Virus record (IMG/VR): IMGVR_UViG_3300042482_000702
Location: 75,355 to 139,354 of that record
DNA from: a virus
Direction: 5' to 3' (one strand)
Length of the DNA stretch: 64,000 bases
Shown here: positions 1 to 64,000 of the stretch, one piece after another
Layout of the letters: the number at the start of each line of letters is the position of its first letter
How positions within the stretch are numbered: the stretch's first letter is position 1
The notes under the pieces: generated by a model
The model's database searches: none
The model's input: the letters and a program-made list of their open reading frames with translations, nothing else
What the model was told of the DNA's origin: nothing
Made by a program: the position numbers and the translations under genes

Positions 1-2114
1 GATGTTCCTGATGTTCCACTAGTACCTGAAGTCCCTTTGGTTCCGGAAAAACCACTAGAACCACTAGAACCAGCAGCCCCCGACGCTCCATTAATATTTG
101 TTACCCACGAGTTAAAAGTTCCCGTTCCTGTTACACTAGTCACCGTAACAGTTAAAGCACCTGTATTTATATTGTAAGATTGGACAGTACCAATTAATGA
201 TTCAGTCGCAGAATTAGCGATAATTAAACTTTGACCTACTGTATAAGATAACCCTGAATATGTTGTAATCGATAGAGTACTACCACTCGATAAAGTTGAT
301 AAGTTTATACTATCCGTCGATTGACCTATAATAGCTAAACTAGTTCCTGAAGAACCGTCTTTACCTGATGTTCCATTAGTGCTCACAGGAGCAATTACCA
401 ACAACCCATTTGAACCAACACAAACTGAACATCCTGATGAACTATTAAAACTACAAATAGATAAGTCATTAACAAAAGTAGTACAACTTCTATTTGCCGT
501 TACGTTACTACCAATGATGTTAGAATTAGTAAAACCGGAAGATATTATATTACATTGACCACCAAGTATTGCCGAGTAATCTGAACAAACAGTGTTTAAT
601 TTACCACCACCAATAAATGAACAACCACTAAATACCTGATTACCCATTCCACCAACAACAACTGAAGCGTCCCCCAAGACCCTGTTATATACATTATTGC
701 CATCGGCAGTAGTATAAGTACCTCCACCAATAAAAGAACTACAACCCGTAATACAGTTTTTATTTCCTCCACCAATAGTTGAAAAATTTCCACAAACCTT
801 GTTACGCATACCACCACTAATAGTTGAACCACATTCACTCACCAAATTATTATAACCACCAAGTATTGACGAGAAACGTTCACAAACAGTATTTAATTTA
901 CCACCACCGATAAAAGAACAACCACTAAATACCTGATTACCCATTCCACCAACAACAACTGAAACGTTCCCATAAACACCGTTACATACAAAAGTATAAC
1001 TATCTCCAATATATGCTCCAGTACCTCCACCAATAAAAGAACAATTACCCGTAATATAGTTTTTACTTCCCCCACCAATAATTGAACAACATCCACAAAC
1101 CTTGTTACACCTACCACCAAGTATTGCCGAGTAATCTGAACAAACAGTATTTAATCTACCACCACCAATAAATGAACAACCACTAAATACCTGATTACCC
1201 ATTCCACCAACAACAACTGAAGCGTCCCCATAAACACTGTTACATACAAAAATACTACTAATGTTATTATATGTACAAGTACCTCCACCAACAAACGAGA
1301 AATCACTTGCAATACAGTTTCTATTTCCTCCACCAATAGTTGAACATCTTCCATAAACCTTGTTACCTTTACCACCACTAATTGTAGAAGCAGAACAACA
1401 AGCAATATTACAACATCCACCACCAATTGTTGAATTATTCCCATAAGTTTTATTTCCTTGACCACAACTATCACCACCGCCACCACCAATGAATGAATAT
1501 TCACCGTAAGTACAGTTGTGATATCCACCACCAACAAATGAATGGTTCCCACACGCGAGGTTTTCTTCTCCACCACCAACGAATGAACAACCACCGATAG
1601 CTCTATTACAATTACCACCACCAATAGTTGAATAATCTCCACCAGCGGTATTTAATCTTCCACCACCAATAAATGATGTTGTACCTGACGCTACATTATC
1701 TTGACCACCAACGACCACTGAAAAATTACATGACGCTGTATTTCCACTACCACCTAAAGACGCTGAATAAGTTCCGGACGCATCATTTGAAACATCACGT
1801 CTAACCGATGAATTAACACCAGCACCCAAAACAATAACTGCCGATGAACCGGAATCACCACCTATTTTTAAAACCAAATCTGAATCAGTAATACCAGTAT
1901 AATACCAATATTCCGAAACACCATCCAAAACTGTTACATATCTACCCCCTTCATATGTTGTTGCTCCGGTTAGAATACCAACCGTTAACCCAATATATCT
2001 GAATGAGGAAACAACATTAATATTAGCTTGAGTAGTGCTAGTCCATGGACCATACCTTGAATCTAATGATTTAGGTGAAAGAGTTGTTAAATTATCGTTA
2101 ATTATAATTGCCAT
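1..2114 (-). CDS. Tail fibre/adhesin with YadA-head-like and collagen-like repeats (3' partial)
   Basis: The reading frame opens with ATG at 2114 (MAIIINDNLTTLSPKSLDSR) and stays open to the window edge, so at least 704 residues are present and the C-terminus is missing. Residues about 120-525 are tandem short motifs of the form S-x-I-x-GGG-x-x-N-x-x-x-G, the pattern of YadA/trimeric-autotransporter head repeats that fold as left-handed beta-rolls. After that comes a beta-rich module (about 565-665), then Gly-Ser-Thr triplets of the collagen-like GTS/GSS type that run into the edge. It follows the 368-residue gene with 4 nt between them, so both are probably one transcript. A trimeric, host-binding fibre is the most likely role. 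The high Cys content in the repeats is unusual. The repeat type is seen directly; the role in adsorption is inferred. Confidence 0.8.
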   Translation of the reverse strand, partial: MAIIINDNLTTLSPKSLDSRYGPWTSTTQANINVVSSFRYIGLTVGILTGATTYEGGRYVTVLDGVSEYWYYTGITDSDLVLKIGGDSGSSAVIVLGAGVNSSVRRDVSNDASGTYSASLGGSGNTASCNFSVVVGGQDNVASGTTSFIGGGRLNTAGGDYSTIGGGNCNRAIGGCSFVGGGEENLACGNHSFVGGGYHNCTYGEYSFIGGGGGDSCGQGNKTYGNNSTIGGGCCNIACCSASTISGGKGNKVYGRCSTIGGGNRNCIASDFSFVGGGTCTYNNISSIFVCNSVYGDASVVVGGMGNQVFSGCSFIGGGRLNTVCSDYSAILGGRCNKVCGCCSIIGGGSKNYITGNCSFIGGGTGAYIGDSYTFVCNGVYGNVSVVVGGMGNQVFSGCSFIGGGKLNTVCERFSSILGGYNNLVSECGSTISGGMRNKVCGNFSTIGGGNKNCITGCSSFIGGGTYTTADGNNVYNRVLGDASVVVGGMGNQVFSGCSFIGGGKLNTVCSDYSAILGGQCNIISSGFTNSNIIGSNVTANRSCTTFVNDLSICSFNSSSGCSVCVGSNGLLVIAPVSTNGTSGKDGSSGTSLAIIGQSTDSINLSTLSSGSTLSITTYSGLSYTVGQSLIIANSATESLIGTVQSYNINTGALTVTVTSVTGTGTFNSWVTNINGASGAAGSSGSSGFSGTKGTSGTSGTSGT
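597..1390 (-). repeat. Near-identical DNA modules inside the fibre gene
   Basis: Three copies of a module begin near 597, 895 and 1151. Each shares a stretch of about 60 nt that is almost identical, encoding the GGMGNQVFSGCSFIGGG segment, followed by a more variable part. The copies are in frame with the fibre gene, so changes in copy number would lengthen or shorten the fibre without breaking it. Confidence 0.75.
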
Positions 2115-2118
2115 ATTA

Positions 2119-3225
2119 TTATGAGTTTCTTAATTGCATTGAGATATTAGTGGTTTGATAATTACTGATGTATATACCAAAGTTTATTCCTGACCAATAT
2201 CCAGCATCAGGGCTATTAATAGAAGTAGTCACCGGAGATTGAAATAAATTTGAAGTTCCGCCAATACTACCACTATTCAACGAATCTACAAACCATTTAG
2301 TTTTTGCCGGATAATTACTAAAAGTCGCAAACCATAGATACTTTGGAGAAGAAGAAACATTAAAATTAATGGTTATTGTTCCCGCAGCACTTGACAACTC
2401 TTTATTTGCCGCTCCACTTGAAATAAGAGCCGCAATTCCTGATGTTGTTGGCTGTGTTGATGACACACCCCAAAAATATGGGTATATATTTGTGTAAGTA
2501 TATGTAGTACTGTTATAATTAGTTGACGACGCTTGTGGTGCATTAGAATTTCTAACTAACGGAGTTCTCACATCAAATGAACCTTTATTACCTTGTTTTG
2601 GTAATCCCGCGTTATAATTACCTCTAGAATTATAAGTAGTTGTTGTAAATGTGTTTGGATTTGAAGGTGCTGGTAAAGTAAAAACTTCAGAATAAGTCGT
2701 AGGGTTTATTGAATATGTTAGATTTGGATTATTAGGGTCCGCGTAACCAAATTGGTCAGAAATATTAGTTGCTGAAGAAATAATTAAAAATGTATCAGTA
2801 AAAATTGGATTACCATTTCTTAATAATTGTAATTGAGTATATGCACCCGCATCATTTTTAACCCCCGTTGCAGTTAATGATAGTGAAATTGTTGACCCAA
2901 CCTCAGCAATGGTGTTTGAAACACCTCCAATAGAAATTGTTGGTATTGTATATGCTGGTTGTACTGTTGGAAATAATAAATCGTTAAATAAATCAATAAA
3001 AGTATCACCATATAAATCATTGACTGTAGTTCCTGCAGGAATTCCTCCCACCGTGATTGGCATCGCTAATGTTGGGTCTAAAAAAGTATTATACGATAAT
3101 ACTTGAGCTATATTAGCCTTATAGGATGACCCTTCAGGACTATCTGTTACATCATAAGGTTTTACAATATGTACTAAATCGGCAAGGGTGACTCCGGTCG
3201 CTAAGATTCTATCGGTTAATCTCAT
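2119..3225 (-). CDS. Putative virion structural protein, 368 aa
   Basis: No family is recognised with certainty. The N-terminus (MRLTDRILATGVTLADLVHI) is followed by a helical part, and from about residue 90 the protein is rich in Thr, Ser, Asn and Gly with alternating beta-strand patterns, including an Ig-like stretch (SIGGVSNTIAEVGSTISLSL). This composition fits a phage tail or fibre-associated protein. It lies directly before the repeat-rich fibre gene and after two small SprB-like genes, so a virion surface role is likely. Start ATG at 3225 follows an A-rich leader. Function beyond 'structural' is not supported. Confidence 0.65.
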   Translation of the reverse strand: MRLTDRILATGVTLADLVHIVKPYDVTDSPEGSSYKANIAQVLSYNTFLDPTLAMPITVGGIPAGTTVNDLYGDTFIDLFNDLLFPTVQPAYTIPTISIGGVSNTIAEVGSTISLSLTATGVKNDAGAYTQLQLLRNGNPIFTDTFLIISSATNISDQFGYADPNNPNLTYSINPTTYSEVFTLPAPSNPNTFTTTTYNSRGNYNAGLPKQGNKGSFDVRTPLVRNSNAPQASSTNYNSTTYTYTNIYPYFWGVSSTQPTTSGIAALISSGAANKELSSAAGTITINFNVSSSPKYLWFATFSNYPAKTKWFVDSLNSGSIGGTSNLFQSPVTTSINSPDAGYWSGINFGIYISNYQTTNISMQLRNS

Positions 3226-3258
3226 TTTTTTAAATAATATTTATATGTGATAAATAGT

Positions 3259-3564
3259 TTAATTTTCGAAATCGTACAAGATATTATCCATAAATTCAAA
3301 ATTTTCAAAATCTTGAAATTGTTTATACCCCAATAAAACTATACAAGAATAGATTTTAAATACCTCACAACCATTTGGCCCAATTAATTTAATACCCAAT
3401 GACGGAGCATTCTCAAATTGTGGTGGTAAATATATATTTACATAAGGTGATGGAGGTTGACTAATCGTTGCCATCAAAATACATTGATTCCCATAGATAT
3501 CACAAGCATAAACTGTGTATGGAGGGTTTAACCCTGATATTGAATATATTGCAATTACTCTCAT
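3259..3564 (-). CDS. Small SprB-like single-domain protein, 101 aa
   Basis: The N-terminal half reads like one SprB/adhesin repeat: IYSISGLNPPYTVYACD, then a beta-strand segment and IKLIGPNGCEVFKIYSC. The pattern 'G-x-x-PP-Y-x-x-Y-x-C ... D/N-G-C-E' also occurs in the 71-residue gene at 32586 on the opposite strand, so the two are probably related. SprB repeats are known from gliding-motility adhesins of Flavobacteria. It lies between two virion genes. A role as a small accessory fibre subunit is inferred. Confidence 0.6.
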   Translation of the reverse strand: MRVIAIYSISGLNPPYTVYACDIYGNQCILMATISQPPSPYVNIYLPPQFENAPSLGIKLIGPNGCEVFKIYSCIVLLGYKQFQDFENFEFMDNILYDFEN

Positions 3565-3633
3565 AATTAATCTTTTATTAAACGAACTGAGAAACCATTA
3601 TCCTTCCTATTATATTCTAATTCGAACAAGACG

Positions 3634-4209
3634 TTAAACAGGGTTAGTTAAAGTACATATCGTTATTGCCGTATAATCAGACCAAAAATCCGTTGTTGTT
3701 GCTGTGTATGACCCGGCAGGTAATCCTTGAATTGATGTAGAAACACTACCACGTTTATTATCAATTCCACCCCACCATGTAGTTGTGTATGGTGGTGTAC
3801 CACCACTTATTTTGACCGATACTTTACCATCAATTGCACCATAATATGATGGGTCTCTCGTATTATTTACATCACAAACAACACCCATTGGGAAAATAGT
3901 AATTGTATTATCCTCATTTGATAGGGTGTAAGAGTTTACTGTTGGTAATGGAGAACAACTAAAGGAATTATCACTACCAATACAAGTAGTACAATTATTA
4001 TAGTTTGTTAATACAGCATTACTCCCGTCATATATATTTGAATTACTTGGAATAGTCCCTGAAATCATTGTAACACAAACACTTAATTCAGGTGTTATTA
4101 TAGAATAAACCTCATTAAGATTAGGTGTATCACCCGCATAATTACTTAAACCAAAATAATTATCTGAATTATTAGATTTATCACAACAAGTTTGAAAATA
4201 ATAAGTCAT
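3634..4209 (-). CDS. SprB-repeat virion protein, 191 aa
   Basis: Residues about 125-185 form a clear SprB-type repeat: DGKVSVKISGGTPPYTTTWW, followed by GLPAGSYTATTTD, the canonical 'GG-PPY-x-x-x-W ... L-x-x-G-x-Y-x-x-x-x-x-D' pattern. The N-terminus is Cys-rich (FQTCCDKSNN, CTTC). A TATTTATA box lies 12 nt before the ATG, as for other candidate late genes here. The context with fibre genes suggests a virion adhesin component. The repeat is seen directly; the role is inferred. Confidence 0.7.
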   Translation of the reverse strand: MTYYFQTCCDKSNNSDNYFGLSNYAGDTPNLNEVYSIITPELSVCVTMISGTIPSNSNIYDGSNAVLTNYNNCTTCIGSDNSFSCSPLPTVNSYTLSNEDNTITIFPMGVVCDVNNTRDPSYYGAIDGKVSVKISGGTPPYTTTWWGGIDNKRGSVSTSIQGLPAGSYTATTTDFWSDYTAITICTLTNPV

Positions 4210-4221
4210 TGTCTCTTTATA

Positions 4222-4229
4222 TATAAATA
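4222..4229 (-). promoter_or_regulatory. TATTTATA box before the SprB-repeat gene
   Basis: The coding strand reads TATTTATA with 12 nt to the ATG at 4209. The same box at similar spacing precedes several other virion and head-related genes in the window. Confidence 0.45.
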
Positions 4230-4294
4230 ATCGTTTATTTGATTTTTAAATAAAAAATACAAACAATTTTATTTTTATAAATGGGACAATAAAA

Positions 4295-4314
4295 AATCCC
4301 CAATCAAGGGGATT
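4295..4314 (-). terminator. Intrinsic terminator after the 144-aa gene
   Basis: Stem of 7 bp (AATCCCC/GGGGATT) with the loop AATCAA. On the minus strand it is followed by a run of Ts, as expected for an intrinsic terminator of the gene ending at 4341. The stem-loop core is the same as in the terminator at 5252. Confidence 0.75.
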
Positions 4315-4340
4315 ATATTTTAAAATTAAATCGTTAGTGG

Positions 4341-4775
4341 TTATCTATTTCGTTCTCTTTTAAGTCTTCTCTCATTAGCCCTTTCTGAACCTGAACACCC
4401 TGGTTTATCATTTCCAAACCCACATAATTGACCATTGTAAATATCCACTTCAGGACCTGATTGTCGTTTTTCTTGCCATTTCCAATAATCCTCTTTGGTT
4501 TTACCTGGATTAGCCGCTATCCAATTATCTATTCTCGCTTTCTGAGCCGCCTCAATTGGAGCTAATCTAGCCGCGTTTCTCGCTTTAACTTGTTTTTCTA
4601 ATTCAGCCCTTTTTTGTTGAGGGGTTAGAACTGTAGTGGTTGTTGGTGTAGCCGCACTTGTTACGGGTGTAGTACCACTCGTCACAGGTGGTGTGGATTG
4701 TTCCGACAATATTCTTTTTTCCAATCTTAAATTAGATTCCTGTATATGTCTAATTTTACTATAACTTGTGTTCAT
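4341..4775 (-). CDS. Candidate internal head protein, paralogue A, 144 aa
   Basis: No known family is recognised. The N-terminal 25 residues end in RILSEQ, an (L/I)xE|Q pattern like the sites cut by T4-type prohead proteases. A Thr/Pro/Ser linker with two TTPVTSA-type units follows (about 26-50), then a charged helix rich in Lys, Arg and Ala, and a conserved C-terminus: NPGKTKEDYWKWQEKRQSGP, then CGFG and GCSGSERANERR. It is a tandem paralogue of the next gene upstream, sharing the linker and C-terminus almost unchanged. Basic and small, it could be a DNA-associated head protein; this is inference. Confidence 0.6.
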   Translation of the reverse strand: MNTSYSKIRHIQESNLRLEKRILSEQSTPPVTSGTTPVTSAATPTTTTVLTPQQKRAELEKQVKARNAARLAPIEAAQKARIDNWIAANPGKTKEDYWKWQEKRQSGPEVDIYNGQLCGFGNDKPGCSGSERANERRLKRERNR

Positions 4776-4808
4776 ACTTTTTGTTTTTTAATATAAAATA
4801 ATTAGATA

Positions 4809-5234
4809 CTATCTATTAGCTTCTCTCTTAACTCTTCTTTCACTAGCTCGTTGCGAACCAGAACAACCTGTAGTTTCTCTTCCAAAACCACACGATTTAC
4901 CATCGTAAATATCCGCATCAGGGCCTGATTGTCGTTTTTCTTGCCATTTCCAATAATCCTTTTCAGTTTTACCTGGATTAGCGGCTATCCAATTATCTAT
5001 CCTTACTTTTCGTTTTGCATTAATTAGAGCCAAATTAGCATCAACCACTTGTTTTTGTTTTTCTCGAGCCTCTAAATATTTTTTAACACGTTCCGCATTT
5101 TTTTGTTGAGGGGTTAGAACTGTTGTGGTTGTAGTCGTAGCAGCACTTGTTACGGGTGTAGTACCACTAGTCACAGGTGGTATGGTTTGTTCAACCAAAA
5201 AATTATACTGGGATTCATTAATTATTATTTTCAT
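4809..5234 (-). CDS. Candidate internal head protein, paralogue B, 141 aa
   Basis: ATG at 5234 is preferred, giving MKIIINESQYNFLVEQTIPP. An ATG further upstream at 5273 would place the start inside the preceding terminator. The N-terminal peptide ends in FLVEQ, again the (L/I)xE|Q pattern. A Thr-rich linker follows, then a Lys/Arg/Ala helix and the same C-terminal block as the neighbouring paralogue (DYWKWQEKRQSGP, CGFG, GCSGSQRASERR). A TATTTATT box lies 3 nt before the ATG. The pair arose by tandem duplication. Function is not recognised. Confidence 0.6.
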   Translation of the reverse strand: MKIIINESQYNFLVEQTIPPVTSGTTPVTSAATTTTTTVLTPQQKNAERVKKYLEAREKQKQVVDANLALINAKRKVRIDNWIAANPGKTEKDYWKWQEKRQSGPDADIYDGKSCGFGRETTGCSGSQRASERRVKREANR

Positions 5235-5251
5235 ATTAATAAATATCACAT

Positions 5252-5289
5252 AAATAAATAAATCCCCAATCAAGGGGATTTATTTATTT
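5252..5289 (-). terminator. Strong intrinsic terminator after glutaredoxin
   Basis: A 16-bp stem (arms ending CCCC and GGGG) with the loop AATCAA, overlapping the stop codon of the glutaredoxin gene. It has the same core as the terminator at 4295, only with a longer AT stem. Confidence 0.75.
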
Positions 5290-5568
5290 TTTAAAATGTT
5301 CTTTGATTATTGCAATTCCTTCATCAATTTCATTGTAATCTCTTTCAGGCGCGAACAATAAAGTATTTGGTTCCACATCCGGAGATTCAACAATCATAAA
5401 TGCCGGAACAAAATCGTTTTCTGTTATCTCCACAAACATATCATATTCGTCTTTGTGCTCATCAATATCTCTCTCAACAAAGAATATGTCGGACTCCACT
5501 AGTTTGTCCTTCATTTGGACGCAATAAGGGCATCCGTTCATTGTGAAAAGAATTAATAACTTATCCAT
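5284..5568 (-). CDS. Glutaredoxin-like protein
   Basis: 94 residues with the thioredoxin fold. The active site is C13-P-Y-C16 near the N-terminus, preceded by a short beta strand (LLILFTMNG), and the cis-proline is in FVPAF at about residue 55. Glutaredoxins of this type return electrons to class I ribonucleotide reductase and other dithiol enzymes in the cytoplasm. It overlaps the upstream thioredoxin gene by 8 nt, so the two are co-transcribed, and the phage also carries nrdA/nrdB. A role in dNTP supply is therefore likely but inferred. Confidence 0.85.
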   Translation of the reverse strand: MDKLLILFTMNGCPYCVQMKDKLVESDIFFVERDIDEHKDEYDMFVEITENDFVPAFMIVESPDVEPNTLLFAPERDYNEIDEGIAIIKEHFKK

Positions 5569-5884
5569 TTAGTAAATTATCTACTAACTCTTTTATTTGG
5601 TGCTCCATTTGCATTCCCGGCTGAGAATAAACTTCTTTACCTTCAGAAAATGATTTTACAGTGGGGACAGCTCTAACACCTAAAGAAGACGCGAATTCTT
5701 GATTAATTTCCACATCCATAGTGTATAATTGAACCTCGGAATTTTCTTTTCTATATTCTTCCGATAATTTTTCAAAAGCAGGTTTCATTACTTTGCATGG
5801 CGAACACCATTTTGCGTGGAAGTCCACGATTAGTTTTTCCCCATTTTTAATCTTTTGTTTTAATTCTTCTGTTGTAATTTCCAT
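5561..5884 (-). CDS. Thioredoxin
   Basis: 107 residues, the usual thioredoxin length. The active site is W26-C-S-P-C30-K (bacterial thioredoxins usually have WCGPCK), and the cis-proline lies in AVPTV at about residue 74. It acts as a cytoplasmic dithiol reductant. T4 and its relatives encode their own thioredoxin or glutaredoxin to serve ribonucleotide reductase; here both occur side by side in overlapping frames. The Gly-to-Ser change in the active site may alter redox potential or substrate choice. Confidence 0.9.
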   Translation of the reverse strand: MEITTEELKQKIKNGEKLIVDFHAKWCSPCKVMKPAFEKLSEEYRKENSEVQLYTMDVEINQEFASSLGVRAVPTVKSFSEGKEVYSQPGMQMEHQIKELVDNLLNG

Positions 5885-5903
5885 AATTTTAATTTAATTT
5901 AAT

Positions 5904-6569
5904 TTATATATTAACCCATCTTCGTCCATTTTTTATATCATAAAAAAAATGGTCTTTTACGTCAGGATAAAGTTCTTTTAATTGTTTAATTTTATACCCT
6001 TCTTTTAATTTATTCTTAACATCAATCACTAAATCAACACTATATTTAGATGTTTTTTGTAAAGTTTCTGTGGTTTTAATAATCCGGTTTTGTTTATCTT
6101 CATCTGACATTAACCCCCAACCTTTTTTAACGGACAATCTTCGTTTTTCTTTTTGTTCAGCCGCTTTATCACCATACAACTCCTCATATGTTTTACCTTT
6201 ATGAGAATTACCGTTTTTAAGTGATTCAGATATTCTAACCCTCATTTCAGGTGAATGGGTATATCCTAAACAACCTTCACCACCTATGGTAGAATTTAAT
6301 CCATTATCGTAGGAATCATAACTTTCAATATATTTTTTTTCCGTTTCATAAATAACATTCAAATCACATTCTTCTATTAACTCTATGGTAAAATTTTCTT
6401 GACCATATTTTTTCATTGAGTTATATAATTTTGATTTATGTTCCGAAGTAAAACATCTTGATAAATGTTCCCCAAACCTTTTTTCTAAAGAATTAACCGT
6501 ACAACCTATATAGATTAAACCATTTTCTTTATTTGTTATTTTATATATTCTCCCTTTTTCTGAGCTCAT
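5904..6569 (-). CDS. GIY-YIG homing endonuclease with NUMOD-type DNA-binding motifs
   Basis: 221 residues. The N-terminal GIY-YIG nuclease domain is clear: RIYKITN (GIY part) followed by LIYIGCT (YIG part) and an Arg in LEKRFGEH. The middle carries NUMOD3-like helices (HSPEMRVRISESLKN) and a KTYEELYGDKAAEQK stretch as in phage SegA-like enzymes, and a C-terminal DNA-binding helix-turn-helix is possible. These free-standing enzymes cut intron-less alleles or related phage genomes and promote their own spread. A TATTTATA box lies 13 nt before the ATG. Confidence 0.88.
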   Translation of the reverse strand: MSSEKGRIYKITNKENGLIYIGCTVNSLEKRFGEHLSRCFTSEHKSKLYNSMKKYGQENFTIELIEECDLNVIYETEKKYIESYDSYDNGLNSTIGGEGCLGYTHSPEMRVRISESLKNGNSHKGKTYEELYGDKAAEQKEKRRLSVKKGWGLMSDEDKQNRIIKTTETLQKTSKYSVDLVIDVKNKLKEGYKIKQLKELYPDVKDHFFYDIKNGRRWVNI

Positions 6570-6582
6570 AAATACTCTTTAT

Positions 6583-6590
6583 TATAAATA
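6583..6590 (-). promoter_or_regulatory. TATTTATA box before the GIY-YIG gene
   Basis: TATTTATA on the coding strand, 13 nt before the ATG at 6569. The 13-nt spacing is the same as at 11363 and 16334. Confidence 0.45.
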
Positions 6591-6609
6591 TCACCAACCC
6601 GCCCAAAAG

Positions 6610-6933
6610 TTATTCTTTCTTTGTTAATCTTTTTAATTGTGATATCATATAATCCACCACATTTTTTTTATCCACCGTTGTTAAAATAAATATATCAGTT
6701 TCTAATCTTCTATAAATTAAAACGCCGGTTGAGTCATATTCATATAATCTACCCTGATGCAATGTCACATATTCATCATTCATCCAATCTTCATACCATA
6801 ATAGATGAGATTTACTTAAAAATGTATCCATATCTTTTGGAGATATTGATGTTGTCGGTAAGTCAATAATGCTCGGGTATGAACCAAACCTTTCTTTGAA
6901 GGTGTCTATACAATTTTGAGGCATTTCTTTCAT
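6610..6933 (-). CDS. Hypothetical protein, 107 aa
   Basis: Not recognised. The sequence is a compact mixed alpha/beta protein with several aromatic residues (LWYEDWMNDEYV) and a Lys-rich end. The start is 1 nt after the stop of the PcfJ-like gene, so it is the second gene of that transcript. Confidence 0.6.
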   Translation of the reverse strand: MKEMPQNCIDTFKERFGSYPSIIDLPTTSISPKDMDTFLSKSHLLWYEDWMNDEYVTLHQGRLYEYDSTGVLIYRRLETDIFILTTVDKKNVVDYMISQLKRLTKKE

Positions 6934-6934
6934 A

Positions 6935-8647
6935 TTAAAAATCTAATTCTACATCCATATTTATGACTTGATTATAATTATAAGAATTCATTTTATAAAT
7001 TAAATCGTTCTCCCATCCTAAATTATAAACTATTGGTGGTGTAGTACCCGAAATATGTAATCCTGTTCCCTCCGTTCTTTTATAATCTGAATGTATTTCT
7101 TTCCCTTTAACTTTAGCAATAATACTTAAAGTATCAAATAATTTATCATTCACCAAATTTGAAATTCTATCATCCAACACATTCAAAACTTTATCCCAAC
7201 TATCGTCTAACAGTTTATTATACTTACCTAAAGTTTGAACTCTATCTAAATTAAATTTTTTACCATTATGAGATATACGATATTCGATTGACGCTCTGTC
7301 GCTAGAATCAATATCACCTCTTCTTAATGATATTAATAAAGATTGTGGTGTTTTTATATATGTTTTAACACAATTAGATTGAGATATTGATTCCATATTA
7401 TAATCTTTGGTGGTTTGTAATAAAAGAGGTATATAACAATCATCTGATTGAAGAATAACATTATTAACTTCTTCTACAAATTTTTCATTATATATTCTTT
7501 TAAAATCCCCCGAATGATAGTGAGAATGTTTTTCTGACCAGTCAAAATGTTCCTCAATAAATTCAGTATGTGTATTTGATTTCCATTTAACCGGTTCTTC
7601 AAATCTTTTTAATGAATCGTAAAATCTAAAATGGTCTCTATAAGTCGAACTACTAATTTCCCCATCAATAACTAACTTAAAAATTTCAAAAGCATTACTT
7701 TTCTCTTTATTATTTAAAAACTCACTACCAATACCAATATAAAACCCCATTATGGGATTTTCCAACATTTTTTTAATTATGTCGTCATTTTGAGAGGTTA
7801 TATAATTTTTCCCAAATAATTTACAAGCAAAATCATAAGTCTCAAAATTACAAGATTTAACGGTATGTAAAATTCGTTTTAATTTATCACCACTAACATT
7901 ATGGACATCCATAAAGGCATCAATATATTTAAAATCTCTTTTCACCAAATCTTTTTTCTTTGGTTGAGGAAATACCCTCATCAACTCATACCAATTATTT
8001 GGGAATTTAATACCCGAATTATCCAAATATCTTTTATATATTCTCATATCGGGAGACATATCTAAATATTTTTCAGTACCAGGAATGGCATTTACAAATG
8101 AGTTAATGATTTCATTTATTTTTTCCGGAACATCCTCAATAATACCTTTAGCCAAAAAACCATTTAGAATTTCTCTTAAATAAACTCTTATTTTATTTAT
8201 TGGGTCAACATTAAACATACACCTTCTAACATTTTTTCTACATTTTGTTTTAAGATGATAATTAGTTAAGGAACCTGTGTATAATGAATTACTTTTAGAA
8301 TTAAATGTTACGAATTGACATTTAGTAGCCACCTTGAACCACTTACCAGCAAGTCGTCGTCTTTTAGCGTATTGGAAAATTTTAAAAGATATTTTATCCT
8401 CATCGGTGGTAACACAGATTATTACTCTCTCAAATGATAAGGAACACAATGGGTTTGAGTAATTGTTTTTAAACTCATCTTCGGTGTTATGGGTGTCTTT
8501 ATATACAAAACTACCCCAAGGAGTCATATTAGCATCATAATCATCGGAAAAAGGACACTCTGTTAACACCTGTTTTATAGGGTTAGAACTATGATATTCA
8601 ATTGTCTGATGTTGTCTGATTGTGTAATTATATATCTCTTGACGCAT
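6935..8647 (-). CDS. PcfJ-like domain protein, 570 aa
   Basis: The C-terminal third (about residues 418-480) matches the PcfJ-type pattern: a Cys in SQSNCVKTYI, then SLLISLRRGD, SIEYRISHNGK and a Gln plus Asn segment. PcfJ-like proteins are common on conjugative plasmids and in large phages; their biochemical role is unknown. The N-terminal half has no recognised domain but includes basic segments (KYAKRRRLAG-like, CRKNVRRC). A strong host-type promoter lies 16 nt upstream, so early expression is likely. Domain assignment is by eye. Confidence 0.65.
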   Translation of the reverse strand: MRQEIYNYTIRQHQTIEYHSSNPIKQVLTECPFSDDYDANMTPWGSFVYKDTHNTEDEFKNNYSNPLCSLSFERVIICVTTDEDKISFKIFQYAKRRRLAGKWFKVATKCQFVTFNSKSNSLYTGSLTNYHLKTKCRKNVRRCMFNVDPINKIRVYLREILNGFLAKGIIEDVPEKINEIINSFVNAIPGTEKYLDMSPDMRIYKRYLDNSGIKFPNNWYELMRVFPQPKKKDLVKRDFKYIDAFMDVHNVSGDKLKRILHTVKSCNFETYDFACKLFGKNYITSQNDDIIKKMLENPIMGFYIGIGSEFLNNKEKSNAFEIFKLVIDGEISSSTYRDHFRFYDSLKRFEEPVKWKSNTHTEFIEEHFDWSEKHSHYHSGDFKRIYNEKFVEEVNNVILQSDDCYIPLLLQTTKDYNMESISQSNCVKTYIKTPQSLLISLRRGDIDSSDRASIEYRISHNGKKFNLDRVQTLGKYNKLLDDSWDKVLNVLDDRISNLVNDKLFDTLSIIAKVKGKEIHSDYKRTEGTGLHISGTTPPIVYNLGWENDLIYKMNSYNYNQVINMDVELDF

Positions 8648-8663
8648 AGGTGTCTATTTTTGT

Positions 8664-8695
8664 CAAAGATACAATAAATTTTGGGATAAAACAAA
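8664..8695 (-). promoter_or_regulatory. Host-type promoter for the PcfJ-like gene
   Basis: On the minus strand TTTG, 20 nt, then TATCTTTG, an exact match to the Bacteroidetes -33/-7 pattern (TTTG, TAnnTTTG). The -7 box ends 16 nt before the ATG at 8647. Confidence 0.75.
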
Positions 8696-8986
8696 TTAAT
8701 TTAAAGAAAAAGATGCGAATTGAGTATGGTAAATTAATGATTTAATTTTATCCATATCAACTTCCTCATTTTTAGATTCTTTAAGTTTAACAACAATAGA
8801 GATGAGTTGTTTTTGTGTTAAGGAAACATCTTCACCATTTTCAACATTATCCAATGATTGTTGTTTCACTCTATCATAGAAGTCATCTTTCAATAAGTCC
8901 CCAATTAACTCTATTAAGTCATTGGGGTTCTTATCGAAGAAAGTTATAAATTGATTAATGTAGATTTCAACATCAACATTTTTCAT
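8696..8986 (-). CDS. Hypothetical acidic helical protein, 96 aa
   Basis: Not recognised. The predicted protein is largely alpha-helical and acidic (VDVEIYINQF, LKESKNEEVDMDKIKSL). It lies 22 nt after the LRR gene's neighbour frame and 48 nt before the PcfJ-like gene; the -33 box of that gene's promoter abuts its 3' end. Confidence 0.55.
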   Translation of the reverse strand: MKNVDVEIYINQFITFFDKNPNDLIELIGDLLKDDFYDRVKQQSLDNVENGEDVSLTQKQLISIVVKLKESKNEEVDMDKIKSLIYHTQFASFSLN

Positions 8987-9008
8987 ATCATTATTTTTTA
9001 AAATGGGG

Positions 9009-10388
9009 TTAGGAAACAGTATAAAATCCTGGTTCTTGTTCGCTAAGGTTCTCTAAAACTTTTTCAGGTATTTTAACATTTGGGTTACTACCTCTTAAGT
9101 TAATGAACGCCAAGTCAGGAAGTTCAGAAACACTCTCTGGAATATTCTCTATTTGAGAATTACTTGGTAATGATAAAAATTGTAAATTCTTTAAATTTCC
9201 AATTGATTCCGGTAAACTTTTACAAATGTTTTGTAATAATAACGCTTCAAGATTTACAAATCTACCAATAGAATCCGGAACATCTAAAGCAATATCCTCA
9301 CTGGACTTATTGTTAATTAACAAACGTAATATAGTATCTGGTAAACTTTCAAATAATTCGTCAAACCCATAAAGAGCCACAAACTTACCTGATGAACTAT
9401 CCGGATAATTTACCTCAACAACATCACCACCAGTTTTAACTAAACCTTCAGCAAATTCTTTTTTGAAGTATTCTTTAAGTTCTTTTCCTTCACCATTTAA
9501 GAATTCAACAAGATTTATTTGTCTATCTCTTCTATTCATAAATTGACTAGATGGGAAATGGAATTGGTATCTGTTTTTTGGTAATCCGGTTTTATCACTA
9601 AATTCTGTATCGTTATTTGGTAATACAACATAATATTGTCCACCTTGTTTTAAGTAGTAATCAAAATAAGTTCCATCAAGTTTTGACGTACACCAACTTG
9701 TTTCACCAAACTGGTCCGTAGTATCATAATACCCTCCAAAAAAAGCACCCGCCTCTTTAGCCGGTTGACTCATATCACTAATTGTCACAACAGTCCAACT
9801 TGGACTAACAAAATCAATTTTTGAACCAGGATAAGCAAAAGGATTTTCTTTAGTCAATCTTTCAGCCTTATTTGATTTAGAATCTTTTGTTAATTTAAAA
9901 TCTTCTACAGCAGTATATAATTGCTCAGGAGTTATTTTATTAATATCTCTTAAATCCTCCGGAATTCTTCCTTTAAAACGCTCATGTTTTAATAAATCAA
10001 CACCAAGTTTATCAATGTCTTCTAAAAACATTCTTCTATATTCTTGAGCCACTCTCTTATACTCCGGAGTACCAACTTCAATGTCAGCTCTCTCATCAGT
10101 AAAAGTTGGTCTTATAAAATGTTTTAACATCCATTGAGTATACTTACCAACCTTAACATTATCCATATCTTCTAAAGTAGCACCTTCTTTATCGAAACCT
10201 TGAGGAACTCTAGTTGTTGGGTCAGCGAATATTATTGTTTTTAATGTTTCCAAATCCATAGCACCTTTAGATTGTTTACCTGGTGCCGTTGGTTTTGCCG
10301 TTGCAGATGGTTTAACTAATTTATCGTATAGTATCTGGAAACGAGATTGTTCTGTAATCAAATTTGATAATACTGAGGTTATTTTCAT
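9009..10388 (-). CDS. LRR protein with WCT-type domain and candidate head-targeting N-terminus
   Basis: 459 residues. The N-terminus MKITSVLSNLITEQSRF ends in LITEQ, the same (L/I)xE|Q pattern as several neighbours. Residues about 200-310 carry a module with SWCTSK, then FDYYLKQGGQYYVVLP and YQFHF...QFMNRRDRQI, a pattern I have met in uncharacterised phage proteins. Residues about 380-445 are leucine-rich repeats (LPESIGNLKNLQFLSLPSNS; IPESVSELPDLAFINLRGS). LRRs usually mediate protein-protein binding. The gene has both a host-type promoter (76 nt upstream) and a TATTTATA box (16 nt upstream). An injected effector is one possibility; this is inference. Confidence 0.7.
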   Translation of the reverse strand: MKITSVLSNLITEQSRFQILYDKLVKPSATAKPTAPGKQSKGAMDLETLKTIIFADPTTRVPQGFDKEGATLEDMDNVKVGKYTQWMLKHFIRPTFTDERADIEVGTPEYKRVAQEYRRMFLEDIDKLGVDLLKHERFKGRIPEDLRDINKITPEQLYTAVEDFKLTKDSKSNKAERLTKENPFAYPGSKIDFVSPSWTVVTISDMSQPAKEAGAFFGGYYDTTDQFGETSWCTSKLDGTYFDYYLKQGGQYYVVLPNNDTEFSDKTGLPKNRYQFHFPSSQFMNRRDRQINLVEFLNGEGKELKEYFKKEFAEGLVKTGGDVVEVNYPDSSSGKFVALYGFDELFESLPDTILRLLINNKSSEDIALDVPDSIGRFVNLEALLLQNICKSLPESIGNLKNLQFLSLPSNSQIENIPESVSELPDLAFINLRGSNPNVKIPEKVLENLSEQEPGFYTVS

Positions 10389-10404
10389 TTTAATAGTTTT
10401 TTAT

Positions 10405-10412
10405 TATAAATA
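10405..10412 (-). promoter_or_regulatory. TATTTATA box before the LRR gene
   Basis: TATTTATA on the coding strand with 16 nt to the ATG at 10388. It lies downstream of a host-type promoter for the same gene, which suggests two phases of expression. Confidence 0.45.
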
Positions 10413-10463
10413 TTCGTTTTTTACAAATAATTCATCAAACACCATTACTTTTGTTTGACGGGA

Positions 10464-10494
10464 CAAAGATAATGATAAATTTTAATTATCCAAA
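10464..10494 (-). promoter_or_regulatory. Host-type promoter upstream of the LRR gene
   Basis: TTTG, 19 nt, TATCTTTG on the minus strand, an exact fit to the Bacteroidetes consensus. It is placed between the methylase gene and the LRR gene. Confidence 0.72.
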
Positions 10495-11349
10495 TTAAAT
10501 TTTATAATTCATAATTAAAAGTTCTTCTCCCATTGTTTGTGCCTTACCCTTCTTAGCCGCAGCCGCTTTTGCAAATAATTTTCTCTCCCACTGATATTGA
10601 TTCTCCGGAAACCACACTTGTAATTGGGGAAAATCATAGTAAGATAATGAGAACTTCCCTTGAATACCTTTTAAAGTGTCTGCCAATCTTTCGTGGTCTT
10701 CTCTTCCAAAATCATGATTAGAATAATAACTTCCCTCACCCACAATGTAATATGGGGGGTCAACATAAAAATAACTTGTAGGGCCATCATACTTCTCTAT
10801 AACCGTTTGGAAATCCATATTTTCAATATGTGTTATACTTTCAAATAATTTTTGCCATTCAGGTTTTTTTAATTTATTTTTGAATGATGTGAATTTTGAA
10901 TGGTAATTACCTTTTAAATCTATAAATTTTGATTTAGATGGATTCGCACCTGAAAAAACTTGAGTTAACACATAGACATACTTCGCAGCAATCTCATAAT
11001 TTGGGTCTTCACCAATAATTAAATCGTCTGAATAAATTTCTTTTTGAAACTTATCAAAATTTTCTCCACAAATAGGATTAGTTGGGACGACATTTTTCTC
11101 CTGAACCACCAATTTCTCACATTCTTCTAACAATCGTCTATGATTAACCACACAACGATACAGATTGTGATTGAGGGAATTAAAGTCGTTATAAACCACT
11201 TTTTTTAGATTGGGGTATTCCTCTAACTTCATTCCAAAGAATATCCAAAATTGACCTGAAAATGGTTCACAATATGTCTCAATGTCTTTTGGGATGAATG
11301 GAACTATGAATGTTTGCATCTTACTCTTACCGCCTATATAACTTATCAT
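10495..11349 (-). CDS. dam: Dam-type adenine-N6 DNA methyltransferase (class D12)
   Basis: 284 residues. The N-terminal SAM-binding motif is YIGGKSK (residues 4-10), followed by YCEPFSG in the usual FxGxG position, and the catalytic DPPY motif is at about residue 195 (YFYVDPPYYI). This is the alpha-type order of D12 methylases, which transfer a methyl group to N6 of adenine. Phage Dam enzymes protect DNA from restriction or regulate packaging and expression. It is not next to an endonuclease, so it looks like an orphan methylase. A TATTTATA box lies 13 nt before the ATG, pointing to late expression. Confidence 0.88.
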   Translation of the reverse strand: MISYIGGKSKMQTFIVPFIPKDIETYCEPFSGQFWIFFGMKLEEYPNLKKVVYNDFNSLNHNLYRCVVNHRRLLEECEKLVVQEKNVVPTNPICGENFDKFQKEIYSDDLIIGEDPNYEIAAKYVYVLTQVFSGANPSKSKFIDLKGNYHSKFTSFKNKLKKPEWQKLFESITHIENMDFQTVIEKYDGPTSYFYVDPPYYIVGEGSYYSNHDFGREDHERLADTLKGIQGKFSLSYYDFPQLQVWFPENQYQWERKLFAKAAAAKKGKAQTMGEELLIMNYKI

Positions 11350-11362
11350 AATTTTTGTTTTT

Positions 11363-11370
11363 TATAAATA
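11363..11370 (-). promoter_or_regulatory. TATTTATA box and A-rich leader before the dam-like gene
   Basis: TATTTATA, then 13 nt consisting mostly of A (AAAAACAAAAATT), then ATG at 11349. The A-rich leader resembles those before the genes at 16320 and 4775 and fits translation without a Shine-Dalgarno site, as in Bacteroidetes. Confidence 0.45.
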
Positions 11371-11419
11371 TAAGAAATAAAAAGTGTAAAAGCAAGTTTT
11401 TCTTTTAAAATTTTTCCAC

Positions 11420-11427
11420 TATATTTG
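11420..11427 (+). promoter_or_regulatory. Possible host-type -7 box for the small plus-strand gene
   Basis: TATATTTG matches TAnnTTTG, 21 nt before the ATG at 11449. No TTTG was found at the right distance upstream, so this is a weaker candidate. Confidence 0.4.
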
Positions 11428-11448
11428 ATATAAATTAATATTATTTAT

Positions 11449-11667
11449 ATGGAAGCAATAGAAGCACAAATTATCGAAGAAAAAGACATTAAAACAACAG
11501 AAAAAATTAATCAAAATACAAAGGGTGAAAAAGCAGGTTGTAAATCTTGCAAAAAGAAAGGAATATCAAACACCGATTGGCTTATGATATTCCTTTCATC
11601 TTATATTTTATTCTCATCAGTTTATGGTACAATAAAATTGATTAAAGAACTTATGTTGTTATTCTAA
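11449..11667 (+). CDS. Small single-pass membrane protein, 72 aa
   Basis: A hydrophilic N-terminal half with a short Cys pair (CKSCKKKG, about residues 31-38) is followed by one membrane segment (LMIFLSSYILFSSVYGTIKL, about 45-66). It is transcribed opposite to its neighbours and ends 2 nt from the stop of dnaJ. No family is recognised. The clear membrane segment, a plausible promoter and the small convergent gap support a real gene. Confidence 0.6.
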   Translation: MEAIEAQIIEEKDIKTTEKINQNTKGEKAGCKSCKKKGISNTDWLMIFLSSYILFSSVYGTIKLIKELMLLF

Positions 11668-11669
11668 AA

Positions 11670-12596
11670 TTACCTACGAGAGAACTTAACATTTAATTTT
11701 ATAAACAAATCCCCAACATTATTAAACCCTTTGGATTTAACTCTAAGGGGTTTTGTTGTGTCAAAGTCAATCGGTAATTTAACCGATATATTTCCTTTTG
11801 GATGGTTAACATCTAACGTGTCTTTCTTTAACGATTCTAAATCAAAGAAAGCGTTATATATTAAATCATTTCCAAGTTTTTCAAAGTTATTTTCAGGCGA
11901 AACTTTAATTCTTAAAACTAAATTCCCATAAATACCATTATGGAAATCACCTTTACCTTGTAATCTTAAAAATTGACCATCATCAACACCGTGAGGTAAT
12001 TTAATAGATAAGTTCTCAGTTGAACTTTTAGTGGTCTCCCCATTACAAGACCCACAAACTCTTGAATATGAGAACCCTTTTCCATTACAAGAATAACAAA
12101 CTTGTCTCACCATCTGAATAAACATTCCAGTCCCAATTCTTTGGATTGTGAACCCTTCTCCTCTACAAACATTACAAGTTACTCTGTCACCCCCATTACC
12201 ATTACAATCACCACATTTATGTTTTCTTTGATAAGTTATTGTTTTATCAGAACCATTATAACTTTCTAAAGCCCCCACCACAACTTCAATTACTTTATCC
12301 GGAACTGATGGTTGTCTTTGAGAGTGCATATTATTAAACATATCTTCAAATGGGTTTCCACCACCACCAAAAGGATTAAAACCACCACCACCAAAAGGAT
12401 TTGACCTTTGATTATCGTATTGTTGACGTTTATCGTTATCACCAATCGTATCAAACGCTTCAGAAATTTCTTTAAACTTATTCTCATCCCCACCTTTATC
12501 CGGATGATGTTCTACCGCCAATTTTCTATAGGATTTTTTAATCTCTTCTTGGGTAGCTGTTTCATTAACCCCTAATGTCTCATAAAAATTTTTCAT
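11670..12596 (-). CDS. dnaJ: DnaJ-type co-chaperone
   Basis: 308 residues. The J domain (1-65) has HPD at 31-33 in VEHHPDKGG, followed by a Gly/Phe-rich region (NPFGGGGFNPF) and a zinc domain at about 127-185 with four CxxCxGxG-type repeats (CGDCNGNG, CNVCRGEG, CYSCNGKG, CGSCNGE). The C-terminal substrate-binding part is shorter than in bacterial DnaJ (about 370 residues). DnaJ stimulates DnaK ATPase and delivers clients. A phage copy probably redirects host DnaK to phage assembly or replication complexes; this is inferred. Confidence 0.92.
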   Translation of the reverse strand: MKNFYETLGVNETATQEEIKKSYRKLAVEHHPDKGGDENKFKEISEAFDTIGDNDKRQQYDNQRSNPFGGGGFNPFGGGGNPFEDMFNNMHSQRQPSVPDKVIEVVVGALESYNGSDKTITYQRKHKCGDCNGNGGDRVTCNVCRGEGFTIQRIGTGMFIQMVRQVCYSCNGKGFSYSRVCGSCNGETTKSSTENLSIKLPHGVDDGQFLRLQGKGDFHNGIYGNLVLRIKVSPENNFEKLGNDLIYNAFFDLESLKKDTLDVNHPKGNISVKLPIDFDTTKPLRVKSKGFNNVGDLFIKLNVKFSRR

Positions 12597-12650
12597 ACTT
12601 ATTTACTTATATTTAATTTAAAACTAATCTATTTAATAACAACTATCAAC

Positions 12651-13292
12651 ATGAATTACTTAATTGTTCTATTCAAAAATAAAATAAAAAAGAAAATAAT
12701 CAATAAATTTAAGACACATAAAAAGTCAGATGATTTATTTATTATCTTATCTAATCAAAGTAATGATGTTATTTTTGAAAAAAAGTATATAAATGGGGAT
12801 GAATGTAGTTATGAATTAGCAATATTGGAAAAGTCCCCCGATACATTTCTTCCTGTATATTTAAAAGATGAGTTAGGTCGACAAATTAAAGTTAATTTAG
12901 ACGATGGTGATTATACAATAACAAAAATAATAACCTATAAAATTGAGGAGACTTTATTAGACGTTATTTTAAATAAAAAAATAAACTCTCATGAGTTTAT
13001 TAAATTGTATTTAGACCCAGTGGGGTTTAAATTAATGTCAAAACTAAATAATAAAATTATTGTCCAGAATGACGATAAAGTTAATTTATTCATTTTAAAA
13101 AATGAGTATGATTCTTCTCGTTTTATAGAATCCATTTCAAATAAATTTATGTCAGAAAAAAGAATGGATTGCATGTTCATTAAAGATTGTTCTACACCCC
13201 AAAAAAAATCCCTGTATAATTTATTAATTAATCAGGGGTTTTCAAAAGACTACCTTCTTCGGTATTCAACAACTCATCCAGTAAAAAGATGA
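12651..13292 (+). CDS. Hypothetical protein, 213 aa
   Basis: Not recognised. The N-terminus is strongly basic (FKNKIKKKIINKFKTHKKSD), followed by a beta-rich middle and a helical end. It is on the plus strand, divergent from dnaJ with 54 nt between the starts, and its last 65 nt overlap the 3' end of the minus-strand gene at 13228. Codon use and length argue for a real gene. The basic N-terminus could bind nucleic acid; not shown. Confidence 0.65.
   Translation: MNYLIVLFKNKIKKKIINKFKTHKKSDDLFIILSNQSNDVIFEKKYINGDECSYELAILEKSPDTFLPVYLKDELGRQIKVNLDDGDYTITKIITYKIEETLLDVILNKKINSHEFIKLYLDPVGFKLMSKLNNKIIVQNDDKVNLFILKNEYDSSRFIESISNKFMSEKRMDCMFIKDCSTPQKKSLYNLLINQGFSKDYLLRYSTTHPVKR
13205..13242 (-). 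terminator. Terminator for the 14228-13228 gene run
   Basis: On the minus strand a hairpin with arms CCCTG/CAGGG (5 bp core, then one mismatch and an AT extension) is followed by eight Ts. It lies inside the 3' end of the plus-strand 213-residue gene and overlaps the stop of the 88-residue gene. Confidence 0.5.
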
Positions 13293-13494
13293 ATTCAGTA
13301 TTTGAGATATCAATTTTAAATTGTTTATAATTTCTATCTACATCTCTGAAGTTTTTTTGAACTGTTTTATAATCCTTTTCTTTAAGTTCAAAAGCTATCA
13401 TACATTTCCCGTCAGGGAATAAACTTTCAATAGCATCCGAAATTATTGCTAACTTTTGAATTATTCCATCAACACTTTTTTTATTCTCATCCAT
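13228..13494 (-). CDS. Hypothetical protein, 88 aa
   Basis: Not recognised. Mixed alpha/beta, charged (FELKEKDYKTVQKNFRDVDR). Its start overlaps the end of the upstream 63-residue gene by 34 nt, so these are translationally linked. Last gene of a run that starts at 14228. Confidence 0.5.
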   Translation of the reverse strand: MDENKKSVDGIIQKLAIISDAIESLFPDGKCMIAFELKEKDYKTVQKNFRDVDRNYKQFKIDISNTEFIFLLDELLNTEEGSLLKTPD

Positions 13495-13652
13495 AAGGTT
13501 AGTTTTTCCGGTATTATTTGTTTTGGAAGAATATCCTCCTTTTTAATTTTAACAATGTCATTGATTAATCTTGATTTTTCATTATCTAAATTAATTTCAT
13601 CTTTTTTAAGTTCATTCTGATACCACTCTAGGTGTTTCAAGCTCTTCTTCAT
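13461..13652 (-). CDS. Small coiled-coil protein, 63 aa
   Basis: The sequence is almost all helical with charged heptads (LEWYQNELKKDEINLDNEKS). It overlaps both neighbours (34 and 41 nt) in a compact run. No family is recognised. Gene status rests on position in the run and the clear helical pattern. Confidence 0.5.
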   Translation of the reverse strand: MKKSLKHLEWYQNELKKDEINLDNEKSRLINDIVKIKKEDILPKQIIPEKLTLWMRIKKVLME

Positions 13653-14040
13653 TGTCTTCTAATTCAATTTTATCAGTTTTTATATTAAATTTTAATTTTT
13701 TTAAATTATTCAAATTTTGTTTTTCAAAAATAGTTTTTAACTCATCAACTTTATATTGGAAGAGCTTATCTTTTTCTTCTCTGTCCAAATTATACTTAAT
13801 AATGTTTCGTAAATTCTCTGAAGTCTTTTCAATATTATCTTCATTTATTTCACTAACAAACGAAAAAAATCTATGGTCCGGTACTTTACTCTCTTGTTCC
13901 ATTAATTTGTCTTCCTCAACATATTTTTTAGGTAATTTCCAATCCATAGGAAACGCAACATCAAAACTTAAATATTTTTCAATTTTTCTAACTGATTGTA
14001 GATAAGGAAATAATGTTGAAAATTCTTTATATAAACTCAT
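13612..14040 (-). CDS. Hypothetical protein, 142 aa
   Basis: ATG at 14040 (MSLYKEFSTLFPYLQSVRKI) is chosen because it sits 2 nt after the stop of the preceding gene; a longer frame from 14070 would overlap it. Not recognised. The C-terminal third is acidic and helical (KIELEDNEEELETPRV). Confidence 0.6.
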   Translation of the reverse strand: MSLYKEFSTLFPYLQSVRKIEKYLSFDVAFPMDWKLPKKYVEEDKLMEQESKVPDHRFFSFVSEINEDNIEKTSENLRNIIKYNLDREEKDKLFQYKVDELKTIFEKQNLNNLKKLKFNIKTDKIELEDNEEELETPRVVSE

Positions 14041-14042
14041 AA

Positions 14043-14228
14043 TTAATATTTTATAATATAGGTTAAACAATAGGATATTGCTAATCCCAAATAGATAAGT
14101 TCCCCATTATACAATAAAAACCTTTTTGGTGGATTTGATATTAGGGAACCTATTAATCTAGTCACCGTCCTTAGAACGGTTAAGACTGAAAAGATAAATA
14201 TAAACAATAAAATTGTTTTAATATCCAT
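14043..14228 (-). CDS. Small membrane protein, 61 aa
   Basis: Two hydrophobic segments: residues about 4-20 (TILLFIFIFSVLTVLRT) and 44-60 (LIYLGLAISYCLTYII). It is the second gene of the run after the histone-like gene (2 nt gap). No family is recognised; a holin-like role is possible but there is no evidence beyond topology. Confidence 0.6.
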   Translation of the reverse strand: MDIKTILLFIFIFSVLTVLRTVTRLIGSLISNPPKRFLLYNGELIYLGLAISYCLTYIIKY

Positions 14229-14230
14229 AA

Positions 14231-14407
14231 CTATTCGTCTTTTTTTCTTTCAGATAAAATTTCTTTTCGTAAAGTGTCTAAAGATTTTTTTAAATCTTGA
14301 GATAATTTTCTAGCTCTAGTGCCAGCACTTTTATTACCTGCGAAGAATTTTGTAGCATCCACTGATAATTCTTCAGTTAAAGCCTTAATTTGTTCTAATG
14401 TTTCCAT
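14231..14407 (-). CDS. Hc1-like histone H1-type protein, 58 aa
   Basis: ATG at 14407, stop TAG at 14231-14233. The sequence (METLEQIKALTEELSVDATK, then FFAGNKSAGTRARKLSQDLK) matches the short Hc1-type 'histone H1-like' proteins widely found in Bacteroidetes: a first helix ending DATKF, the Gly-Asn-Lys-x-Ala-Gly-Thr-Arg motif, then a basic helix. Those proteins are thought to bind DNA. In a phage it could compact DNA or affect host nucleoid. The match is from memory of the family, not a search. Confidence 0.75.
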   Translation of the reverse strand: METLEQIKALTEELSVDATKFFAGNKSAGTRARKLSQDLKKSLDTLRKEILSERKKDE

Positions 14408-14488
14408 GTCAAAGTTTGTTAATAATTTATTTTTATTTCTTTAAAAGTAAATTTATTTATACCATTGTAAACACTATATAGACTTTTT
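14408..14488. other. Short AT-rich gap without a gene
   Basis: About 80 nt between the histone-like gene and the 155-residue gene. It contains TATAAATA on the minus strand at 14454-14461, 46 nt before the ATG at 14407; this is the opposite orientation of the TATTTATA box seen elsewhere, so I do not call it a promoter. Confidence 0.3.
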
Positions 14489-14956
14489 TTATGTTTTGAG
14501 ACTATTATTCAATACTTTGTATATCATTAAAATCATCTCTAAATCAGATTTTGTAAATGTCTTATCTAAATTAAATAAATCAGTAAAAAATTCACCCACT
14601 GAAAGTCTAACTTTTTCCTCCTTTTGATGATAAAAAACGTCATCAAAAAAGGATTCAAAATAATCGTAATGACTTCCTTTAAGATGGAAATTAATATTTT
14701 CTTTTTTAAAATTTTCAATTGTTTTTTTCCAACACCAATCAAAATGATTTAAATTATCTTTATCAGACAAAATTATTTTTGTTTCGTTGGAAATGGTATT
14801 TTGACCTAAATAGGTTTGTAGAATTAAAGAGTTAAGTGAGTGAGAAAAGTCCGAATATAGTTCTAATTTTTCGGGAATAACATTGTTAACCCTAAACCAG
14901 ACTTCTACATCTTCGGGGGACATTGGCTTTGTTATATAGTTAAAAAAATTCTCCAT
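14489..14956 (-). CDS. Hypothetical protein, 155 aa
   Basis: Not recognised. Starts MENFFNYITKPMSPEDVEVW; helical with several aromatic residues and no membrane segment. The ATG lies inside the 3' arm of a hairpin that also serves as a terminator for the upstream gene, so expression may be tied to termination there. Confidence 0.6.
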   Translation of the reverse strand: MENFFNYITKPMSPEDVEVWFRVNNVIPEKLELYSDFSHSLNSLILQTYLGQNTISNETKIILSDKDNLNHFDWCWKKTIENFKKENINFHLKGSHYDYFESFFDDVFYHQKEEKVRLSVGEFFTDLFNLDKTFTKSDLEMILMIYKVLNNSLKT

Positions 14957-14975
14957 AGAGTTAGTCTATGGAGAA
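14949..14975 (-). terminator. Terminator hairpin that includes the next gene's start codon
   Basis: An 11-bp perfect stem (TTCTCCATAGA/TCTATGGAGAA) with a 5-nt loop, followed on the minus strand by a run of seven Ts. It ends the transcript of the gene stopping at 15004. The ATG of the gene starting at 14956 is inside the stem, and the T run is its codons 4-5. Confidence 0.7.
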
Positions 14976-15003
14976 ATTATAATTCATTTTATTTTTTTGT
15001 AAA

Positions 15004-16320
15004 TTATTGAGTCTTACCTTTGTAAGTAATCAGTGATTTCATTCTATCAAACTCTTCTGATATTTGTTTTGATTGTTTAGGTTCTAACGACTCTAATTTA
15101 GCCATCAATTTAGACCCTTCATCTTCACCAGCATTGTCATTAACAGTTGGTTGTGGAGCCTTATTGTAAGCTTTCTTTTTAATTTGCCCTAATATATTCT
15201 TCTTTCTGATGGTATTACGTTTTTTATTAACATCAGATTCTCCAGTGTTAGCCCATTCCGGATTATTACCTGTTCTTGAAGAACCCTCGATATTGTCTGT
15301 AATCCATTCTTCATTTGGATTTATTTCATCATACACTAAATTTTCTTGACCCGCAGCTGTTAAATTATCTGTGTATTCTTCAACAGCTCCTGATGGGATA
15401 TAAGCCTTTTTACTCATTTTAGATAACTCACCATTTCCTTTTGGGAATATTTTAGGTTCTGTCGAGTACTCACCTTTAGAACCATCCTTTAAATATTCTG
15501 TCATTTTTTTAGTAACAGATTTAAGATAATCATCATTTTCTTTACCTGATTTTTTATGAACTTGAATTTGTTTATCCAAACCTTTAGGTGTTCCCATTGA
15601 TTTAATATTTTTTTCTTTACTTTGTTCCATAATAACTTTTTCAATTAACTCAATCATTTGATTTTCTGTTAATTTAACAGACTCTTTCTGTTCACCACTT
15701 TTTTTCTTAAATTCTTTAGTTTCTTTTGGAATTGATTTTTCGTCAGATTCTCCCATCTCTAATTTTTTGTTTCTTCTTAACATTTTAAAATCTTCAGTAT
15801 CTAATCTATTGTTTTTATTTTTATCTAAAACTCTTTGATTCCCTTTTAAAGATTCTCCCATTTCCGATTTTTTACTTTTTCTCAACATTTTAAAATCTTC
15901 AGTATCTAACCTATTGTTTTTATTTTTATCTAAAACTTTTTGATTTCCTTTTAAAGATTCGTTAACCTCTGTTCCACAAAATTTCTCAATTCTATCTTTA
16001 GGGGCGTTGTTTTCTTTATGCCATTTACAAGCTTCTTCATCATAATCATAATTACCGTCAGATTCACCATCACCTTCTTCTTCTTCAATATAGTCAAAAG
16101 ATTGGCTTTTTGGAAATTTCTTTGAGACATCGGAAATTCCTTCACCGCACTCTGAACATTCTCCTTCATACATCATTCCACCACACTCACAAATATTAGA
16201 TTCTTTCTCATCCATACTAGTTTTTATTTTAGAGACTAAATTATCAGCTCTTTCTTCTAAAGTTTCATTTAAAATTTTAGACACTAAATTTTCTAAATAA
16301 GTCGTATTTAATTTTTTCAT
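15004..16320 (-). CDS. Candidate prohead/internal protein with EF-hand-like repeats, 438 aa
   Basis: The N-terminus (MKKLNTTYLENLVSKILNE|T) carries the (L/I)xE pattern seen in neighbouring candidate head proteins, and a second copy of the peptide lies inside (KLTENQMIELIEKVIMEQ). A Cys-rich segment CECGGMMYEGECSECG (about 45-60) looks like a zinc ribbon. Two copies of an EF-hand/dockerin-like loop (LDKNKNNRLDTEDFKML, about 127-140 and 163-176) follow in a duplicated block. The rest is highly charged and low in hydrophobic residues, as in scaffold or internal head proteins. A TATTTATA box lies 13 nt upstream. The exact role is unknown. Confidence 0.6.
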   Translation of the reverse strand: MKKLNTTYLENLVSKILNETLEERADNLVSKIKTSMDEKESNICECGGMMYEGECSECGEGISDVSKKFPKSQSFDYIEEEEGDGESDGNYDYDEEACKWHKENNAPKDRIEKFCGTEVNESLKGNQKVLDKNKNNRLDTEDFKMLRKSKKSEMGESLKGNQRVLDKNKNNRLDTEDFKMLRRNKKLEMGESDEKSIPKETKEFKKKSGEQKESVKLTENQMIELIEKVIMEQSKEKNIKSMGTPKGLDKQIQVHKKSGKENDDYLKSVTKKMTEYLKDGSKGEYSTEPKIFPKGNGELSKMSKKAYIPSGAVEEYTDNLTAAGQENLVYDEINPNEEWITDNIEGSSRTGNNPEWANTGESDVNKKRNTIRKKNILGQIKKKAYNKAPQPTVNDNAGEDEGSKLMAKLESLEPKQSKQISEEFDRMKSLITYKGKTQ

Positions 16321-16333
16321 TTTTTGTTTTTAT

Positions 16334-16341
16334 TATAAATA
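16334..16341 (-). promoter_or_regulatory. TATTTATA box before the 438-aa gene
   Basis: TATTTATA, 13 nt including AAAAACAAAAA, then ATG at 16320. The layout is nearly the same as at 11363. Confidence 0.45.
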
Positions 16342-16343
16342 TA

Positions 16344-17123
16344 TTATTTTTTATTTAAAAGCATTTTTTCGTACTCATAAGAGATAATTGTTTTAATAAC
16401 ATTTTCACTTATATTATGTTTTTCACTAATATTTTGAATCGCTTTCTTAACCATATCATTCTCATACAGTTTTAAAGCTTTAATATCGCCTTGATTACAA
16501 TATGGGAATTTTTTACATTTTTTCTTAACTTGGACAAATTTTCCACCAGGAATTTGAGTTTTAGAAGCACCTCTCCAATCTTTTTTACTTGGCGATTTAG
16601 CCCAAGCCGCGGGAGTTTCATATGAACCAGATGAACCTGTAGATTCAGTTGCCTCAACTTTTTTAATCTCACCATCTTCATCTTCTTTTATACAATTAGG
16701 AACCATTCTATCACCTTTCTTTTTTACACCTTTTTGTTGATATCCCGCCCAACATTTTTCTTGCATTTCTTGTTTGGTTGTTGAAAATAATTGTCCTTCA
16801 AATCCACCAGCTAAAGATGCTCCCATAGATTCAGTTGCCTCTTCTTTCTCACCCATAATAGGTAAGGATGACGATAATTTACCAACAGGTTTTTTTAATT
16901 TAGTATCTCCAACTAATTTAGTTGCAATTCCTTTATTAATCGGTCTCTTAATCATGTCTAATTTTTTATTTTTTTTATTTGACTCACCTAAATCTTTTGT
17001 AATATCTTGAGCGGCAATTATTGTATCAACAGCATAACCATCTCTATAAGGAGCTGTTTGTGTTATCTCCCCGTTAATTTTACTTTTCAAATCATCCGAC
17101 ATTTCATCTTCTTCTATTTTCAT
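16344..17123 (-). CDS. Putative head-associated protein, 259 aa
   Basis: Low-hydrophobicity, charged protein. Contains ATESMGASLAGGFEGQLFS and ATESTGSSGSYETPAAWAKS, two related Gly/Ser segments, and a Cys motif CWAGYQQKGVKKKGDRMVPN (about residue 124) that I recall from uncharacterised proteins of large T4-like phages. The C-terminus is helical and again resembles the shared peptide (KLYENDMVKKAIQNISEKHN). Its stop lies 23 nt before the start of the 438-residue gene. A structural or scaffold role is inferred from context. Confidence 0.55.
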   Translation of the reverse strand: MKIEEDEMSDDLKSKINGEITQTAPYRDGYAVDTIIAAQDITKDLGESNKKNKKLDMIKRPINKGIATKLVGDTKLKKPVGKLSSSLPIMGEKEEATESMGASLAGGFEGQLFSTTKQEMQEKCWAGYQQKGVKKKGDRMVPNCIKEDEDGEIKKVEATESTGSSGSYETPAAWAKSPSKKDWRGASKTQIPGGKFVQVKKKCKKFPYCNQGDIKALKLYENDMVKKAIQNISEKHNISENVIKTIISYEYEKMLLNKK

Positions 17124-17126
17124 TTC

Positions 17127-17372
17127 CTAAGCATTTTTAAGTCTTGACTCCCAAAAACTTCGTTGATTCCACATAACACTATATAATTCTCTAAATGACC
17201 TAATTACTATATCTTTAACCTCACCCTCAAGTTTACCTCGTTTTATTTCACGACCGAGTATTTCAATAAGTTTTTGTTCATATTGTTTAATTGTCGTAGT
17301 ACCAAAGAAATCTTTAATTTCTTTTCGCATCATAACTTCAATTTCTTTTTTTTCCGCTGCTGTAAATGCCAT
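17127..17372 (-). CDS. Hypothetical helical protein, 81 aa
   Basis: Not recognised. Entirely helical with a basic middle (MMRKEIKDFF, LGREIKRGKLEG) and an aromatic end (MWNQRSFWESRLKNA). 3 nt before the next gene, in the same run as candidate head proteins. Confidence 0.55.
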   Translation of the reverse strand: MAFTAAEKKEIEVMMRKEIKDFFGTTTIKQYEQKLIEILGREIKRGKLEGEVKDIVIRSFRELYSVMWNQRSFWESRLKNA

Positions 17373-17373
17373 T

Positions 17374-17778
17374 TTATTTAAGTATTAATAAGTATGTTGA
17401 GGTTATTATTCCAGCAAATGTTCCCACCTTCCATAAAAAAGATTTAAATTTTTGACCGGTAAGTTCTTTATGTAATTTATTAGATAATTCTTCAGATATT
17501 TTTAGTTGTTCGTCTTTTTTACCCAACATAAAATTATTATTATTATCTTTTTCCTCTAATAATGAAATTTGAACGTTTTTTTGTTTTTCTCTTTCTTCGG
17601 TTTTAATTAATTTGTCCTGAGTTAATTTTAATTCACTCTCACACCCATCACCTTTAATAATATCTTTAATAACTAATTTAGCTATCGGTGTTTTAATTTT
17701 TACCGTTGTCGTATCTATTTGTGAAAAACTGCTCAAGCTCGTTAGCAGTAAGAGTGTCAACACTATTAACTTTTTCAT
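17374..17778 (-). CDS. Exported coiled-coil protein, candidate spanin component, 134 aa
   Basis: A signal peptide is clear (MKKLIVLTLLLLTSLSSFSQ), with the SFSQ ending common in Bacteroidetes. The middle is a charged coiled coil (about 45-105) and the C-terminus has a membrane segment (about 112-132). No lipobox Cys is present. Its first 86 nt overlap the end of the upstream TM-coiled-coil gene, an arrangement like Rz/Rz1. It lies close to the amidase, so a role in outer-membrane disruption at lysis is plausible but not proven. Confidence 0.55.
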   Translation of the reverse strand: MKKLIVLTLLLLTSLSSFSQIDTTTVKIKTPIAKLVIKDIIKGDGCESELKLTQDKLIKTEEREKQKNVQISLLEEKDNNNNFMLGKKDEQLKISEELSNKLHKELTGQKFKSFLWKVGTFAGIITSTYLLILK

Positions 17779-18052
17779 TGGTTTGTTTTTTAATTATTGT
17801 TATATTATTATCTATGTGATTAATATCTTTTGTTAAATTAATAACATTACCTTTCACAGAATCAATCTTAATATCAATTCCTTCGTTAACCAATTTAGTT
17901 GAATCAATTTTAGTTTGAAGGGATTCTATTTTATTTTTATACGATTTAACATCAGTTTTAATCCCATTTGTTGTGAAAATATTATACCCACATAAAACAA
18001 TAAGAATCACTAATAAAATATTCTGCTTATTATCACCGACAATATCTTTCAT
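17693..18052 (-). CDS. Rz-like inner-membrane coiled-coil protein, 119 aa
   Basis: One N-terminal membrane segment (ILLVILIVLCGYNIF, about 12-27) followed by a long periplasmic coiled coil (KSYKNKIESLQTKIDSTKL and on). This is the topology of an i-spanin. It overlaps the exported protein gene by 86 nt. Spanin function is inferred from topology, overlap and the nearby endolysin. Confidence 0.55.
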   Translation of the reverse strand: MKDIVGDNKQNILLVILIVLCGYNIFTTNGIKTDVKSYKNKIESLQTKIDSTKLVNEGIDIKIDSVKGNVINLTKDINHIDNNITIIKKQTNEKVNSVDTLTANELEQFFTNRYDNGKN

Positions 18053-18057
18053 GATTA

Positions 18058-18657
18058 CTATGTTTTAATTGTTTTTTTTCTTGATGCTAAAATTTTAGCC
18101 CATTTTGATTTAAATTTTTCATAAAAAGTTTTTAACTTATTAATCATTTCTAAAAATTCGTCATCAGCCTTTATCATTTCACCATTAATATAAATACCGC
18201 TTTCTTCACCAATTGATAAGAAAAAATCAACATCATAATCAATTAATTTACCCGACCATTCAACATTATTTGGATAAATATTTAATTTATTAAAATCCAC
18301 TAAATCTGATACTTCAGCAATAAACTCATCCATTGTTTCTTGGAAAGCAACTTTTTCATCTGTTGTTAATTCTAAATCTGTTTGTTCTTTACCGTGTAAA
18401 ACCAAAATTCCACCAGAAATTCTATATCCTTGTGTTTTATCGTCTTTACTTTCATTATCATCTTCAATCGTATCTTCAACAGATTTAGTCACGTCGAATT
18501 TTTTAGTGATGTCACCTGAAGAAACATCAGACTCTTGTTCTGTGATAATATTATATTGTTGTCTAATACTATCAATGTCTTCATTAACTAAACTATTTGA
18601 TAACATTTTTCTAGACGCGTTAAGTAAATTTCTTATTTCATCATGCGAGTTGTTCAT
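18058..18657 (-). CDS. Candidate head-associated protein, 199 aa
   Basis: The first 45 residues are helical and end in QQYNIITEQES, again the (L/I)xE|Q pattern. An acidic linker follows (SVEDTIEDDNESKDDKTQGY), then a folded domain from about residue 78 (RISGGILVLHGKEQTDLELT ... VEWSGKLIDYDVDFFLSIG) and a basic helical tail. The start overlaps the amidase gene by 17 nt. No named family is recognised. Confidence 0.6.
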   Translation of the reverse strand: MNNSHDEIRNLLNASRKMLSNSLVNEDIDSIRQQYNIITEQESDVSSGDITKKFDVTKSVEDTIEDDNESKDDKTQGYRISGGILVLHGKEQTDLELTTDEKVAFQETMDEFIAEVSDLVDFNKLNIYPNNVEWSGKLIDYDVDFFLSIGEESGIYINGEMIKADDEFLEMINKLKTFYEKFKSKWAKILASRKKTIKT

Positions 18658-19246
18658 ATTCTATTTTTTTTAAAAATTCTTCGAAATTAAATGCGGGACT
18701 AACATCGGTAAAATTAGTGTTAAAATTACTTTTAGTTACTACCCCACAATATTTTTCAATACCGGTTATTTTTGTATTATGTTCGACTATTTGACGTTTA
18801 ATTGACATATCTTTAAATAATTCATTACATAGTTTTGATGTACTATCAATCTGTACTGAAGTATAAGGTTGCCAAAAATAATAGTCCCTCCATTTTTTTT
18901 CAAACACATTACCCTTATAAATATCACCAATCCAGTTAACGTAATGATTAGTTAAAGGTTCTTTGTGTAACCACCCTAAATTTTCTAAAGAAATGATTAT
19001 AGAATTTCTATTTATATTGGGATTTGAAAAATAGTCGGTATGTCCTTCATTACCTAATAACTGAAGTATTCTACCTTCTCTAGTTATAATATAATTAGGG
19101 ATTCTGTTATATTTACCGTTATTTCTATATTTTAATAATTGTAAATAATCATTAATGTTTCTAGATGTATGTGTTAGAATTATTTGATATTTCTTTTTTT
19201 GTTTTCCTTTTGGTTTAAAATCACCATAATTAATAATGTCCACCAT
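18641..19246 (-). CDS. N-acetylmuramoyl-L-alanine amidase (endolysin)
   Basis: 201 residues. Features of the amidase_2/PGRP fold are visible: the first zinc-ligand region IILTHTSRN (H26), ISLENLGWL in the place of the conserved IELEN strand, a second His in VEHNTKITG (about 155), and VSPAFNFEEF near the C-terminus in the position of the DPGxxF motif. The enzyme cuts the amide bond between muramic acid and the stem peptide. Sequence is divergent, so zinc ligands should be confirmed. The cluster with membrane coiled-coil genes suggests a lysis module. No signal peptide, so a holin would be required. Confidence 0.72.
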   Translation of the reverse strand: MVDIINYGDFKPKGKQKKKYQIILTHTSRNINDYLQLLKYRNNGKYNRIPNYIITREGRILQLLGNEGHTDYFSNPNINRNSIIISLENLGWLHKEPLTNHYVNWIGDIYKGNVFEKKWRDYYFWQPYTSVQIDSTSKLCNELFKDMSIKRQIVEHNTKITGIEKYCGVVTKSNFNTNFTDVSPAFNFEEFLKKIEYEQLA

Positions 19247-19273
19247 ATAATATAATGTAAAAAATTTATTTGG

Positions 19274-20335
19274 TTACGATGTTTTTACATAACTTAATCT
19301 AACAATATTGTCAACAACTTCTTCCATTGGTTCATCTATTGGTTCTTCAACGACTTCTTCTATTGGTTCATCTATTAGTTCCTCCAATGGTTCTTCAACG
19401 ACTTCTTCTATTGGCTCCTCGATTGGTTCTTCAACGACTTCTTCTATTGGTTCATCTATTAGTTCCTCCAATGGTTCTTCAACGACTTCTTCTATTGGCT
19501 CCTCGATTGGTTCTTCAACGACTTCATCTATTGGTTCATCTATTGGTTCTTCAACGACTTCTTCTATTGGTTCATCTATTAGTTCCTCCAATGGTTCTTC
19601 AACGACTTCTTCTATTGGCTCCTCGATTGGTTCTTCAACGACTTCTTCTATTGGTTCATCTATTAGTTCCTCCAATGGTTCTTCAACGACTTCTTCTATT
19701 GGCTCCTCTATTAGTTCCTCCAATGGTTCTTCGATTGGCTCCTCAAACACATCTGATTGTACAATATTTTCCGTATAACCCAATTCAGTTACAGTAAATT
19801 CATCGATTATAATATCTGAAGATTTTTCAATAACAGTAACAGGTATCACAACTTGATTATTTTCATCAATTAATTCATCATATTTTACAAAAAAATGTAA
19901 AGATGTTAATGATATAATTGGTAATAAACCACCACTTAAAAATGCTAACCACCTTTTCAACGATACTACATCAGTAAGGTCTGAACCAAACATTTCCCAT
20001 ATTGGACCTGTCAATTCAACCCACGACTTAAATAAGACACTATTAGCATCAATCTCTTTATAGGAAAAGAATATATTACCAATCATCTGTATGAAAGTTA
20101 CCATTCCAAACATAAACCAGACACCTCCTTTAATTTTATTTGTTGCCGCCAATAAAGCTGTCATAGCACCTATTTCAATCGCAATTGATAAATATATTGC
20201 CCAACTAATTGGATTTGTTAAATTATACCACGAAACAACGTGTGATATTGATATTCCAGCAACCAAAAAAATTGGTACTAAAAACATAGCCCTGATTGGA
20301 TGAGTCTTAACCCATTCTAAAATTATTTTATTCAT
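19274..20335 (-). CDS. Multi-pass membrane protein with Glu/Pro repeat tail, 353 aa
   Basis: Four membrane segments (about 15-32, 45-65, 70-91, 130-148) are followed by a tail of about 145 residues made of EEPIEEVV / EEPLEELID units. The tail is extremely acidic and probably extended or elongated in the cytoplasm. The membrane part resembles no family I can name. The stop of the upstream TM gene overlaps the start by 4 nt, and the amidase gene follows after 27 nt, so this may be part of the lysis region. Holin-like activity cannot be claimed. Confidence 0.65.
   Translation of the reverse strand: MNKIILEWVKTHPIRAMFLVPIFLVAGISISHVVSWYNLTNPISWAIYLSIAIEIGAMTALLAATNKIKGGVWFMFGMVTFIQMIGNIFFSYKEIDANSVLFKSWVELTGPIWEMFGSDLTDVVSLKRWLAFLSGGLLPIISLTSLHFFVKYDELIDENNQVVIPVTVIEKSSDIIIDEFTVTELGYTENIVQSDVFEEPIEEPLEELIEEPIEEVVEEPLEELIDEPIEEVVEEPIEEPIEEVVEEPLEELIDEPIEEVVEEPIDEPIDEVVEEPIEEPIEEVVEEPLEELIDEPIEEVVEEPIEEPIEEVVEEPLEELIDEPIEEVVEEPIDEPMEEVVDNIVRLSYVKTS
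19318..19745 (-). repeat. 84-nt higher-order tandem repeat (48 + 36 nt)
   Basis: The DNA consists of near-identical units of 48 nt and 36 nt that alternate, giving an 84-nt period (28 residues). Copies differ by only a few bases. The repeat keeps several frames open on both strands, which explains Ser- and Leu-rich frames on the plus strand. Confidence 0.85.
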
Positions 20336-20601
20336 TTCTCTATTTTAGAAATTTCTTTATCAATTTCCGATTGTCTATTAACATCCATAATTTTTCTATC
20401 CGTAGATTGAATCATTCTTTTTTCAGTTTTTAAACCTTCAACTTTAATTTCTTTTTTTAAGTTAACCTCTAATGATTCAACATTTTTAGTTAATTTTTCA
20501 ATTTTAGTGTTAGTACCACAAGTTTTAAAAAACACAATTACAACCAGTAATGTCATTATTCTAATACCCCAAGCGTCGATAAAATTTAATATTGTTTTCA
20601 T
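20332..20601 (-). CDS. TM-anchored coiled-coil protein, 89 aa
   Basis: One N-terminal membrane segment (IRIMTLLVVIVFFKTC, about 13-28) followed by a charged coiled coil (KIEKLTKNVESLEVNLKKEI). Same topology as the Rz-like protein at 17693. The stop overlaps the start of the four-pass membrane gene by 4 nt. A lysis role is possible. Confidence 0.6.
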   Translation of the reverse strand: MKTILNFIDAWGIRIMTLLVVIVFFKTCGTNTKIEKLTKNVESLEVNLKKEIKVEGLKTEKRMIQSTDRKIMDVNRQSEIDKEISKIEK

Positions 20602-20633
20602 AATTTTTAAATTAGTTTTACTATAAAAGTAAA

Positions 20634-20663
20634 AAACCTTCTATCATAATAAATAGAAGGTTT
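20634..20663 (-). terminator. Terminator after the sigma factor gene
   Basis: Perfect 11-bp stem (AAACCTTCTAT/ATAGAAGGTTT), 8-nt loop, followed by TTTT on the minus strand. It separates the sigma factor transcript from the membrane genes downstream. Confidence 0.85.
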
Positions 20664-20671
20664 CACATTTT

Positions 20672-21472
20672 TTACATATAATCGAAAAGTATCGAACTTT
20701 CATTCCTTAATTTTCTTAAGGCTTTTTCCTTAATCTGCCTCACTCTTTCTTTAGTGAGATTAAAATCACCACCAATGTCTTCTAAAGTTCTTGGAGTGCC
20801 CGTTAACCCAAAATAATCTCCAACAATGGTTTTCTCTCGATTATCCAAAACATCCAATAAAGAAATTAATTGTTGTTTTAATTCATCTTTGGTATTAAAG
20901 ATTGCGTCCGGCATATCAGCCTGTTCATTCTTTATAATATCAACTAAAGTATCTCCGTCCTCGTTAATATTCATATCTAAATCAACGATTGATGGTAAAT
21001 TTTGGAACTTATCCGAGAGTTTACCTCCCGTCGATTCAATTTCTTTTTTAGCTCTTTGTAAATCCTGAACCACATTAACCGGAAGTCTAATAGTCCTAGC
21101 ATTATCGTTTAATGATTGGAGAATGGATTGTTTAACCCACCACACAGCATAGGATATAAATCTTAAATCTCTAGACCAATCAAAATGACTAATCGCCTTC
21201 ATAAGTCCTAAATTACCTTCAGCAATTAAATCGGGAAAATCTAACCCTTGATTTTGATATTGTTTAGCCACAGTAATCACAAAACGTAAATTCCCCTCAA
21301 GTAATTCTTTATTAATTGACTCTAATTCTTTTTCCGTTAGATTTCCCGAACTAATCAATTTTGATAACTCTCTTTCCCTGTCCGGAGTCATCACTTTAAT
21401 TTTACGAATGTCCTTTAAATACAATTGTATTTCTTCTTGATTAATAGGAATCCCCGAATTTTTCTCTTTCAT
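20672..21472 (-). CDS. Sigma-70 family factor of Bacteroidetes RpoD type
   Basis: ATG at 21472 is preferred because it comes 1 nt after the upstream gene's stop; a longer frame from 21535 would overlap that gene. The 266 residues cover regions 1.2 to 4: LRFVITVAKQYQNQGLDFPD and EGNLGLMKAI (region 2), RFISYAVWWVKQSILQSL (2.3-2.4, DNA melting and -10 recognition), NARTIRLPVN (3), and TLEDIGGDFNLTKERVRQIK (4.2, -35 recognition). This is the layout of the short primary sigma factor of Bacteroidetes, not of T4 gp55. It would direct host RNA polymerase to phage promoters. Preceded by a host-type promoter at 22072. Confidence 0.92.
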   Translation of the reverse strand: MKEKNSGIPINQEEIQLYLKDIRKIKVMTPDRERELSKLISSGNLTEKELESINKELLEGNLRFVITVAKQYQNQGLDFPDLIAEGNLGLMKAISHFDWSRDLRFISYAVWWVKQSILQSLNDNARTIRLPVNVVQDLQRAKKEIESTGGKLSDKFQNLPSIVDLDMNINEDGDTLVDIIKNEQADMPDAIFNTKDELKQQLISLLDVLDNREKTIVGDYFGLTGTPRTLEDIGGDFNLTKERVRQIKEKALRKLRNESSILFDYM

Positions 21473-21473
21473 A

Positions 21474-22040
21474 TTATTTTGAATATTGGTTAAGTAATTG
21501 TAATTCTTCTTTTGATAATGACTCGATTCCACCATCCGCTAATTTATCAAATAATTCGTCAAATGTTGGTGTTCTTTTTTTATTTTTAAGTTGACTAATA
21601 TCGTCATCATCATCTTCATCAACAAATTCAGATAAATCTAAAAAGAATTCATTTCGAATATTATTCATTAACATAGTTCGTACCTCATAGTCATTTTCAT
21701 CACAAATTTTGTTTTTACCTGACATATAGTCATTAATACCATCGTTAAATAGATGTTTAGCAACTTCATCCGGTAATCCGTATGACAAATTGTCATTTGT
21801 ATATGGTACTAAAAAATAACTTATTGTGTCATAGTCTAATATCATATCCACATAGTCTTTAACATCCTGATAGGAATCTAAAGTTGAGATTGTGTACACG
21901 GTTGATTCAGGACCAAAGTAAAAATTGACCTTGGGGATGTCCGAAATAACACTTAATTCTTCCGCAATTTGTTCTGCGAATTCTTGGGGGTTGTCATTTT
22001 TTGTAAGTACAAATAAAATGTATTTGGTTAAGTTCTCCAT
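21474..22040 (-). CDS. Hypothetical acidic protein, 188 aa
   Basis: Not recognised. Starts MENLTKYILFVLTKNDNPQE; an alpha/beta N-terminal part, an acidic stretch of six Asp/Glu (VDEDDDDDIS, about 140-150) and a C-terminal helix (TPTFDELFDKLADGGIESLS). It is the first gene of the sigma factor transcript, 1 nt before it, and 31 nt after a host-type promoter, so it could act in early gene control. Confidence 0.6.
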   Translation of the reverse strand: MENLTKYILFVLTKNDNPQEFAEQIAEELSVISDIPKVNFYFGPESTVYTISTLDSYQDVKDYVDMILDYDTISYFLVPYTNDNLSYGLPDEVAKHLFNDGINDYMSGKNKICDENDYEVRTMLMNNIRNEFFLDLSEFVDEDDDDDISQLKNKKRTPTFDELFDKLADGGIESLSKEELQLLNQYSK

Positions 22041-22071
22041 ATGTTATACGTTTAAATTATAAATTATGTTA

Positions 22072-22105
22072 CAAAGATAGTAAAATTATTTTAATATCCG
22101 CCAAA
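22072..22105 (-). promoter_or_regulatory. Host-type promoter for the sigma factor operon
   Basis: TTTG, 22 nt, TATCTTTG on the minus strand. The -7 box is exact; the spacer is at the long end of the range. It drives the 188-residue gene and the sigma factor. Confidence 0.65.
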
Positions 22106-22133
22106 TTTGTAACTATCTTTATTTATTAACAAA

Positions 22134-22718
22134 TTATCCTACACTATTTTTGAAAAGTTTTGGGTCATACCAATAACACCCTATACAACTACCATTATAA
22201 TCACTCGCCCCATCAATATACGATGTATTATATCCTAAAGTTTTTGCGTCAAATCTCTCCCCAGTTAACTTACAAGATTTACAATCACTTCTTTTTAATA
22301 AATTAGCTTGTCGACAAAGTGGTTGGAAATCCTCCATTTTTTGTGATTTTAAAACTAAAACATTTAAATCATCATATCTTCCATTTTTATGGTCACACTC
22401 AATACTATTTTGAGCTGTTCCTGAAAAACCTGTGTGTACACATTTTTTCATAACAATACTTTTTACAATATCGGTTCTAATACTTCTATTATGATATCCG
22501 TTATCAACACCATTTAATTTAATTGTCCAAGAATCACCTCTTCCTAAAGTACTATATAAAAATTTACCCTTAAGACTTCTCATCCAATTACAACCATTGG
22601 TGAAAAATAAATCACTAAACTCACCGATAAATTCTGTTTTACTAACAATTCTACTCTCACCATTTTCATTTGGTTTTGCAAGTTCAATAAATAAATCTGA
22701 TAAACATTTTTTTTTCAT
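22134..22718 (-). CDS. HNH endonuclease, probable restriction enzyme
   Basis: 194 residues. The HNH core is IECDHKNGRYDD, then DFQPLCRQANLLKRSDCKSC, with the second Cys pair in CIGCYWYD. The layout (HNH in the C-terminal half, a DNA-recognition region before it) fits HNH-type Type II restriction enzymes. The start is 4 nt after the stop of an adenine/cytosine methylase gene, which strongly suggests a restriction-modification pair. A homing HNH enzyme is the alternative; homing enzymes seldom sit with a cognate methylase. Confidence 0.7.
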   Translation of the reverse strand: MKKKCLSDLFIELAKPNENGESRIVSKTEFIGEFSDLFFTNGCNWMRSLKGKFLYSTLGRGDSWTIKLNGVDNGYHNRSIRTDIVKSIVMKKCVHTGFSGTAQNSIECDHKNGRYDDLNVLVLKSQKMEDFQPLCRQANLLKRSDCKSCKLTGERFDAKTLGYNTSYIDGASDYNGSCIGCYWYDPKLFKNSVG

Positions 22719-22722
22719 TAAA

Positions 22723-23478
22723 TTAAATATTTTGTATTCTATTATTACTATATTCTACTTGTGATTTACTAATCTCACTACCTATAAAATTTCTATTAAT
22801 TATCTTACAAGCAATTCCGGTTGTCCCTGTACCCATAAATGGGTCATATACAATATCTAATTCTTTTGTATAAATGTTTAATAATTTTGTACAAAATTCT
22901 GTAGAATAAGTCGCTTTATTAACATTAGTACTTTCATCATTATTTTTTGCTGTAATAAAATTATCAATAATTTCATAATAATTTTGACCTTTTGGTGAAG
23001 TTTTTACAACTTTTTTATTACAGTTAAATGTTTTTATTTCTTTTTTTCTAACAATCACAAATACAAATTCCACAATTCTATTTAACCTATTATAAGAAGC
23101 CGGATGAGGAATACTATTACTTTTTTTCCAAATTATAGTATCAGCAATTGTAAACTCTGTTTTAGATATAATACCAGATACCATTGTATAGGGTAATCCA
23201 GGATTTTCAATAGAGTAAGAAAAATTGTAAAGTATCACCCCATCTTTAATTAAAACTTTATCAAATTCGTTAAATATATTAATTGTCCATTGATTATACT
23301 CTTCTTCTGATTTCCAATCTTGATATTCATCATACCTTGGTTGTTTATCCGCATACCCCCCCTTACGTTTAGTCATATTATATGGTGGGGATGTTAGAAC
23401 ACAATGTATTGATTTTGGTTCCATTTTTTTGATTGTCTTAAGACAATCTTCATTATAAAAAGTGTTAAGTTGTATCAT
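22723..23478 (-). CDS. DNA methyltransferase, beta-class N6A/N4C type
   Basis: ATG at 23478 (MIQLNTFYNEDCL) is chosen; an earlier ATG lies upstream of the promoter -7 box. Catalytic motif TSPPYN is near residue 35 and the SAM-binding motif DPFMGTGTTG is near the C-terminus, so motif IV precedes motif I as in beta-class enzymes. It methylates adenine N6 or cytosine N4. Paired with the HNH endonuclease immediately downstream. The host-type promoter just upstream supports early expression, which would protect phage DNA before the nuclease accumulates. Confidence 0.85.
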   Translation of the reverse strand: MIQLNTFYNEDCLKTIKKMEPKSIHCVLTSPPYNMTKRKGGYADKQPRYDEYQDWKSEEEYNQWTINIFNEFDKVLIKDGVILYNFSYSIENPGLPYTMVSGIISKTEFTIADTIIWKKSNSIPHPASYNRLNRIVEFVFVIVRKKEIKTFNCNKKVVKTSPKGQNYYEIIDNFITAKNNDESTNVNKATYSTEFCTKLLNIYTKELDIVYDPFMGTGTTGIACKIINRNFIGSEISKSQVEYSNNRIQNI

Positions 23479-23483
23479 ATTAT

Positions 23484-23515
23484 TAAATATAATCATTAAC
23501 ATCCTTTAAGTCAAA
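23484..23515 (-). promoter_or_regulatory. Host-type promoter for the methylase-endonuclease pair
   Basis: TTTG, 20 nt, TATATTTA on the minus strand; one mismatch at the last base of the -7 box. It directly follows the gp46 terminator. Confidence 0.5.
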
Positions 23516-23539
23516 AAAAAATTCCTCATTATTGAGAAA
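23513..23539 (-). terminator. Terminator after gp46
   Basis: 7-bp stem (arms TTTCTCA/TGAGGAA with one G-U pair), 4-nt loop, then nine Ts on the minus strand. It overlaps the stop codon of the gp46 gene. Confidence 0.75.
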
Positions 23540-25856
23540 CATAACTAATATTTTCCTCCTTTTTAATCCTGACCACATTGTCTGCCCAATTAGTGACTAA
23601 TGGGTTATGTGTGATGACAAATATCTTATCAAAATACTCTTTAATCTTGGTAAAGAACTCTGATATCATATCCAAATTATCGTTGGATACCTTCCCGAAT
23701 ACCTCATCAAACACCACAACGTTCGCTCTTGGTAATGAACATATCTTACTCAACACCGCTCTCAACGCTAATGACGCAATTGACCTTTCATATCCGGACC
23801 CGGATGCCATTGGTTTTTCAATTTGAGTGTTATTATCAATCATAAGGAAATCTACCTCATTCTTGTCGTTAATCTTAACCTCTAACCTAAAGTGGCAACT
23901 ATCCTCCAATAACCTCTGAAGTTCACTATTAATAAGTGGCATCATTGTTTTCATTATGAGTTTGGTTACACCATTTTTACCAAAGATTTCCAAATAGATT
24001 TTGTATATTTTTTCTTTCTCCGCTTCTTCCCCAATTTTTCTAATTGTCTCCAAGTTAGATGTTATCTTGGTTGTAAGATTGGTTATTGTAAATTTATTGT
24101 TAGAGATACTGGTTTCAATAGTTTTTTTCTCACCTTCAAGTTCGTCTATTCTAATACCCGCTTTGATTAACAATCCATCGGTTTTGTTATTTTCAATAAC
24201 CTTATCCTGAACTTCGGTGTATCTATCCAACTTGGTTTTCAACGCGTCAATCATTAGTTGGAATCTCTCAACACTTAATTCATATTTTTCTTTAATAAGT
24301 TTGTTTTTCTCATACTCATCAAATTCTTTTTTAAGATTAACAAAACCTTCCTCTTTGCTGGTTAACTCACGCATTAACCCCTCTAATTCCCCTTTGTGCG
24401 TGATAAACCCCGCAAGCCCCCCAATTTTTGCATTGGTAATTGCGGCGTTCATAAGTTCAATACCACAGTGTTCACATTTGATTCCACCATCGACAGAACT
24501 TTTAAGTTCCTCAATGTTTTTAATCTTTGCGTTGTTGTCAGCTTGTTTTACAACTAAATCCTTAATCTCTTGTTTTACCTCATCGTGTTTATCCTCGTGG
24601 TAAAATTCGGATGGTTCAACAACCTTAACCCCGTCTCTATCTGAAATGGATTTGGTTTTTTGTATCTCCAACCCGTTAATCTCTTCTTGAACCTTATCCG
24701 GAGAAACCATTGTTAATTCCTTATCAATGTTATGTTTGGATTTTAATAACCCATCTCTATATTCTTGACCTTTAAGGATTCTCTCTTTAGTATCACCCAA
24801 TTGACCATCCAATGTAAGATTAGTTTCCGTTAGATTATCAATCGTATCTTGACTGGTTTGGTTATCCGTTTTAAGTTGTTCCGAGTTATAGATGTTAGAC
24901 AACATTCCTTTTGAAAATTCACTATAAATTTCTTTTGCTGTTTCTTCCTTACGCTTAAGAAAATCTAACCCCATAAACCTTGAGAGAACCTGACCCCTCG
25001 CCGTGGGTTTGGCATCAATTAGTTCTTCCAAGTTGGTGGCAGTGGTTAGGATGGTCATTAAGAAGTCCTCTTTAGTCCCGATAGATGTTTTAATAAACGC
25101 CTCGGTCTCTCTTCGTTGTTCTCCGGTGAAGTTCTGCAAACTACCATCAGACAATCTTTTATAAAAGTCCAACTCGGTCTTAACCGTCCATTCATTCTTC
25201 TTGGATAACTTTCTCTCAATATTTCTCAATATGATATACTCATCACCGTCAATTGTAATTTCACCCTTTACAGCAACTTTATTTCTTTCAGTGAATCTAT
25301 TAAATATCTCCTCAGCCTTTGATGTCTTGGTGGTCTCATTAAAGAATAAGAACATAAGTAAATCCACTGTAAGAACCGTCTTACCTCCAAAATTTGGTGG
25401 GTTTGATTCCACAACCGTAATCCCATCACATTTCTCAAAATCTATCTTCTGATTCTCACCATAGGATAGGAAGTTTGAAAACTCAATGTTTTTAATATAC
25501 CATCGTTTAAATGGTGCCGCATCGGTTTGGGTCATTGATAATCTATTATCCACAACTCCATTAAGTTGGTAGATATCATCATAATGTCCAATGTTCCCTT
25601 TTGACTCCAAGAATGAACGAACTAACTCTAATTGATAGTTCTCATCCAAAATGTTAAAGGAGATGTCTACGGTATGTGTGGTGTCGTCAGCAACCTTTGT
25701 TTTTGTAATAACATTAACATTGTTGGTTTCATACTTCTTTTGGAAATAATGACGAACACTCTTTATCTTTTCTTGCGTAAAATTCTCGGCATAATCCTCC
25801 CACACAATCTGTAGGTAAGGATTATCCAAGTTTGTGATATCTAAATCTTTTATCAT
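23529..25856 (-). CDS. 46: gp46/SbcC-type recombination nuclease ATPase subunit
   Basis: ATG at 25856 is preferred (MIKDLDITNLDNPYLQ), with a small possible extension upstream. 775 residues, longer than T4 gp46 (560). After an unusual N-terminal domain of about 125 residues comes the ATPase head: FSNFLSYGENQKIDF, Walker A as NPPNFGGKT (about 150-158, atypical), a long coiled coil with a zinc hook KCEHCG (about 462), the signature MASGSGYERS (about 685), Walker B VVVFDEVF (about 712) and VITHNP. With gp47 it forms the Mre11-Rad50-like complex that resects DNA ends for recombination-dependent replication and degrades host DNA. Confidence 0.92.
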   Translation of the reverse strand: MIKDLDITNLDNPYLQIVWEDYAENFTQEKIKSVRHYFQKKYETNNVNVITKTKVADDTTHTVDISFNILDENYQLELVRSFLESKGNIGHYDDIYQLNGVVDNRLSMTQTDAAPFKRWYIKNIEFSNFLSYGENQKIDFEKCDGITVVESNPPNFGGKTVLTVDLLMFLFFNETTKTSKAEEIFNRFTERNKVAVKGEITIDGDEYIILRNIERKLSKKNEWTVKTELDFYKRLSDGSLQNFTGEQRRETEAFIKTSIGTKEDFLMTILTTATNLEELIDAKPTARGQVLSRFMGLDFLKRKEETAKEIYSEFSKGMLSNIYNSEQLKTDNQTSQDTIDNLTETNLTLDGQLGDTKERILKGQEYRDGLLKSKHNIDKELTMVSPDKVQEEINGLEIQKTKSISDRDGVKVVEPSEFYHEDKHDEVKQEIKDLVVKQADNNAKIKNIEELKSSVDGGIKCEHCGIELMNAAITNAKIGGLAGFITHKGELEGLMRELTSKEEGFVNLKKEFDEYEKNKLIKEKYELSVERFQLMIDALKTKLDRYTEVQDKVIENNKTDGLLIKAGIRIDELEGEKKTIETSISNNKFTITNLTTKITSNLETIRKIGEEAEKEKIYKIYLEIFGKNGVTKLIMKTMMPLINSELQRLLEDSCHFRLEVKINDKNEVDFLMIDNNTQIEKPMASGSGYERSIASLALRAVLSKICSLPRANVVVFDEVFGKVSNDNLDMISEFFTKIKEYFDKIFVITHNPLVTNWADNVVRIKKEENISYVSQ

Positions 25857-25903
25857 TATTGTATAATTAAATTCTATTGCGGGATTAAATAAATCCATTT
25901 CTT

Positions 25904-26419
25904 TTAATTCACTTCTTCAACCTCTTCTTGAATGGCATCTCCTCCGTCTCTTCTATCTTGAGCTTCCAACACATTGTCTAAATTCCAACCTTCATAAGCC
26001 GTTAATTTTACACAACCACCTTCCATCCAATAGTATTCCGACATCCATTCATCCCATTTGGAATCAACCAACTTAATGAAGTTTTCGTCATTACCTCTAT
26101 CTCGGTATCGTTTGATGAATTCCTCTTTTCTATCACTATCCGGATAAACCAAATAGAAGAAAATACAATTATCCAATAAAGCATCTCTAACTTCTTTATG
26201 TGAAGACACAAAGATGTATTTGTATTTACCAACATTCTCTTTGATATGGGTAATGTAGTTCTGCGGAAACTCTGGATTTCTAACCTTTTCACCACCCTCA
26301 TTAACAATCCAGCTAAAACCACTTGAATCGGAATCCAAAGTGGTGTTAGGGTTGTTTATATGATAAGTTGTTTTTCCCACTCCGGGAAATGCGGACACTA
26401 TTTTAGTTCTCAACTTCAA
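25904..26419 (-). CDS. P-loop kinase-like protein, 171 aa
   Basis: Walker A is AFPGVGKTT (about 10-18), followed by LDSDSSGFSW in the place of an acidic switch motif, a FLVYP strand and a basic lid segment (KEEFIKRYRDRGND). This fits a small nucleoside or nucleotide kinase, or polynucleotide-kinase-like NTPase. The exact substrate cannot be deduced. The gene starts 17 nt inside the end of its upstream neighbour and is 47 nt before gp46. Confidence 0.7.
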   Translation of the reverse strand: MKLRTKIVSAFPGVGKTTYHINNPNTTLDSDSSGFSWIVNEGGEKVRNPEFPQNYITHIKENVGKYKYIFVSSHKEVRDALLDNCIFFYLVYPDSDRKEEFIKRYRDRGNDENFIKLVDSKWDEWMSEYYWMEGGCVKLTAYEGWNLDNVLEAQDRRDGGDAIQEEVEEVN

Positions 26420-26666
26420 CTTCAGGTGTTAGAACCTCAGCTTCAACGATGTTAATATCATTCACATCACCTAAAACTTCAGCATTTATATCCATTGTTT
26501 CACCATTCTCGTTTTGGTATTGAGCTTTCATTGTTTCCATTTGTTTCTCAAACATTTCGGTATACTCCGCTTGAGCTTTCTTTCTTAATCCTCTAAGAGA
26601 GTTATTTCTCGTTGTAACTCTTGTTTTGTGAGCCTTTGCTCCACCTCGTAATTTTGACTTTGGCAT
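26403..26666 (-). CDS. Small basic protein, 87 aa
   Basis: N-terminus very basic (MPKSKLRGGAKAHKTRVTTR), a helical middle and an acidic C-terminus (VEAEVLTPEVEVEN). No family is recognised. The basic start suggests nucleic-acid binding. Overlaps the kinase-like gene by 17 nt. Confidence 0.55.
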   Translation of the reverse strand: MPKSKLRGGAKAHKTRVTTRNNSLRGLRKKAQAEYTEMFEKQMETMKAQYQNENGETMDINAEVLGDVNDINIVEAEVLTPEVEVEN

Positions 26667-26678
26667 GATTGTTTTTAT

Positions 26679-27188
26679 TTAATTGTTATTTATTTCTTTT
26701 TCTATTTCTTCTAAAGTTATTTCCGGTTCATTTTCAACCCGTCTACTCAGTTCTTGTGTTAACATATCAGTAATTCGTTGATATGGGTTTTCATTTGACA
26801 CCTCCATTTTAGACCGTTCTATTTTTTCTTCTGTTGAATCATCCCTATACATTTCTAACCATTCAGGTCTTTCTTGGACTTGAATACTGTCCACCTTTTC
26901 AATCATTTTTTGAACCTCGGTTTTACTACCTTGTAACATTTTAGATAGTTTAACTTTTCTCTCAATTGATTTGAATCGTGAGTAATAATCCCCACCAGTT
27001 AATTCATCAAAATTTATATCTATCTCATTTTGGTCCAAATATTCAACAATATTCATAACCTCATTACTTTCATCACTGAGACCCATATCCGTTATCAATA
27101 TAAAAAAATCAACACATTTGATTACTTTTCTAGTATAAGTTTTTTCTTTCAAAAATTTAATTACAAAATCACCTAATTTACTTTCCAT
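26679..27188 (-). CDS. Hypothetical protein, 169 aa
   Basis: Not recognised. Helical with charged C-terminal half (ITDMLTQELSRRVENEPEIT). Lies between the DUF1360-like membrane gene (3 nt) and the basic 87-residue gene (12 nt). Confidence 0.55.
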   Translation of the reverse strand: MESKLGDFVIKFLKEKTYTRKVIKCVDFFILITDMGLSDESNEVMNIVEYLDQNEIDINFDELTGGDYYSRFKSIERKVKLSKMLQGSKTEVQKMIEKVDSIQVQERPEWLEMYRDDSTEEKIERSKMEVSNENPYQRITDMLTQELSRRVENEPEITLEEIEKEINNN

Positions 27189-27191
27189 ATT

Positions 27192-27539
27192 TTAATTTTT
27201 CACCGGTCTGTTCTCCTCAAACCATTCAACAATAGAATTTATTATCCACACAGCTCCTGATGATAATATCCCATCAAAGAACCAAGACACATTTTCGGAA
27301 ATACCGAATAACTGGTGTATTGGAGAGTATAATAAAAAACTCAATAGGAATCCACCCCAAGTACTAAAACACATTGGGCAGGTTAATATACCCGATATAA
27401 AGTGTCCTAATCCGTTAAGTGGTGTGTATTCATTATTCCCCCATTTTTGGAAGAAATTTCTGAATCCCTGAAAGATTGACCCGTATACCATAATGTTCAT
27501 AAGCCCGTAGCTTAAAATGAACCAAACTAATATTTCCAT
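27192..27539 (-). CDS. DUF1360-like membrane protein, 115 aa
   Basis: Three hydrophobic segments: MEILVWFILSYGLMNIMVYG at the N-terminus, a central LTCPMCFSTWGGFLLSFLLY and a C-terminal DGILSSGAVWIINSIV. The CPxCxSxW motif in the central segment is the mark of the DUF1360 family, found in phages and bacteria with unknown function. Follows the repeat protein gene after 1 nt. Confidence 0.65.
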   Translation of the reverse strand: MEILVWFILSYGLMNIMVYGSIFQGFRNFFQKWGNNEYTPLNGLGHFISGILTCPMCFSTWGGFLLSFLLYSPIHQLFGISENVSWFFDGILSSGAVWIINSIVEWFEENRPVKN

Positions 27540-27540
27540 A

Positions 27541-28347
27541 TTATAAATTTTCTGTTAAGTTAGAACCTTTCATATAAACCGCTCCACGCTCCATATTACT
27601 CGATTCCAATTGTTTATTTATTTTTTCAAGCTCTTCTATTCTTGTGTTCTTTAAAGATAGTTCTTTTCTTAATTTCTGTAAAGTTTCTTGGATAAGTTTT
27701 AATTTATCATTTCCGGAATCAACCTCAACAATAACTTCTTTAATTACCTCCACTATCTTCTCTACCTCAACTACTCTATCCACCGGAACTTCCTTAATAA
27801 CCTCCACTATCTTCTCCACCTCAACAACTCTATCCACCGGAACTTCCTTAGTAACCTCCACTATCTTCTCAATAATAATTGGTTCAGATTCGTCCCTTTT
27901 TTCCTCTATAATTGGGACGGGAACTTCTACTTTTACCTCCCTAATGACTTCCCTATCAACATATTTGATGACTTCTATTTCCGTGGGGGGACTCGGAACT
28001 TCTTTAATGATTTCTACTTCCTTAATAACCTCAACCGGAACCTCACGAATTACTTCTTTGATAACCTCAACCTCTTTGATAACCTCAACCTCTTTGATAA
28101 CCTCAACCTCTTTGATAACTTCAACAGGAACTTCTACCCGTATTTCACGGATTACCTCAATTTCTACCTGTTTTTCCTCAACAATACTCGTTTTTCCCGA
28201 ATCATCACCAAGTAACCCATATTTAGTTGTGTTAAATCCACCAGTAAAACATTTTACGATGAATTTATCAATGTCCTCAATATTGTTTAATTTACAATAC
28301 TCATTAACACTAGTTAATTGACTATTCGTTAACTCTATTCGATTCAC
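27541..28347 (-). CDS. Low-complexity EVxVIKEV-repeat protein, 268 aa
   Basis: Residues about 60-205 consist of imperfect repeats built on VEVIKEV and VPVDRVVEVEKIVEV, a pattern of alternating valine with charged residues that could form an extended beta or coiled rod. The N-terminus (NRIELTNSQLTSVNEYCKLN) looks like a small folded domain and the C-terminal part is a coiled coil. Such repeat rods are found in uncharacterised phage proteins. Its start overlaps a 34-residue gene by 26 nt. Confidence 0.65.
   Translation of the reverse strand: MNRIELTNSQLTSVNEYCKLNNIEDIDKFIVKCFTGGFNTTKYGLLGDDSGKTSIVEEKQVEIEVIREIRVEVPVEVIKEVEVIKEVEVIKEVEVIKEVIREVPVEVIKEVEIIKEVPSPPTEIEVIKYVDREVIREVKVEVPVPIIEEKRDESEPIIIEKIVEVTKEVPVDRVVEVEKIVEVIKEVPVDRVVEVEKIVEVIKEVIVEVDSGNDKLKLIQETLQKLRKELSLKNTRIEELEKINKQLESSNMERGAVYMKGSNLTENL
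27727..28170 (-). repeat. Degenerate in-frame repeats encoding EVxVIKEV units
   Basis: Short tandem units (18-54 nt) encoding VEVIKEV. Two near-identical 54-60 nt blocks around 27745-27860 encode VDRVVEVEKIVEVIKEVP, and a run of 18-nt units at 28066-28120 encodes EVIKEV several times. Confidence 0.75.
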
Positions 28348-28426
28348 GCTCTTTGTCTTCTTGTTCTATTTTTTTAAGTAATTCTTCCCACTCCTCATCG
28401 GAGTATTTATGTCTAAGATTTCCCAT
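28322..28426 (-). CDS. Very small hypothetical protein, 34 aa
   Basis: ATG at 28426, stop TAG at 28322-28324: MGNLRHKYSDEEWEELLKKI and a Glu/Lys-rich end. It fills the gap between the DUF2061 gene (2 nt) and the repeat protein (26-nt overlap), and the DEEWEELLKKIE amphipathic helix looks selected. Short, so less certain. Confidence 0.5.
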   Translation of the reverse strand: MGNLRHKYSDEEWEELLKKIEQEDKERESNRVNE

Positions 28427-28428
28427 AT

Positions 28429-28635
28429 TTATTTTTTCACACCAAATTTAACACATTTATACCAAAATCTCTCATGTAAATAATACAATACCATTTTAGT
28501 TATAACCTCAATACCACCTATTGATAACCCCAATTTTAAACTACCCGTTATCAACCAACTTAAAATCACGGTATCTATTGTACCAATAATTCTCCATGTG
28601 ATTGTTTTAATTAGATGTCGTTTATAACTTACCAT
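28429..28635 (-). CDS. DUF2061 small membrane protein
   Basis: 68 residues with the DUF2061 hallmark KRHLIKTITWRIIGTIDTV and two membrane segments (about 13-32 and 38-52), ending in HERFWYK. DUF2061 proteins are predicted two-pass membrane proteins of unknown function. It lies 1 nt after gp47. Confidence 0.8.
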   Translation of the reverse strand: MVSYKRHLIKTITWRIIGTIDTVILSWLITGSLKLGLSIGGIEVITKMVLYYLHERFWYKCVKFGVKK

Positions 28636-28636
28636 C

Positions 28637-29416
28637 TTAATTCACTAATCTTTCTGTTCCATTTATTATATCGTCAAATGATTTCATCTTAAATGACAAA
28701 AAAGGTTTTGGATTATCCAAATCAACAAAACTATACTCATCACTATCTAAATCATAAACTCCGAATCCGTGTTTGTTTATACTTTCCCCAAAATTTTGCT
28801 GAATAGTAGAACCAATCATCACACCTCTTTTACCATTTGGTATGTTAAATGTTGCTCGTTTATGAACATCCCCACATAACACAAGGTCAAGACCGTTAAA
28901 TTTTTCTGTGTCATATGCGTGAGAACCAAAATCAAAACCCAAATCAGTTGTTAATCCCGCAACCGGGTCGTGAAACAACCCAATCTTAAATCCAACCGCT
29001 GTATCAATCTCTGGTGGAATATTTCCTTGAAATTGTGAATATACACACCAAGACACATTTTCATCCTCGTAGATACCTCTATTCTTGTAATAAACAATAT
29101 TGGGGTTATTTAAGTTATCCACAATTGGTGTGATACTATCCAACCTATCATTATTGTTTATTAACGCATCGTGATTTCCCGGTATAAGTATTGTTTTAGC
29201 AATTGATGAACATTCTGTTAACACCCAAGACGCTATTTCTATAACTTCGGGTGTTAGTTGATTTTTAGAATGTAAGAGGTCACCGGTGAAGACAATTCTA
29301 TCGGGACTAATCTCTCTAAATTTTTCTAACATATTATTTAAAACACTACGATATAAATCGTGGTCTTTAAATAATTTTAGATGTAAATCACTAAAGTGAA
29401 CTAATTTCTTTATCAT
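28637..29416 (-). CDS. 47: gp47/SbcD-type recombination nuclease subunit
   Basis: 259 residues, calcineurin-like phosphoesterase fold with all metal motifs visible: FSDLHLK (D10, H12), FTGDLLHS, IPGNHDAL, GLFHDP and LCGDVHKR. It is the Mre11-like endo/exonuclease partner of gp46. In T4 genes 46 and 47 are near each other; here they are about 2.8 kb apart, with a cluster of small genes and membrane proteins between. Confidence 0.93.
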   Translation of the reverse strand: MIKKLVHFSDLHLKLFKDHDLYRSVLNNMLEKFREISPDRIVFTGDLLHSKNQLTPEVIEIASWVLTECSSIAKTILIPGNHDALINNNDRLDSITPIVDNLNNPNIVYYKNRGIYEDENVSWCVYSQFQGNIPPEIDTAVGFKIGLFHDPVAGLTTDLGFDFGSHAYDTEKFNGLDLVLCGDVHKRATFNIPNGKRGVMIGSTIQQNFGESINKHGFGVYDLDSDEYSFVDLDNPKPFLSFKMKSFDDIINGTERLVN

Positions 29417-29422
29417 TTTTAA

Positions 29423-30070
29423 TTATTTTTTAATTAATAAATAATCGCTAGTTTCTTCAATTGATTCAACTATTTCATATCCAATATTTATTAAGAATTT
29501 TATAGCAAGACCAGAAAAGTCTTCAATCCAAATAATTGGATTATGAGTTAGAATTAAATTCACCATTCCTTCTAATGCGGAAATTTCATGACATTCAATA
29601 TCCATCTTAACAAATGTTAATTTTTTACCCAATAAATTCATAGAATCTAAAGCCATTACTAAATTTTGATTATTACCATCATTAGTAATTCCTATACCAC
29701 CAGCATTTGATAATAAAAAATCTGTAAAACTTACTAATGATGTATTACTTCCAACACCAATATTAAAACAAAACATATTCGGAAAAGTTTTAAAATTTTG
29801 TCTCAACAAACTAAAATTATTAAAATCAATTTCAAAAGCCCATATTTCAATATTTGGTAAATTTTTCTTAAATTGAAGTGAATTACTACCTATGTTAGCA
29901 CCAATATCAAAATATAATCCGTCTTTTGGGAAATATTTAAACCACTTTTGAAATACCTCAAATTCCCAAAAATTACCATACTTTACAATATCATCTGACA
30001 CACATTCAGGAGAATCATATATCACCATAGGAACTCCTTGTATACTTATCAATCTTGTTTCTCTTTTCAT
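29423..30070 (-). CDS. FkbM-family methyltransferase
   Basis: 215 residues. SAM-binding motif FDIGANIGSNSLQF (about 54-67) and the family block FVKMDIECHEISALEGM (about 152-168) are clear, as in FkbM O-methyltransferases acting on sugars or other small molecules. Such genes are common in host genomes (surface glycans) and in marine phages. It separates gp47 from small genes and overlaps the next one by 4 nt. It may alter host surface polysaccharide or virion glycan; this is inferred. Confidence 0.85.
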   Translation of the reverse strand: MKRETRLISIQGVPMVIYDSPECVSDDIVKYGNFWEFEVFQKWFKYFPKDGLYFDIGANIGSNSLQFKKNLPNIEIWAFEIDFNNFSLLRQNFKTFPNMFCFNIGVGSNTSLVSFTDFLLSNAGGIGITNDGNNQNLVMALDSMNLLGKKLTFVKMDIECHEISALEGMVNLILTHNPIIWIEDFSGLAIKFLINIGYEIVESIEETSDYLLIKK

Positions 30071-30252
30071 TTTTCAATTTTCCAATTTAATAATCCCCAT
30101 ACTAAAATTAAAGTAGATATTCCTACCCACCATATCCACTCATTATGAAATTTAACCCCATTAATTAACATAATAGCGTACGATATTGTTGGTATCCACC
30201 ACAATGATGCTGTACAAGGAGCACACATATGTTCTTTTTTAATTATTTTCAT
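30067..30252 (-). CDS. Small two-pass membrane protein with CxPC motif, 61 aa
   Basis: HMCAPCTASLWWIPTISYAI gives a CAPC motif at about residues 10-13 at the edge of the first membrane segment; a second one follows (WWVGISTLILVWGLLNW). Overlaps neighbours by 4 nt and 1 nt. No family recognised. Confidence 0.6.
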   Translation of the reverse strand: MKIIKKEHMCAPCTASLWWIPTISYAIMLINGVKFHNEWIWWVGISTLILVWGLLNWKIEK

Positions 30253-30467
30253 TATTTATCAAATAATTTAAAATCTTCATTAACATGCCCACAATCATCA
30301 CATCGGTAAGTAGGAAATGGGACAATTGTATCTTCCTGACTTCCTGTTAATAATTTGTTTACTTTTTTTATCATAACCACTTCCTTGAAGTAGATGCTTC
30401 CGCATTCCTCACACTCAAGGGTAGGTTGTTTTTTTAAATCTATTTTTGGTTGCAATAAATCGTCCAT
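30252..30467 (-). CDS. Zinc-ribbon protein, 71 aa
   Basis: Two CxxC pairs, ECEECGS (about 19-23) and RCDDCGH (about 55-59), form a zinc ribbon. Such small phage proteins may bind RNA polymerase or nucleic acid, but no specific family is recognised. A host-type promoter candidate lies 13 nt upstream of the ATG. Confidence 0.65.
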   Translation of the reverse strand: MDDLLQPKIDLKKQPTLECEECGSIYFKEVVMIKKVNKLLTGSQEDTIVPFPTYRCDDCGHVNEDFKLFDK

Positions 30468-30480
30468 ATATTTTTTTCTC

Positions 30481-30512
30481 TAAATTTAGTTGTTAATTAC
30501 TTACTAGTCAAA
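30481..30512 (-). promoter_or_regulatory. Candidate host-type promoter for the zinc-ribbon gene
   Basis: TTTG, 20 nt, TAAATTTA on the minus strand; the -7 box has A instead of G at the end. It overlaps the 3' end of the nuclease gene. Confidence 0.45.
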
Positions 30513-31363
30513 TATTTTTTCATATCCATATCCAAGATAGTTTCCTGAACTCCTTTTGGGACACGGAATTCTTCATATCCGCCATTTTCTTTAACAAGAA
30601 CAATAACACACCCGTATAGTTTAATATTTTCGTATTTGGTACCCTCTAACATTTTGATAAGGAGTTTCCCGTAAAAAGGTAATTGTGTAAAGTAATGTCC
30701 CAATGCGTTGTTTGGTAATTTATCAAATGGTTCATACATTCTTTTAGTAAAAAATGATTCCTCAAAGTTTTTTGGCTTATTTGATTTCCAATCTGTTATC
30801 ACCAAACCAAACTCGGTTTGTTCTTTATTCATAATCAACCATACTTTATCCGGTTGACCAGTATATTTTAATTCAGGGTCTCCCAAGACAATCTCCGTAT
30901 CCAATAACACAGCACCCCTCTCAACCATAAGGTTTAAATAAGTTGTTCCTGCAGATATCATACTATCACCCTTTAATATTTGGGTAAAATCACATTCAAA
31001 GATTGGTTGTCTCACTTCCTTGTAATCCCCAAACATCTCTATGGTTTTCTTCTCCAACATATAATGGACTCTACTACCCATATTGGTTGAATAGTCACCA
31101 GCCGCCTTCCATTCATCTAATAGTTGTTGCTGAACTTCAGGGTCTCCCTTGGCTTTCTTTAATGAGATACCTTCGGTGTCAAATTCTTCATAGAAGTATT
31201 TCATTACCTTACTAACGGAGGGATAATCATTTCTAACAACCCCTGTCTCATCTTTCATATAATAAGTGTGGGTGTCCTCAACGAAGGTTAAATCAAGTTC
31301 CTCTCTTCGTTTATCCAATAACCCTCTAATCTCTTTCGCAACCTCGTTTAAATCTATTTTCAT
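30497..31363 (-). CDS. PD-(D/E)XK nuclease (RecB/Cas4-type exonuclease domain)
   Basis: 288 residues. The nuclease core shows TGQPDKVWL (about 164-172, catalytic Asp) and VITDWKSNK (about 190-198, the D-x-K pair), with an upstream TEIVLGDPE and a GSRVHYMLE helix (about 98) that fits the RecB-family His/Glu motif. It most probably acts as a DNA exonuclease in recombination or host DNA breakdown. It lies upstream of the gp47 group and just downstream of a small gene and primase. Confidence 0.8.
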   Translation of the reverse strand: MKIDLNEVAKEIRGLLDKRREELDLTFVEDTHTYYMKDETGVVRNDYPSVSKVMKYFYEEFDTEGISLKKAKGDPEVQQQLLDEWKAAGDYSTNMGSRVHYMLEKKTIEMFGDYKEVRQPIFECDFTQILKGDSMISAGTTYLNLMVERGAVLLDTEIVLGDPELKYTGQPDKVWLIMNKEQTEFGLVITDWKSNKPKNFEESFFTKRMYEPFDKLPNNALGHYFTQLPFYGKLLIKMLEGTKYENIKLYGCVIVLVKENGGYEEFRVPKGVQETILDMDMKKYLTSK

Positions 31364-31369
31364 ATTATT

Positions 31370-31537
31370 TTATTTTTCAAAATTTGTTTTAAGATATTCA
31401 ATTAGATATTTTGCATAACTAGTTAAATATTCATTACCCTCAAAGGTGAATACTGTAATGTTGTTTTGAATGGCGTTTTGGTACTCGTTTTTTAAATTTT
31501 TGAAGGTCGTCAAATCAAATGAAACTGTGTTGGACAT
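31370..31537 (-). CDS. Small hypothetical protein, 55 aa
   Basis: ATG at 31537 (MSNTVSFDLTTFKNLKNEYQ), stop TAA at 31370-31372. Contains FEGNEYLTSYAKYLIEYL, a helical end with clear amphipathic pattern. It fills the gap between the primase and the nuclease, with a near-consensus promoter 23 nt upstream. No family recognised. Confidence 0.6.
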   Translation of the reverse strand: MSNTVSFDLTTFKNLKNEYQNAIQNNITVFTFEGNEYLTSYAKYLIEYLKTNFEK

Positions 31538-31560
31538 AACTTATTGTTTTAATGTTGGGA

Positions 31561-31592
31561 CAAAGTAATAACATTTATCTCATATAACCAAA
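31561..31592 (-). promoter_or_regulatory. Near-consensus host-type promoter before the 55-aa gene
   Basis: TTTG, 20 nt, TTACTTTG on the minus strand, one mismatch from TAnnTTTG. Confidence 0.5.
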
Positions 31593-31598
31593 TAAAAT

Positions 31599-32498
31599 CT
31601 ACTTTATTTCGTAATAATATTCATCAATATCACCTCTTAAATCCGCAACATCCTTATCCTCAGTTAGTTTAATGATTTTTATTTTACCATATAGTCTACC
31701 CCCATTTAACTGGTGATATAATTTAACCGAATCTTTCCAAGCATCAGAATCAAGACAAATGGTAATATCATTAATTGCTTTCTCATATAATGTTTCAAAT
31801 AATAATTCTGACATATGTTTCCCTAACATAGGAATACTATTGGGTAAGAATAACCCATCAAACACACCCTCAACAATAAAAATCGGTTTAAACCAATCAA
31901 TTAAGTTTTCATTAAATATAATTTCATCCTTTGGTGTTTCAGGGTTTTTATATTTGGCACGACTATTTGGGTCCCAACTTCTGGCAATAAAATAATTTAA
32001 ATACCCCTTTTCATTATATGAAGGTATAATTACTCTACCACCGAAACTACCCTTATCACAAAAACCAATACCGTACTTTTCAATAATATCATCTCCAATA
32101 CCACGAATTTTAAGATAATTGTACGCCTGATTCCTAATTGGATATCTTGGACTACTATCTTTGAATAAAGTAAATCCTTCTGGGAGTACTAACCTTTTCT
32201 TTTTTTCTTCTCTTGGTTTATATTCTTCCGGTTGGAGAACATTATAAATTTTCTTTTGTTTTTTATTACCATATAAGTCAAATAATTTACCTAAAGGACC
32301 TTTGGTATTGTCCACATCCCCGCAAGACCAGCACTTATAAACATGTTGAAAATAATTTACCTCCAAATTACCTTTGTGTTGCCCTTCATCACAATTAACA
32401 CAATCAAACGATATTTGACCCTTATGTCCATAGTGTTGTTTCTCGTCTCCAAGTATTTCTCGTAATAATTCTATTAAAATTTCCGCATCGTCTGACAT
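31599..32498 (-). CDS. DNA primase, zinc-finger and toprim type
   Basis: ATG at 32498 (MSDDAEILIELL) is chosen because a start at 32534 would lie inside the promoter. 299 residues. The N-terminal zinc finger has CVNC (about 32-35) and CWSC (about 56-59). The catalytic core has IVEGVFDGL (toprim Glu, about 209) and CLDSDAWKD (about 248, DxD). It synthesises RNA primers for lagging-strand replication with the DnaB-like helicase encoded about 26 kb to the right. T4 uses separate helicase gp41 and primase gp61, as here. Confidence 0.88.
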   Translation of the reverse strand: MSDDAEILIELLREILGDEKQHYGHKGQISFDCVNCDEGQHKGNLEVNYFQHVYKCWSCGDVDNTKGPLGKLFDLYGNKKQKKIYNVLQPEEYKPREEKKKRLVLPEGFTLFKDSSPRYPIRNQAYNYLKIRGIGDDIIEKYGIGFCDKGSFGGRVIIPSYNEKGYLNYFIARSWDPNSRAKYKNPETPKDEIIFNENLIDWFKPIFIVEGVFDGLFLPNSIPMLGKHMSELLFETLYEKAINDITICLDSDAWKDSVKLYHQLNGGRLYGKIKIIKLTEDKDVADLRGDIDEYYYEIK

Positions 32499-32503
32499 AA
32501 AGA

Positions 32504-32535
32504 CAAAGATAATAATAAATTTTATAATATCCAAA
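32504..32535 (-). promoter_or_regulatory. Host-type promoter for the primase
   Basis: TTTG, 20 nt, TATCTTTG on the minus strand, an exact match. The -7 box ends only 5 nt before the ATG, so the transcript should begin at or very near the start codon. Confidence 0.75.
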
Positions 32536-32560
32536 CTACAAAAGTTTTATAAACCCTTTA

Positions 32561-32568
32561 TATTTATA
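32561..32568 (+). promoter_or_regulatory. TATTTATA box before the plus-strand virion genes
   Basis: TATTTATA with 17 nt to the ATG at 32586. It is on the plus strand, so the box follows gene orientation. Confidence 0.45.
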
Positions 32569-32585
32569 AAATATATTATAAAAAG

Positions 32586-32801
32586 ATGCCAATACAAATA
32601 ACGATTAACGATATCACCGGTGCTTCACCATTTAATATCTATATATGTGATGAACCTATCACAATATGTGTGTATGAAGAAACGATAACAACATTCCCAT
32701 ATTTGTTTAATGTCCCATCTATAATATCAGAACAATCATCTGTCAATTTAAAAGTTATTGATAATAATGGTTGTGAATCAATTTTAAATTTAAATCTATA
32801 A
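32586..32801 (+). CDS. Small SprB-like single-domain protein, 71 aa
   Basis: ITINDITGASPFNIYICDEP and a C-terminal VNLKVIDNNGCESILNLNL make one SprB-like beta domain, like the 101-residue gene at 3259 on the minus strand. It is directly followed (0 nt gap) by the next adhesin gene. Virion surface role inferred. Confidence 0.6.
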   Translation: MPIQITINDITGASPFNIYICDEPITICVYEETITTFPYLFNVPSIISEQSSVNLKVIDNNGCESILNLNL

Positions 32802-33620
32802 ATGGCGTGTTTAGAATCATATTGTATAAGTAACACCGGTAATATCACGTATGACGATAACTATATCAGTGGTGGGACACATAACTCAAATCTTTATTGG
32901 GTAGGTCAATCAAATGGGTTATTTATTTATTACTCAACAGAAAATGTTCAATGGTGTTTATCATCAGCATTAGATGGGACTTGTTTATTATCCGGAAAAT
33001 CCTCTTGTTTTAGCGAATGTCCCGACTTATGTGAGAGATATTACTCATCAGGAATTTGTTTAACACCAACTCCATCACCAACAAATAATAATTGTAGTTC
33101 GTTGGATTTTGTTGCCTTATTAGAATGTGAACCCCTGTCACCTCCAAGTTCATCTCCTACACCAACTAAAACACCTACGCCAACCGTTACACCACCTTCA
33201 AATTCGTGTTTAACAAACAATATTGACGCAACAATTGAGGGTGTTTCACCAACTCCAACCCCAACACAAACCCCAACCCCAACATCCTCATCTATAATAG
33301 GAAGGGATTGTAGTTTTGCATCACCAATAACTTATAATATCATCGATGATAATATAACATGCCCTCAAAGTTATTTATTTAAAAGTTGCGATAATGGTGA
33401 TATATATTCAACAACAAATCTTACTAGTTCAATAGGAGATATATCATTAATAAAAAATCAAGTTTATTTAGCCATGATAGATGGATTTAGAATGTGTATA
33501 TCATATTATGAAAAGAGCGACACTATTTTAGGTGGTTATGATATTGAATTAATTAGTGAACCTTTTGGATTTAATCAAGATGGTTGTTATTATTGTAGTC
33601 AAGAGTTAACAATAACATAA
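32802..33620 (+). CDS. Adhesin-like virion protein with Thr-Pro linkers, 272 aa
   Basis: Three Cys-rich beta domains joined by two low-complexity linkers: [20 protein letters not shown] (about 108-127) and SPTPTPTQTPTPTSSS (about 150-165). The first domain has CLSSALDGTCLLSGKSSC; the last has YLFKSCDNGD ... GCYYC and resembles the C-terminal domain of the 886-residue SprB-repeat protein. Thr-Pro linkers are typical spacers between virion or secreted domains. Likely part of the fibre complex. Confidence 0.65.
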   Translation: MACLESYCISNTGNITYDDNYISGGTHNSNLYWVGQSNGLFIYYSTENVQWCLSSALDGTCLLSGKSSCFSECPDLCERYYSSGICLTPTPSPTNNNCSSLDFVALLECEPLSPPSSSPTPTKTPTPTVTPPSNSCLTNNIDATIEGVSPTPTPTQTPTPTSSSIIGRDCSFASPITYNIIDDNITCPQSYLFKSCDNGDIYSTTNLTSSIGDISLIKNQVYLAMIDGFRMCISYYEKSDTILGGYDIELISEPFGFNQDGCYYCSQELTIT

Positions 33621-33731
33621 ATAAAAGTGTAATAAAAAAAAATAATATTACTTACATCCAACCTTTCTATATAACACTTGAGTTTTCAGGAAGATTAACA
33701 AATAAATTAATAATCACAATATTTATAATAC
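33621..33731. other. Short gap with the TATTTATA box of the 798-aa gene
   Basis: AT-rich, no gene. A weak inverted repeat (GTAATA/TATTAC) lies near 33632-33652 without a T run, so I do not call a terminator. Confidence 0.3.
33720..33727 (+). promoter_or_regulatory. TATTTATA box 4 nt before the 798-aa gene
   Basis: TATTTATA on the plus strand with only 4 nt to ATG 33732, the same short spacing as for gp25 (3 nt). If it is a -10 box, the start codon would be at or near the transcript start. Confidence 0.4.
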
Positions 33732-36128
33732 ATGGGATTCATATTAAAAAACACATCAGGGTTAATTAACACTAGATTAACAGACGCCGCAAGACAAAAA
33801 CTATCACAAGGTAGTTTTAACATCTCTTATTTTCAAATAGGTGATAGTGAAGTAACCTATAACGCTTTTGGTGAGTTAAATTTATCAAGCCTTAATATAT
33901 TAGAACCAAATTTTAATTCTCAAAATAAAACCGGTTCTCCTCAAAAAAATAAACAAAATATTAAATATCCTTACTATGTAGATGGAACCGAAGGTAATAC
34001 ATATGGAATACCTTATATGGCTTCTGATGTTAGTCCTATATATAACAGCGCAACAATGAGAGGTTTTTTCACAGGTAACACCACAAATGGAACTATAAGT
34101 AGTTGGAGTGCGTTAACAGATAACCAACACGTAGTTAATTCGAATTATGTTATCGATATGTTTTCATTAATAGGTAATAACACAGTATCCATTAAATATT
34201 CCGGTTGTAACACCAATATAGTTAGACAACCCTCTATTGGAGATTTTATAACAATTTATTACGATGGAAATGGATACAATAATTGTTCTTGTGATTTAGG
34301 CACCCCAATTACACCAACACCAACACCAACACCTACTGTAACACCATCTTATGATGAGTGTGCTATATATCCAACACCAACACCATCATCCACTTGTTGT
34401 TTAACACCAACACCAAGTTGTGGTCCTGAACCAATAACGGAATGTGTTATGTCAGTTTCATGTGGTTATACAATATTAACATATAAAATTGTAGATATTT
34501 GTAATTTTGTATTAACAGTAGACAGACCTTTACCTAATTTTACTAATTTAAATGAAGATTGTTATTACGCCAGAACATTAATCTACCCACCAAACATGAC
34601 ATCATTATATGATAGTATCACACCTTCTCAACATTGGCGTAATGATGTCATTAATTTTGAATCCATTTGTAATACAGATGAATTTGATGTTAAAATTTGG
34701 AACATGAACATCCCTTGGTCTGAAAGTCCTGCCGGATTAAATGATGGTATATATAAAGGTTACACTAAATTTCGTTCAACATCTTATTTAGGCACAAAAG
34801 AATATTTAGGTTATATGTCAAATAGTGGACAAACCATTAACAACACGGTTAATTATGTCAACTCACTTGGAGATGTTATTATTGTACCACCTAAAGACCA
34901 AAAGGCAATTTCAATAATTCATTATACTAATCAAAGTATAGATTTGTTTTATGGTGAAAAATTTGCGTTAGAACCATACGACAATGCAACCCCTGAAGAT
35001 ACAACAGGTGAGGCTAGAAACTTTAAATTACACATACCAACATTAATGTGGCATAAATCACAACCCTTTTGTATTGGACAAACTTTTTGGGTTGACCCAC
35101 CTGGGTTTGATAATAAAGGATTATTTGAAGTTCATTATATTCAATCAACTAAAAATCCTGAAATGAATCAACCTGGTATTAGATATTATAATTTATGGGA
35201 CACAAACGCTAATGAAAACGAATACCCTAATAGGGTTGGTAAAGTGTTTCCTGACCAAAAAATTATTGTTATCGATGATGAGGAAATTATCGCTGCTTTA
35301 TCTTATAAGTCAAATAGAAACTGGACATTACCATCACCAAGAATATCTTTAATCGCACCTAATAGTTGTGAAATAAATAATGGGTCAATATCTGTAGATG
35401 GTGTTTTATCTGGTTCATCAGAATATATGTATGTCACGTATAGATTAGGTAATAGTGAATTATCCACAAATTCATTACATTGTAATTACTATTCAAAAAT
35501 ACAAGGAACAGCAATTACACCAACTAATCTTATAACTAATAATGTTGGTATTAGATTTGGTAATGAATTTCCATATTTAAATCAAATACCTGAATCACCA
35601 ATCCTTAATACAGGATTTGTTGCCGACACATTTGAAATAATATGTCAGAAAGTAATAGGGGATGTTAGACCAGACCCTTCAGAGTGGAGAGTTATTGATT
35701 TTACATCGATGGTTAGTGCAACAACAATTAATGGATACATTACCGTAGAAGGTTTAACAGGAACAACATTTGTTATTACATCCGACGATTATGATAACGC
35801 CGAAAACAACAATTATACTTTAGATTATCTTTCAATACCGAGTAAAAATTCTACCGGTACTTCGTTAAATTTTGGTGATGAATATTATTTTTATGGTGCG
35901 TTAGAAACTGATATTCAAGCAACAATTTATGAAATGAAATATAAAGTAAATCTAAGTGCAACTGAATTTCAAGCAAGTTCTAACCCTACATGGTCAAGCA
36001 CCGCAAAACCATATATTTCAGAAATAGGTCTTTACGATACTGAAGATAATCTTATGATTATATCAAAGCTACAATCACCCGTTTTAAGACAAGGATTGCA
36101 ACAGTTTTTAATTAAATTTGATTTTTAA
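33732..36128 (+). CDS. Large tail/fibre protein with Thr-Pro linker, 798 aa
   Basis: The N-terminus (GLINTRLTDAARQKLSQG, then SFNISYFQIGDSEVTYN) resembles the start of phage tail-collar or fibre-attachment domains, which bind the protein to the baseplate. A Thr-Pro-rich Cys-containing linker spans about residues 191-235 ([12 protein letters not shown]). The rest is a long beta-rich, Asn- and Thr-rich region with several repeats of 'TNxxxNN' type. The family cannot be named exactly. Genomic position suggests a tail-associated receptor-binding protein. Confidence 0.65.
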   Translation: MGFILKNTSGLINTRLTDAARQKLSQGSFNISYFQIGDSEVTYNAFGELNLSSLNILEPNFNSQNKTGSPQKNKQNIKYPYYVDGTEGNTYGIPYMASDVSPIYNSATMRGFFTGNTTNGTISSWSALTDNQHVVNSNYVIDMFSLIGNNTVSIKYSGCNTNIVRQPSIGDFITIYYDGNGYNNCSCDLGTPITPTPTPTPTVTPSYDECAIYPTPTPSSTCCLTPTPSCGPEPITECVMSVSCGYTILTYKIVDICNFVLTVDRPLPNFTNLNEDCYYARTLIYPPNMTSLYDSITPSQHWRNDVINFESICNTDEFDVKIWNMNIPWSESPAGLNDGIYKGYTKFRSTSYLGTKEYLGYMSNSGQTINNTVNYVNSLGDVIIVPPKDQKAISIIHYTNQSIDLFYGEKFALEPYDNATPEDTTGEARNFKLHIPTLMWHKSQPFCIGQTFWVDPPGFDNKGLFEVHYIQSTKNPEMNQPGIRYYNLWDTNANENEYPNRVGKVFPDQKIIVIDDEEIIAALSYKSNRNWTLPSPRISLIAPNSCEINNGSISVDGVLSGSSEYMYVTYRLGNSELSTNSLHCNYYSKIQGTAITPTNLITNNVGIRFGNEFPYLNQIPESPILNTGFVADTFEIICQKVIGDVRPDPSEWRVIDFTSMVSATTINGYITVEGLTGTTFVITSDDYDNAENNNYTLDYLSIPSKNSTGTSLNFGDEYYFYGALETDIQATIYEMKYKVNLSATEFQASSNPTWSSTAKPYISEIGLYDTEDNLMIISKLQSPVLRQGLQQFLIKFDF

Positions 36129-36134
36129 TTAAAT

Positions 36135-36734
36135 ATGAAAAAAACACTTAAAGAAAGTCCTAAAGTTTTAGGTCTTGATGTATCTACCCGAACAATTGGG
36201 TGGGCATTATTTGATATACAAAGTAGAGAACTATTGGAATTAACCCATATCTCTCCAGTACCTAAACCAAAAGAAGAAAATAAAATTAAAGAGTTATTAC
36301 TTAAAAGTGAAATCTTTAAATCAAAACTTATTCAATATAAAGATTTAGGTATAACTAAAGTTATTATTGAGGAACCACTATTAAATTCTAATAATGTATA
36401 CACAATTCAAACTCTATTAAGATTTAATACTTTAATTACTAAAGAAATTTATGATGTATTAGGTATTGTTCCTGAATATATTTCAACTTACAACTCTCGT
36501 AAATTTGCCTTTCCTGAACTTGTTAAACAAAACGATAAAAATAAATTTGTATTGTTTGGTGGTCTCCCTAAAGATTGCGATAAAAAACAAATTATTTGGG
36601 ATTTGGTTGCAAAAAGAGAACCTCAAATACAATGGTTATACACCAAAAACAACACACTTAAAAAAGAGAATTTTGACCAAACCGACGCTTACGCTTGTGT
36701 TTTAGGTCATATGAATCAAGAAAATATTTGGTAA
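36135..36734 (+). CDS. RuvC-like Holliday junction resolvase
   Basis: 199 residues with an RNase H fold. Catalytic acids are recognisable: GLDVSTRTIGWAL (D15), VIIEEPLL (Glu pair, about 78) and QTDAYACVLGH (about 182), the pattern of RuvC and phage resolvases. It would resolve branched DNA before packaging; T4 uses the unrelated endonuclease VII (gp49). It is the last gene of the plus-strand run and ends just before a terminator. Confidence 0.8.
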   Translation: MKKTLKESPKVLGLDVSTRTIGWALFDIQSRELLELTHISPVPKPKEENKIKELLLKSEIFKSKLIQYKDLGITKVIIEEPLLNSNNVYTIQTLLRFNTLITKEIYDVLGIVPEYISTYNSRKFAFPELVKQNDKNKFVLFGGLPKDCDKKQIIWDLVAKREPQIQWLYTKNNTLKKENFDQTDAYACVLGHMNQENIW

Positions 36735-36739
36735 AAATT

Positions 36740-36768
36740 AACCCACCTTTATGGTGGGTTTTTTTTTT
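36740..36768 (+). terminator. Bidirectional terminator between convergent gene runs
   Basis: 8-bp stem (AACCCACC/GGTGGGTT), 5-nt loop, then a run of ten Ts on the plus strand. On the minus strand an AATTTTT run follows the same stem, so it can also end the tail operon. Confidence 0.85.
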
Positions 36769-36774
36769 ATTTTA

Positions 36775-36843
36775 TTATCTTATATATGTAGTGTCTTCCA
36801 CTTGGTTAGTTATCGTTCCATCAAGATAACAAACACCACAACA
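36775..36843 (-). other. In-frame extension after the TAG stop of the SprB-repeat gene
   Basis: After the TAG at 36844-36846 the same frame stays open for 22 codons (CCGVCYLDGTITNQVEDTTY and two more) to TAA at 36775-36777, just before the terminator. The extension has the same Cys- and Thr-rich composition as the domain before the stop. Either readthrough, a recent nonsense change or chance could explain it. Confidence 0.4.
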
Positions 36844-39504
36844 CTATGGTCTATAGTTTATACAATCAATACAAACCACGAATATCTGATTTAAAACTGG
36901 TGTGAAATAATTTCCAGAATTTGTTATTACACTAAATAATGGGTTTAATAATGGATAACCATTTGATATATACATAAATTCCCAACAAGTATTATTATCA
37001 GTTTTTCTTAAAATTTGACCAGGGACAATTGTAAATCCCGGTAATTCTTGAACAACGTATTGATTAGTGTTAGAACAATTTCTATATACATAGTATTTTT
37101 TTGGTGATGATGGAGTAACAGTTGGTGTTGGTGTTTTAGTTGGTGTTTGTGTTTTAGTTGGCGTGTTAGTTGGTGTTTTAGTTGGTGTTTTAGTTGGTGT
37201 TTTAGTTGGTGTTGGTGTTTTAGTTGGTGTTAAGCTTGGTGATAATCCAGGTGTTAGTGTGTTAGTTGGTGTTGGTGTGTTAGTTGGTGTTTTTGTTGGT
37301 GTTCTAGTTGGACTAGATGTTTTAGTTAGTGTAGGTGTTGGTGTAGGTGTTTGTGTTGCCAACAAACCACAATATTGACACGAAATAGTATAACTAATAC
37401 GTAGCTCAATAACAACATGATTTGGAACTAAAGATTCCTCATCACATTTAGTTATAATTTTAATTTGATTATCAATAGGGTCGATTATTGTTTGCCCAAT
37501 TTGGTCAAAACTATCCACCATCCCCTTTAATTCGCTATAAAAATAATCATCATATGGATAATCATTTAATAAATAACTAGTATAAAAATCGTTAAATTTT
37601 TCCTCATCACCAATTGTAACAATTAAGCTAAAAATAGCCATATCTAAAACACAATTAGTAAACCCCGACACTAAAGTATAATACCCATCAGAATACATTT
37701 GATATATCCCATATTCACCTACCCCAATATTCTCAAAATCACTATCACAAATAGTATAAGATTCATAAGACGATAATTTATCATACCCATAAATTGTTAT
37801 TGAACTTTCTTTAACACAATTATTTGAATCAGTCACAGTTAATGTATATGTCCCAGCATCTAAATTAGTTATACTATAACCGGTTTGTCCATTCACATTA
37901 GGGCTCCATTGTAAATCAAATGTTGGTGTACCTCCCGTTATTAATACATTAATTGTTCCATCAGAACCATCTGTTGAATCAGTTTTAACTAATATAAACC
38001 CAACACCCTCGGATGAGTCTATCTCAAAATCTTTAGTTTGTTGACACGGAGTTAGGCTAGAATCTTTTACCGAAACAGTATATGAATCGGAAACTAAATT
38101 AGTAAAAGTTACGGAACTTAATGGTGTATTTATTATTGATTGAGACCCTATATCAATTGTGTATGGAGGTTGACCCCCCACTACCTCAATATTAACAGAA
38201 CCATTAAGACCATTACAAGTAGTTCCTGTAGTTAAAACATTAATTGTATATAAAGACTCATTTATTACTGTGATTGTTCTATTATAAACACACGTACGAT
38301 TTGTAATGGTTAAAAGATATGTACCAGATTTTAAACCAGCAAATTGGTGATTTAAACTAGGAGTAGTATTTTCATCAAAATTAAATGTGTCCAAATTTGT
38401 CAATTTATAAATAATGTTACCATTAGTACCAAGTAACTCTATGGATATATTTCCATCATCATTCGAACATTTTGAATTAGTTAGAGTAATCCTTGTCACA
38501 TTAAACCCTGAAGGTGTTTGTATTGTTGTTGACGCAACAAAACTACATAAACCAGTATCTTGGACATATACTGAAAAAGTTCCACCAGGGATATTAGTGA
38601 ATTTGTATTCAGAATCAAACGAAATATTTGATTCTCCAGTCGAACCTGAATAATAATACGGTGCTGTACCTCCTGTTACAAAAACCGTTAACTCACCATT
38701 GTTTTCCGCACAACTTGGACTAATCGATTGGAACCCCCCTAACCCTATTTGAGGTACTTTAACAACACTAGCACTTTTAGGTATTACACACCCTGTACTA
38801 TCTGTTACGGCAACACTGTAAGACCCATTTGTTAATCCTGTAATAGATGATAATGTACCACCATTAGACCATAGATAAGTATATGGGGGGGTTCCTGTTA
38901 ATCCTGTTATAAATATCTTACCTGAACTAACATTACAACCAGCATCATTAACAACATAAAAATCATAATCTAAATTGGTTGACGATTTAATTATACAAGT
39001 TTCTGATTTACCTGAACATCCACCACCATCGTCGGCAATAACATAATAAGTTCCGGCCGATAAAGAATAAAAAGAAAAGTCGAGATTTTCTGTTGACCCT
39101 GAAGATAAATATCCACTATTACTTTCATATAAATAGTAACTCGCATTACCATAGTTATATGAGGTTGCTGCTGTTATTGCTCCATTATTAAAATTACAAG
39201 TAGTGTTTTGTTGGTTTATTATACTAACACAAGTACCGTTCGATATATTAATATTTACCGGAAGTACTGTCACACCTGGGTCATTACATGAATCAAGAAT
39301 ATTAAACGTGTATGTTCCCTCCAATAAACCATTAATGGTATACTCCGTCACTCCTTCACCTAACGCTATTGTCCCATAATCAGGTGATATCCATTCTATT
39401 GCATAATCAGGAGCATACCCCCGAATTTCTATTGAAAAACCTCCTAATGAGAGATTAGAACAATCTCCAGTTATACTAGATATATAATATAAATCACAAG
39501 CCAT
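36844..39504 (-). CDS. SprB-repeat tail adhesin with Thr-Pro stalk, 886 aa
   Basis: About seven tandem SprB-type beta domains fill residues 1-600. The consensus is visible several times, for example [20 protein letters not shown] ... [18 protein letters not shown] and [18 protein letters not shown] ... [18 protein letters not shown]. Next is a non-repeat domain (about 610-710), a Thr-Pro stalk (about 713-798, [13 protein letters not shown] type) and a C-terminal Cys-containing domain ([17 protein letters not shown]). SprB repeats are known from surface adhesins of gliding Flavobacteria. The gene is last in the tail operon; the product is probably the host-recognition fibre. The role is inferred. 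Confidence 0.78.
37110..37365 (-). repeat. Thr-Pro-coding low-complexity tract
   Basis: Short tandem units based on GTTGGTGTTTTA on the plus strand encode alternating Thr-Pro and Lys. The tract is in frame and may vary in length between isolates. Confidence 0.8.
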
Positions 39505-42500
39505 TAATTACATAAAATTTCAAAATTTATTCCGACATTTAATTCAAAATTAGTGCCAGTCGAGTTTACAGAACATATCGTATTATAAACCACTATTTGG
39601 TTAAATGGGTCACCCTCTTCTACGATAATATTATTTCTACTAAAATAATAAGCATAACCATAATTTAGTAAACTTTTTAAACTATTTACTAAAGCCACCG
39701 TCCATTCATTATCAGTAGGTACACTTATATTTGTGGTAAGGCCTGACCCTACAAAAAATGGGTCTTTTACAATATCATTACCATTAAGATTCATTTCAAC
39801 ATACCAAACACTTTTTAAATTTTCATACAAACAGTCATTTAAAACATAAGTTGTACCAGCTAAATAAGTATTTAATGCATTACTTAAAACTCCACCAAAA
39901 GTTTCATCCGGATACGCATCACAAGACACCGATTGAATCGGACAATCATATGTAAAAATATTTGACGTTAGAGAACAAGGTCTACAAAGAACAGGAATGA
40001 AACTACTACCTCCTTGTCTTCTCCATACAAACTTTTGTCTATGAAAAATAGAATTTTCATATTTAACACCCGTATTCCATATGGTTGTTGCCGGTATCAT
40101 TTGTTCAACTAATCTAACCCAATAATCACCAAGACCATTAACATACTGAATCATCGTTTGATAATTAAAATTATCGTTCTCCAATCCAACAAGTTTTTCA
40201 GATTCCAAATATTTCCAATAAATAGACTCTAATGTTGGATATCCCATTGTTTTACCGTCACTAATATATTGTCTATTTCTAACATTAATTGTATTTAACC
40301 AAAAAGTTTGAGCAAACTCAAAAAATGTTTTATTCTTTGGTTGTGGATTAATAACTGTATTATCAATACCACCCCTATCCGGATAATTTGACACAGGAGT
40401 TGGATTACAATAAGTCGGAGCAACATAATTTAACCCCTCATTTGGTATCGGGAAATTATATTTTCTTGACATAGCCCAAACATCGTATGATAATCCTTGA
40501 CCAGGATTTAAGAATAAATCAGTGTTTTTAGCATTTAAAACTAATTTGTCGCTTTCTGTATAATATCTCGCATTATAATTACCGTCCAAATTTTGTCGTA
40601 AACCAATTTCATTATCAACCCAACTTTTATTATTATCAATTGTTTGGGTAATGTTATACCCTAATGACATAAACGGAAATTTAACATATCTATCCAAATA
40701 TTCCGCACCATAAGTATATGGACTTAATGTTGTTTGATAATCAGGATTTGACCCTGTAAAAACACTATTGGTAAGATTAACTTCTTCCGGAGCTCTATGT
40801 TGAGGTGTCGATTCAAACCAACCACTACCTTTTTCATAATAATACTCTTCCGTATTTGGTGGTGCTGATGGGTACCCTTCACTATCAATAGGATATTCAC
40901 TTAATGAAACATTAACATCTTTAATTATTGTTGTTGAGGTAAATCCTGTAAATACTTCACCCTGAAAACTATATGTGTTACCAGCCTCGATTGTTGGGAC
41001 ATTTTTAACATATGTCCCCCCAGATATTGCAGCATAACTAGAATTAAAATCACTTACACTAATTCTTTGGTCTGCCAAGTATATGTATTCGTTAAAATCA
41101 ACCAAAGCATCCGGAGCACCAATCAATCTTAATAATATCTCAACAGATTTTCTTGTTCCTTTAGATTTAAACAAATAAGCTGAATTAAGAATTAAATTCC
41201 TATAATATTGATAATTTAATTCATCTGGTGTTTGTTGGTCGCTAGTCCCCTCAAATTCCGGCACATTTTTGTTTTTTTCACCAAAAACTGATGTTAAAAA
41301 TTCATCATTTGTTATTGGTGATATATTAGTGTTCCACCCTAAAGTTTGTGCTAAATTTTTTAATAATTGAGATGGGATATCATTACCCACATTATAATTA
41401 ACCGAATTCATATAAGCCAAAGCGTCTATGAATTTTTTTGTTTCATCAAAACTTCTACCATATATTTGTAGAACGGATTCCATCTTTTGACCCACGGTAT
41501 CAAAGTCTTTAAACGCACCTGTCGTTAAAAATCTTGATATTAAATTTGTTTTATACAAATCAAATGATTCACTCAAACCATTTAATGTTGTTAAATAGTT
41601 GGTGAAGGCTGGCGTTATAATATCAAGATTCCAACTACCATATAAAGGCCAAGTAACATTTTGATTTAAAACATAATACGTGCCATCATCAGCATCTGCC
41701 GGTACTTGAAATGTTGCTGTGTACTTTGGTACAACATTTCTATTTAATAAAAATCTTTGAACCTCATCTAAACTTTCATTAAACACTTGATTAACTTCAG
41801 AATCATTAGGTCTAATAACTAAATCATCATAAGTAATAGATTGCCCCGAAAATGGATTACCTTTAACATATATTTTTAATGTCCCCGAAGATAATGATGT
41901 TGTTGGAATTATTGCCGTCACATCAAACCCATTATTCTTATAATATAACGAATACTTCGCATACTGTATTGTCATATCTCTCAACACAGACACTTGTACT
42001 TCCCTTAATTGTAAATTTCTTGTGGAATTAACCGTAAAATCAACATCAAAAGGATTTCTAATTCTAGAAACATTTAGTTCAAAACTAGTTTCATCATCAG
42101 AACCAAGATAAACAATATTTGATGCCGTCTCACCAGTTACATAATTTTCATCCATTAAAGTCACCTCTAACGCCGCAGGGAATTTACCAATAATAGTCTC
42201 AACAGAAGTAGAAATTCTCTTAACCATTGACCCATATTGAGTAAAATTAGTTACTTGGGTTAGGTCAAAATTTGGATATACCTTAAAATTATTTTCAAAT
42301 ATGATTTTAGATTGAGCAACACTACTAACCCCTAAACCATCCAAATTAATTGGTTCTGAAAAATTACCAGTGTTAAAAGTCCTATTACTCTTTTCAGTAA
42401 TTGATGTTGTAAATTCAAAATTCCCTTGCGTTAAACCTCCTCCTTGGACTAATTGGAAACCAACTAAATCATCGGAAAATGTACCAGCTCCTGTTGCCGA

Positions 42501-42533
42501 TTGCGGGGGACAAGTATATTTTATTAACGCCAT
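39504..42533 (-). CDS. Large tail/baseplate structural protein, 1009 aa
   Basis: No exact family is named. The centre (about residues 340-420: [20 protein letters not shown], then [16 protein letters not shown]) resembles the helical P2 gpI-type tail-protein region found in baseplate wedge proteins. The N-terminal part is beta-rich. The stop and the next start share one base (TAATG), showing translational coupling with the SprB-repeat gene. Position in the baseplate operon supports a tail structural role. Confidence 0.65.
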
Positions 42534-43441
42534 TATTCTGTTATATTTGTAAAGTTTTTACTATAATCAATATTACTACCTCTATCTTGTCTAACTTCAT
42601 ATAACAAGTTATTAAATTGGTCTCTAATTTCGTATAAGTTATATTGTTTGTATATGTTATTAGCTGTGTCATATAGAGTGTAAATTCCATCATCCATTGA
42701 TTTAGTTTGATTACCAAACAACGCAATTGCAAGAGTTGAGAAATCATGTTCAGCTATTTCAACATCTAATGTTATTGGATTAAAGAAAGTATTACTAATA
42801 ATAATATTTTGATTTGGCTGACCAATATATGGTGTCGCATTTGGTTTATTAGTTGGTGCCGATGATGGGGACATAGTACAAAATATCAAATTAGTACTAT
42901 TATCCGTATATCTATATCTTATAGCCTTTTGAGATGTATTAACCAAGTTTTGAACAACCGGTTCACAAAAGAAAGAAGATGTAATTAATCTAAAAAAATT
43001 AGGTATTTTAGTGTTATCAGAATTTAAATACTCGACCCTAAAACCTACCAATCCTTGATTAACAAATTTGTTTTTAAATTCGGGAGGAACACTATTCAAA
43101 TCAATTATAATACCTTTAACATTAGGTAATGCCGACAACACCCCACAATCCAATATAGTGGTTCTTATTTGAGCTGGTCTAATAAATAAGGTATAGATAC
43201 CTATTTTGTTAAATTGGTCAGCAGGGAGTCTTAAATTGTATAATCCACCCAATATTTCAACATCCGCAACACCACCAGTGGTTTGACTGTTAAAATAAGG
43301 TCTTAATATGTCCGCCGAGTTTAATTTTGTTAAAACAAAATTATCTGTTTCATCTCTTGATGGTGTGTAATTTAAAATTATCTCCACATCCGCTGGAGAT
43401 ACATCTGCTGGTCTTATCGTTCCGTATGTTCCTGTTGCCAT
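42533..43441 (-). CDS. Tail/baseplate structural protein, 302 aa
   Basis: Not recognised. Starts MATGTYGTIRPADVSPADVE. Beta-rich, with Asn- and Thr-rich segments. One-base overlap with the downstream gene and a 1-nt gap from the upstream one. Structural role inferred from the operon. Confidence 0.6.
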   Translation of the reverse strand: MATGTYGTIRPADVSPADVEIILNYTPSRDETDNFVLTKLNSADILRPYFNSQTTGGVADVEILGGLYNLRLPADQFNKIGIYTLFIRPAQIRTTILDCGVLSALPNVKGIIIDLNSVPPEFKNKFVNQGLVGFRVEYLNSDNTKIPNFFRLITSSFFCEPVVQNLVNTSQKAIRYRYTDNSTNLIFCTMSPSSAPTNKPNATPYIGQPNQNIIISNTFFNPITLDVEIAEHDFSTLAIALFGNQTKSMDDGIYTLYDTANNIYKQYNLYEIRDQFNNLLYEVRQDRGSNIDYSKNFTNITE

Positions 43442-43442
43442 A

Positions 43443-44570
43443 TTATATTGTTATTATATTAAAAAATCCGTAACCATATTTTTCAAGGTCACCTATATTA
43501 TCAATTTCACCCATTCTTTCAAGTCTTTCCAAACCTGACTGTTTTCCTCTATCAATAAATACATTAGATTGCACTTCTGCTTCATCAATTACATTTAATA
43601 ATACCTCATTTTTTGTAATTATCGAGCAATCCGTCTCAATTGGCGCGACGTTACTAACCACAAATATAGTTGTACCATCTTCATAGTCGTAATAATCAAT
43701 ATTATTAATACTATAACCAATATTTAAACCATCTCTTGATATTCCTGAATATATTCCAACAACTCCCGATGTTCCAGTAACTTGGATACCTAATTTATAA
43801 CCCCCATCAACTAAATCAGATTTTTTACCATAAACTTGTAAATCTTTAACAGATGATTTTGTATATCCACTAATAATTAATGGAGATGATGAAAACGGGT
43901 CTGTTTCACCTGGATAAACATCACAAGTCTCATCACCATTAAAAATATAATCATACATTAAAGGTGTTCCCGACCAATTACCACCAGCAGGAATAAAATA
44001 TGCCGTTCCTTTTGGGTTTGTAATTACATTATTAGTAAAAGGTACCGTCACGGTTTTAACTACCACATTAGAACCCCAAGGACTCATCCCTGACATAGTT
44101 ATTGTATAATCTTTTGGCGTAGTTGTAAACGGATATGGGTGGGAATAAAAATTGGGGGAATTTTGTGTTATGATTTGTTGAGAAGTATTATCCCCCCAAT
44201 CTATCTTATAACTAGAAAACTCCAAATATTTTTTAAATTCAGTATCTGAAGTATTATAAAAATTATATTTATAAGGTTCTGATGTATTTGCCGAAAATAA
44301 AAAATTGGTCATAGTTTCTTTTTGTAAAACCATACCATCAAACACTGAATAATACCCAATATCCACAGTATTTTCAGTAAATAAAATAGGGATTGTTAAT
44401 CCGGTTAATAAGGAATCATATTGAGTTGTCTCCGAATTATATGTACCACCAGATAAAATCTGTGTCATAGATGAATACACATAAACATCGGTGTTTTGAT
44501 ACATAACTTTAAAAATATCACCCTTAATAACTTCCGGAGAAATTTTAATATAACGATTTCTTTCTTCCAT
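43443..44570 (-). CDS. Tail/baseplate structural protein, 375 aa
   Basis: Not recognised. Beta-rich sequence with a PKD-like stretch around residues 110-160 (YKIDWGDNTSQQIITQ ... TITMSGMSPWG), typical of bacteroidete surface proteins. Two nt from the upstream gene. Confidence 0.6.
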   Translation of the reverse strand: MEERNRYIKISPEVIKGDIFKVMYQNTDVYVYSSMTQILSGGTYNSETTQYDSLLTGLTIPILFTENTVDIGYYSVFDGMVLQKETMTNFLFSANTSEPYKYNFYNTSDTEFKKYLEFSSYKIDWGDNTSQQIITQNSPNFYSHPYPFTTTPKDYTITMSGMSPWGSNVVVKTVTVPFTNNVITNPKGTAYFIPAGGNWSGTPLMYDYIFNGDETCDVYPGETDPFSSSPLIISGYTKSSVKDLQVYGKKSDLVDGGYKLGIQVTGTSGVVGIYSGISRDGLNIGYSINNIDYYDYEDGTTIFVVSNVAPIETDCSIITKNEVLLNVIDEAEVQSNVFIDRGKQSGLERLERMGEIDNIGDLEKYGYGFFNIITI

Positions 44571-44572
44571 AA

Positions 44573-45403
44573 TTAAGGATTAACATATTCATACCATTTT
44601 ATGGAACTAGTTGTTCCCACTCTAACATCATTATTGTTAATATCTTTATCAAAAACTTGATATGTTTTTTTATTGTAATCTAATTTTACTTTGTAATAAA
44701 AATTTAAATCGTTAAATTGGAACAATGTAGGTTTTAACAATATTTGAGGAGTTTTACTCATTTTAACATACACTCCCAGTCTAGCATCAAAGAATTTTGC
44801 ACTCATATAAAAAGTGTCTATATCTATAAAATCCTTTTTTCTTAACCAATATATAAAAAACCCTTCTTTATCACCAACAAAATCTAATGTATATGATGGT
44901 ATTTTTATATTAACATTTGGAATATATTCTGAAATACTAACTGATTCAGTCGCTCCCTGCTGAACAGGAATAATTATTGTAAAATAATTTGTTTGAGATT
45001 TTCCTTCGGTTGTATCGTAAAAATCCAATTTAAAAAATGATTTGGTAAATGGTTTTTCATAATAATACACTTCCGATTTTGTAAATCCTTCGGGTATATA
45101 ACTAGTAATCCAATCATTAGTTGTTGAAGATATTACTTGTGTTGAAGGGTTATCCGGAACACCTCCATCAACACTAAAAAAATGAAAATCATATTTAATA
45201 TCCGTTTTTGTATTGTCATTATATGGTTCGTGACTAAACCTAAACACCTCAAAATCATAAGCGGTTCCAATAATTTCCTCAATAACCTCATGCTCATATA
45301 TCTCAATACTATCGTCTCTACCATAAAAGTCCCATTTTAACTCTATTGGTAAATCAATATACTTGTCGGTTGCCGGTAAAACAAATTTAAATTTATTACT
45401 CAC
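44573..45403 (-). CDS. Tail/baseplate structural protein, 276 aa, GTG start
   Basis: Not recognised. The start codon is GTG at 45403 (MSNKFKFVLPATDKYIDL), overlapping the upstream stop by 8 nt, an arrangement that suggests re-initiation. Beta-rich with frequent aromatic residues. Structural role inferred from the operon. Confidence 0.6.
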   Translation of the reverse strand: MSNKFKFVLPATDKYIDLPIELKWDFYGRDDSIEIYEHEVIEEIIGTAYDFEVFRFSHEPYNDNTKTDIKYDFHFFSVDGGVPDNPSTQVISSTTNDWITSYIPEGFTKSEVYYYEKPFTKSFFKLDFYDTTEGKSQTNYFTIIIPVQQGATESVSISEYIPNVNIKIPSYTLDFVGDKEGFFIYWLRKKDFIDIDTFYMSAKFFDARLGVYVKMSKTPQILLKPTLFQFNDLNFYYKVKLDYNKKTYQVFDKDINNNDVRVGTTSSIKWYEYVNP

Positions 45404-47222
45404 AATTATCTATTATTGGTTCAGCTATTATGGTCTGTTCATTATAATTAGTCCCCTCTGGTATTATTCTAAAAATTATATTCTTATATGGGTAATGAAC
45501 ACCATTTAAGAAAGGATAATCAACCCCATTTCCTTTAGGGTCAATATAACCATAAGTATATTTGTCTCTCCATATAAATTTACCCTTACTTTCCGAGTAA
45601 TAAGAGTAGTACGGAACATCCGCAACATTTATTTTATCACCTTCCTCAACGTAATCAGAATATTCACTTATCGTAATACTATTGTGGGGTTGATAATAAT
45701 AACCATAAGGGTTTGAGGTTACCATTACAGCTGGAGGAGTTGTTGAACTCTTAGGTCTCCCAACATTAAACACCGGTGGATTATAAGTTAATTTGTGGTA
45801 TAAATTTGATATAACTCGTTCTTTCTGTTCATAATCATTCCACTCACAAAAATCACCATCTAACACATCACCCTTCTTTAAGGAATTTACATATGAAAAA
45901 ATTATTTTACTTCCATTTAATTGAACCCCCAAAGGTGTTGTATATGTACTCATTGGGAAATTCGTGTCAGATAATCCATTACTATCTTTCCACCAATCAG
46001 TAGGTAATTTAGTTGTGGGGTTTAACGGTAAGTTAAAACCATAACCTTGTTTCATACCATAAACACCTAACCCAGGACCTTTTGTCCTACCAAACATTAA
46101 ACCGAAATACCCCTTCCAAATTGTTGTAAAAAATAATTCAGTTATTGGTCGTTTTTGATTGTCTCTAATTGGATTAATATCAATATCGGAATTAAATGAT
46201 AAAGTATATGACTGCGAACCTTCTTTAATTGAGACTCTAGACAATCTATTTGGTGTAGACCCACTACTTTCAAATTTTTTATTAATACCAAAAATATTTT
46301 GGTCAAAACCCGAATTTACCAATACAGCATCATCAGGACTTGTCAATAATTTATGTCTTCTCACATAATATTTTGAAATGGTTTCGTTGGGTATCAAACT
46401 ATTTATTACTCTTCTAAATGTTCCTTCTTTATCATTATTAAAAGTGGTACCGGTAAACCCTACATTAAATAAATTAAAAATATATTCACCACTACCATAC
46501 GCCCCATCACCTAAAGAATAAACCTCAAATGTGTCCACACCATTATAGATAAATCCTGATGATAACTTAACCGATTCACCAACAGATAACCCATGTTTAA
46601 TAGGACACCTAAAAGAAATGATGTCTAAACCATTATATGTTGTATTTTCAATTATAAAGGGAATACCGGTTGATGCCGACCAACTTAAAGTTTGGTTTGA
46701 TTTACTCTCAATAGCCTGAAGTTGTTTATTATAATCATTCTCAAATGGATAACTAACAAAAAAATTCCAATTATAAGTTGACGCACTTTTATTAATAAAA
46801 GTTAAATGATTGTTAGGTGGTTGAGTATACCCACTAACATTATAATCACTACGAATAAAATCAAATTCGTGATATTGGGGAAATCCCTCCCAAGAAACCG
46901 CATCAGGGCTAAGATTACATTGTTTTATAGCTGAATTATTTTCATTAATATAATATAGATTATTTTCTAATGGCACATAATTTGTTGACCCTGTGTAAGA
47001 ATTTTTAAATAAAATAGAGAATTTACAAGAAGGTCTGAATATACTAGATTTTTGCCTCTCATCGTCAAACACTTGGGATAAAGAAATATCAATATTCCTA
47101 TCAAATTCAACATTTTCTTTACTCGTTTGAACTAAAGGAACGTTAAACATCAAATTAGTATTTGACGCTGTTTTATATCTTAACGACCCTAAAACAACCC
47201 TAGTATCCGTTCTATTACCCAT
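45396..47222 (-). CDS. Tail/baseplate structural protein, 608 aa
   Basis: ATG at 47222 (MGNRTDTRVVLGSLRYKTAS) is chosen because it immediately follows the stop of the 1915-residue gene; a start at 47270 would overlap that gene by 47 nt. Asn- and Tyr-rich, beta-rich protein without a named family. In T4 the order after gene 6 is 7 then 8; by position this gene would correspond to gene 8, but sequence does not show it. Confidence 0.6.
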   Translation of the reverse strand: MGNRTDTRVVLGSLRYKTASNTNLMFNVPLVQTSKENVEFDRNIDISLSQVFDDERQKSSIFRPSCKFSILFKNSYTGSTNYVPLENNLYYINENNSAIKQCNLSPDAVSWEGFPQYHEFDFIRSDYNVSGYTQPPNNHLTFINKSASTYNWNFFVSYPFENDYNKQLQAIESKSNQTLSWSASTGIPFIIENTTYNGLDIISFRCPIKHGLSVGESVKLSSGFIYNGVDTFEVYSLGDGAYGSGEYIFNLFNVGFTGTTFNNDKEGTFRRVINSLIPNETISKYYVRRHKLLTSPDDAVLVNSGFDQNIFGINKKFESSGSTPNRLSRVSIKEGSQSYTLSFNSDIDINPIRDNQKRPITELFFTTIWKGYFGLMFGRTKGPGLGVYGMKQGYGFNLPLNPTTKLPTDWWKDSNGLSDTNFPMSTYTTPLGVQLNGSKIIFSYVNSLKKGDVLDGDFCEWNDYEQKERVISNLYHKLTYNPPVFNVGRPKSSTTPPAVMVTSNPYGYYYQPHNSITISEYSDYVEEGDKINVADVPYYSYYSESKGKFIWRDKYTYGYIDPKGNGVDYPFLNGVHYPYKNIIFRIIPEGTNYNEQTIIAEPIIDNCE

Positions 47223-47223
47223 A

Positions 47224-50200
47224 TTATATTGTTGTATTAGTATTAATCCATTTTTTAGTAAATCTGTCAAAAGACGATTTACCCGTTTTTAACCCAAAAT
47301 AAAAATAAAAAGGTGCACCAACAGTAATACAATTAGATTCTAAATCGTTTTTCTCCCACGAATTTACTGAAGCGTTCAAAACATAATCATAATTACCCGT
47401 ACTACTTACTGAATAAATATGTGATTTAAAAAATTGTGTTTGATTTCCATCATAAGTCCTAAAATATCTTGACGCTTTATTTAATCTATCCAAATCTTGG
47501 TACTTAGAACTAAAAAAATCATAATTACTACCAAAAGGCACAGTTTCCCATTCATTTTTTTGTGTTCCAAAAATATTTGAGCTCTCATCAATCCTCCATT
47601 GGTAAAATGGTACTAATTGACTAAAAACATTAAAATTACTAAACCCACATTTGGACCCAATAGGAATCCGATTATTAATTATTGTTCTTTTTGGTGAAAT
47701 AAAATCTCTAACTATAGTGTCTGAAGAAAAGAAAACACCAAAAATAACATTCCCTTGATTATTACCATCATAATAAATTGGGTCTTGACTATTGGGGTTA
47801 TCCGGATAATTTATCCCCTCAAAAGGTGACACACCTAATTCAGAATTAATTGATATCATTTGCGAATAATCTCCATCAATCATTTTTTTATCTCTACTAA
47901 AAAAAGAAAGAATGCCAAGTCCAGTTATATTTTGTAGAAAAGAAGTGTTCGCCAGCCTAGTAACAATTAACATATTTAATAATTCTGATACATCCCCAAA
48001 TGTTGTTGAATTTAAATCTTTTACAACATACCCATCAAAGTCATCAGACATTATGATTTCTTGTAAATAATTACTTCTAGGACCTAAATCTAACATAGTC
48101 GTTGGTGTCTTTAAATTATACGAATTGCCTCCGTTTTTATTTTCATGACCAATAAAACCATAATCTAAACTATATGGACTACTTCTATAGAAAAAATTAT
48201 TATTATTTGGATTAAACACAATTACATCTCTACAATACCTATTTATTGGTGAATTTGGTGGTGTTGAGGTAGGACCGGTATATATAACATCATTCTTAAA
48301 AGTAAATGCATATAGAGTACCATTAATCCAATTATTGGTAAATAAATGTGAAAACACGTTTCTACAAGCCGCAAAAATTGTTTGGATTCTACCCGTCCAT
48401 TCAACAATACGCTCAATGTCACTAATTAAACTTAGAATTGGTTTTGTCATTAAAATATAACACCCGTTTCTAAAATCTTGTTTACCTCCACCACCTTTCC
48501 AACATGTATCTGAGGTTTGTTGAATCTTAATTTCGTTATTACTATTATAATAACAATTTAATGGAGCCATATTATTACAACTAAATGAATCAATTACAGA
48601 GCTAAAAACAGCCGGTTCATTTGCTGTATCAAACGAACCATCCGTAAGATTTCCTGACCCTGTTGACGCAAGCGATTGACTTGTAGACGTACCATCGTCC
48701 GATATGAGAAAAATACTAAAATTAGTATTTGCATGTAATGCGAAACTATTATCAATATTATCTTGGAGAGTAGTTGATGTCGGTAATCTATCCGACCTCA
48801 TAACTATTTGAGTTCCAGATGTACCTAATCCAATATTCATTGTTAAACTACTTAAGTATTTTGGAGCGTAATAAAGATTCCTAGTTTCCACAGGTGATTG
48901 GACACCAGCTTGTTTAGCAATATCAACAACTTGATAAAATAAACTACCTCCATCCACGTTTTCACCAGGAAAATACCCTCTATTATTTGACCCCGAATTA
49001 TAAACACCATATCGTCTATTTAGAGTATAACTAACATTATAAGTAATTGGATTAAAACTGAATACACTGTATACGTAAACTGTATACCCATCCACCCACT
49101 CAACTATGAATCCATTCTGCCCTTGGGTACCAATTCCACCACCTGAACCTTTCGTTCTGGAAACTTTATTACCACCTAAATTATTTAATAATAAATAATT
49201 ATTGTTTAAAGATGACTGTGAATAAGTATTGGTGTTATAATTATTAACATTAAAGTAATAGGTTAATGATGATGTATATGGTATTGTTATATATCCAGCA
49301 TACGCATTTTGAAAAAACACTGTAACAGTACTATTGTATTCAACATCTGCAAATATTTTTACAACAATTCTATCTAAACTATTATATGTTGTACCCATTA
49401 TTGGAGCTATAAATGTATAGTCGTCAGGAATAGGGGTTGTTCCTACGGATGTATAAGGAATTCGTTTTCTTGAACTACGCCCCAAAAAAACTTCCTCACG
49501 AGTAACTGGATTAAATTTATATATACTAACATATAGGTATGTCTGAGAGAATCTTCCCGTTTTTTTACTATTTGCATAAATCTTAATTGTTGCCACTGTA
49601 CCCAATTGTGTTGAAGTTAAATTTGGAACTAAAGATGGCGTACTAAATCCCGCAACAAAAATACCGAATTGTGGTGGTAAGTCGTTACTACTATTGTTTG
49701 ACCAAGTATTACTAATTCTAAAATAATCACCAGATAACAGAGGGCTAGTTGTACTAGCAAGGTTTTGGGATGAACTACTAGGGGTAAACGATAAATTTTG
49801 TTTATCCAATCGAGAATAATGAGTATGTAAATTTGTTGAGAATCCACTAAAACTAAACACACCACTCGTTGCAGGTTTAAAATGAAATGAATCGTAATAT
49901 AAGTTCTGATTGGTTAAACCATCTACTAATGTGTTATTACTCAAATTATGTGTGGTACATTTTAACCCCCCCTTTATAGGATGATTTAATTTAAATCCAC
50001 CTATCTTATTACTCGTTACAATTGTTTGGTTATTACCAAAATCATAACCAAATAAACGACTTAAATCATAAGACACATTAACTCTAGATGAATTGGGGTC
50101 AACCCCCCTAACCAAGAAAATAACCCTTTGTTTCTCTTGTTTTTTATACTTAACTATTGGTGAAAAAAGTCTATTGGTACCGTTAAATTCAATACTTGAA

Positions 50201-52971
50201 TTAGGCACTGGGTCTATACGATAAAACAACATTGAGTTACTTAAAAATCTATTATTAAACGAATTAATATTACTCCAATCATTAGGTACTGATACTGTTG
50301 TTGTATTACACATACCCGTATATTCAGTATAAGTCATTCCTGTTATAACTTGGAAATATTCAACATCCATTGGAAATTTAGCGTAAGTAGCATCTCCGGA
50401 GAATTGAATTATATCATACACCGTCGTAATTCCAGAAGGAATAATAAGAGACGGGTCAGCATATACAACATTTATTTTACTTCTATTATTAATTGTCTCT
50501 CCTGTTATTGAATATGTTCCATATTCATTTAATGATGTACCATCTCCGGCAATATTTATATCCTTTGATAATTCAAAATCTTGAAAACTAATTATACCCC
50601 CCGGGACCATACTTTTTGATGTTGCATCAGCAACAATTGCTATAACATTATCGTAATGAAATTTACCAGGATTTAGTTCCGGTTGAAAAGTCACTTTTAT
50701 CCTATTAACCCCCCCTCCAGGATTACCAGGCGAATTGTTAAAATATTTTCCTTTAGTATTAAAAAGATTTAATCTTTCCGACACTGTTAAGCTAGATGTA
50801 AAATAATTATATTCAGGTGCTTCTAAGGATGTTTCCGCATCTGGGTTGGTGTCATCTGATGTCGTAGGTATCATTTCCGGAACTCTAGTGTCCGCGACTA
50901 ATGTTTCATCCTCAGCACTACCTAAAGGACGACCAGCAAACATACTCTGATACACTGCGTCTTGAGTATAAACACCCACATCACTTTTTTTTCGGTTATA
51001 ATAATTACTCTGTATTTGATATTGAGTTAAAATTGATGTTCCAGCACCTTCGACCGGCTCTTCTGCTCCCTCACCTTCTGCTAACACACCATCTTTATCG
51101 TCTTTTGGTAAACTATCTGGGTCACCGCAATCACAAAAAGAACAATCAGGATAAGACAAATTAGGTACTTTAATATTTTTTAACTTATCAGGAAAAGAAA
51201 TAATTTGTTGCCCAAGTTCTATTATATCCTTAGCTGACTGACATTTCAATGAATCATACTTTCGACGAAACCATTTACCACCAGCCCATCTAGGTAAACG
51301 AGCTAACGCACCTAATATAGCTTTAATAAGATTACAAATGAACGCTACTATAAACAATACAGGAACAAGAACTATAGTGACAACAAATGCTAACACTTTT
51401 AAAACAAACCATAAAATATGTACAACAGGAATTAAAACAATAAAAATTGGTCTAAATAAAAATAACATTATCCAAAAGATAAAATAAATTAAATCAAACC
51501 TAAATACCGAATCGTTAGTAGGAAATTTATTATTATCACTCTCACACGCATCATCTAAAATATTTTTTATACTAATAATCTGATTAGGAAAACTACCATT
51601 CCTATATTGGTCAATTAATTGCGACACAGTGTAAACTTTATTATACTGCATTAAATAAAATGTGTCCTCACAATTAATTGCTGATTGTATATCCGCATAA
51701 TCATTCCAATCTAAACTAAATGAATAAGATTTCAACGCTTCTTTATAATTAGTATTACTTGACCTTGATAATGGGTCTCGAGAACTATCATCCCAACCAT
51801 ATTCTCTAATATTAGGTACTAAAAAATATCCTCGTCTAACTGTTTCAGATAATGATGGCGATTGATTCCATTTTACTTTAAACCTATATTTGGCTTTAGT
51901 TGGTATTCCTTTTTTCGGGTCGTCCGATATTACTTGTTCACCAAATTCATTGGTTATTAAATAATCCAAATTCATTGGAACATCCAATAACCAAGTACCA
52001 TTCTCATCAATAACTTGACCGCCTTCTTCTAAATCAATAGTTTCAAGAGTTGGATATCCGTCAGTATCTTTAAATATGGTTTGCCGTATTGCTAATATTT
52101 CTCCCGGACCAGCAACTAAAGAACATTGAGCCCCTGATTTAACTCTTGGTTTACAATTTCGTTTTACAACATCATCATTAATTGACGACACAATTGAACC
52201 CATAAAAATAGACGTTGGTCTAATATCAACACTAGCCTCAGATGATAAGTCAAAATCCGTTCTAGTTATACCCAAATTACATATTTCAGGTTGTCCCCAT
52301 AATGGTTCAACCGTTATTACCTTATTAATAGATATAATTTGAGGTAATTCCCGTAAATTAGTTGATGATTTAAAATCGACTCCCGCAACTTGATTTGGTG
52401 TTGCAATACCCATTCTAACTAAATCTTGTGGTGATAATGAAAATTCACCTATATCAGATAAATCAACATCTAAAACTATTGTTTGAGAACCAGGTGGAAC
52501 TCCAAAAATCATATAATCACCACTATTGTTAGTTGTTGTTGTATACTTATAATACTTATCAAAAACCTCAATTAGTGTTGGGTCAGTTAATACATCTTGT
52601 CTAGTGAAAAAAGTTCCAGTCGGGTTATGACCACTATGTGATTTGGTATATGGTAATAAATTATATCTATACCCATCTTCGTTTAAATCAATTAATGATT
52701 TGTAAGGGTATAAATCAGATATAACAGGATTAGATTCATCCGCACTATCTAACGGAATAAATACGGATACTTTAGCATTTGGAATACCAAATCCATTGTT
52801 AACACTTACACGACCAACAATTACCCCATAATCGGAGCATTGTCTAGTATAAATTTGACTTTGTAGTACTTTCAAAGAAAGTATTTCCAAATACTCAAAT
52901 TCTTGGTCTATTAAAACTTTAATTGAGGTATCAACACCGGGTTTGGTTCTTATTCTAAATGAATTGGACAT
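47224..52971 (-). CDS. Giant baseplate/tail protein with a hydrophobic core segment, 1915 aa
   Basis: The largest gene here. It lies after gp6 in the place of T4 gene 7 (1032 residues). The N-terminal part has carboxypeptidase-regulatory-like segments (GVIVGRVSVNNGFGIPNAKV; NSGDYMIFGVPPGSQTIVLD). Residues about 490-555 are strongly hydrophobic (FIFWIMLFLFRPIFIVLIPV and on, several membrane-length segments), followed by a basic patch and a Cys cluster CSFCDCG (about 612). The remainder is a long Asn/Ser-rich beta region. A TATTTATT box lies 13 nt upstream. Position supports a baseplate wedge protein; the hydrophobic part is unusual for one. Confidence 0.65.
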   Translation of the reverse strand: MSNSFRIRTKPGVDTSIKVLIDQEFEYLEILSLKVLQSQIYTRQCSDYGVIVGRVSVNNGFGIPNAKVSVFIPLDSADESNPVISDLYPYKSLIDLNEDGYRYNLLPYTKSHSGHNPTGTFFTRQDVLTDPTLIEVFDKYYKYTTTTNNSGDYMIFGVPPGSQTIVLDVDLSDIGEFSLSPQDLVRMGIATPNQVAGVDFKSSTNLRELPQIISINKVITVEPLWGQPEICNLGITRTDFDLSSEASVDIRPTSIFMGSIVSSINDDVVKRNCKPRVKSGAQCSLVAGPGEILAIRQTIFKDTDGYPTLETIDLEEGGQVIDENGTWLLDVPMNLDYLITNEFGEQVISDDPKKGIPTKAKYRFKVKWNQSPSLSETVRRGYFLVPNIREYGWDDSSRDPLSRSSNTNYKEALKSYSFSLDWNDYADIQSAINCEDTFYLMQYNKVYTVSQLIDQYRNGSFPNQIISIKNILDDACESDNNKFPTNDSVFRFDLIYFIFWIMLFLFRPIFIVLIPVVHILWFVLKVLAFVVTIVLVPVLFIVAFICNLIKAILGALARLPRWAGGKWFRRKYDSLKCQSAKDIIELGQQIISFPDKLKNIKVPNLSYPDCSFCDCGDPDSLPKDDKDGVLAEGEGAEEPVEGAGTSILTQYQIQSNYYNRKKSDVGVYTQDAVYQSMFAGRPLGSAEDETLVADTRVPEMIPTTSDDTNPDAETSLEAPEYNYFTSSLTVSERLNLFNTKGKYFNNSPGNPGGGVNRIKVTFQPELNPGKFHYDNVIAIVADATSKSMVPGGIISFQDFELSKDINIAGDGTSLNEYGTYSITGETINNRSKINVVYADPSLIIPSGITTVYDIIQFSGDATYAKFPMDVEYFQVITGMTYTEYTGMCNTTTVSVPNDWSNINSFNNRFLSNSMLFYRIDPVPNSSIEFNGTNRLFSPIVKYKKQEKQRVIFLVRGVDPNSSRVNVSYDLSRLFGYDFGNNQTIVTSNKIGGFKLNHPIKGGLKCTTHNLSNNTLVDGLTNQNLYYDSFHFKPATSGVFSFSGFSTNLHTHYSRLDKQNLSFTPSSSSQNLASTTSPLLSGDYFRISNTWSNNSSNDLPPQFGIFVAGFSTPSLVPNLTSTQLGTVATIKIYANSKKTGRFSQTYLYVSIYKFNPVTREEVFLGRSSRKRIPYTSVGTTPIPDDYTFIAPIMGTTYNSLDRIVVKIFADVEYNSTVTVFFQNAYAGYITIPYTSSLTYYFNVNNYNTNTYSQSSLNNNYLLLNNLGGNKVSRTKGSGGGIGTQGQNGFIVEWVDGYTVYVYSVFSFNPITYNVSYTLNRRYGVYNSGSNNRGYFPGENVDGGSLFYQVVDIAKQAGVQSPVETRNLYYAPKYLSSLTMNIGLGTSGTQIVMRSDRLPTSTTLQDNIDNSFALHANTNFSIFLISDDGTSTSQSLASTGSGNLTDGSFDTANEPAVFSSVIDSFSCNNMAPLNCYYNSNNEIKIQQTSDTCWKGGGGKQDFRNGCYILMTKPILSLISDIERIVEWTGRIQTIFAACRNVFSHLFTNNWINGTLYAFTFKNDVIYTGPTSTPPNSPINRYCRDVIVFNPNNNNFFYRSSPYSLDYGFIGHENKNGGNSYNLKTPTTMLDLGPRSNYLQEIIMSDDFDGYVVKDLNSTTFGDVSELLNMLIVTRLANTSFLQNITGLGILSFFSRDKKMIDGDYSQMISINSELGVSPFEGINYPDNPNSQDPIYYDGNNQGNVIFGVFFSSDTIVRDFISPKRTIINNRIPIGSKCGFSNFNVFSQLVPFYQWRIDESSNIFGTQKNEWETVPFGSNYDFFSSKYQDLDRLNKASRYFRTYDGNQTQFFKSHIYSVSSTGNYDYVLNASVNSWEKNDLESNCITVGAPFYFYFGLKTGKSSFDRFTKKWINTNTTI

Positions 52972-52984
52972 AATATTCTTTTTT

Positions 52985-52992
52985 AATAAATA
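52985..52992 (-). promoter_or_regulatory. TATTTATT box before the 1915-aa gene
   Basis: One mismatch from TATTTATA, 13 nt before ATG 52971, the most common spacing for this box. Confidence 0.35.
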
Positions 52993-53042
52993 GTTTATAT
53001 ACTATTTTCAAAAGATAGTCCATAATATTTTAAAATAAATCT

Positions 53043-54881
53043 CTACGAAAAATTAACGGTTTTAAGATTTTTAACTCTAATGTTAATATCTTTACTAGGA
53101 TATCTAACCTGATAAGTTTGTTTTGGTTCCGCAAAAATGGTGTCATCAACCAATTCAATTTGTTTTGTTTCTGAATCAGAATACCTTTGAGATGTTTGAG
53201 ATGAAGAATATTGTCCTCCCACTTTATTAAAGAAAAGTATATCTGACAACGATATTACCCCATTCTCACTTTGAATTAATCTTCTTAATTCTGAAACATT
53301 AACATTTTCACCCATTTGTCTATTAGTTGGTGCGAAGTAATCCGATACAATGTTTATCACTTTAGAAATAATTGCTCCCTGATTTTGTGTATTATCTAAT
53401 ACAATATCAACATTAACCCCTAAATCAATTACATTGGCAACTTCAATTGATATATAATCATTAATCATTCTATAGTTTGACAAATAGTTTGCAACATTAT
53501 TTTTTAAAGTATCTGAAACAATTTCTGTAAGACTACCATTTTCATCATAAGACAACATTTGGATTTTTATCTTATTATTTTCTTCAGTTATTGAGACTTT
53601 TGCCGGAGCCCCGAATTGTGACGGCATTAACCTAATTAATGATTCATAATCATTTACTGTTACCGCTCTATTTTGAGCAGCAAAATTATATGTAACTAAA
53701 TTTCTAACTTCTTCTGTTGTTGGGTAATTACCTCCTCCGATTGCTGCAGTAACATTCGTACATCTCAACGAATTAACAACACTAGTATTAATAGAATCTG
53801 ATGGTCCATTAACACTAAACGAAACATTACCAATTTGAGTAATAACATTAACACCTAAATTAGAACCTGTCCCACCACCAATTCTATATTGGATAAAAAT
53901 TGTACTATTAGATTTAAGAATACTACCTAACCCTAAATTATTGGAATATTTATTTAAGTTCATTTCGTACCCATTTCTAGCAAACTCTCTTAATTGTTCG
54001 TCAGCAGATTGACTACCTCCACCAAATGTGATTTTAAAAAAACCTTCTGGTGTATATTCTGTTATGAACTTATCATTAGTTGACATATACTTACCAACTT
54101 TTATTCCCGGTTGGTCCGACACTTTAGTTGGGTCTTCTATAAAAACTCTATCTTGAGCCAACGCTTGTACTTCATACCATCTATCGTCTAATCCTAAAAA
54201 TTCTTGAGCGGACGGGATGTTTGCGTATTGAGTACCATCTTTTAATAAAACACTTGTTACCCCCAAAACATTTTTTTCAGGTAAGAACATCTCAAAAAAT
54301 GGTTTAACATCATTTGATGTTACGACTCTTTTAAATACTTTTGTAATACCATTAACTATTGTTTCTCTTTTAGTTATTGTATAGTTCAATAATTTATTAT
54401 TTGAATCAAAATTTGGTATTTTTAATCTATTAGGGTACCCATCGGCATTTAATGGTGATGAAAAATCAATATCGTACACAGTTTCAAAAACTTGTCCCGC
54501 ACCAATAACTTGTGAACCTCTTCTTAATATACCACAATATCTTAAATCTTCTTTATCCCCATATGCAGGAACAGTAATTGAGAAATCAACTAAAGCAACT
54601 GATGGTCGTTGACCCGGAACTTTTAACCCATAAGTTCTTGCAATATTATAAATTGATGACCTTTGTTGAGCATATTGTAATACTGTCTCTTGGATACTTC
54701 TATCAATATTAAATTGTAAGTTATCTGTTACCGCAGCATTTAAATCAATTAATACCGAAAATACGGAAGCATCGTTAAAATTTTCAATAGTATCCGGATA
54801 ATAAGTTTTTGTAAAATTTATTAATTCCGTTCTGATTGATTGGAAGTCTCTTGTTGTGTATGAAATTTTCTTATTTGCCAT
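53043..54881 (-). CDS. 6: Baseplate wedge subunit gp6-like (baseplate J family)
   Basis: 612 residues, close to T4 gp6 (660). The N-terminus YTTRDFQSIRTELINFTKTY and the middle AVTVNDYESLIRLMPSQFGA (about 410-430) are typical of the gp6/baseplate J family. gp6 joins the wedges into the iris ring of the contractile tail's baseplate. It follows the gp25-like gene after 6 nt, the T4 order 25-6. The sequence from 54881 begins MANKKISYTTRDFQ. Confidence 0.9.
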   Translation of the reverse strand: MANKKISYTTRDFQSIRTELINFTKTYYPDTIENFNDASVFSVLIDLNAAVTDNLQFNIDRSIQETVLQYAQQRSSIYNIARTYGLKVPGQRPSVALVDFSITVPAYGDKEDLRYCGILRRGSQVIGAGQVFETVYDIDFSSPLNADGYPNRLKIPNFDSNNKLLNYTITKRETIVNGITKVFKRVVTSNDVKPFFEMFLPEKNVLGVTSVLLKDGTQYANIPSAQEFLGLDDRWYEVQALAQDRVFIEDPTKVSDQPGIKVGKYMSTNDKFITEYTPEGFFKITFGGGSQSADEQLREFARNGYEMNLNKYSNNLGLGSILKSNSTIFIQYRIGGGTGSNLGVNVITQIGNVSFSVNGPSDSINTSVVNSLRCTNVTAAIGGGNYPTTEEVRNLVTYNFAAQNRAVTVNDYESLIRLMPSQFGAPAKVSITEENNKIKIQMLSYDENGSLTEIVSDTLKNNVANYLSNYRMINDYISIEVANVIDLGVNVDIVLDNTQNQGAIISKVINIVSDYFAPTNRQMGENVNVSELRRLIQSENGVISLSDILFFNKVGGQYSSSQTSQRYSDSETKQIELVDDTIFAEPKQTYQVRYPSKDINIRVKNLKTVNFS

Positions 54882-54887
54882 ATAACA

Positions 54888-55346
54888 TTAAATATTAATA
54901 ATTACAAAATCTTTTTGATTAAACACATCATTGTTAAGTCTATAATCAATTCTAACTTTAGCGGTATGTTCTTTAGTTCCTATACCAGGAACCCTATATA
55001 CTCTATCATCATTACCATCAATATAAGAACCTTTATCCTCCTCACCTTCTGATGCAGCGGTAATACTAATATTGGTTATTGTGATATTAGGTATGTAATC
55101 TTCAACTGAAGACCTTATTTCAGCATCTATATCCGAAAATGTTGGACCATCTAAAGGTTCAAAAATAAACTCATATAATCTAGTTCCAAAATCAGGTAAA
55201 TAATATCTAGTTCCCTTTCTTGTCAATAATAAATGAACTAAACTACTTCTAATCTCTTGGTCATTATAATCAGAAAGGTCTAAATACTTACCATCATACG
55301 AATCTCTAAAAGGAAAATTAATCCCATATGTTTTACCATCACTCAT
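54888..55346 (-). CDS. 25: Baseplate wedge protein gp25-like
   Basis: ATG at 55346 (MSDGKTYGINFPFRDS) is chosen: a TATTTATA box lies 3 nt upstream, and the longer frame from 55403 would begin inside the nrdA terminator. 152 residues, near T4 gp25 (132). The family core is present: LSDYNDQEIRSSLVHLLLTR, KGTRYYLPDFGTRLYEFIFE, then EIRSSVEDYIPNI. gp25 is a lysozyme-like wedge protein that helps start sheath assembly. First gene of the tail operon. Confidence 0.92.
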   Translation of the reverse strand: MSDGKTYGINFPFRDSYDGKYLDLSDYNDQEIRSSLVHLLLTRKGTRYYLPDFGTRLYEFIFEPLDGPTFSDIDAEIRSSVEDYIPNITITNISITAASEGEEDKGSYIDGNDDRVYRVPGIGTKEHTAKVRIDYRLNNDVFNQKDFVIINI

Positions 55347-55349
55347 AAC

Positions 55350-55357
55350 TATAAATA
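55350..55357 (-). promoter_or_regulatory. TATTTATA box at the head of the tail operon
   Basis: TATTTATA, 3 nt, then ATG 55346. It sits between the nrdA terminator (55397-55420) and gp25, exactly where a late promoter for the tail operon is needed. Confidence 0.5.
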
Positions 55358-55396
55358 TAATGCCACAATTATTTCTAATAAATACCCCAAAATAAA

Positions 55397-55420
55397 AAAT
55401 CACGACATATGTCGTGATTT
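55397..55420 (-). terminator. Terminator after nrdA
   Basis: A 24-nt perfect palindrome with arms AAATCACGACAT/ATGTCGTGATTT, followed on the minus strand by a T run. It separates the nucleotide-metabolism run from the tail operon. Confidence 0.8.
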
Positions 55421-55439
55421 ATATCATAATTTATTTTAA

Positions 55440-57857
55440 TTAAGAACCACATCCAAAACATTCAAAGTCTGAATCCTCCGGTTTTTTAACTAATTCAACT
55501 GTTGGTTTTTCAACAGTTATTTTTGGTTGTTGTATTTTTGATATATCCATCGCCAAATGTTTAGCTCCGGTTGATATCGCTTTTGTTCTAACATAATAAC
55601 AAAGAGTCTTTAATCCTTTACCCCAAGAATGGAAGTGAGACGATGAAATCTTTGATAATGTTGGTTCAGACATATAGATATTCATTGATTGTGATTGGTC
55701 AATGAACGGTGCTCTATCAGCTGCCATATCAATTAATTCTCTTTGAGATATCTCCCAAATTGTTTTATACTTTGGAATTAAATGTTCTACTCTCTTAACT
55801 TTCTTTTTATAATTTTTATCTTCAGGGTCAAGATAGTTATTAAAATTAATATTTTGAATTGAGCCTTCGTTCATAATAATTTCATTTTTTAAGTCTTCTC
55901 CCCAAATACCTAATTTCTCAAAATCGTTGATTAAGTATTTATTAACTATTAAAATTTCACCACCAACAACTCTACGATTAAATAATGCTGAATGAGCTGG
56001 TTCTGTCATTTCAAATGAACCGGTAATTTTAGCTGAAGATGCGACAGGCATCTGAGCGGTAAATAACGAATTACAAACACCATATTTAGACACTTCTAAT
56101 TTAAGTGAATCCCAATCCCACATTTTTCCTAAACCTTCATAATCTAACCCCCACATATCAAATTGGAAGACACTTTTGGACATTGGAGAACCTTCAAAAA
56201 ATTGGTAAGGTTTATATTCACCTGATTTACATAACTCCATACTAGAAGTAATCGCCGCAAAATAGATAGTTTCAAATATATCTTTATTTAACTTTTTTGA
56301 TTCTTCAGATGTGAAAATATAATCCATTAAGAAGAATACATCCGCAAGTCCTTGTGTTCCAATAGCTATCGCTCTTTGTTCTAACCCACCTTTTCTACCT
56401 TGTTCAGTAGAATAACTATTAATGTCAATAACCTTGTTAAGGGCTCTCACCACTTTTTTAACTTCACTATACAACCAATTAAAATCAAATTTACCATTAA
56501 CAATAAAATTCTTTAATACCATTGATGATAAGGTACAAATTGCTGTCGTACTCTCATCCGTATATTGGTAAATTTCATTACATAGGTTAGATTGTTTAAT
56601 CACCCCAATATTTTGATGGTTAGTTTTTCTATTCGCACTATCTTTAGAACATAAATAAGGAACACCAGTCTCAACTTGAGATTCAATGATTTTATTCCAA
56701 ATATTTTGAGCTTTTACTTTTTTACCGAGACCTAACTCAACCGCTCTACCATAGTTATCTTCATATTCATCACCATAACATTCTTGTAATGGTTTAATAC
56801 CCGCCTTAACAATGTCATTAGGACAAAACAAATACCAATCAGAATTGTTTTTAACAGCATTCATAAAATTATCCGGTAACCATATTGATGTGAATAAATC
56901 TTTAGCTCTTAATTCTTCGGACCCAGTGTTTTTCTTAATTTCAAGTAAATCAATAATGTCTTTATGCCAAGGTTCTATATATATCGCAGCGCTTCCAGGT
57001 CTTCTACCTTGTTGATTAAAGAAACGAAGAGATTCATTAACAATTTTAAGATATTTTAACAATCCACCCGCAAATCCACCTGAAGAATTAATACGACTCT
57101 CTTTACTACGAATATTAGACATACACAATCCAATTCCCGCGGCATCTGAAGAATATGTTGAAATGTCGTTTAATGTTTCCAACAATCCCTGTCTAGAATC
57201 ACCATTGTTATAATGTAATACACAAGACGCCAATTGAGGTGTTTTTGTACCCGCATTAATCATAATAGGTGTCGCTGGTGATATTATCTGATTTGATAAT
57301 GATTCGTAATATGATACAGCCTCTTCAAATGATTTTGTCACCCATAAAGCCACCCTCATATACATATGTTGTGGTCTTTCTATTACTTTACCTTGAGGTG
57401 TTTTTAACAAATACATTTCTTGTAATGACCTCCAAGCAAAATAGTCAAAATTGTAATCATTCTCGTGATTAATAACAGAATCAATATTTTCTGAACCATA
57501 TTTTTCAATAGTCTCCATTAATTTATCATTTATCACACCATCAGTGTGTAATACACTCATTGTATTACAAAAACTTTCATCAGTCTCTTTATGGTAAGAA
57601 GAAATCGCCACAGAAGATGCTAAACGAGAATAATCGTGATGACTACCGGTGTAAGCCGCAGCAATCTCATAAACTAGTTTATCAAGTTCTTTAGTTGTAA
57701 TAAAACCCTCTGTTGGTACAGAGGTTATTACTTTAATGAATATCTCATCAGAATTAACATTTAAACCTTTAGCCGCTCGTTTAACTCTATTGTATATTTT
57801 TTGGGGATTAAAGGAAACCTCTTCTCCCCCTCTTTTTTTAATCTTTAATGACATCAT
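55440..57857 (-). CDS. nrdA: Ribonucleoside-diphosphate reductase, class I large subunit
   Basis: 805 residues. An ATP-cone is at the N-terminus (LKIKKRGGEEVSFNPQKIYN). The redox Cys of the active site is in QLASCVLHYN (about 210), and the catalytic Asn-Cys-Glu motif is SNLCNEIYQ (about 422). The C-terminal CFGCGS (C800, C803) is the thioredoxin/glutaredoxin-accepting pair. It reduces NDPs to dNDPs together with NrdB, encoded 11 nt upstream. The phage glutaredoxin and thioredoxin at 5284-5884 may supply its electrons. Confidence 0.95.
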   Translation of the reverse strand: MMSLKIKKRGGEEVSFNPQKIYNRVKRAAKGLNVNSDEIFIKVITSVPTEGFITTKELDKLVYEIAAAYTGSHHDYSRLASSVAISSYHKETDESFCNTMSVLHTDGVINDKLMETIEKYGSENIDSVINHENDYNFDYFAWRSLQEMYLLKTPQGKVIERPQHMYMRVALWVTKSFEEAVSYYESLSNQIISPATPIMINAGTKTPQLASCVLHYNNGDSRQGLLETLNDISTYSSDAAGIGLCMSNIRSKESRINSSGGFAGGLLKYLKIVNESLRFFNQQGRRPGSAAIYIEPWHKDIIDLLEIKKNTGSEELRAKDLFTSIWLPDNFMNAVKNNSDWYLFCPNDIVKAGIKPLQECYGDEYEDNYGRAVELGLGKKVKAQNIWNKIIESQVETGVPYLCSKDSANRKTNHQNIGVIKQSNLCNEIYQYTDESTTAICTLSSMVLKNFIVNGKFDFNWLYSEVKKVVRALNKVIDINSYSTEQGRKGGLEQRAIAIGTQGLADVFFLMDYIFTSEESKKLNKDIFETIYFAAITSSMELCKSGEYKPYQFFEGSPMSKSVFQFDMWGLDYEGLGKMWDWDSLKLEVSKYGVCNSLFTAQMPVASSAKITGSFEMTEPAHSALFNRRVVGGEILIVNKYLINDFEKLGIWGEDLKNEIIMNEGSIQNINFNNYLDPEDKNYKKKVKRVEHLIPKYKTIWEISQRELIDMAADRAPFIDQSQSMNIYMSEPTLSKISSSHFHSWGKGLKTLCYYVRTKAISTGAKHLAMDISKIQQPKITVEKPTVELVKKPEDSDFECFGCGS

Positions 57858-57868
57858 ATTTTATTTAA

Positions 57869-58816
57869 TTAGAAATCTTCGGTAAATGTTAATGATTCAC
57901 CTAACTTAGCTTTTTGATATTCCATTGTTCTACTTTCAAAAAAGTTTCCTTTAGTCTCAATAGCAATTTGTTCCATAAATTTAAATGGTTGTTCTACATT
58001 AAAATGTTTTTTACAACCAAATTTAACCAATAAACCATCGGTAACAAATTCAAGGTATTGTTTCATTAGGTTTGAATTCATACCAATTAAAGATACAGGT
58101 AATGATTCAGTAATAAACTCTTTTTCAATCTCTAAAGCTGATAATAATATTTCTTTAATTCTTTTTTCACTTGGTTTACTCTCAATATGATTGTTTATCA
58201 AATGAATAGCAAAATCACAATGTAAATTTTCATCTTTAAAAATAAGAGTATTAGCATTACATAATCCTTGCATAATACCTCTTGATTTTAACCAAAAAAT
58301 AGAACAGAACGACCCTGAAAAGAATATCCCTTCAACCGCAGCAAACGCAATTAATCTCTCTTGGAAAGAACTACTTTCTATCCATTTCAACGCCCAACTA
58401 GCCTTTTTCTGAACAGCCGGTAATCTATCAATAGCGTGAAAACATTCATCTTTTTCATCAGGGTCGGACACATAGGTATCAATCAATAATGAATACATTA
58501 ATGAATGGATATTCTCCATCATAATTTGGAATCCGTAGAAAAACTTTGCTTCAGCATACTGAACTTCTTTTAAAAAGTTTTCCGCCAAATTTTCATTCAC
58601 AATCCCATCTGACGCTGCGAAAAACGCCAATACATTTTTAATGAAATATCTTTCATTATCAGATAAATTTTCCCAATCTCTAATATCATTTGATAAATCT
58701 ACTTCTTCTGCCGTCCAAAACGCAGCTTGATGTTGTTTATAGTATTCCCAAATATCATCATGTTCAATTGGGAATATGACAAATCTGTCATTATTTGGTT
58801 TTAATATTTTTTCCAT
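57869..58816 (-). CDS. nrdB: Ribonucleoside-diphosphate reductase, class I small subunit
   Basis: 315 residues, within the usual range. Di-metal ligands and the radical tyrosine region are visible: [20 protein letters not shown] (Glu, then E-x-x-H), [11 protein letters not shown] (Tyr), and [15 protein letters not shown] (E-x-x-H). The R2 protein generates the tyrosyl radical needed by NrdA. It is 11 nt upstream of nrdA and 5 nt after the helicase gene, so replication and dNTP supply are one transcript. Confidence 0.95.
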
Positions 58817-58821
58817 TTTAT

Positions 58822-60204
58822 TTAATTTTTTTGTTGTTCTTTTTGTTTTCTCTTATCTAACAAATCTTTAATTCGTTGTCTGTTTCTTTCTTCCGTTTGT
58901 TCTTCCAACCCTAAAAAGGTTACAGAACTTTCTGTATCAATCTCTAACATACCATTATCAAACTTACAATTTTCAAATACAACACCATCATCACCAATTC
59001 GTGATTTAGTAATCGCAATTGTTGCTAGTTTCATTTCTTTCTGTTGTAGTGATTTTGCCACCGAAATAATTACGTGTCCAACCTGAGCTTTCTTGATAGA
59101 CCCACCCATTTGGTCAGTAGTTACAACATCTGATGAAATTGAACTTCTATTACCTTGTGTTGCTGTCCACCCAACCATATCCAATTCGTGACACATAGAT
59201 TCAAACGCTCTCATTACAGAACCTTCTGATTTCCATTCATCACCTAAATTTCTATCAGGAACAACACAATCAATATAATCTAATAAAACCATATCAATTT
59301 TAACTCCCTCGGAAACCATTTTTCTAATTTGGTTTTTAATTTGCATCATTGTCATTGTGTCAGATGGGAGTTTTTTCAAGATAAGTTTATTACTCATCGA
59401 GTCTTTAACCTCATTTACTTTAAGAATAACCTCATCTTTTCTAGTGGATAATTCATCCGGATGAATTTTAGTCCATAATGTAATGTGTTTTCTTTGAATA
59501 ATTTTTGGATTATCCTCGAAAAATATTTGTAATACATTGTATCCCAAGTTAAATGCGTGATTAGCAACTTTGGTTAATAATGTAGATTTCCCAACACCTG
59601 TTGGTGCCAAAATAACCCCAATTTCTCCTTTAGCTAAACCCCCTTTTAAGAGTCTATCTATACCCGGAATACCCATTGGTATCGGATGACGATAATCTTC
59701 ATTTAAAACATCGTCCAAGTTGTGAAAAACATCTTCAGTACCCTTGTCTAACTCACCCACTTGAAGGGCTTTACTAACCAATTGTTCTAAAGTGTCGTAA
59801 TTCTCAAATTCACCACCATCGATGATTTTTTGAGCTTTAACCATAACTTTTTGCAACTCTTGTTGTTTACAGAATTTCATAGATTTTTCCTGTACAAACT
59901 CTTCCCCTTCAGTTGGGGCTTCTTTCACTTTATTAAGTGTGTCAATAACTATTTTTGACGCTGTAGCCTGTTGTAGCTCAGATTTGGTGATTTGTTCTAA
60001 AGTATCAAATGTTGGTGTATGTTCGTATTTTGAGTAATACTCCTTAATCATTTGAATGATGATTTTGAAATATTTATTCTCAAAATAACTTGTTTCAATC
60101 ACATCAATAATTGACCTAGAGAAGTCTTTATCGATGACGATTTGGTTTAATAATTGTAGCTGAAATGTGCTACCTAAGTAATCAAAATTTTTGTTTGAAG
60201 CCAT
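58822..60204 (-). CDS. 41: Replicative DNA helicase, DnaB/gp41-like
   Basis: 460 residues with the RecA-type helicase core: Walker [16 protein letters not shown] (about 197-211), Walker [13 protein letters not shown] (about 305-316), and an arginine-finger-like segment near the end ([13 protein letters not shown]). The N-terminal about 160 residues are helical, as in DnaB-like hexameric helicases. It unwinds the replication fork in the 5'-3' direction on the lagging strand and works with the separate primase at 31599. Confidence 0.9.
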
Positions 60205-60216
60205 ATATTTTCTTTT

Positions 60217-60242
60217 AGTGTATTAGATAAATACTATACACT
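60217..60242 (-). other. Hairpin upstream of the helicase gene
   Basis: 7-bp stem (AGTGTAT/ATACACT) with a 12-nt loop, between the stop region of the 150-residue gene and the helicase ATG. No T run follows, so it is not a terminator; it could influence translation or RNA processing. Confidence 0.3.
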
Positions 60243-60686
60243 TAGACTAACTTCCATGTAGTCGTATGTTAAATTTTCGTCAGAAAAAATGTCAGTCAAT
60301 GACATAAGTAAATTTTTTAGGTGTGGGCGTACATCCACAGTGTATCTTACCTTCGGAGGGTATATTTTAGCGTCCACCTGTCTATGACAAATTGTCACAT
60401 CATTTTGTTTGATAAAAATATTAAAGTACTCCGGACCATCAATAAATGATGTTTCTAAAATAGCCGGGTTGTTAATAATTTCGTACATATTGTCCGTCAT
60501 ATACGTCACCGTTTTCAATGATAATTGAGTTTGGATATCATCCTTAAAGTCACGAATTAATTCGTATAACTCTAACGAATACTTCGCCTTTTCGTTAAAT
60601 TCTCTAACGTTAAAAAATCTCTGTACAATGATGTTATCATTTACCATCATTAAGAATTCTAATTTTACCGATTCTTGGTCTTTCAT
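60234..60686 (-). CDS. Hypothetical protein in the replication run, 150 aa
   Basis: Not recognised. Alpha/beta protein (MKDQESVKLEFLMMVNDNII ... YTVDVRPHLKNLLMSLTDIF) without membrane segments. It lies between helicase and RNase H, 8 nt from the latter, so a replication-related role such as a loader is possible. T4 gp59 (217 residues) and small replication accessory proteins are comparable by position only. Confidence 0.55.
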   Translation of the reverse strand: MKDQESVKLEFLMMVNDNIIVQRFFNVREFNEKAKYSLELYELIRDFKDDIQTQLSLKTVTYMTDNMYEIINNPAILETSFIDGPEYFNIFIKQNDVTICHRQVDAKIYPPKVRYTVDVRPHLKNLLMSLTDIFSDENLTYDYMEVSLSV

Positions 60687-60694
60687 AATTTTAA

Positions 60695-61699
60695 TTAATT
60701 GTTTTTATAATTTCGTTTTTCTTTTCTTGTTAATTTCATAAAGGGCCTAACAAAATTCACCCATGCATCATCACCTTTTGGTAGATACTTAAAAAACCCG
60801 TCTTCCATCATCATTTTAATTAATCCCTTATAACCCCTACCATCAGGGTCTAAAGTTTCCTTATAATATAACTCAACAAGCTCTTTAGCATCATCAGTTA
60901 TTAATGGAGAGGACAAATTTATGATTTTTTCGTTAATAACAAAAAATTCTTCACCATAAATTCCACTTTTTGTTTTACCGGACAAAAGATTTTGTAATGT
61001 CTTGTTTCCTTTGTTCTCCTTTAATAGATTATCAGCCTTTTCTAAAATATCGGTAATTGAAACCGGTTTTTCAAGTATCTCAGGAAAAAATTTTATAAGA
61101 GTTTTTTCTCCCAATCCTGAAATACCATCAATGTTGTCCGATTTATCCCCCGACAATATTTTATAAGTTTTAATGTTTTCGTGGGGAAATTCATAAAAAT
61201 CACATTTGATTTTACTCCCTAAATGATAAGTTTGTTTGGTTCTCGGATAAAACACCGATACCTTGTCCGATATAAGTTGGGTAAGGTCTTTATCCCCCGA
61301 ATAGATGGTCTTTTGTTCGTTTTCCGAGATTTGGCAGTAATAAGCAATCAAATCATCCGCTTCGTTATTATCGATGTTGATTTGTCTTATATAACAGTCC
61401 TCCAAGTATTGTTTGATTCTTTCTTTCTGCTCAGTGAAAGAATCTAACTTATACTCGTTTTCTCTGTCTCTACGATTTTCTTTATATTGGGGATAAATAA
61501 GTTTTCGAGCAGATGAATTATCATCACCATCCCACATAACAACAACCTTATCAAAGTTTTGTTCGTCTATGAAACGCCTAACGGTATTGATGAAGTGCCA
61601 TAGGGCACCTATATGCTTTCCGTTATGATAATAATCTTTTACTCCGTGGAATCCAATTTTTGTTAAATTGTTACCATCCACTAATAGGGTTTTAACCAC
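60695..61699 (-). CDS. rnh: RNase H / FEN-family 5'-3' exonuclease
   Basis: 334 residues with a GTG start at 61699. Acidic active-site motifs are clear: LLVDGNNL, VVMWDGDD, NNEADDLIAYYCQ, YSGDKDLTQLI and the helix-hairpin-helix region ILSGDKSDNIDGISGLGEKT. This matches T4 RNase H, which removes RNA primers from Okazaki fragments. It follows uvsX and the replication run after a short gap. Confidence 0.92.
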   Translation of the reverse strand: MVKTLLVDGNNLTKIGFHGVKDYYHNGKHIGALWHFINTVRRFIDEQNFDKVVVMWDGDDNSSARKLIYPQYKENRRDRENEYKLDSFTEQKERIKQYLEDCYIRQINIDNNEADDLIAYYCQISENEQKTIYSGDKDLTQLISDKVSVFYPRTKQTYHLGSKIKCDFYEFPHENIKTYKILSGDKSDNIDGISGLGEKTLIKFFPEILEKPVSITDILEKADNLLKENKGNKTLQNLLSGKTKSGIYGEEFFVINEKIINLSSPLITDDAKELVELYYKETLDPDGRGYKGLIKMMMEDGFFKYLPKGDDAWVNFVRPFMKLTRKEKRNYKNN

Positions 61700-61720
61700 T
61701 GGTTTTGTTTGTATTTGTTA

Positions 61721-62725
61721 CTACTCTTTTTCTTCTATCTCTTTCAAATCGTAATCACCATCTGTTCCGATGATGTTTTTCCAATATTCAGAGTATTCTT
61801 TTTTGTACTTCTCAATTGAAGCCTTTTCTTCTACTGTCTCTTTTCCTGCTAAAAATCCGTGAGGTGTTACAATAATTTTACCATCCTCGTAACCTAATCC
61901 ATTGATGTGGTTTTTCATAACAGACACTTTAGTTCTTACAGCAAATTTGATAGTTCTTTTGTCTTTAGTAGCCGTAATCTTTGTTGTTCCAGCACCTTTT
62001 TCATTTCCAAATCTAAATACTAATGAAGAGTTCAACCAAATCGCTTCTCCACCCTTAGCTTTAATTTTAGGTTGTCCGAATGGGTTATCCGGAAGTTCAA
62101 CCCAAGGTTGGTTAACAATCACCAAAGTATTCTCATATTTGGAGTCGGATTTACGACTTCCCGATATTCTTTGGTTAATTCCCATACCAATTTTATCCGC
62201 TAACGCCGCCGCATTATGTTGTTTTCCACCCTTACCCTCAAAAGTCATTTTACAAGGAACTGAACCAACAGAATCCCATAAAAATAATAAACTATAATCT
62301 AATTCGCCCTTCTCTTGAGCATCAAGTAAACTATTAATGTAATCGGTAATTTGTTCAATATAACTGAAGTTGTTATTAAAGATGTAGAACCCATCCCATT
62401 CTAACTCACCCGTCTCTTCATCAACCAATTCTTCACAATCAAAACCCATAAGTTTTGCGTGTTCAAATGACCATTTTTGTTCGGTAATGATGAATACTGG
62501 TAATATTTGTTTTTTCTGAGCATCAACCGCACATTTTACCAACGCAGTTGTTTTACCCGTATCGGAGTGACCCAAGAACATATTTAAATGTCCTATCGCT
62601 GGTCCCGGAATACCAACAGCATCCAAAAAGTCAGGACCTAAATCAAAAAACCTTTGTGGTTTGTATTTTGCAGATGTCGAGAATTTGTCCTTAATGGACT
62701 TAAAATCGTGTTTTTTAATCGCCAT
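61721..62725 (-). CDS. uvsX: UvsX/RecA-like recombinase
   Basis: 334 residues (T4 UvsX 391). Walker A is LGHSDTGKTTALVK (about 50-63), with a LLFLWDSVGSVP Walker B (about 147-158) and TLVIVNQPWVEL loop-like strand; the KAKGGEAIWLNSSLVFRF region follows. It coats ssDNA and drives strand exchange for recombination-dependent replication. Its translation start is preceded by a structured leader that lies between gp32 and uvsX. Confidence 0.92.
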   Translation of the reverse strand: MAIKKHDFKSIKDKFSTSAKYKPQRFFDLGPDFLDAVGIPGPAIGHLNMFLGHSDTGKTTALVKCAVDAQKKQILPVFIITEQKWSFEHAKLMGFDCEELVDEETGELEWDGFYIFNNNFSYIEQITDYINSLLDAQEKGELDYSLLFLWDSVGSVPCKMTFEGKGGKQHNAAALADKIGMGINQRISGSRKSDSKYENTLVIVNQPWVELPDNPFGQPKIKAKGGEAIWLNSSLVFRFGNEKGAGTTKITATKDKRTIKFAVRTKVSVMKNHINGLGYEDGKIIVTPHGFLAGKETVEEKASIEKYKKEYSEYWKNIIGTDGDYDLKEIEEKE

Positions 62726-62817
62726 ATGTCTATGTTAATTTAATTTTTTAGTTTGTTTAGACAAGTTGAGCACCGAGTAATCCCGGTGCCCAAGTCATAT
62801 GTCTAAGTTTTGTTTGA
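62718..62817 (-). promoter_or_regulatory. Structured leader between gp32 and uvsX
   Basis: On the minus strand a hairpin of nine or ten base pairs (arms GGGCACCG and CGGTGCTC, 8-nt loop) is flanked by TTAGAC and GTCTAA arms. The sequence TAGACATATG occurs once in the 5' flank and again over the uvsX start codon. The arm GTCTA could pair with either copy, so an alternative structure covering the start codon is possible. Gene 32 mRNA of T4 has a translational operator pseudoknot; a similar control is inferred here. No T run follows, so a terminator is unlikely. Confidence 0.45.
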
Positions 62818-63681
62818 TTAGAATGGCATATCGTCTTCCGGTTCAACTCCAGCTTGTGGGTCAACTGGAGCAGATGTTTTACCACTACCACCGAATGAAG
62901 ACTCACTATCTTCAGCGTTTCCATATACATAACCACCTTTTTCAGTACTCCATTTAGGACTTTCTCCTCTTGCAAGAGCTTCTAAATACTCAACAGGTTT
63001 TTTAGAATAAACATCTTCCCAAGTTAATTCATCATTAACCCATTCATCACCAATAACTTTATTCTCATGAATTGCAGATGGGTCGTCATACATAACAGTT
63101 TGGATTACAGTGTAAAAAGCTCCTTTTGGTGTTTTTGCTTTAGTTAATTCCAAAATAATATCTCTACCTTTTTCAGGGTCAGCAATATCACCTTTGTTTC
63201 TGTAGATAGGTATAATTTTATCTAAAATACCTTCGTTTTTGTAGTTGTCTTTAAATCTCCAAAATTTAACACCATCATCCTCATTATCTCTATCAATAAC
63301 TTTTACAATGTAAAATTTACGAGATAAGTATTGTTTAGCTAATTCTTTATCAGAATCTCTACCTGTTGAACGTAATTCTTCGTAAACCTCATTTAAAGGT
63401 GAACGCTCATTATCGTTTTTTCCCGGGTCATAAAATTTTTGGAATTTTCCATCAACTTGGATTTCGTGATACCAAACAACTTTAAATGGTGAAGAACCAT
63501 CTTTTGTTGGTAAAATCCTTAATCTTCGTTGCCCTTGAGTCTCCTTATCTTGAAGGATTGCCGCGAAGTATTTTTTCATTCTTTCTTCTTGTGTGAATTT
63601 TGAGGTAGAAGAAGAACCTCCTTGTTTTGATTGCTCGTATTGAGCCAAAACTGCGTCTAATGAATTGTTGTTTGTCGCCAT
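62818..63681 (-). CDS. 32: gp32-like single-stranded DNA-binding protein
   Basis: 287 residues (T4 gp32 301). The N-terminus is Ser/Gln-rich, the core has basic/aromatic segments (RRLRILPTKDGSSPFKVVWY; KFYIVKVIDRDNEDD; VKFWRFKDNYK), and the tail is acidic, ending EPEDDMPF. No CxxC zinc motif is seen, unlike T4 gp32. The end DDMPF resembles the DDDIPF tip of bacterial SSB, which binds partner proteins. It protects ssDNA and coordinates UvsX, encoded downstream. A near-consensus host-type promoter lies upstream. Confidence 0.82.
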   Translation of the reverse strand: MATNNNSLDAVLAQYEQSKQGGSSSTSKFTQEERMKKYFAAILQDKETQGQRRLRILPTKDGSSPFKVVWYHEIQVDGKFQKFYDPGKNDNERSPLNEVYEELRSTGRDSDKELAKQYLSRKFYIVKVIDRDNEDDGVKFWRFKDNYKNEGILDKIIPIYRNKGDIADPEKGRDIILELTKAKTPKGAFYTVIQTVMYDDPSAIHENKVIGDEWVNDELTWEDVYSKKPVEYLEALARGESPKWSTEKGGYVYGNAEDSESSFGGSGKTSAPVDPQAGVEPEDDMPF

Positions 63682-63706
63682 AGTGTTTAAAATGTTTTAA
63701 AGTTTA

Positions 63707-63740
63707 TAAAAGTATAAGTGTCTACGAGTGGTTTGTCAAA
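63707..63740 (-). promoter_or_regulatory. Near-consensus host-type promoter for gp32
   Basis: TTTG, 22 nt, TACTTTTA on the minus strand, one mismatch from TAnnTTTG. It lies between the terminator of the upstream gene and the ATG at 63681. Confidence 0.45.
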
Positions 63741-63755
63741 TTGTTTTGTAAAAAA

Positions 63756-63777
63756 AAAATGGTCCGAAGACCATTTT
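63756..63777 (-). terminator. Terminator of the rightmost partial gene
   Basis: 9-bp stem (AAAATGGTC/GACCATTTT) with the loop CGAA and a T run on the minus strand. Confidence 0.85.
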
Positions 63778-63779
63778 AA

Positions 63780-64000
63780 TTATCTAATCTCTTTAAATGA
63801 GGTAGCTTCGTCCTCAAAATTTCTAAATGTTTTTTTAATTTCATTTGGTGAATAGTCTTCTACCTCGTCTTGAGTTAAAATATATTCATTTTTTCCCGAT
63901 TTGTCCATTTCTTCTTCTTTATCAACAAAAAAATCTGTTAATTTCTGATTAAAAGGACCCGAGTCTAGGCTTCTTAATTCTAATTTTTCTTGTGGAGTTT
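63780..64000 (-). CDS. Hypothetical protein, C-terminal part only
   Basis: Minus-strand frame open from the right edge to TAA at 63780-63782. The last residues include LTDFFVDKEEEMDKSGKNEY and PNEIKKTFRNFEDEATSFKE. Highly charged and helical. The N-terminus is outside the window and the family is not recognised. Confidence 0.6.
   Translation of the reverse strand, partial: TPQEKLELRSLDSGPFNQKLTDFFVDKEEEMDKSGKNEYILTQDEVEDYSPNEIKKTFRNFEDEATSFKEIR

Follow-up and report, generated by a model that had tools for sequence, protein, structure and literature searches.

Candidate T4-type head-targeting leaders on proteins of many families in a 322 kb phage

Introduction

The prohead protease of phage T4, gp21, cuts its substrates after the tripeptide L/I-X-E; the propeptides are 7 to 65 residues long, and a 10-residue capsid-targeting sequence (CTS) suffices for packaging (PMC9026906). 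The C-terminal end of Alt is also cut, and CTS leaders have been suggested to let T4-like phages acquire varied proteins (PMC9026906). For the T-even phages, a secondary source (PMC12373910, citing Repoila 1994) reports at least ten ip genes that were identified through the leader they have in common, and the proteins Ip1-Ip3 block GmrSD restriction (PMC12373910).

Here we describe a window of 64,000 nucleotides (G000:C1:75355-139354) within a virus record of 322,477 bases, for which the initial annotation had proposed that five proteins carry a capsid-targeting peptide ending in (L/I)xE. The sequences suggest, with a probability of about 0.8, that these peptides are T4-type cleavable head-targeting leaders in an expanded and modular form, with head location and cleavage both being predicted.

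Prohead protease and capsid protein

A set of 347 ORFs was obtained by simple calling over stretches that span most of the genome, all within its first 310 kb. The phage was found to be T4-type, with a genome of 322 kb that encodes an S77 (gp21-type) prohead protease, a gp23-type capsid protein and a portal protein. A scaffold-like protein is encoded at genome 240171-241625. The protease, which had been named as the gene to look for, was identified through a Peptidase_S77 match (E=8e-25) and a match to the PHROG head maturation protease (6e-43), and its sequence carries an N-terminal ILIE site of its own. The host appears to be of Bacteroidetes type, an assignment based on the low G+C content and on the capsid protein, whose cultured Flavobacterium relatives are 41% identical to it across about half its length.

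The predicted propeptide of the capsid protein ends in LINE/A (the slash marks the predicted cut throughout), which is located at the expected place after ENQAS. This site was observed to be invariant in 78 of 78 relatives, with variable residues following it, and the capsid protein is predicted to be cut there by the S77 protease. Among tag- or Acb1-bearing records, S77 was matched in 11 of 20 and 14 of 20, a co-occurrence that is partial because most of the records are fragments; several tag-bearing records were without an S77 match and three of these are longer than 200 kb.

Two further observations were made around the capsid gene. A protein encoded close to it (genome 236712-237233) has a C-terminal tag-like end, ESLRDLIKKVLSE/NTTTI. 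In addition, the E[NS]Q...E spacing of the tags is reminiscent of ENQASFLINE in the capsid propeptide; in relatives this resemblance is suggestive, but this genome shows it weakly (3 matches against 0.2 expected), and it is therefore given as a lead only.

Five tagged proteins of the window

The five ORFs with the described N-terminal endings are all present on the minus strand with ATG starts, and are named here after their start positions (4775, 5234, 10388, 16320 and 18657). Their features, in window positions, are as follows.

4701..4775, minus strand: N-terminal tag MNTSYSKIRHIQESNLRLEKRILSE/Q of the 4341-4775 protein, cut site RILSE/Q, P1 Glu25; paralogue homology starts at the Glu codon
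4341..4700, minus strand: body of tagged protein 1, paralogue of 4809-5234, without a Pfam or PHROG match
5190..5234, minus strand: N-terminal tag MKIIINESQYNFLVE/Q, cut site FLVE/Q, P1 Glu15; tag family MKIIITE[NS]Q
4809..5189, minus strand: body of tagged protein 2, with homology to protein 1
5239..5260, minus strand: two TATTTAT boxes upstream of 5234
10350..10388, minus strand: N-terminal tag MKITSVLSNLITE/Q, cut site NLITE/Q, P1 Glu13, invariant among relatives; predicted disordered
9009..10349, minus strand: body of the 10388 protein, one domain and C-terminal leucine-rich repeats
10406..10412, minus strand: TATTTAT box upstream of 10388
16264..16320, minus strand: N-terminal tag MKKLNTTYLENLVSKILNE/T, cut site KILNE/T, P1 Glu19
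15625..15672, minus strand: internal tag-like element LTENQMIELIEKVIME/Q of the 16320 protein, residues 217-232
15004..16263, minus strand: body of the 16320 protein, weak EF-hand-like repeats; candidate head-core protein
16335..16341, minus strand: TATTTAT box upstream of 16320
18538..18657, minus strand: 40-residue N-terminal segment, cut site NIITE/Q, P1 Glu40, invariant in 32 aligned sequences
18058..18537, minus strand: conserved body of the 18657 protein, relatives in 302 viral stretches; candidate conserved head protein

The initial annotation had described these proteins as having no common body, a shared N-terminal peptide, an internal copy of the peptide in the 16320 protein and a sequence box in three of the five genes. 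The internal copy is real (residues 217-233, LTENQMIELIEKVIMEQ) and TATTTAT was located within about 26 nt upstream of 5234, 10388 and 16320. The statement on the bodies has to be amended for the 4775 and 5234 proteins, which were found to be paralogues (68% identical over 130 aa), and the 18657 site, being 40 residues in, is not a short tag. The internal element of the 16320 protein is kept in its two closest relatives, and the same pattern was not detected in more distant ones.

In two of these families the invariant Glu sits inside a variable or disordered segment. As an example, the model of the 10388 protein has a pLDDT of about 31 at residues 1-10 and below 50 at residues 1-14, around Glu13, and most of the body was modelled at fair to good confidence. 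A fold search with this protein matched leucine-rich repeats and one uncultured-phage homologue, and nothing else. The 18657 family has a hypervariable linker after the invariant Glu40 as well as an additional VNE site at residues 24-26 which is less conserved than Glu40; this protein was modelled at low confidence (pLDDT 47). Cultured phages were searched for relatives of the 18657, 10388, 16320 and 5234 proteins and none were found, and profile searches of the five proteins against Pfam and PHROGs gave no head annotation.

Sites across the genome

The five proteins remain candidates within a set that was found to be far larger than first proposed, with 44 candidate tagged proteins in 38 body families genome-wide, a list curated by eye so that its exact number is soft. 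Because the three-residue motif is permissive, single sites could be due to chance. Taken over this genome, however, (I/L)xE sites with P1 at residues 5-22 occur at 1.9 times the density of protein interiors in the loose form, which is the published T4 motif (p=4e-8), and at 3.2 times in a stricter form that was picked after the tags had been seen (p=1e-11). The N-terminal enrichment in relatives was 2.3 and 3.1 times. The Bacteroidetes phages phi38:1 and crAss001, used as non-S77 controls on the assumption from annotation and kind that they lack S77, gave non-significant values of 1.0 and 1.3. Similar tags with a weaker enrichment were observed in the cultured T4-type Flavobacterium phage immuto (host Flavobacterium sp. 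LMO8), while Maribacter phage Molly has no (I/L)xE enrichment and has a different recurrent N-terminus of its own.

Ungapped alignment of N-termini between different body families gave 34 pairs at E<=1e-3; shuffled N-termini yielded 0-1 such pairs, C-termini 4 and internal segments 1-8. As many as 20 proteins from 16 body families are joined in the largest cluster.

Bodies behind the tags

Viral contigs were found to contain the tag string M-K-I-I-I-T-E-[NS]-[KQ] in at least 119 stretches, whereas a scrambled string gave none in the same search. Bacterial and archaeal genomes (257 Gb) contained the string in 3 stretches, none of which leads into an ORF of more than 35 aa. The loci among the matches listed comprise 91 ORFs of at least 26 unrelated body families, which include lysozyme with LysM, a cell-wall hydrolase, pterin dehydratase and DHH-type proteins. 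In 45 of 73 cases the string is followed by a second (I/L/M/V/F)xE site, at residue 15 or 16.

A further tagged body, at genome 29610-30173, is a 2H phosphoesterase that matches the Pfam family Acb1 (PF23474, E=3.5e-7, 30.5 bits against a cut-off of 27). Two HxT motifs, HCT and HMT, are visible in its relatives, and the best PDB sequence match of one such relative is Acb1 itself, with a weak E value of 0.026. On these matches the protein is a candidate for anti-defence (anti-CBASS-type) cargo, and it may instead serve a 2'-5' RNA ligase/LigT role.

The nature of the bodies bears on whether the tagged proteins might mainly be scaffold or core components which the prohead protease degrades or trims, and not delivered cargo. 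In T4, core proteins such as gp22 and gp67 are each cleaved into several pieces (PMC9026906), and the broad conservation of the 18657 family and the repeat-rich 16320 protein with its internal site fit such a role; these two proteins may indeed be head-core components rather than injected cargo. We nevertheless consider this explanation unlikely for the tagged proteins in general, as many bodies are accessory, diverse and enzyme-like (the Acb1-type protein and the enzymes listed above), a range that one would not expect of a scaffold. The 10388 protein and the 4775/5234 pair also look more cargo-like.

Exchange of tags between bodies

The DNA of the 4775 and 5234 genes is identical at 15 of 42 nt ahead of the predicted cut and at 67 of 75 nt from the Glu codon onward. 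This paralogy supports the assignment of the tags since the two genes are unrelated up to the cut and match from the Glu codon. A homologue of this pair in another phage (L392) has a third tag, MKKFLITESEKKTIRQLYGLSE/Q, which likewise ends in LSE/Q and resembles another tag type of the window genome (3737, 59100).

The Acb1-like body was also observed with different tags. The copy in this genome has its own tag, MELNEQLTKIKTMMGINE/N, and its homologues carry MIKLKDLITE/A, MKRIKLFEEFMNE/A, MKHIKLFEEFIAE/K, MLKLSNLLTE/G and others, nearly all of which end in (hydrophobic)xE. One clade is without a tag, and untagged Acb1-like proteins occur in some S77-bearing phages, so that a given body need not always be tagged. 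Together, the paralogue and Acb1-like swaps, with their break at Glu, show that the leader is modular and separable from its body. Some relatives have tags (FEEFIAE/K, FEEFMNE/A) that resemble the leader of T4 IPII/IPIII. A possible likeness to the T4 CTS was seen by eye in the Acb1-like relatives and at genome 216959-217375; most tags of this genome differ from it.

It is quite improbable that the tags direct their proteins elsewhere, such as to a membrane, a replication compartment or a chaperone, with the (L/I)xE ending being incidental. Several tags do look like amphipathic helices, and the T4 gp23 N-terminus is reported, through a citation in PMC10052503, to engage GroEL, but Glu and (I/L) are conserved while the rest of the tag varies between lineages and the paralogue homology begins at Glu.

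Of the 347 genes, 52 have TATTTAT in the 24 nt upstream of them, including those of the S77 protease and of large tail or baseplate-like proteins. It precedes tagged genes more often (18 of 44) than others (34 of 303; p=5e-6), and its location ahead of protease and structural genes suggests that it may act as a late promoter or belong to one. The tag string itself comprises 4 peptides encoded by 56 distinct 27-mers; the third codon positions are thus free, which points to selection at the protein level. That the N-termini are shared as a DNA cassette (promoter and 5' end) moved by recombination without a function in the protein is therefore very improbable, even though the box often lies ahead of the tag and the DNA of the paralogues changes over abruptly, because the third codon positions vary while the peptide is fixed and independent tag types share the same cut motif at their end.

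Proposed mechanism and significance

The capsid-targeting reading put forward at the outset was borne out in its predictions: an S77 protease, a site in the gp23-type capsid protein, tag swaps that break at Glu and conserved sites. As head-targeting leaders, the tags, which are usually 7-33 residues long, would dock their proteins onto the prohead's growing scaffold core. The S77 protease would then cut after the Glu of (L/I)xE, as is predicted for the major capsid protein, and the mature body would stay within the head. Along with the DNA, some bodies would probably enter the host, and we regard injection of at least some of them as somewhat favoured. It is an even bet whether large Bacteroidetes-type phages have a general cargo-loading code, with interchangeable leader families through which about 40 proteins, anti-CBASS-type and cell-wall enzymes among them, are loaded, trimmed and delivered and a lineage-specific tag dialect matched to the core. 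A literature search found no virion proteomics for this phage, its near relatives or such phages, and the flavophage paper that includes Molly makes no mention of mass spectrometry.

If this reading is true, the cargo of uncultured giant phages would become readable from sequence, as any leader-bearing protein would be a candidate head-delivered protein. It would also make dozens of unnamed phage proteins more accessible to study, point to candidate virion-carried anti-defence factors, and provide a natural set of leaders for the study of protein entry into phage heads. As the tag dialects differ by lineage, recognition of the tag by the prohead core, a long-standing question, would become testable. 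In the literature searched, with most subscription journals outside its scope, no report was found of such tags in Bacteroidetes-type phages or at this scale.

Comparison with known systems

The tags resemble those of T4 IPI-IPIII and Alt in that a short N-terminal propeptide ending in (L/I)-X-E is found on non-homologous accessory proteins, and this phage has, like T4, an S77 protease and a gp23-type shell. Unlike the handful of T4 proteins, there are about 44 candidates in one genome, and each genome has several distinct tag families. Putative copies at C-terminal and internal positions, the Bacteroidetes-type phages and the different cargo also set this system apart from T4. As in the T-even ip repertoire, the proteins are variable, accessory and signal-bearing. 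Anti-defence activity is proven for three of the T-even proteins, whereas the candidate anti-defence cargo here is an Acb1-type 2H phosphoesterase, found beside cell-wall and other enzymes.

The phages phiKZ and SPN3US are comparable as giant phages with many packed head proteins, including inner-body and ejection proteins, whose N-terminal propeptides are cut after Glu (PMC10052503), which in our phage is predicted. Their propeptides are, however, mostly long (111-254 residues, with two of 20-24) and are cut by a different protease (PMC10052503). Furthermore, these propeptides do not make up one short tag common to dozens of proteins, which is the arrangement that the leaders described here appear to form.

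Tag-like sequences in the capsid protein and other proteins

The E-to-E spacing was found to be equal in the capsid propeptide end ENQASFLINE (G000:C1:238282-240138, in coordinates of the whole phage genome) and in the E[NS]Q tags predicted to be cut at residue 16. A recognition element common to the capsid propeptide and these tags is possible. At the C-terminus of the candidate head-core protein (window 15004-16320, - strand), FDRMKSLITYKGKTQ is kept in relatives and is similar to the MMKYDNKKTL portion of the N-terminal tags at genome positions 297774 and 299191; it is possibly a C-terminal form of a tag.

The window 16344-17123 protein bears the motifs CWAGYQQKGVKKKGDRMVPNCIKE and ATESTGSSGSYE, the latter similar to the residues following the capsid cut site, and several unnamed PHROGs were observed as its weak matches.

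A leader resembling the head-targeting type is also carried by the following protein, among whose relatives it was observed to be exchanged or absent:

G000:C1:29610-30173 (L008:9610-10173, L008 being a stretch of the same genome), Acb1-type 2H phosphoesterase

Upstream box and other genes

Across upstream regions of the whole genome, a TATTTATA box was found directly upstream of structural and tagged genes, and may be a late promoter in this phage group.

Window 22134-22718, ICEA-matching protein (Pfam PF05315, E=4e-39)

This gene adjoins an apparent DNA methyltransferase gene (window 22723-23502). The product of the ORF at window 19274-20335 resembles a membrane protein, and its tail is a long repeat of EEPIEEVVEEPLEE.

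Comparison with Maribacter phage Molly

In the cultured phage Molly (stretches L364-L366), the capsid protein has a site resembling IME|A (bar, predicted cut). Several small Molly proteins start with a recurrent N-terminus, MKTxxIKSLVESxSxVExI, which is unlike the tags of this genome and possibly represents a further tag dialect.

What the first reader, a model, noticed from the sequence alone, without database searches (positions are those of the whole stretch)
20672..21472. Phage-encoded sigma factor of the host's primary (RpoD) type
The protein has regions 1.2, 2, 3 and 4 with the wording of the short Bacteroidetes RpoD. Most T4-like phages use gp55, a very different sigma. A host-type sigma in a phage could keep early promoters active, compete with the host sigma, or recognise the TATTTATA box through altered region 2.4. 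Its own operon has a host-type promoter.
Basis: partly seen in the sequence, partly recalled or inferred. Interest (0 to 1): 0.7.

Follow-up and report, generated by a model that had tools for sequence, protein, structure and literature searches.

The report
Jumbo phage's own RpoD-like sigma factor
A large lake-type virus of Bacteroidota-like bacteria carries its own, long-diverged version of the bacterial protein that tells RNA polymerase where to start, next to a separate late-gene sigma factor, and it probably uses it to switch on a middle set of genes for DNA replication and protein folding.

Summary
Confirmed: 20672-21472(-) encodes a 266-aa sigma-70 protein with regions 1.2, 2 and 4. It is an old phage-specific lineage: 50 distinct relatives, all exactly 266 aa, form one clade on a very long stem, about 43% identical to Bacteroidota primary RpoD. 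It is not a recent capture and not gp55.

The same 322-kb phage also encodes a divergent gp55-like sigma elsewhere (both co-occur in all five relatives of 270 kb or more), so this protein is probably not the late sigma.

It sits in a conserved two-gene unit (80/80 loci) behind a DUF6576-like protein. A host-type promoter lies upstream and a terminator directly follows in the window.

Genome-wide, three promoter classes appear: host-type TTTG-N19-TATCTTTG; TATTTATA before conserved, including baseplate, genes; and a third, TTTGAC-N17-TATACTT, before gp32, DNA polymerase, DnaK, ClpB-like, FKBP and NUDIX genes. No AsiA or MotA was found.

Best reading: an early-expressed phage sigma that redirects host polymerase to middle promoters, working like SPO1 gp28. 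Which sigma reads the third class is inferred, not shown. RpoD-like sigmas in T4-type jumbo phages are already reported.

The parts
20672..21472 (-). RpoD-like sigma-70 factor, 266 aa (P0001)
   Evidence: Pfam r1.2, r2, r4; 50 distinct relatives, all 266 aa
21474..22040 (-). orf188, conserved partner gene directly upstream; predicted ferredoxin-like N-terminus, acidic linker, DUF6576-like C-terminal helical hairpin
   Evidence: DUF6576 E=6.5e-6, 0.7 bits under the curated cut-off; directly upstream of sigma in 80/80 loci; AlphaFold2 pLDDT 73
22072..22105 (-). host-type (Bacteroidota sigma-A) promoter of the orf188-sigma unit, TTTG-N22-TATCTTTG
   Evidence: -7 type box upstream of orf188 in 67/80 relatives
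20631..20662 (-). intrinsic terminator directly after sigma
   Evidence: hairpin -15.3 kcal/mol, z = -6.5, followed by U run; pattern found in 64/80 relatives
63710..63740 (-). third-class promoter TTTGACA-N17-TATACTT upstream of the gp32-like SSB gene (62818-63681)
   Evidence: 21/21 distinct upstream sequences of relatives carry it; between G000 and G008 the elements are 13/14 identical, the spacer 8/17
62818..63681 (-). gp32-like single-strand DNA binding protein, putative target of the sigma
   Evidence: phrog_1192 E=7e-10
55350..55357 (-). late-type TATTTATA box before the gp25-like baseplate gene (54888-55346)
   Evidence: conserved in 4/4 genomes; phrog_261
33720..33727 (+). late-type TATTTATA box before the 798-aa gene 33732-36128
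   Evidence: conserved in 4/4 genomes
32504..32535 (-). host-type promoter TTTGG...TATCTTTG before the primase-like gene 31599-32498
23529..25898 (-). gp46-like recombination ATPase near the sigma unit (T4 gp55 also lies near gp47)
   Evidence: assigned from its sequence; T4 and other T4-like maps
28637..29416 (-). gp47-like nuclease
   Evidence: phrog_100 SbcD-like E=6e-23

Best explanation
P0001 is a phage-specific, ancient derivative of an RpoD-type sigma that works as the middle-stage sigma of a T4-type jumbo phage infecting Bacteroidota. Host RpoD holoenzyme makes the early orf188-sigma transcript from a Bacteroidota-type promoter. P0001, with or regulated by the co-expressed DUF6576-like protein, then binds host core polymerase and directs it to a third promoter class, TTTGAC-N17-TATA(C/A)TT, in front of replication (gp32, DNA polymerase) and chaperone genes (DnaK, ClpB-like, FKBP). 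A separate gp55-like sigma later takes over at TATTTATA late promoters. Shown: the protein, its lineage, the two-gene unit, the coexisting gp55-like sigma, and the three motif classes. Inferred: core binding, timing, and the pairing of P0001 with the third class.
For: Sigma-70 regions 1.2, 2 and 4. The only protein over the cut-off for either Sigma70_r2 or r4 in the 322-kb record, so the only phage protein that clearly has a -35-reading domain. A second, gp55-like sigma is present and coexists in 5/5 relatives of 270 kb or more. Third promoter class: all 21 distinct gp32 upstreams, 37/60 ClpB-like and 17/57 DnaK upstreams (looser pattern for the last two). Motif trained on G000/G002 and tested on G007/G008: score >=12 in 9 sense vs 1 antisense vs 2.0 shuffled; >=14 in 6 vs 0 vs 0.3. 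Orthologue concordance outside the training genes: 5/10 vs 18/187 (p=0.002); antisense 0/8. Target genes: FKBP, NUDIX, Hsp70, ClpB-like AAA, family B DNA polymerase. In T4, DNA polymerase and other replication genes have middle promoters (PMC2988021). No AsiA or MotA homologue. Phage-specific changes lie in the DNA-reading parts: S442, D445, A447, T449, I450, V454 in region 2.4/3.0 (E. coli-like, unlike Bacteroidota) and K for R584 in region 4.2. Published Flavobacterium promoter classes named in the text read (sigma-A TAnnTTTG and its SM5 variant TAnnTTGY, sigma-54) do not match the third class, and host DnaK/ClpB use sigma-54 (PMC9723704).
Against: No expression, binding or host data. Exact third-class sites are few per genome (2 in G000), no more than a shuffled genome gives for the exact pattern; the case rests on position and conservation. 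The motif shares TTTG with host promoters, so host RpoD might read it weakly. UvsX, DnaB and NrdAB show no third-class site within 110 bp. The scan of 61 Bacteroidota genomes was uninformative, because its positive control (the host-type pattern) was not enriched over the reversed pattern either.
Confidence: 0.5

Rival explanations
1. P0001 keeps reading host-type (TTTG/TATCTTTG) promoters, keeping phage early genes active when host RpoD is inactivated, degraded or outcompeted.
For: Clear kinship to Bacteroidota RpoD, 32 of 40 diagnostic columns; host-type promoters are present in the phage (28 sense vs 7 antisense); Q437 and L440 as in Bacteroidota.
Against: Long stem, region 3.1 loss, R584K and the changed region 2.4/3.0 patch, all invariant or nearly so across the sampled phage clade; the third promoter class would then need another reader.
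Confidence: 0.2
2. The third promoter class is read by host RpoD, perhaps with a phage activator, and P0001 does something else.
For: TTTG is shared with host promoters and some members are close to TATCTTT (gene 242763-243233 of G000).
Against: The -35 reads TTTGAC with spacing one base longer, and G at -5 is missing; host classes described for Flavobacterium in the text read do not include it.
Confidence: 0.17
3. P0001 is the late sigma and reads TATTTATA.
For: Located in the gp46/gp47 neighbourhood, where T4-like phages keep gene 55.
Against: A separate gp55-like sigma exists in the same genome and in all five large relatives; TATTTATA sites show no conserved -35, as in T4 late promoters; profile comparison of P0001 with gp55 gives probability 1%.
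Confidence: 0.07
4. P0001 mainly redirects host transcription to reprogramme host genes, as reported for phage sporulation sigmas, rather than phage promoters.
For: Phage-encoded sigmas that alter host programmes are known (PMC9429907, found).
Against: Phage genomes carry a candidate cognate promoter class of their own.
Confidence: 0.06

Closest known systems
Bacteroidota primary sigma factor RpoD (sigma-A)
   Same: Regions 1.2, 2, 4; about 43% identity; 32 diagnostic residues shared
   Different: Region 3.1 deleted, insertion before 2.1, changed region 2.4/3.0 patch, R584K, very long stem branch, phage-borne
RpoD-like sigmas of group 2 (gp23-type) jumbo phages (PMC7824862)
   Same: T4-type jumbo phage with a fuller RpoD-like sigma; group 2 includes Bacteroidota phages
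   Different: That overview suggests acquisition from cells and the passages read give no cognate promoters; here an ancient clade, obligate partner gene, coexisting gp55-like sigma and a candidate promoter class
SPO1 gp28 (middle sigma of a Bacillus phage; from general knowledge)
   Same: Works like it: early-made phage sigma redirecting host polymerase to middle promoters, followed by another late factor
   Different: Different phage group; homology to gp28 was not tested
T4 gp55 (late sigma)
   Same: Phage-encoded sigma-family protein in a T4-type phage, near gp46/47
   Different: gp55 has no full region 4 and reads TATAAATA (general knowledge); P0001 is RpoD-type and does not match a gp55 profile. 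P0002 is the gp55-like protein
T4 MotA/AsiA sigma appropriation
   Same: Same job proposed: switching on middle replication genes
   Different: No AsiA or MotA homologue found; a replacement sigma instead of a remodelled host sigma

Membership tests
sigma-70 family, RpoD-type | Regions 2 and 4 above Pfam cut-offs | tested here: met
   59.9 and 53.7 bits vs 24 and 24.1
sigma-70 family, RpoD-type | Region 1.2 | tested here: met
   28.6 bits vs 22
sigma-70 family, RpoD-type | Region 3 | tested here: not met
   No Sigma70_r3 hit; about 24 residues of region 3.1 missing. It is therefore a region-3-reduced RpoD relative, not a bona fide primary sigma
RpoD equivalog (NCBIfam) | Score over curated RpoD cut-off | tested here: not met
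   188 bits vs 572 for NF006666, 176 vs 354 for TIGR02393
sigma-70 family, RpoD-type | Binds core polymerase and initiates at specific promoters | not testable with these tools
   needs biochemistry
T4 gp55 family | Profile similarity to gp55 | tested here: not met
   hhalign probability 1.2%; for P0002 30%, E=5e-4, and PHROG 234 E=0.006
SPO1 gp28-type middle sigma | Early expression, middle-promoter recognition | not testable with these tools
   only promoter types are known here
SPO1 gp28-type middle sigma | Homology to gp28 | not tested
   no claim of membership is made

The most novel reading that the evidence does not exclude
A T4-type jumbo phage lineage runs a three-sigma cascade: host RpoD for early, its own RpoD-derived sigma with a new specificity (TTTGAC-N17-TATACTT) for middle replication and chaperone genes, and a gp55-like sigma for late genes. 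The middle sigma would have an obligate DUF6576 partner protein and would replace the MotA/AsiA route.
Probability: 0.45. Interest if true: 0.7.

Novelty: new variant of a known kind. Interest (0 to 1): 0.5.

Why it matters
T4-type phages are the textbook case of a phage that remodels the host sigma (AsiA/MotA) for middle genes. A widespread uncultured lineage that instead appears to replace it with a diverged sigma would show that the middle switch can be rebuilt. It would also give a natural experiment in how an RpoD changes promoter specificity, because both the sigma's changed residues and its candidate promoters can be read from hundreds of genomes. If confirmed, it would also offer Bacteroidota genetics a sigma-promoter pair distinct from the host's.

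Tried and rejected
Late-sigma role: rejected as unlikely because of the gp55-like P0002. Recent capture from a host: rejected, since the phage sigmas form one clade with a stem of 1.5-1.9 substitutions per site; the exact attachment point cannot be resolved (AU p=0.34 for grouping with Bacteroidota RpoD). De novo EM motif search found only the late motif clearly. Exact-pattern counts of the third class against a Markov genome were not enriched; position and conservation carry the case. Host-genome pattern scan was inconclusive because the positive control failed. Structure searches: orf188 gave only weak ferredoxin-like matches (best E=0.008); P0002 gave sigma factors at the top but none below E=0.001. 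gp45 was not detected with PF02916. Most TATTTATA-linked genes tested have no PHROG match, so the label late rests mainly on baseplate genes.

Full report
Observation. The ORF at 20672-21472 on the minus strand encodes 266 residues. Pfam finds Sigma70_r2, r4 and r1_2, all over their cut-offs, and no r3. NCBIfam's best hits are RpoS and RpoD equivalogs, far below their cut-offs. The best solved relatives are primary sigma factors such as Clostridioides difficile SigA. In annotated phages the nearest is 39% identical. In IMG/VR, 443 loci encode relatives; the best 80 (77-98% identity) give 50 distinct proteins, every one 266 residues long.

Context. The window is part of a 322,477-base virus record. 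Relatives of 272-322 kb show shared gene content and, for some, the same order around the sigma gene. The sigma gene lies near gp46- and gp47-like genes. T4 keeps gene 55 near 47, and a cyanophage and Stenotrophomonas phage Moby have it next to 47.

A second sigma. A genome-wide search with Sigma70_r2 gave one weak extra match, leading to P0002 (249 aa, outside the window). It matches the PHROG 'late sigma transcription factor' (E=0.006). Its profile aligns to a T4 gp55 alignment (E=5e-4 but probability only 30%). Its predicted structure (pLDDT 70) retrieves mostly sigma factors at the top, though none below E=0.001. It is present in all five sigma-bearing records of 270 kb or more. I treat it as a probable, not proven, late sigma.

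Anatomy of P0001. Against Bacteroidota primary-type RpoDs, the phage clade lacks most of region 3.1, has an insertion before region 2.1 and a shorter tail. Of 40 diagnostic columns it sides with Bacteroidota in 32 and with E. coli-type RpoD in 8; six of the eight lie at E. coli positions 442-454, at the region 2.4/3.0 boundary. R584 of region 4.2 is K in all 11 phage rows and R in all 42 hosts. Phylogeny puts the phage sigmas in one fully supported clade on a very long branch, outside the Bacteroidota radiation in the best tree, but nested placements are not rejected.

Operon. In 80 of 80 loci the gene directly upstream encodes a protein ending in a DUF6576-like hairpin. In the window it is preceded by a Bacteroidota-type promoter and followed, after sigma, by a strong terminator. 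Terminator and promoter patterns recur in 64 and 67 of the 80 relatives. The partner's model is a ferredoxin-like domain plus a helical hairpin, without a confident structural match.

Promoter classes. Upstream regions of four large genomes show (a) TATTTATA about 20 bp before starts, 50 sense vs 27 antisense in G000 (the longer ATATTTATA 38 vs 10), conserved before 32 orthologous genes, including the gp25-like baseplate gene; (b) TATCTTTG, 28 vs 7, with TTTG about 19 bases upstream, the published Bacteroidota sigma-A type; (c) TTTGAC-N17-TATACTT-like sites mostly 45-65 bp before starts. Class (c) was first seen upstream of gp32 by comparing relatives. In 80 further loci, all 21 distinct gp32 upstreams carry it; ClpB-like genes carry a looser form in 37/60 and DnaK in 17/57. 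With training on two genomes and testing on two others, scores of 12 or more occur 9 times in sense, once in antisense and about twice in shuffles; outside the training genes orthologues agree more than chance (p=0.002-0.005) and not in the antisense control. Downstream genes are gp32, family B DNA polymerase, Hsp70, ClpB-like, FKBP and NUDIX.

Mechanism. Class (b) fits host RpoD. Class (a) has no -35 and fits a gp55-type sigma. Class (c) has a -35 and differs from both; P0001 is the only phage protein with a clear region 4. AsiA and MotA are not detectable. The simplest account is host RpoD, then P0001, then P0002, in the manner of SPO1. Pairing of P0001 with class (c) is an inference; host RpoD reading class (c) is the main alternative to that pairing.

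Known versus new. RpoD-like sigmas in T4-type jumbo phages were reported as a fuller type close to cellular RpoD (PMC7824862), and a huge phage with its own sigma-70 is mentioned in PMC7162821. What I did not find in the literature searched is a candidate cognate promoter class, the obligate DUF6576 partner, or coexistence with a gp55-like sigma in such phages. The search covered open-licence papers only.

Noticed in passing
G000:C1:229120-229866 (+), outside the window: Divergent gp55-like sigma (P0002) with an apparent C-terminal helix-turn-helix; present in all large relatives.
   Followed up: yes
21474-22040: DUF6576-like C-terminal hairpin in the sigma partner; the domain is not named in any paper of the library searched.
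   Followed up: partly
62726-62817: Inverted repeat (GGGCACC...GGTGCTC type) between the gp32-like and UvsX-like genes, with similar repeats at the same place in G002, G003 and G004.
   Followed up: no
19274-20335: Membrane protein with a long tandem EEPIEEVVEEP-type repeat; the repeat part aligns only partly among relatives.
   Followed up: no
G000:C1:23533-23625 (+): Weak Sigma70_r4-like helix-turn-helix (15.7 bits) in a 151-aa ORF.
   Followed up: no
G000:C1:311009-312883, 256566-258617, 2862-3290: Phage-encoded DnaK, ClpB-like ATPase and FKBP isomerase, all with third-class promoters.
   Followed up: partly
L204 (LR756500.1, 462 kb uncultured phage): Distant phage sigma (31% identity) with a short stretch of DNA similarity to the window's sigma gene.
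   Followed up: no
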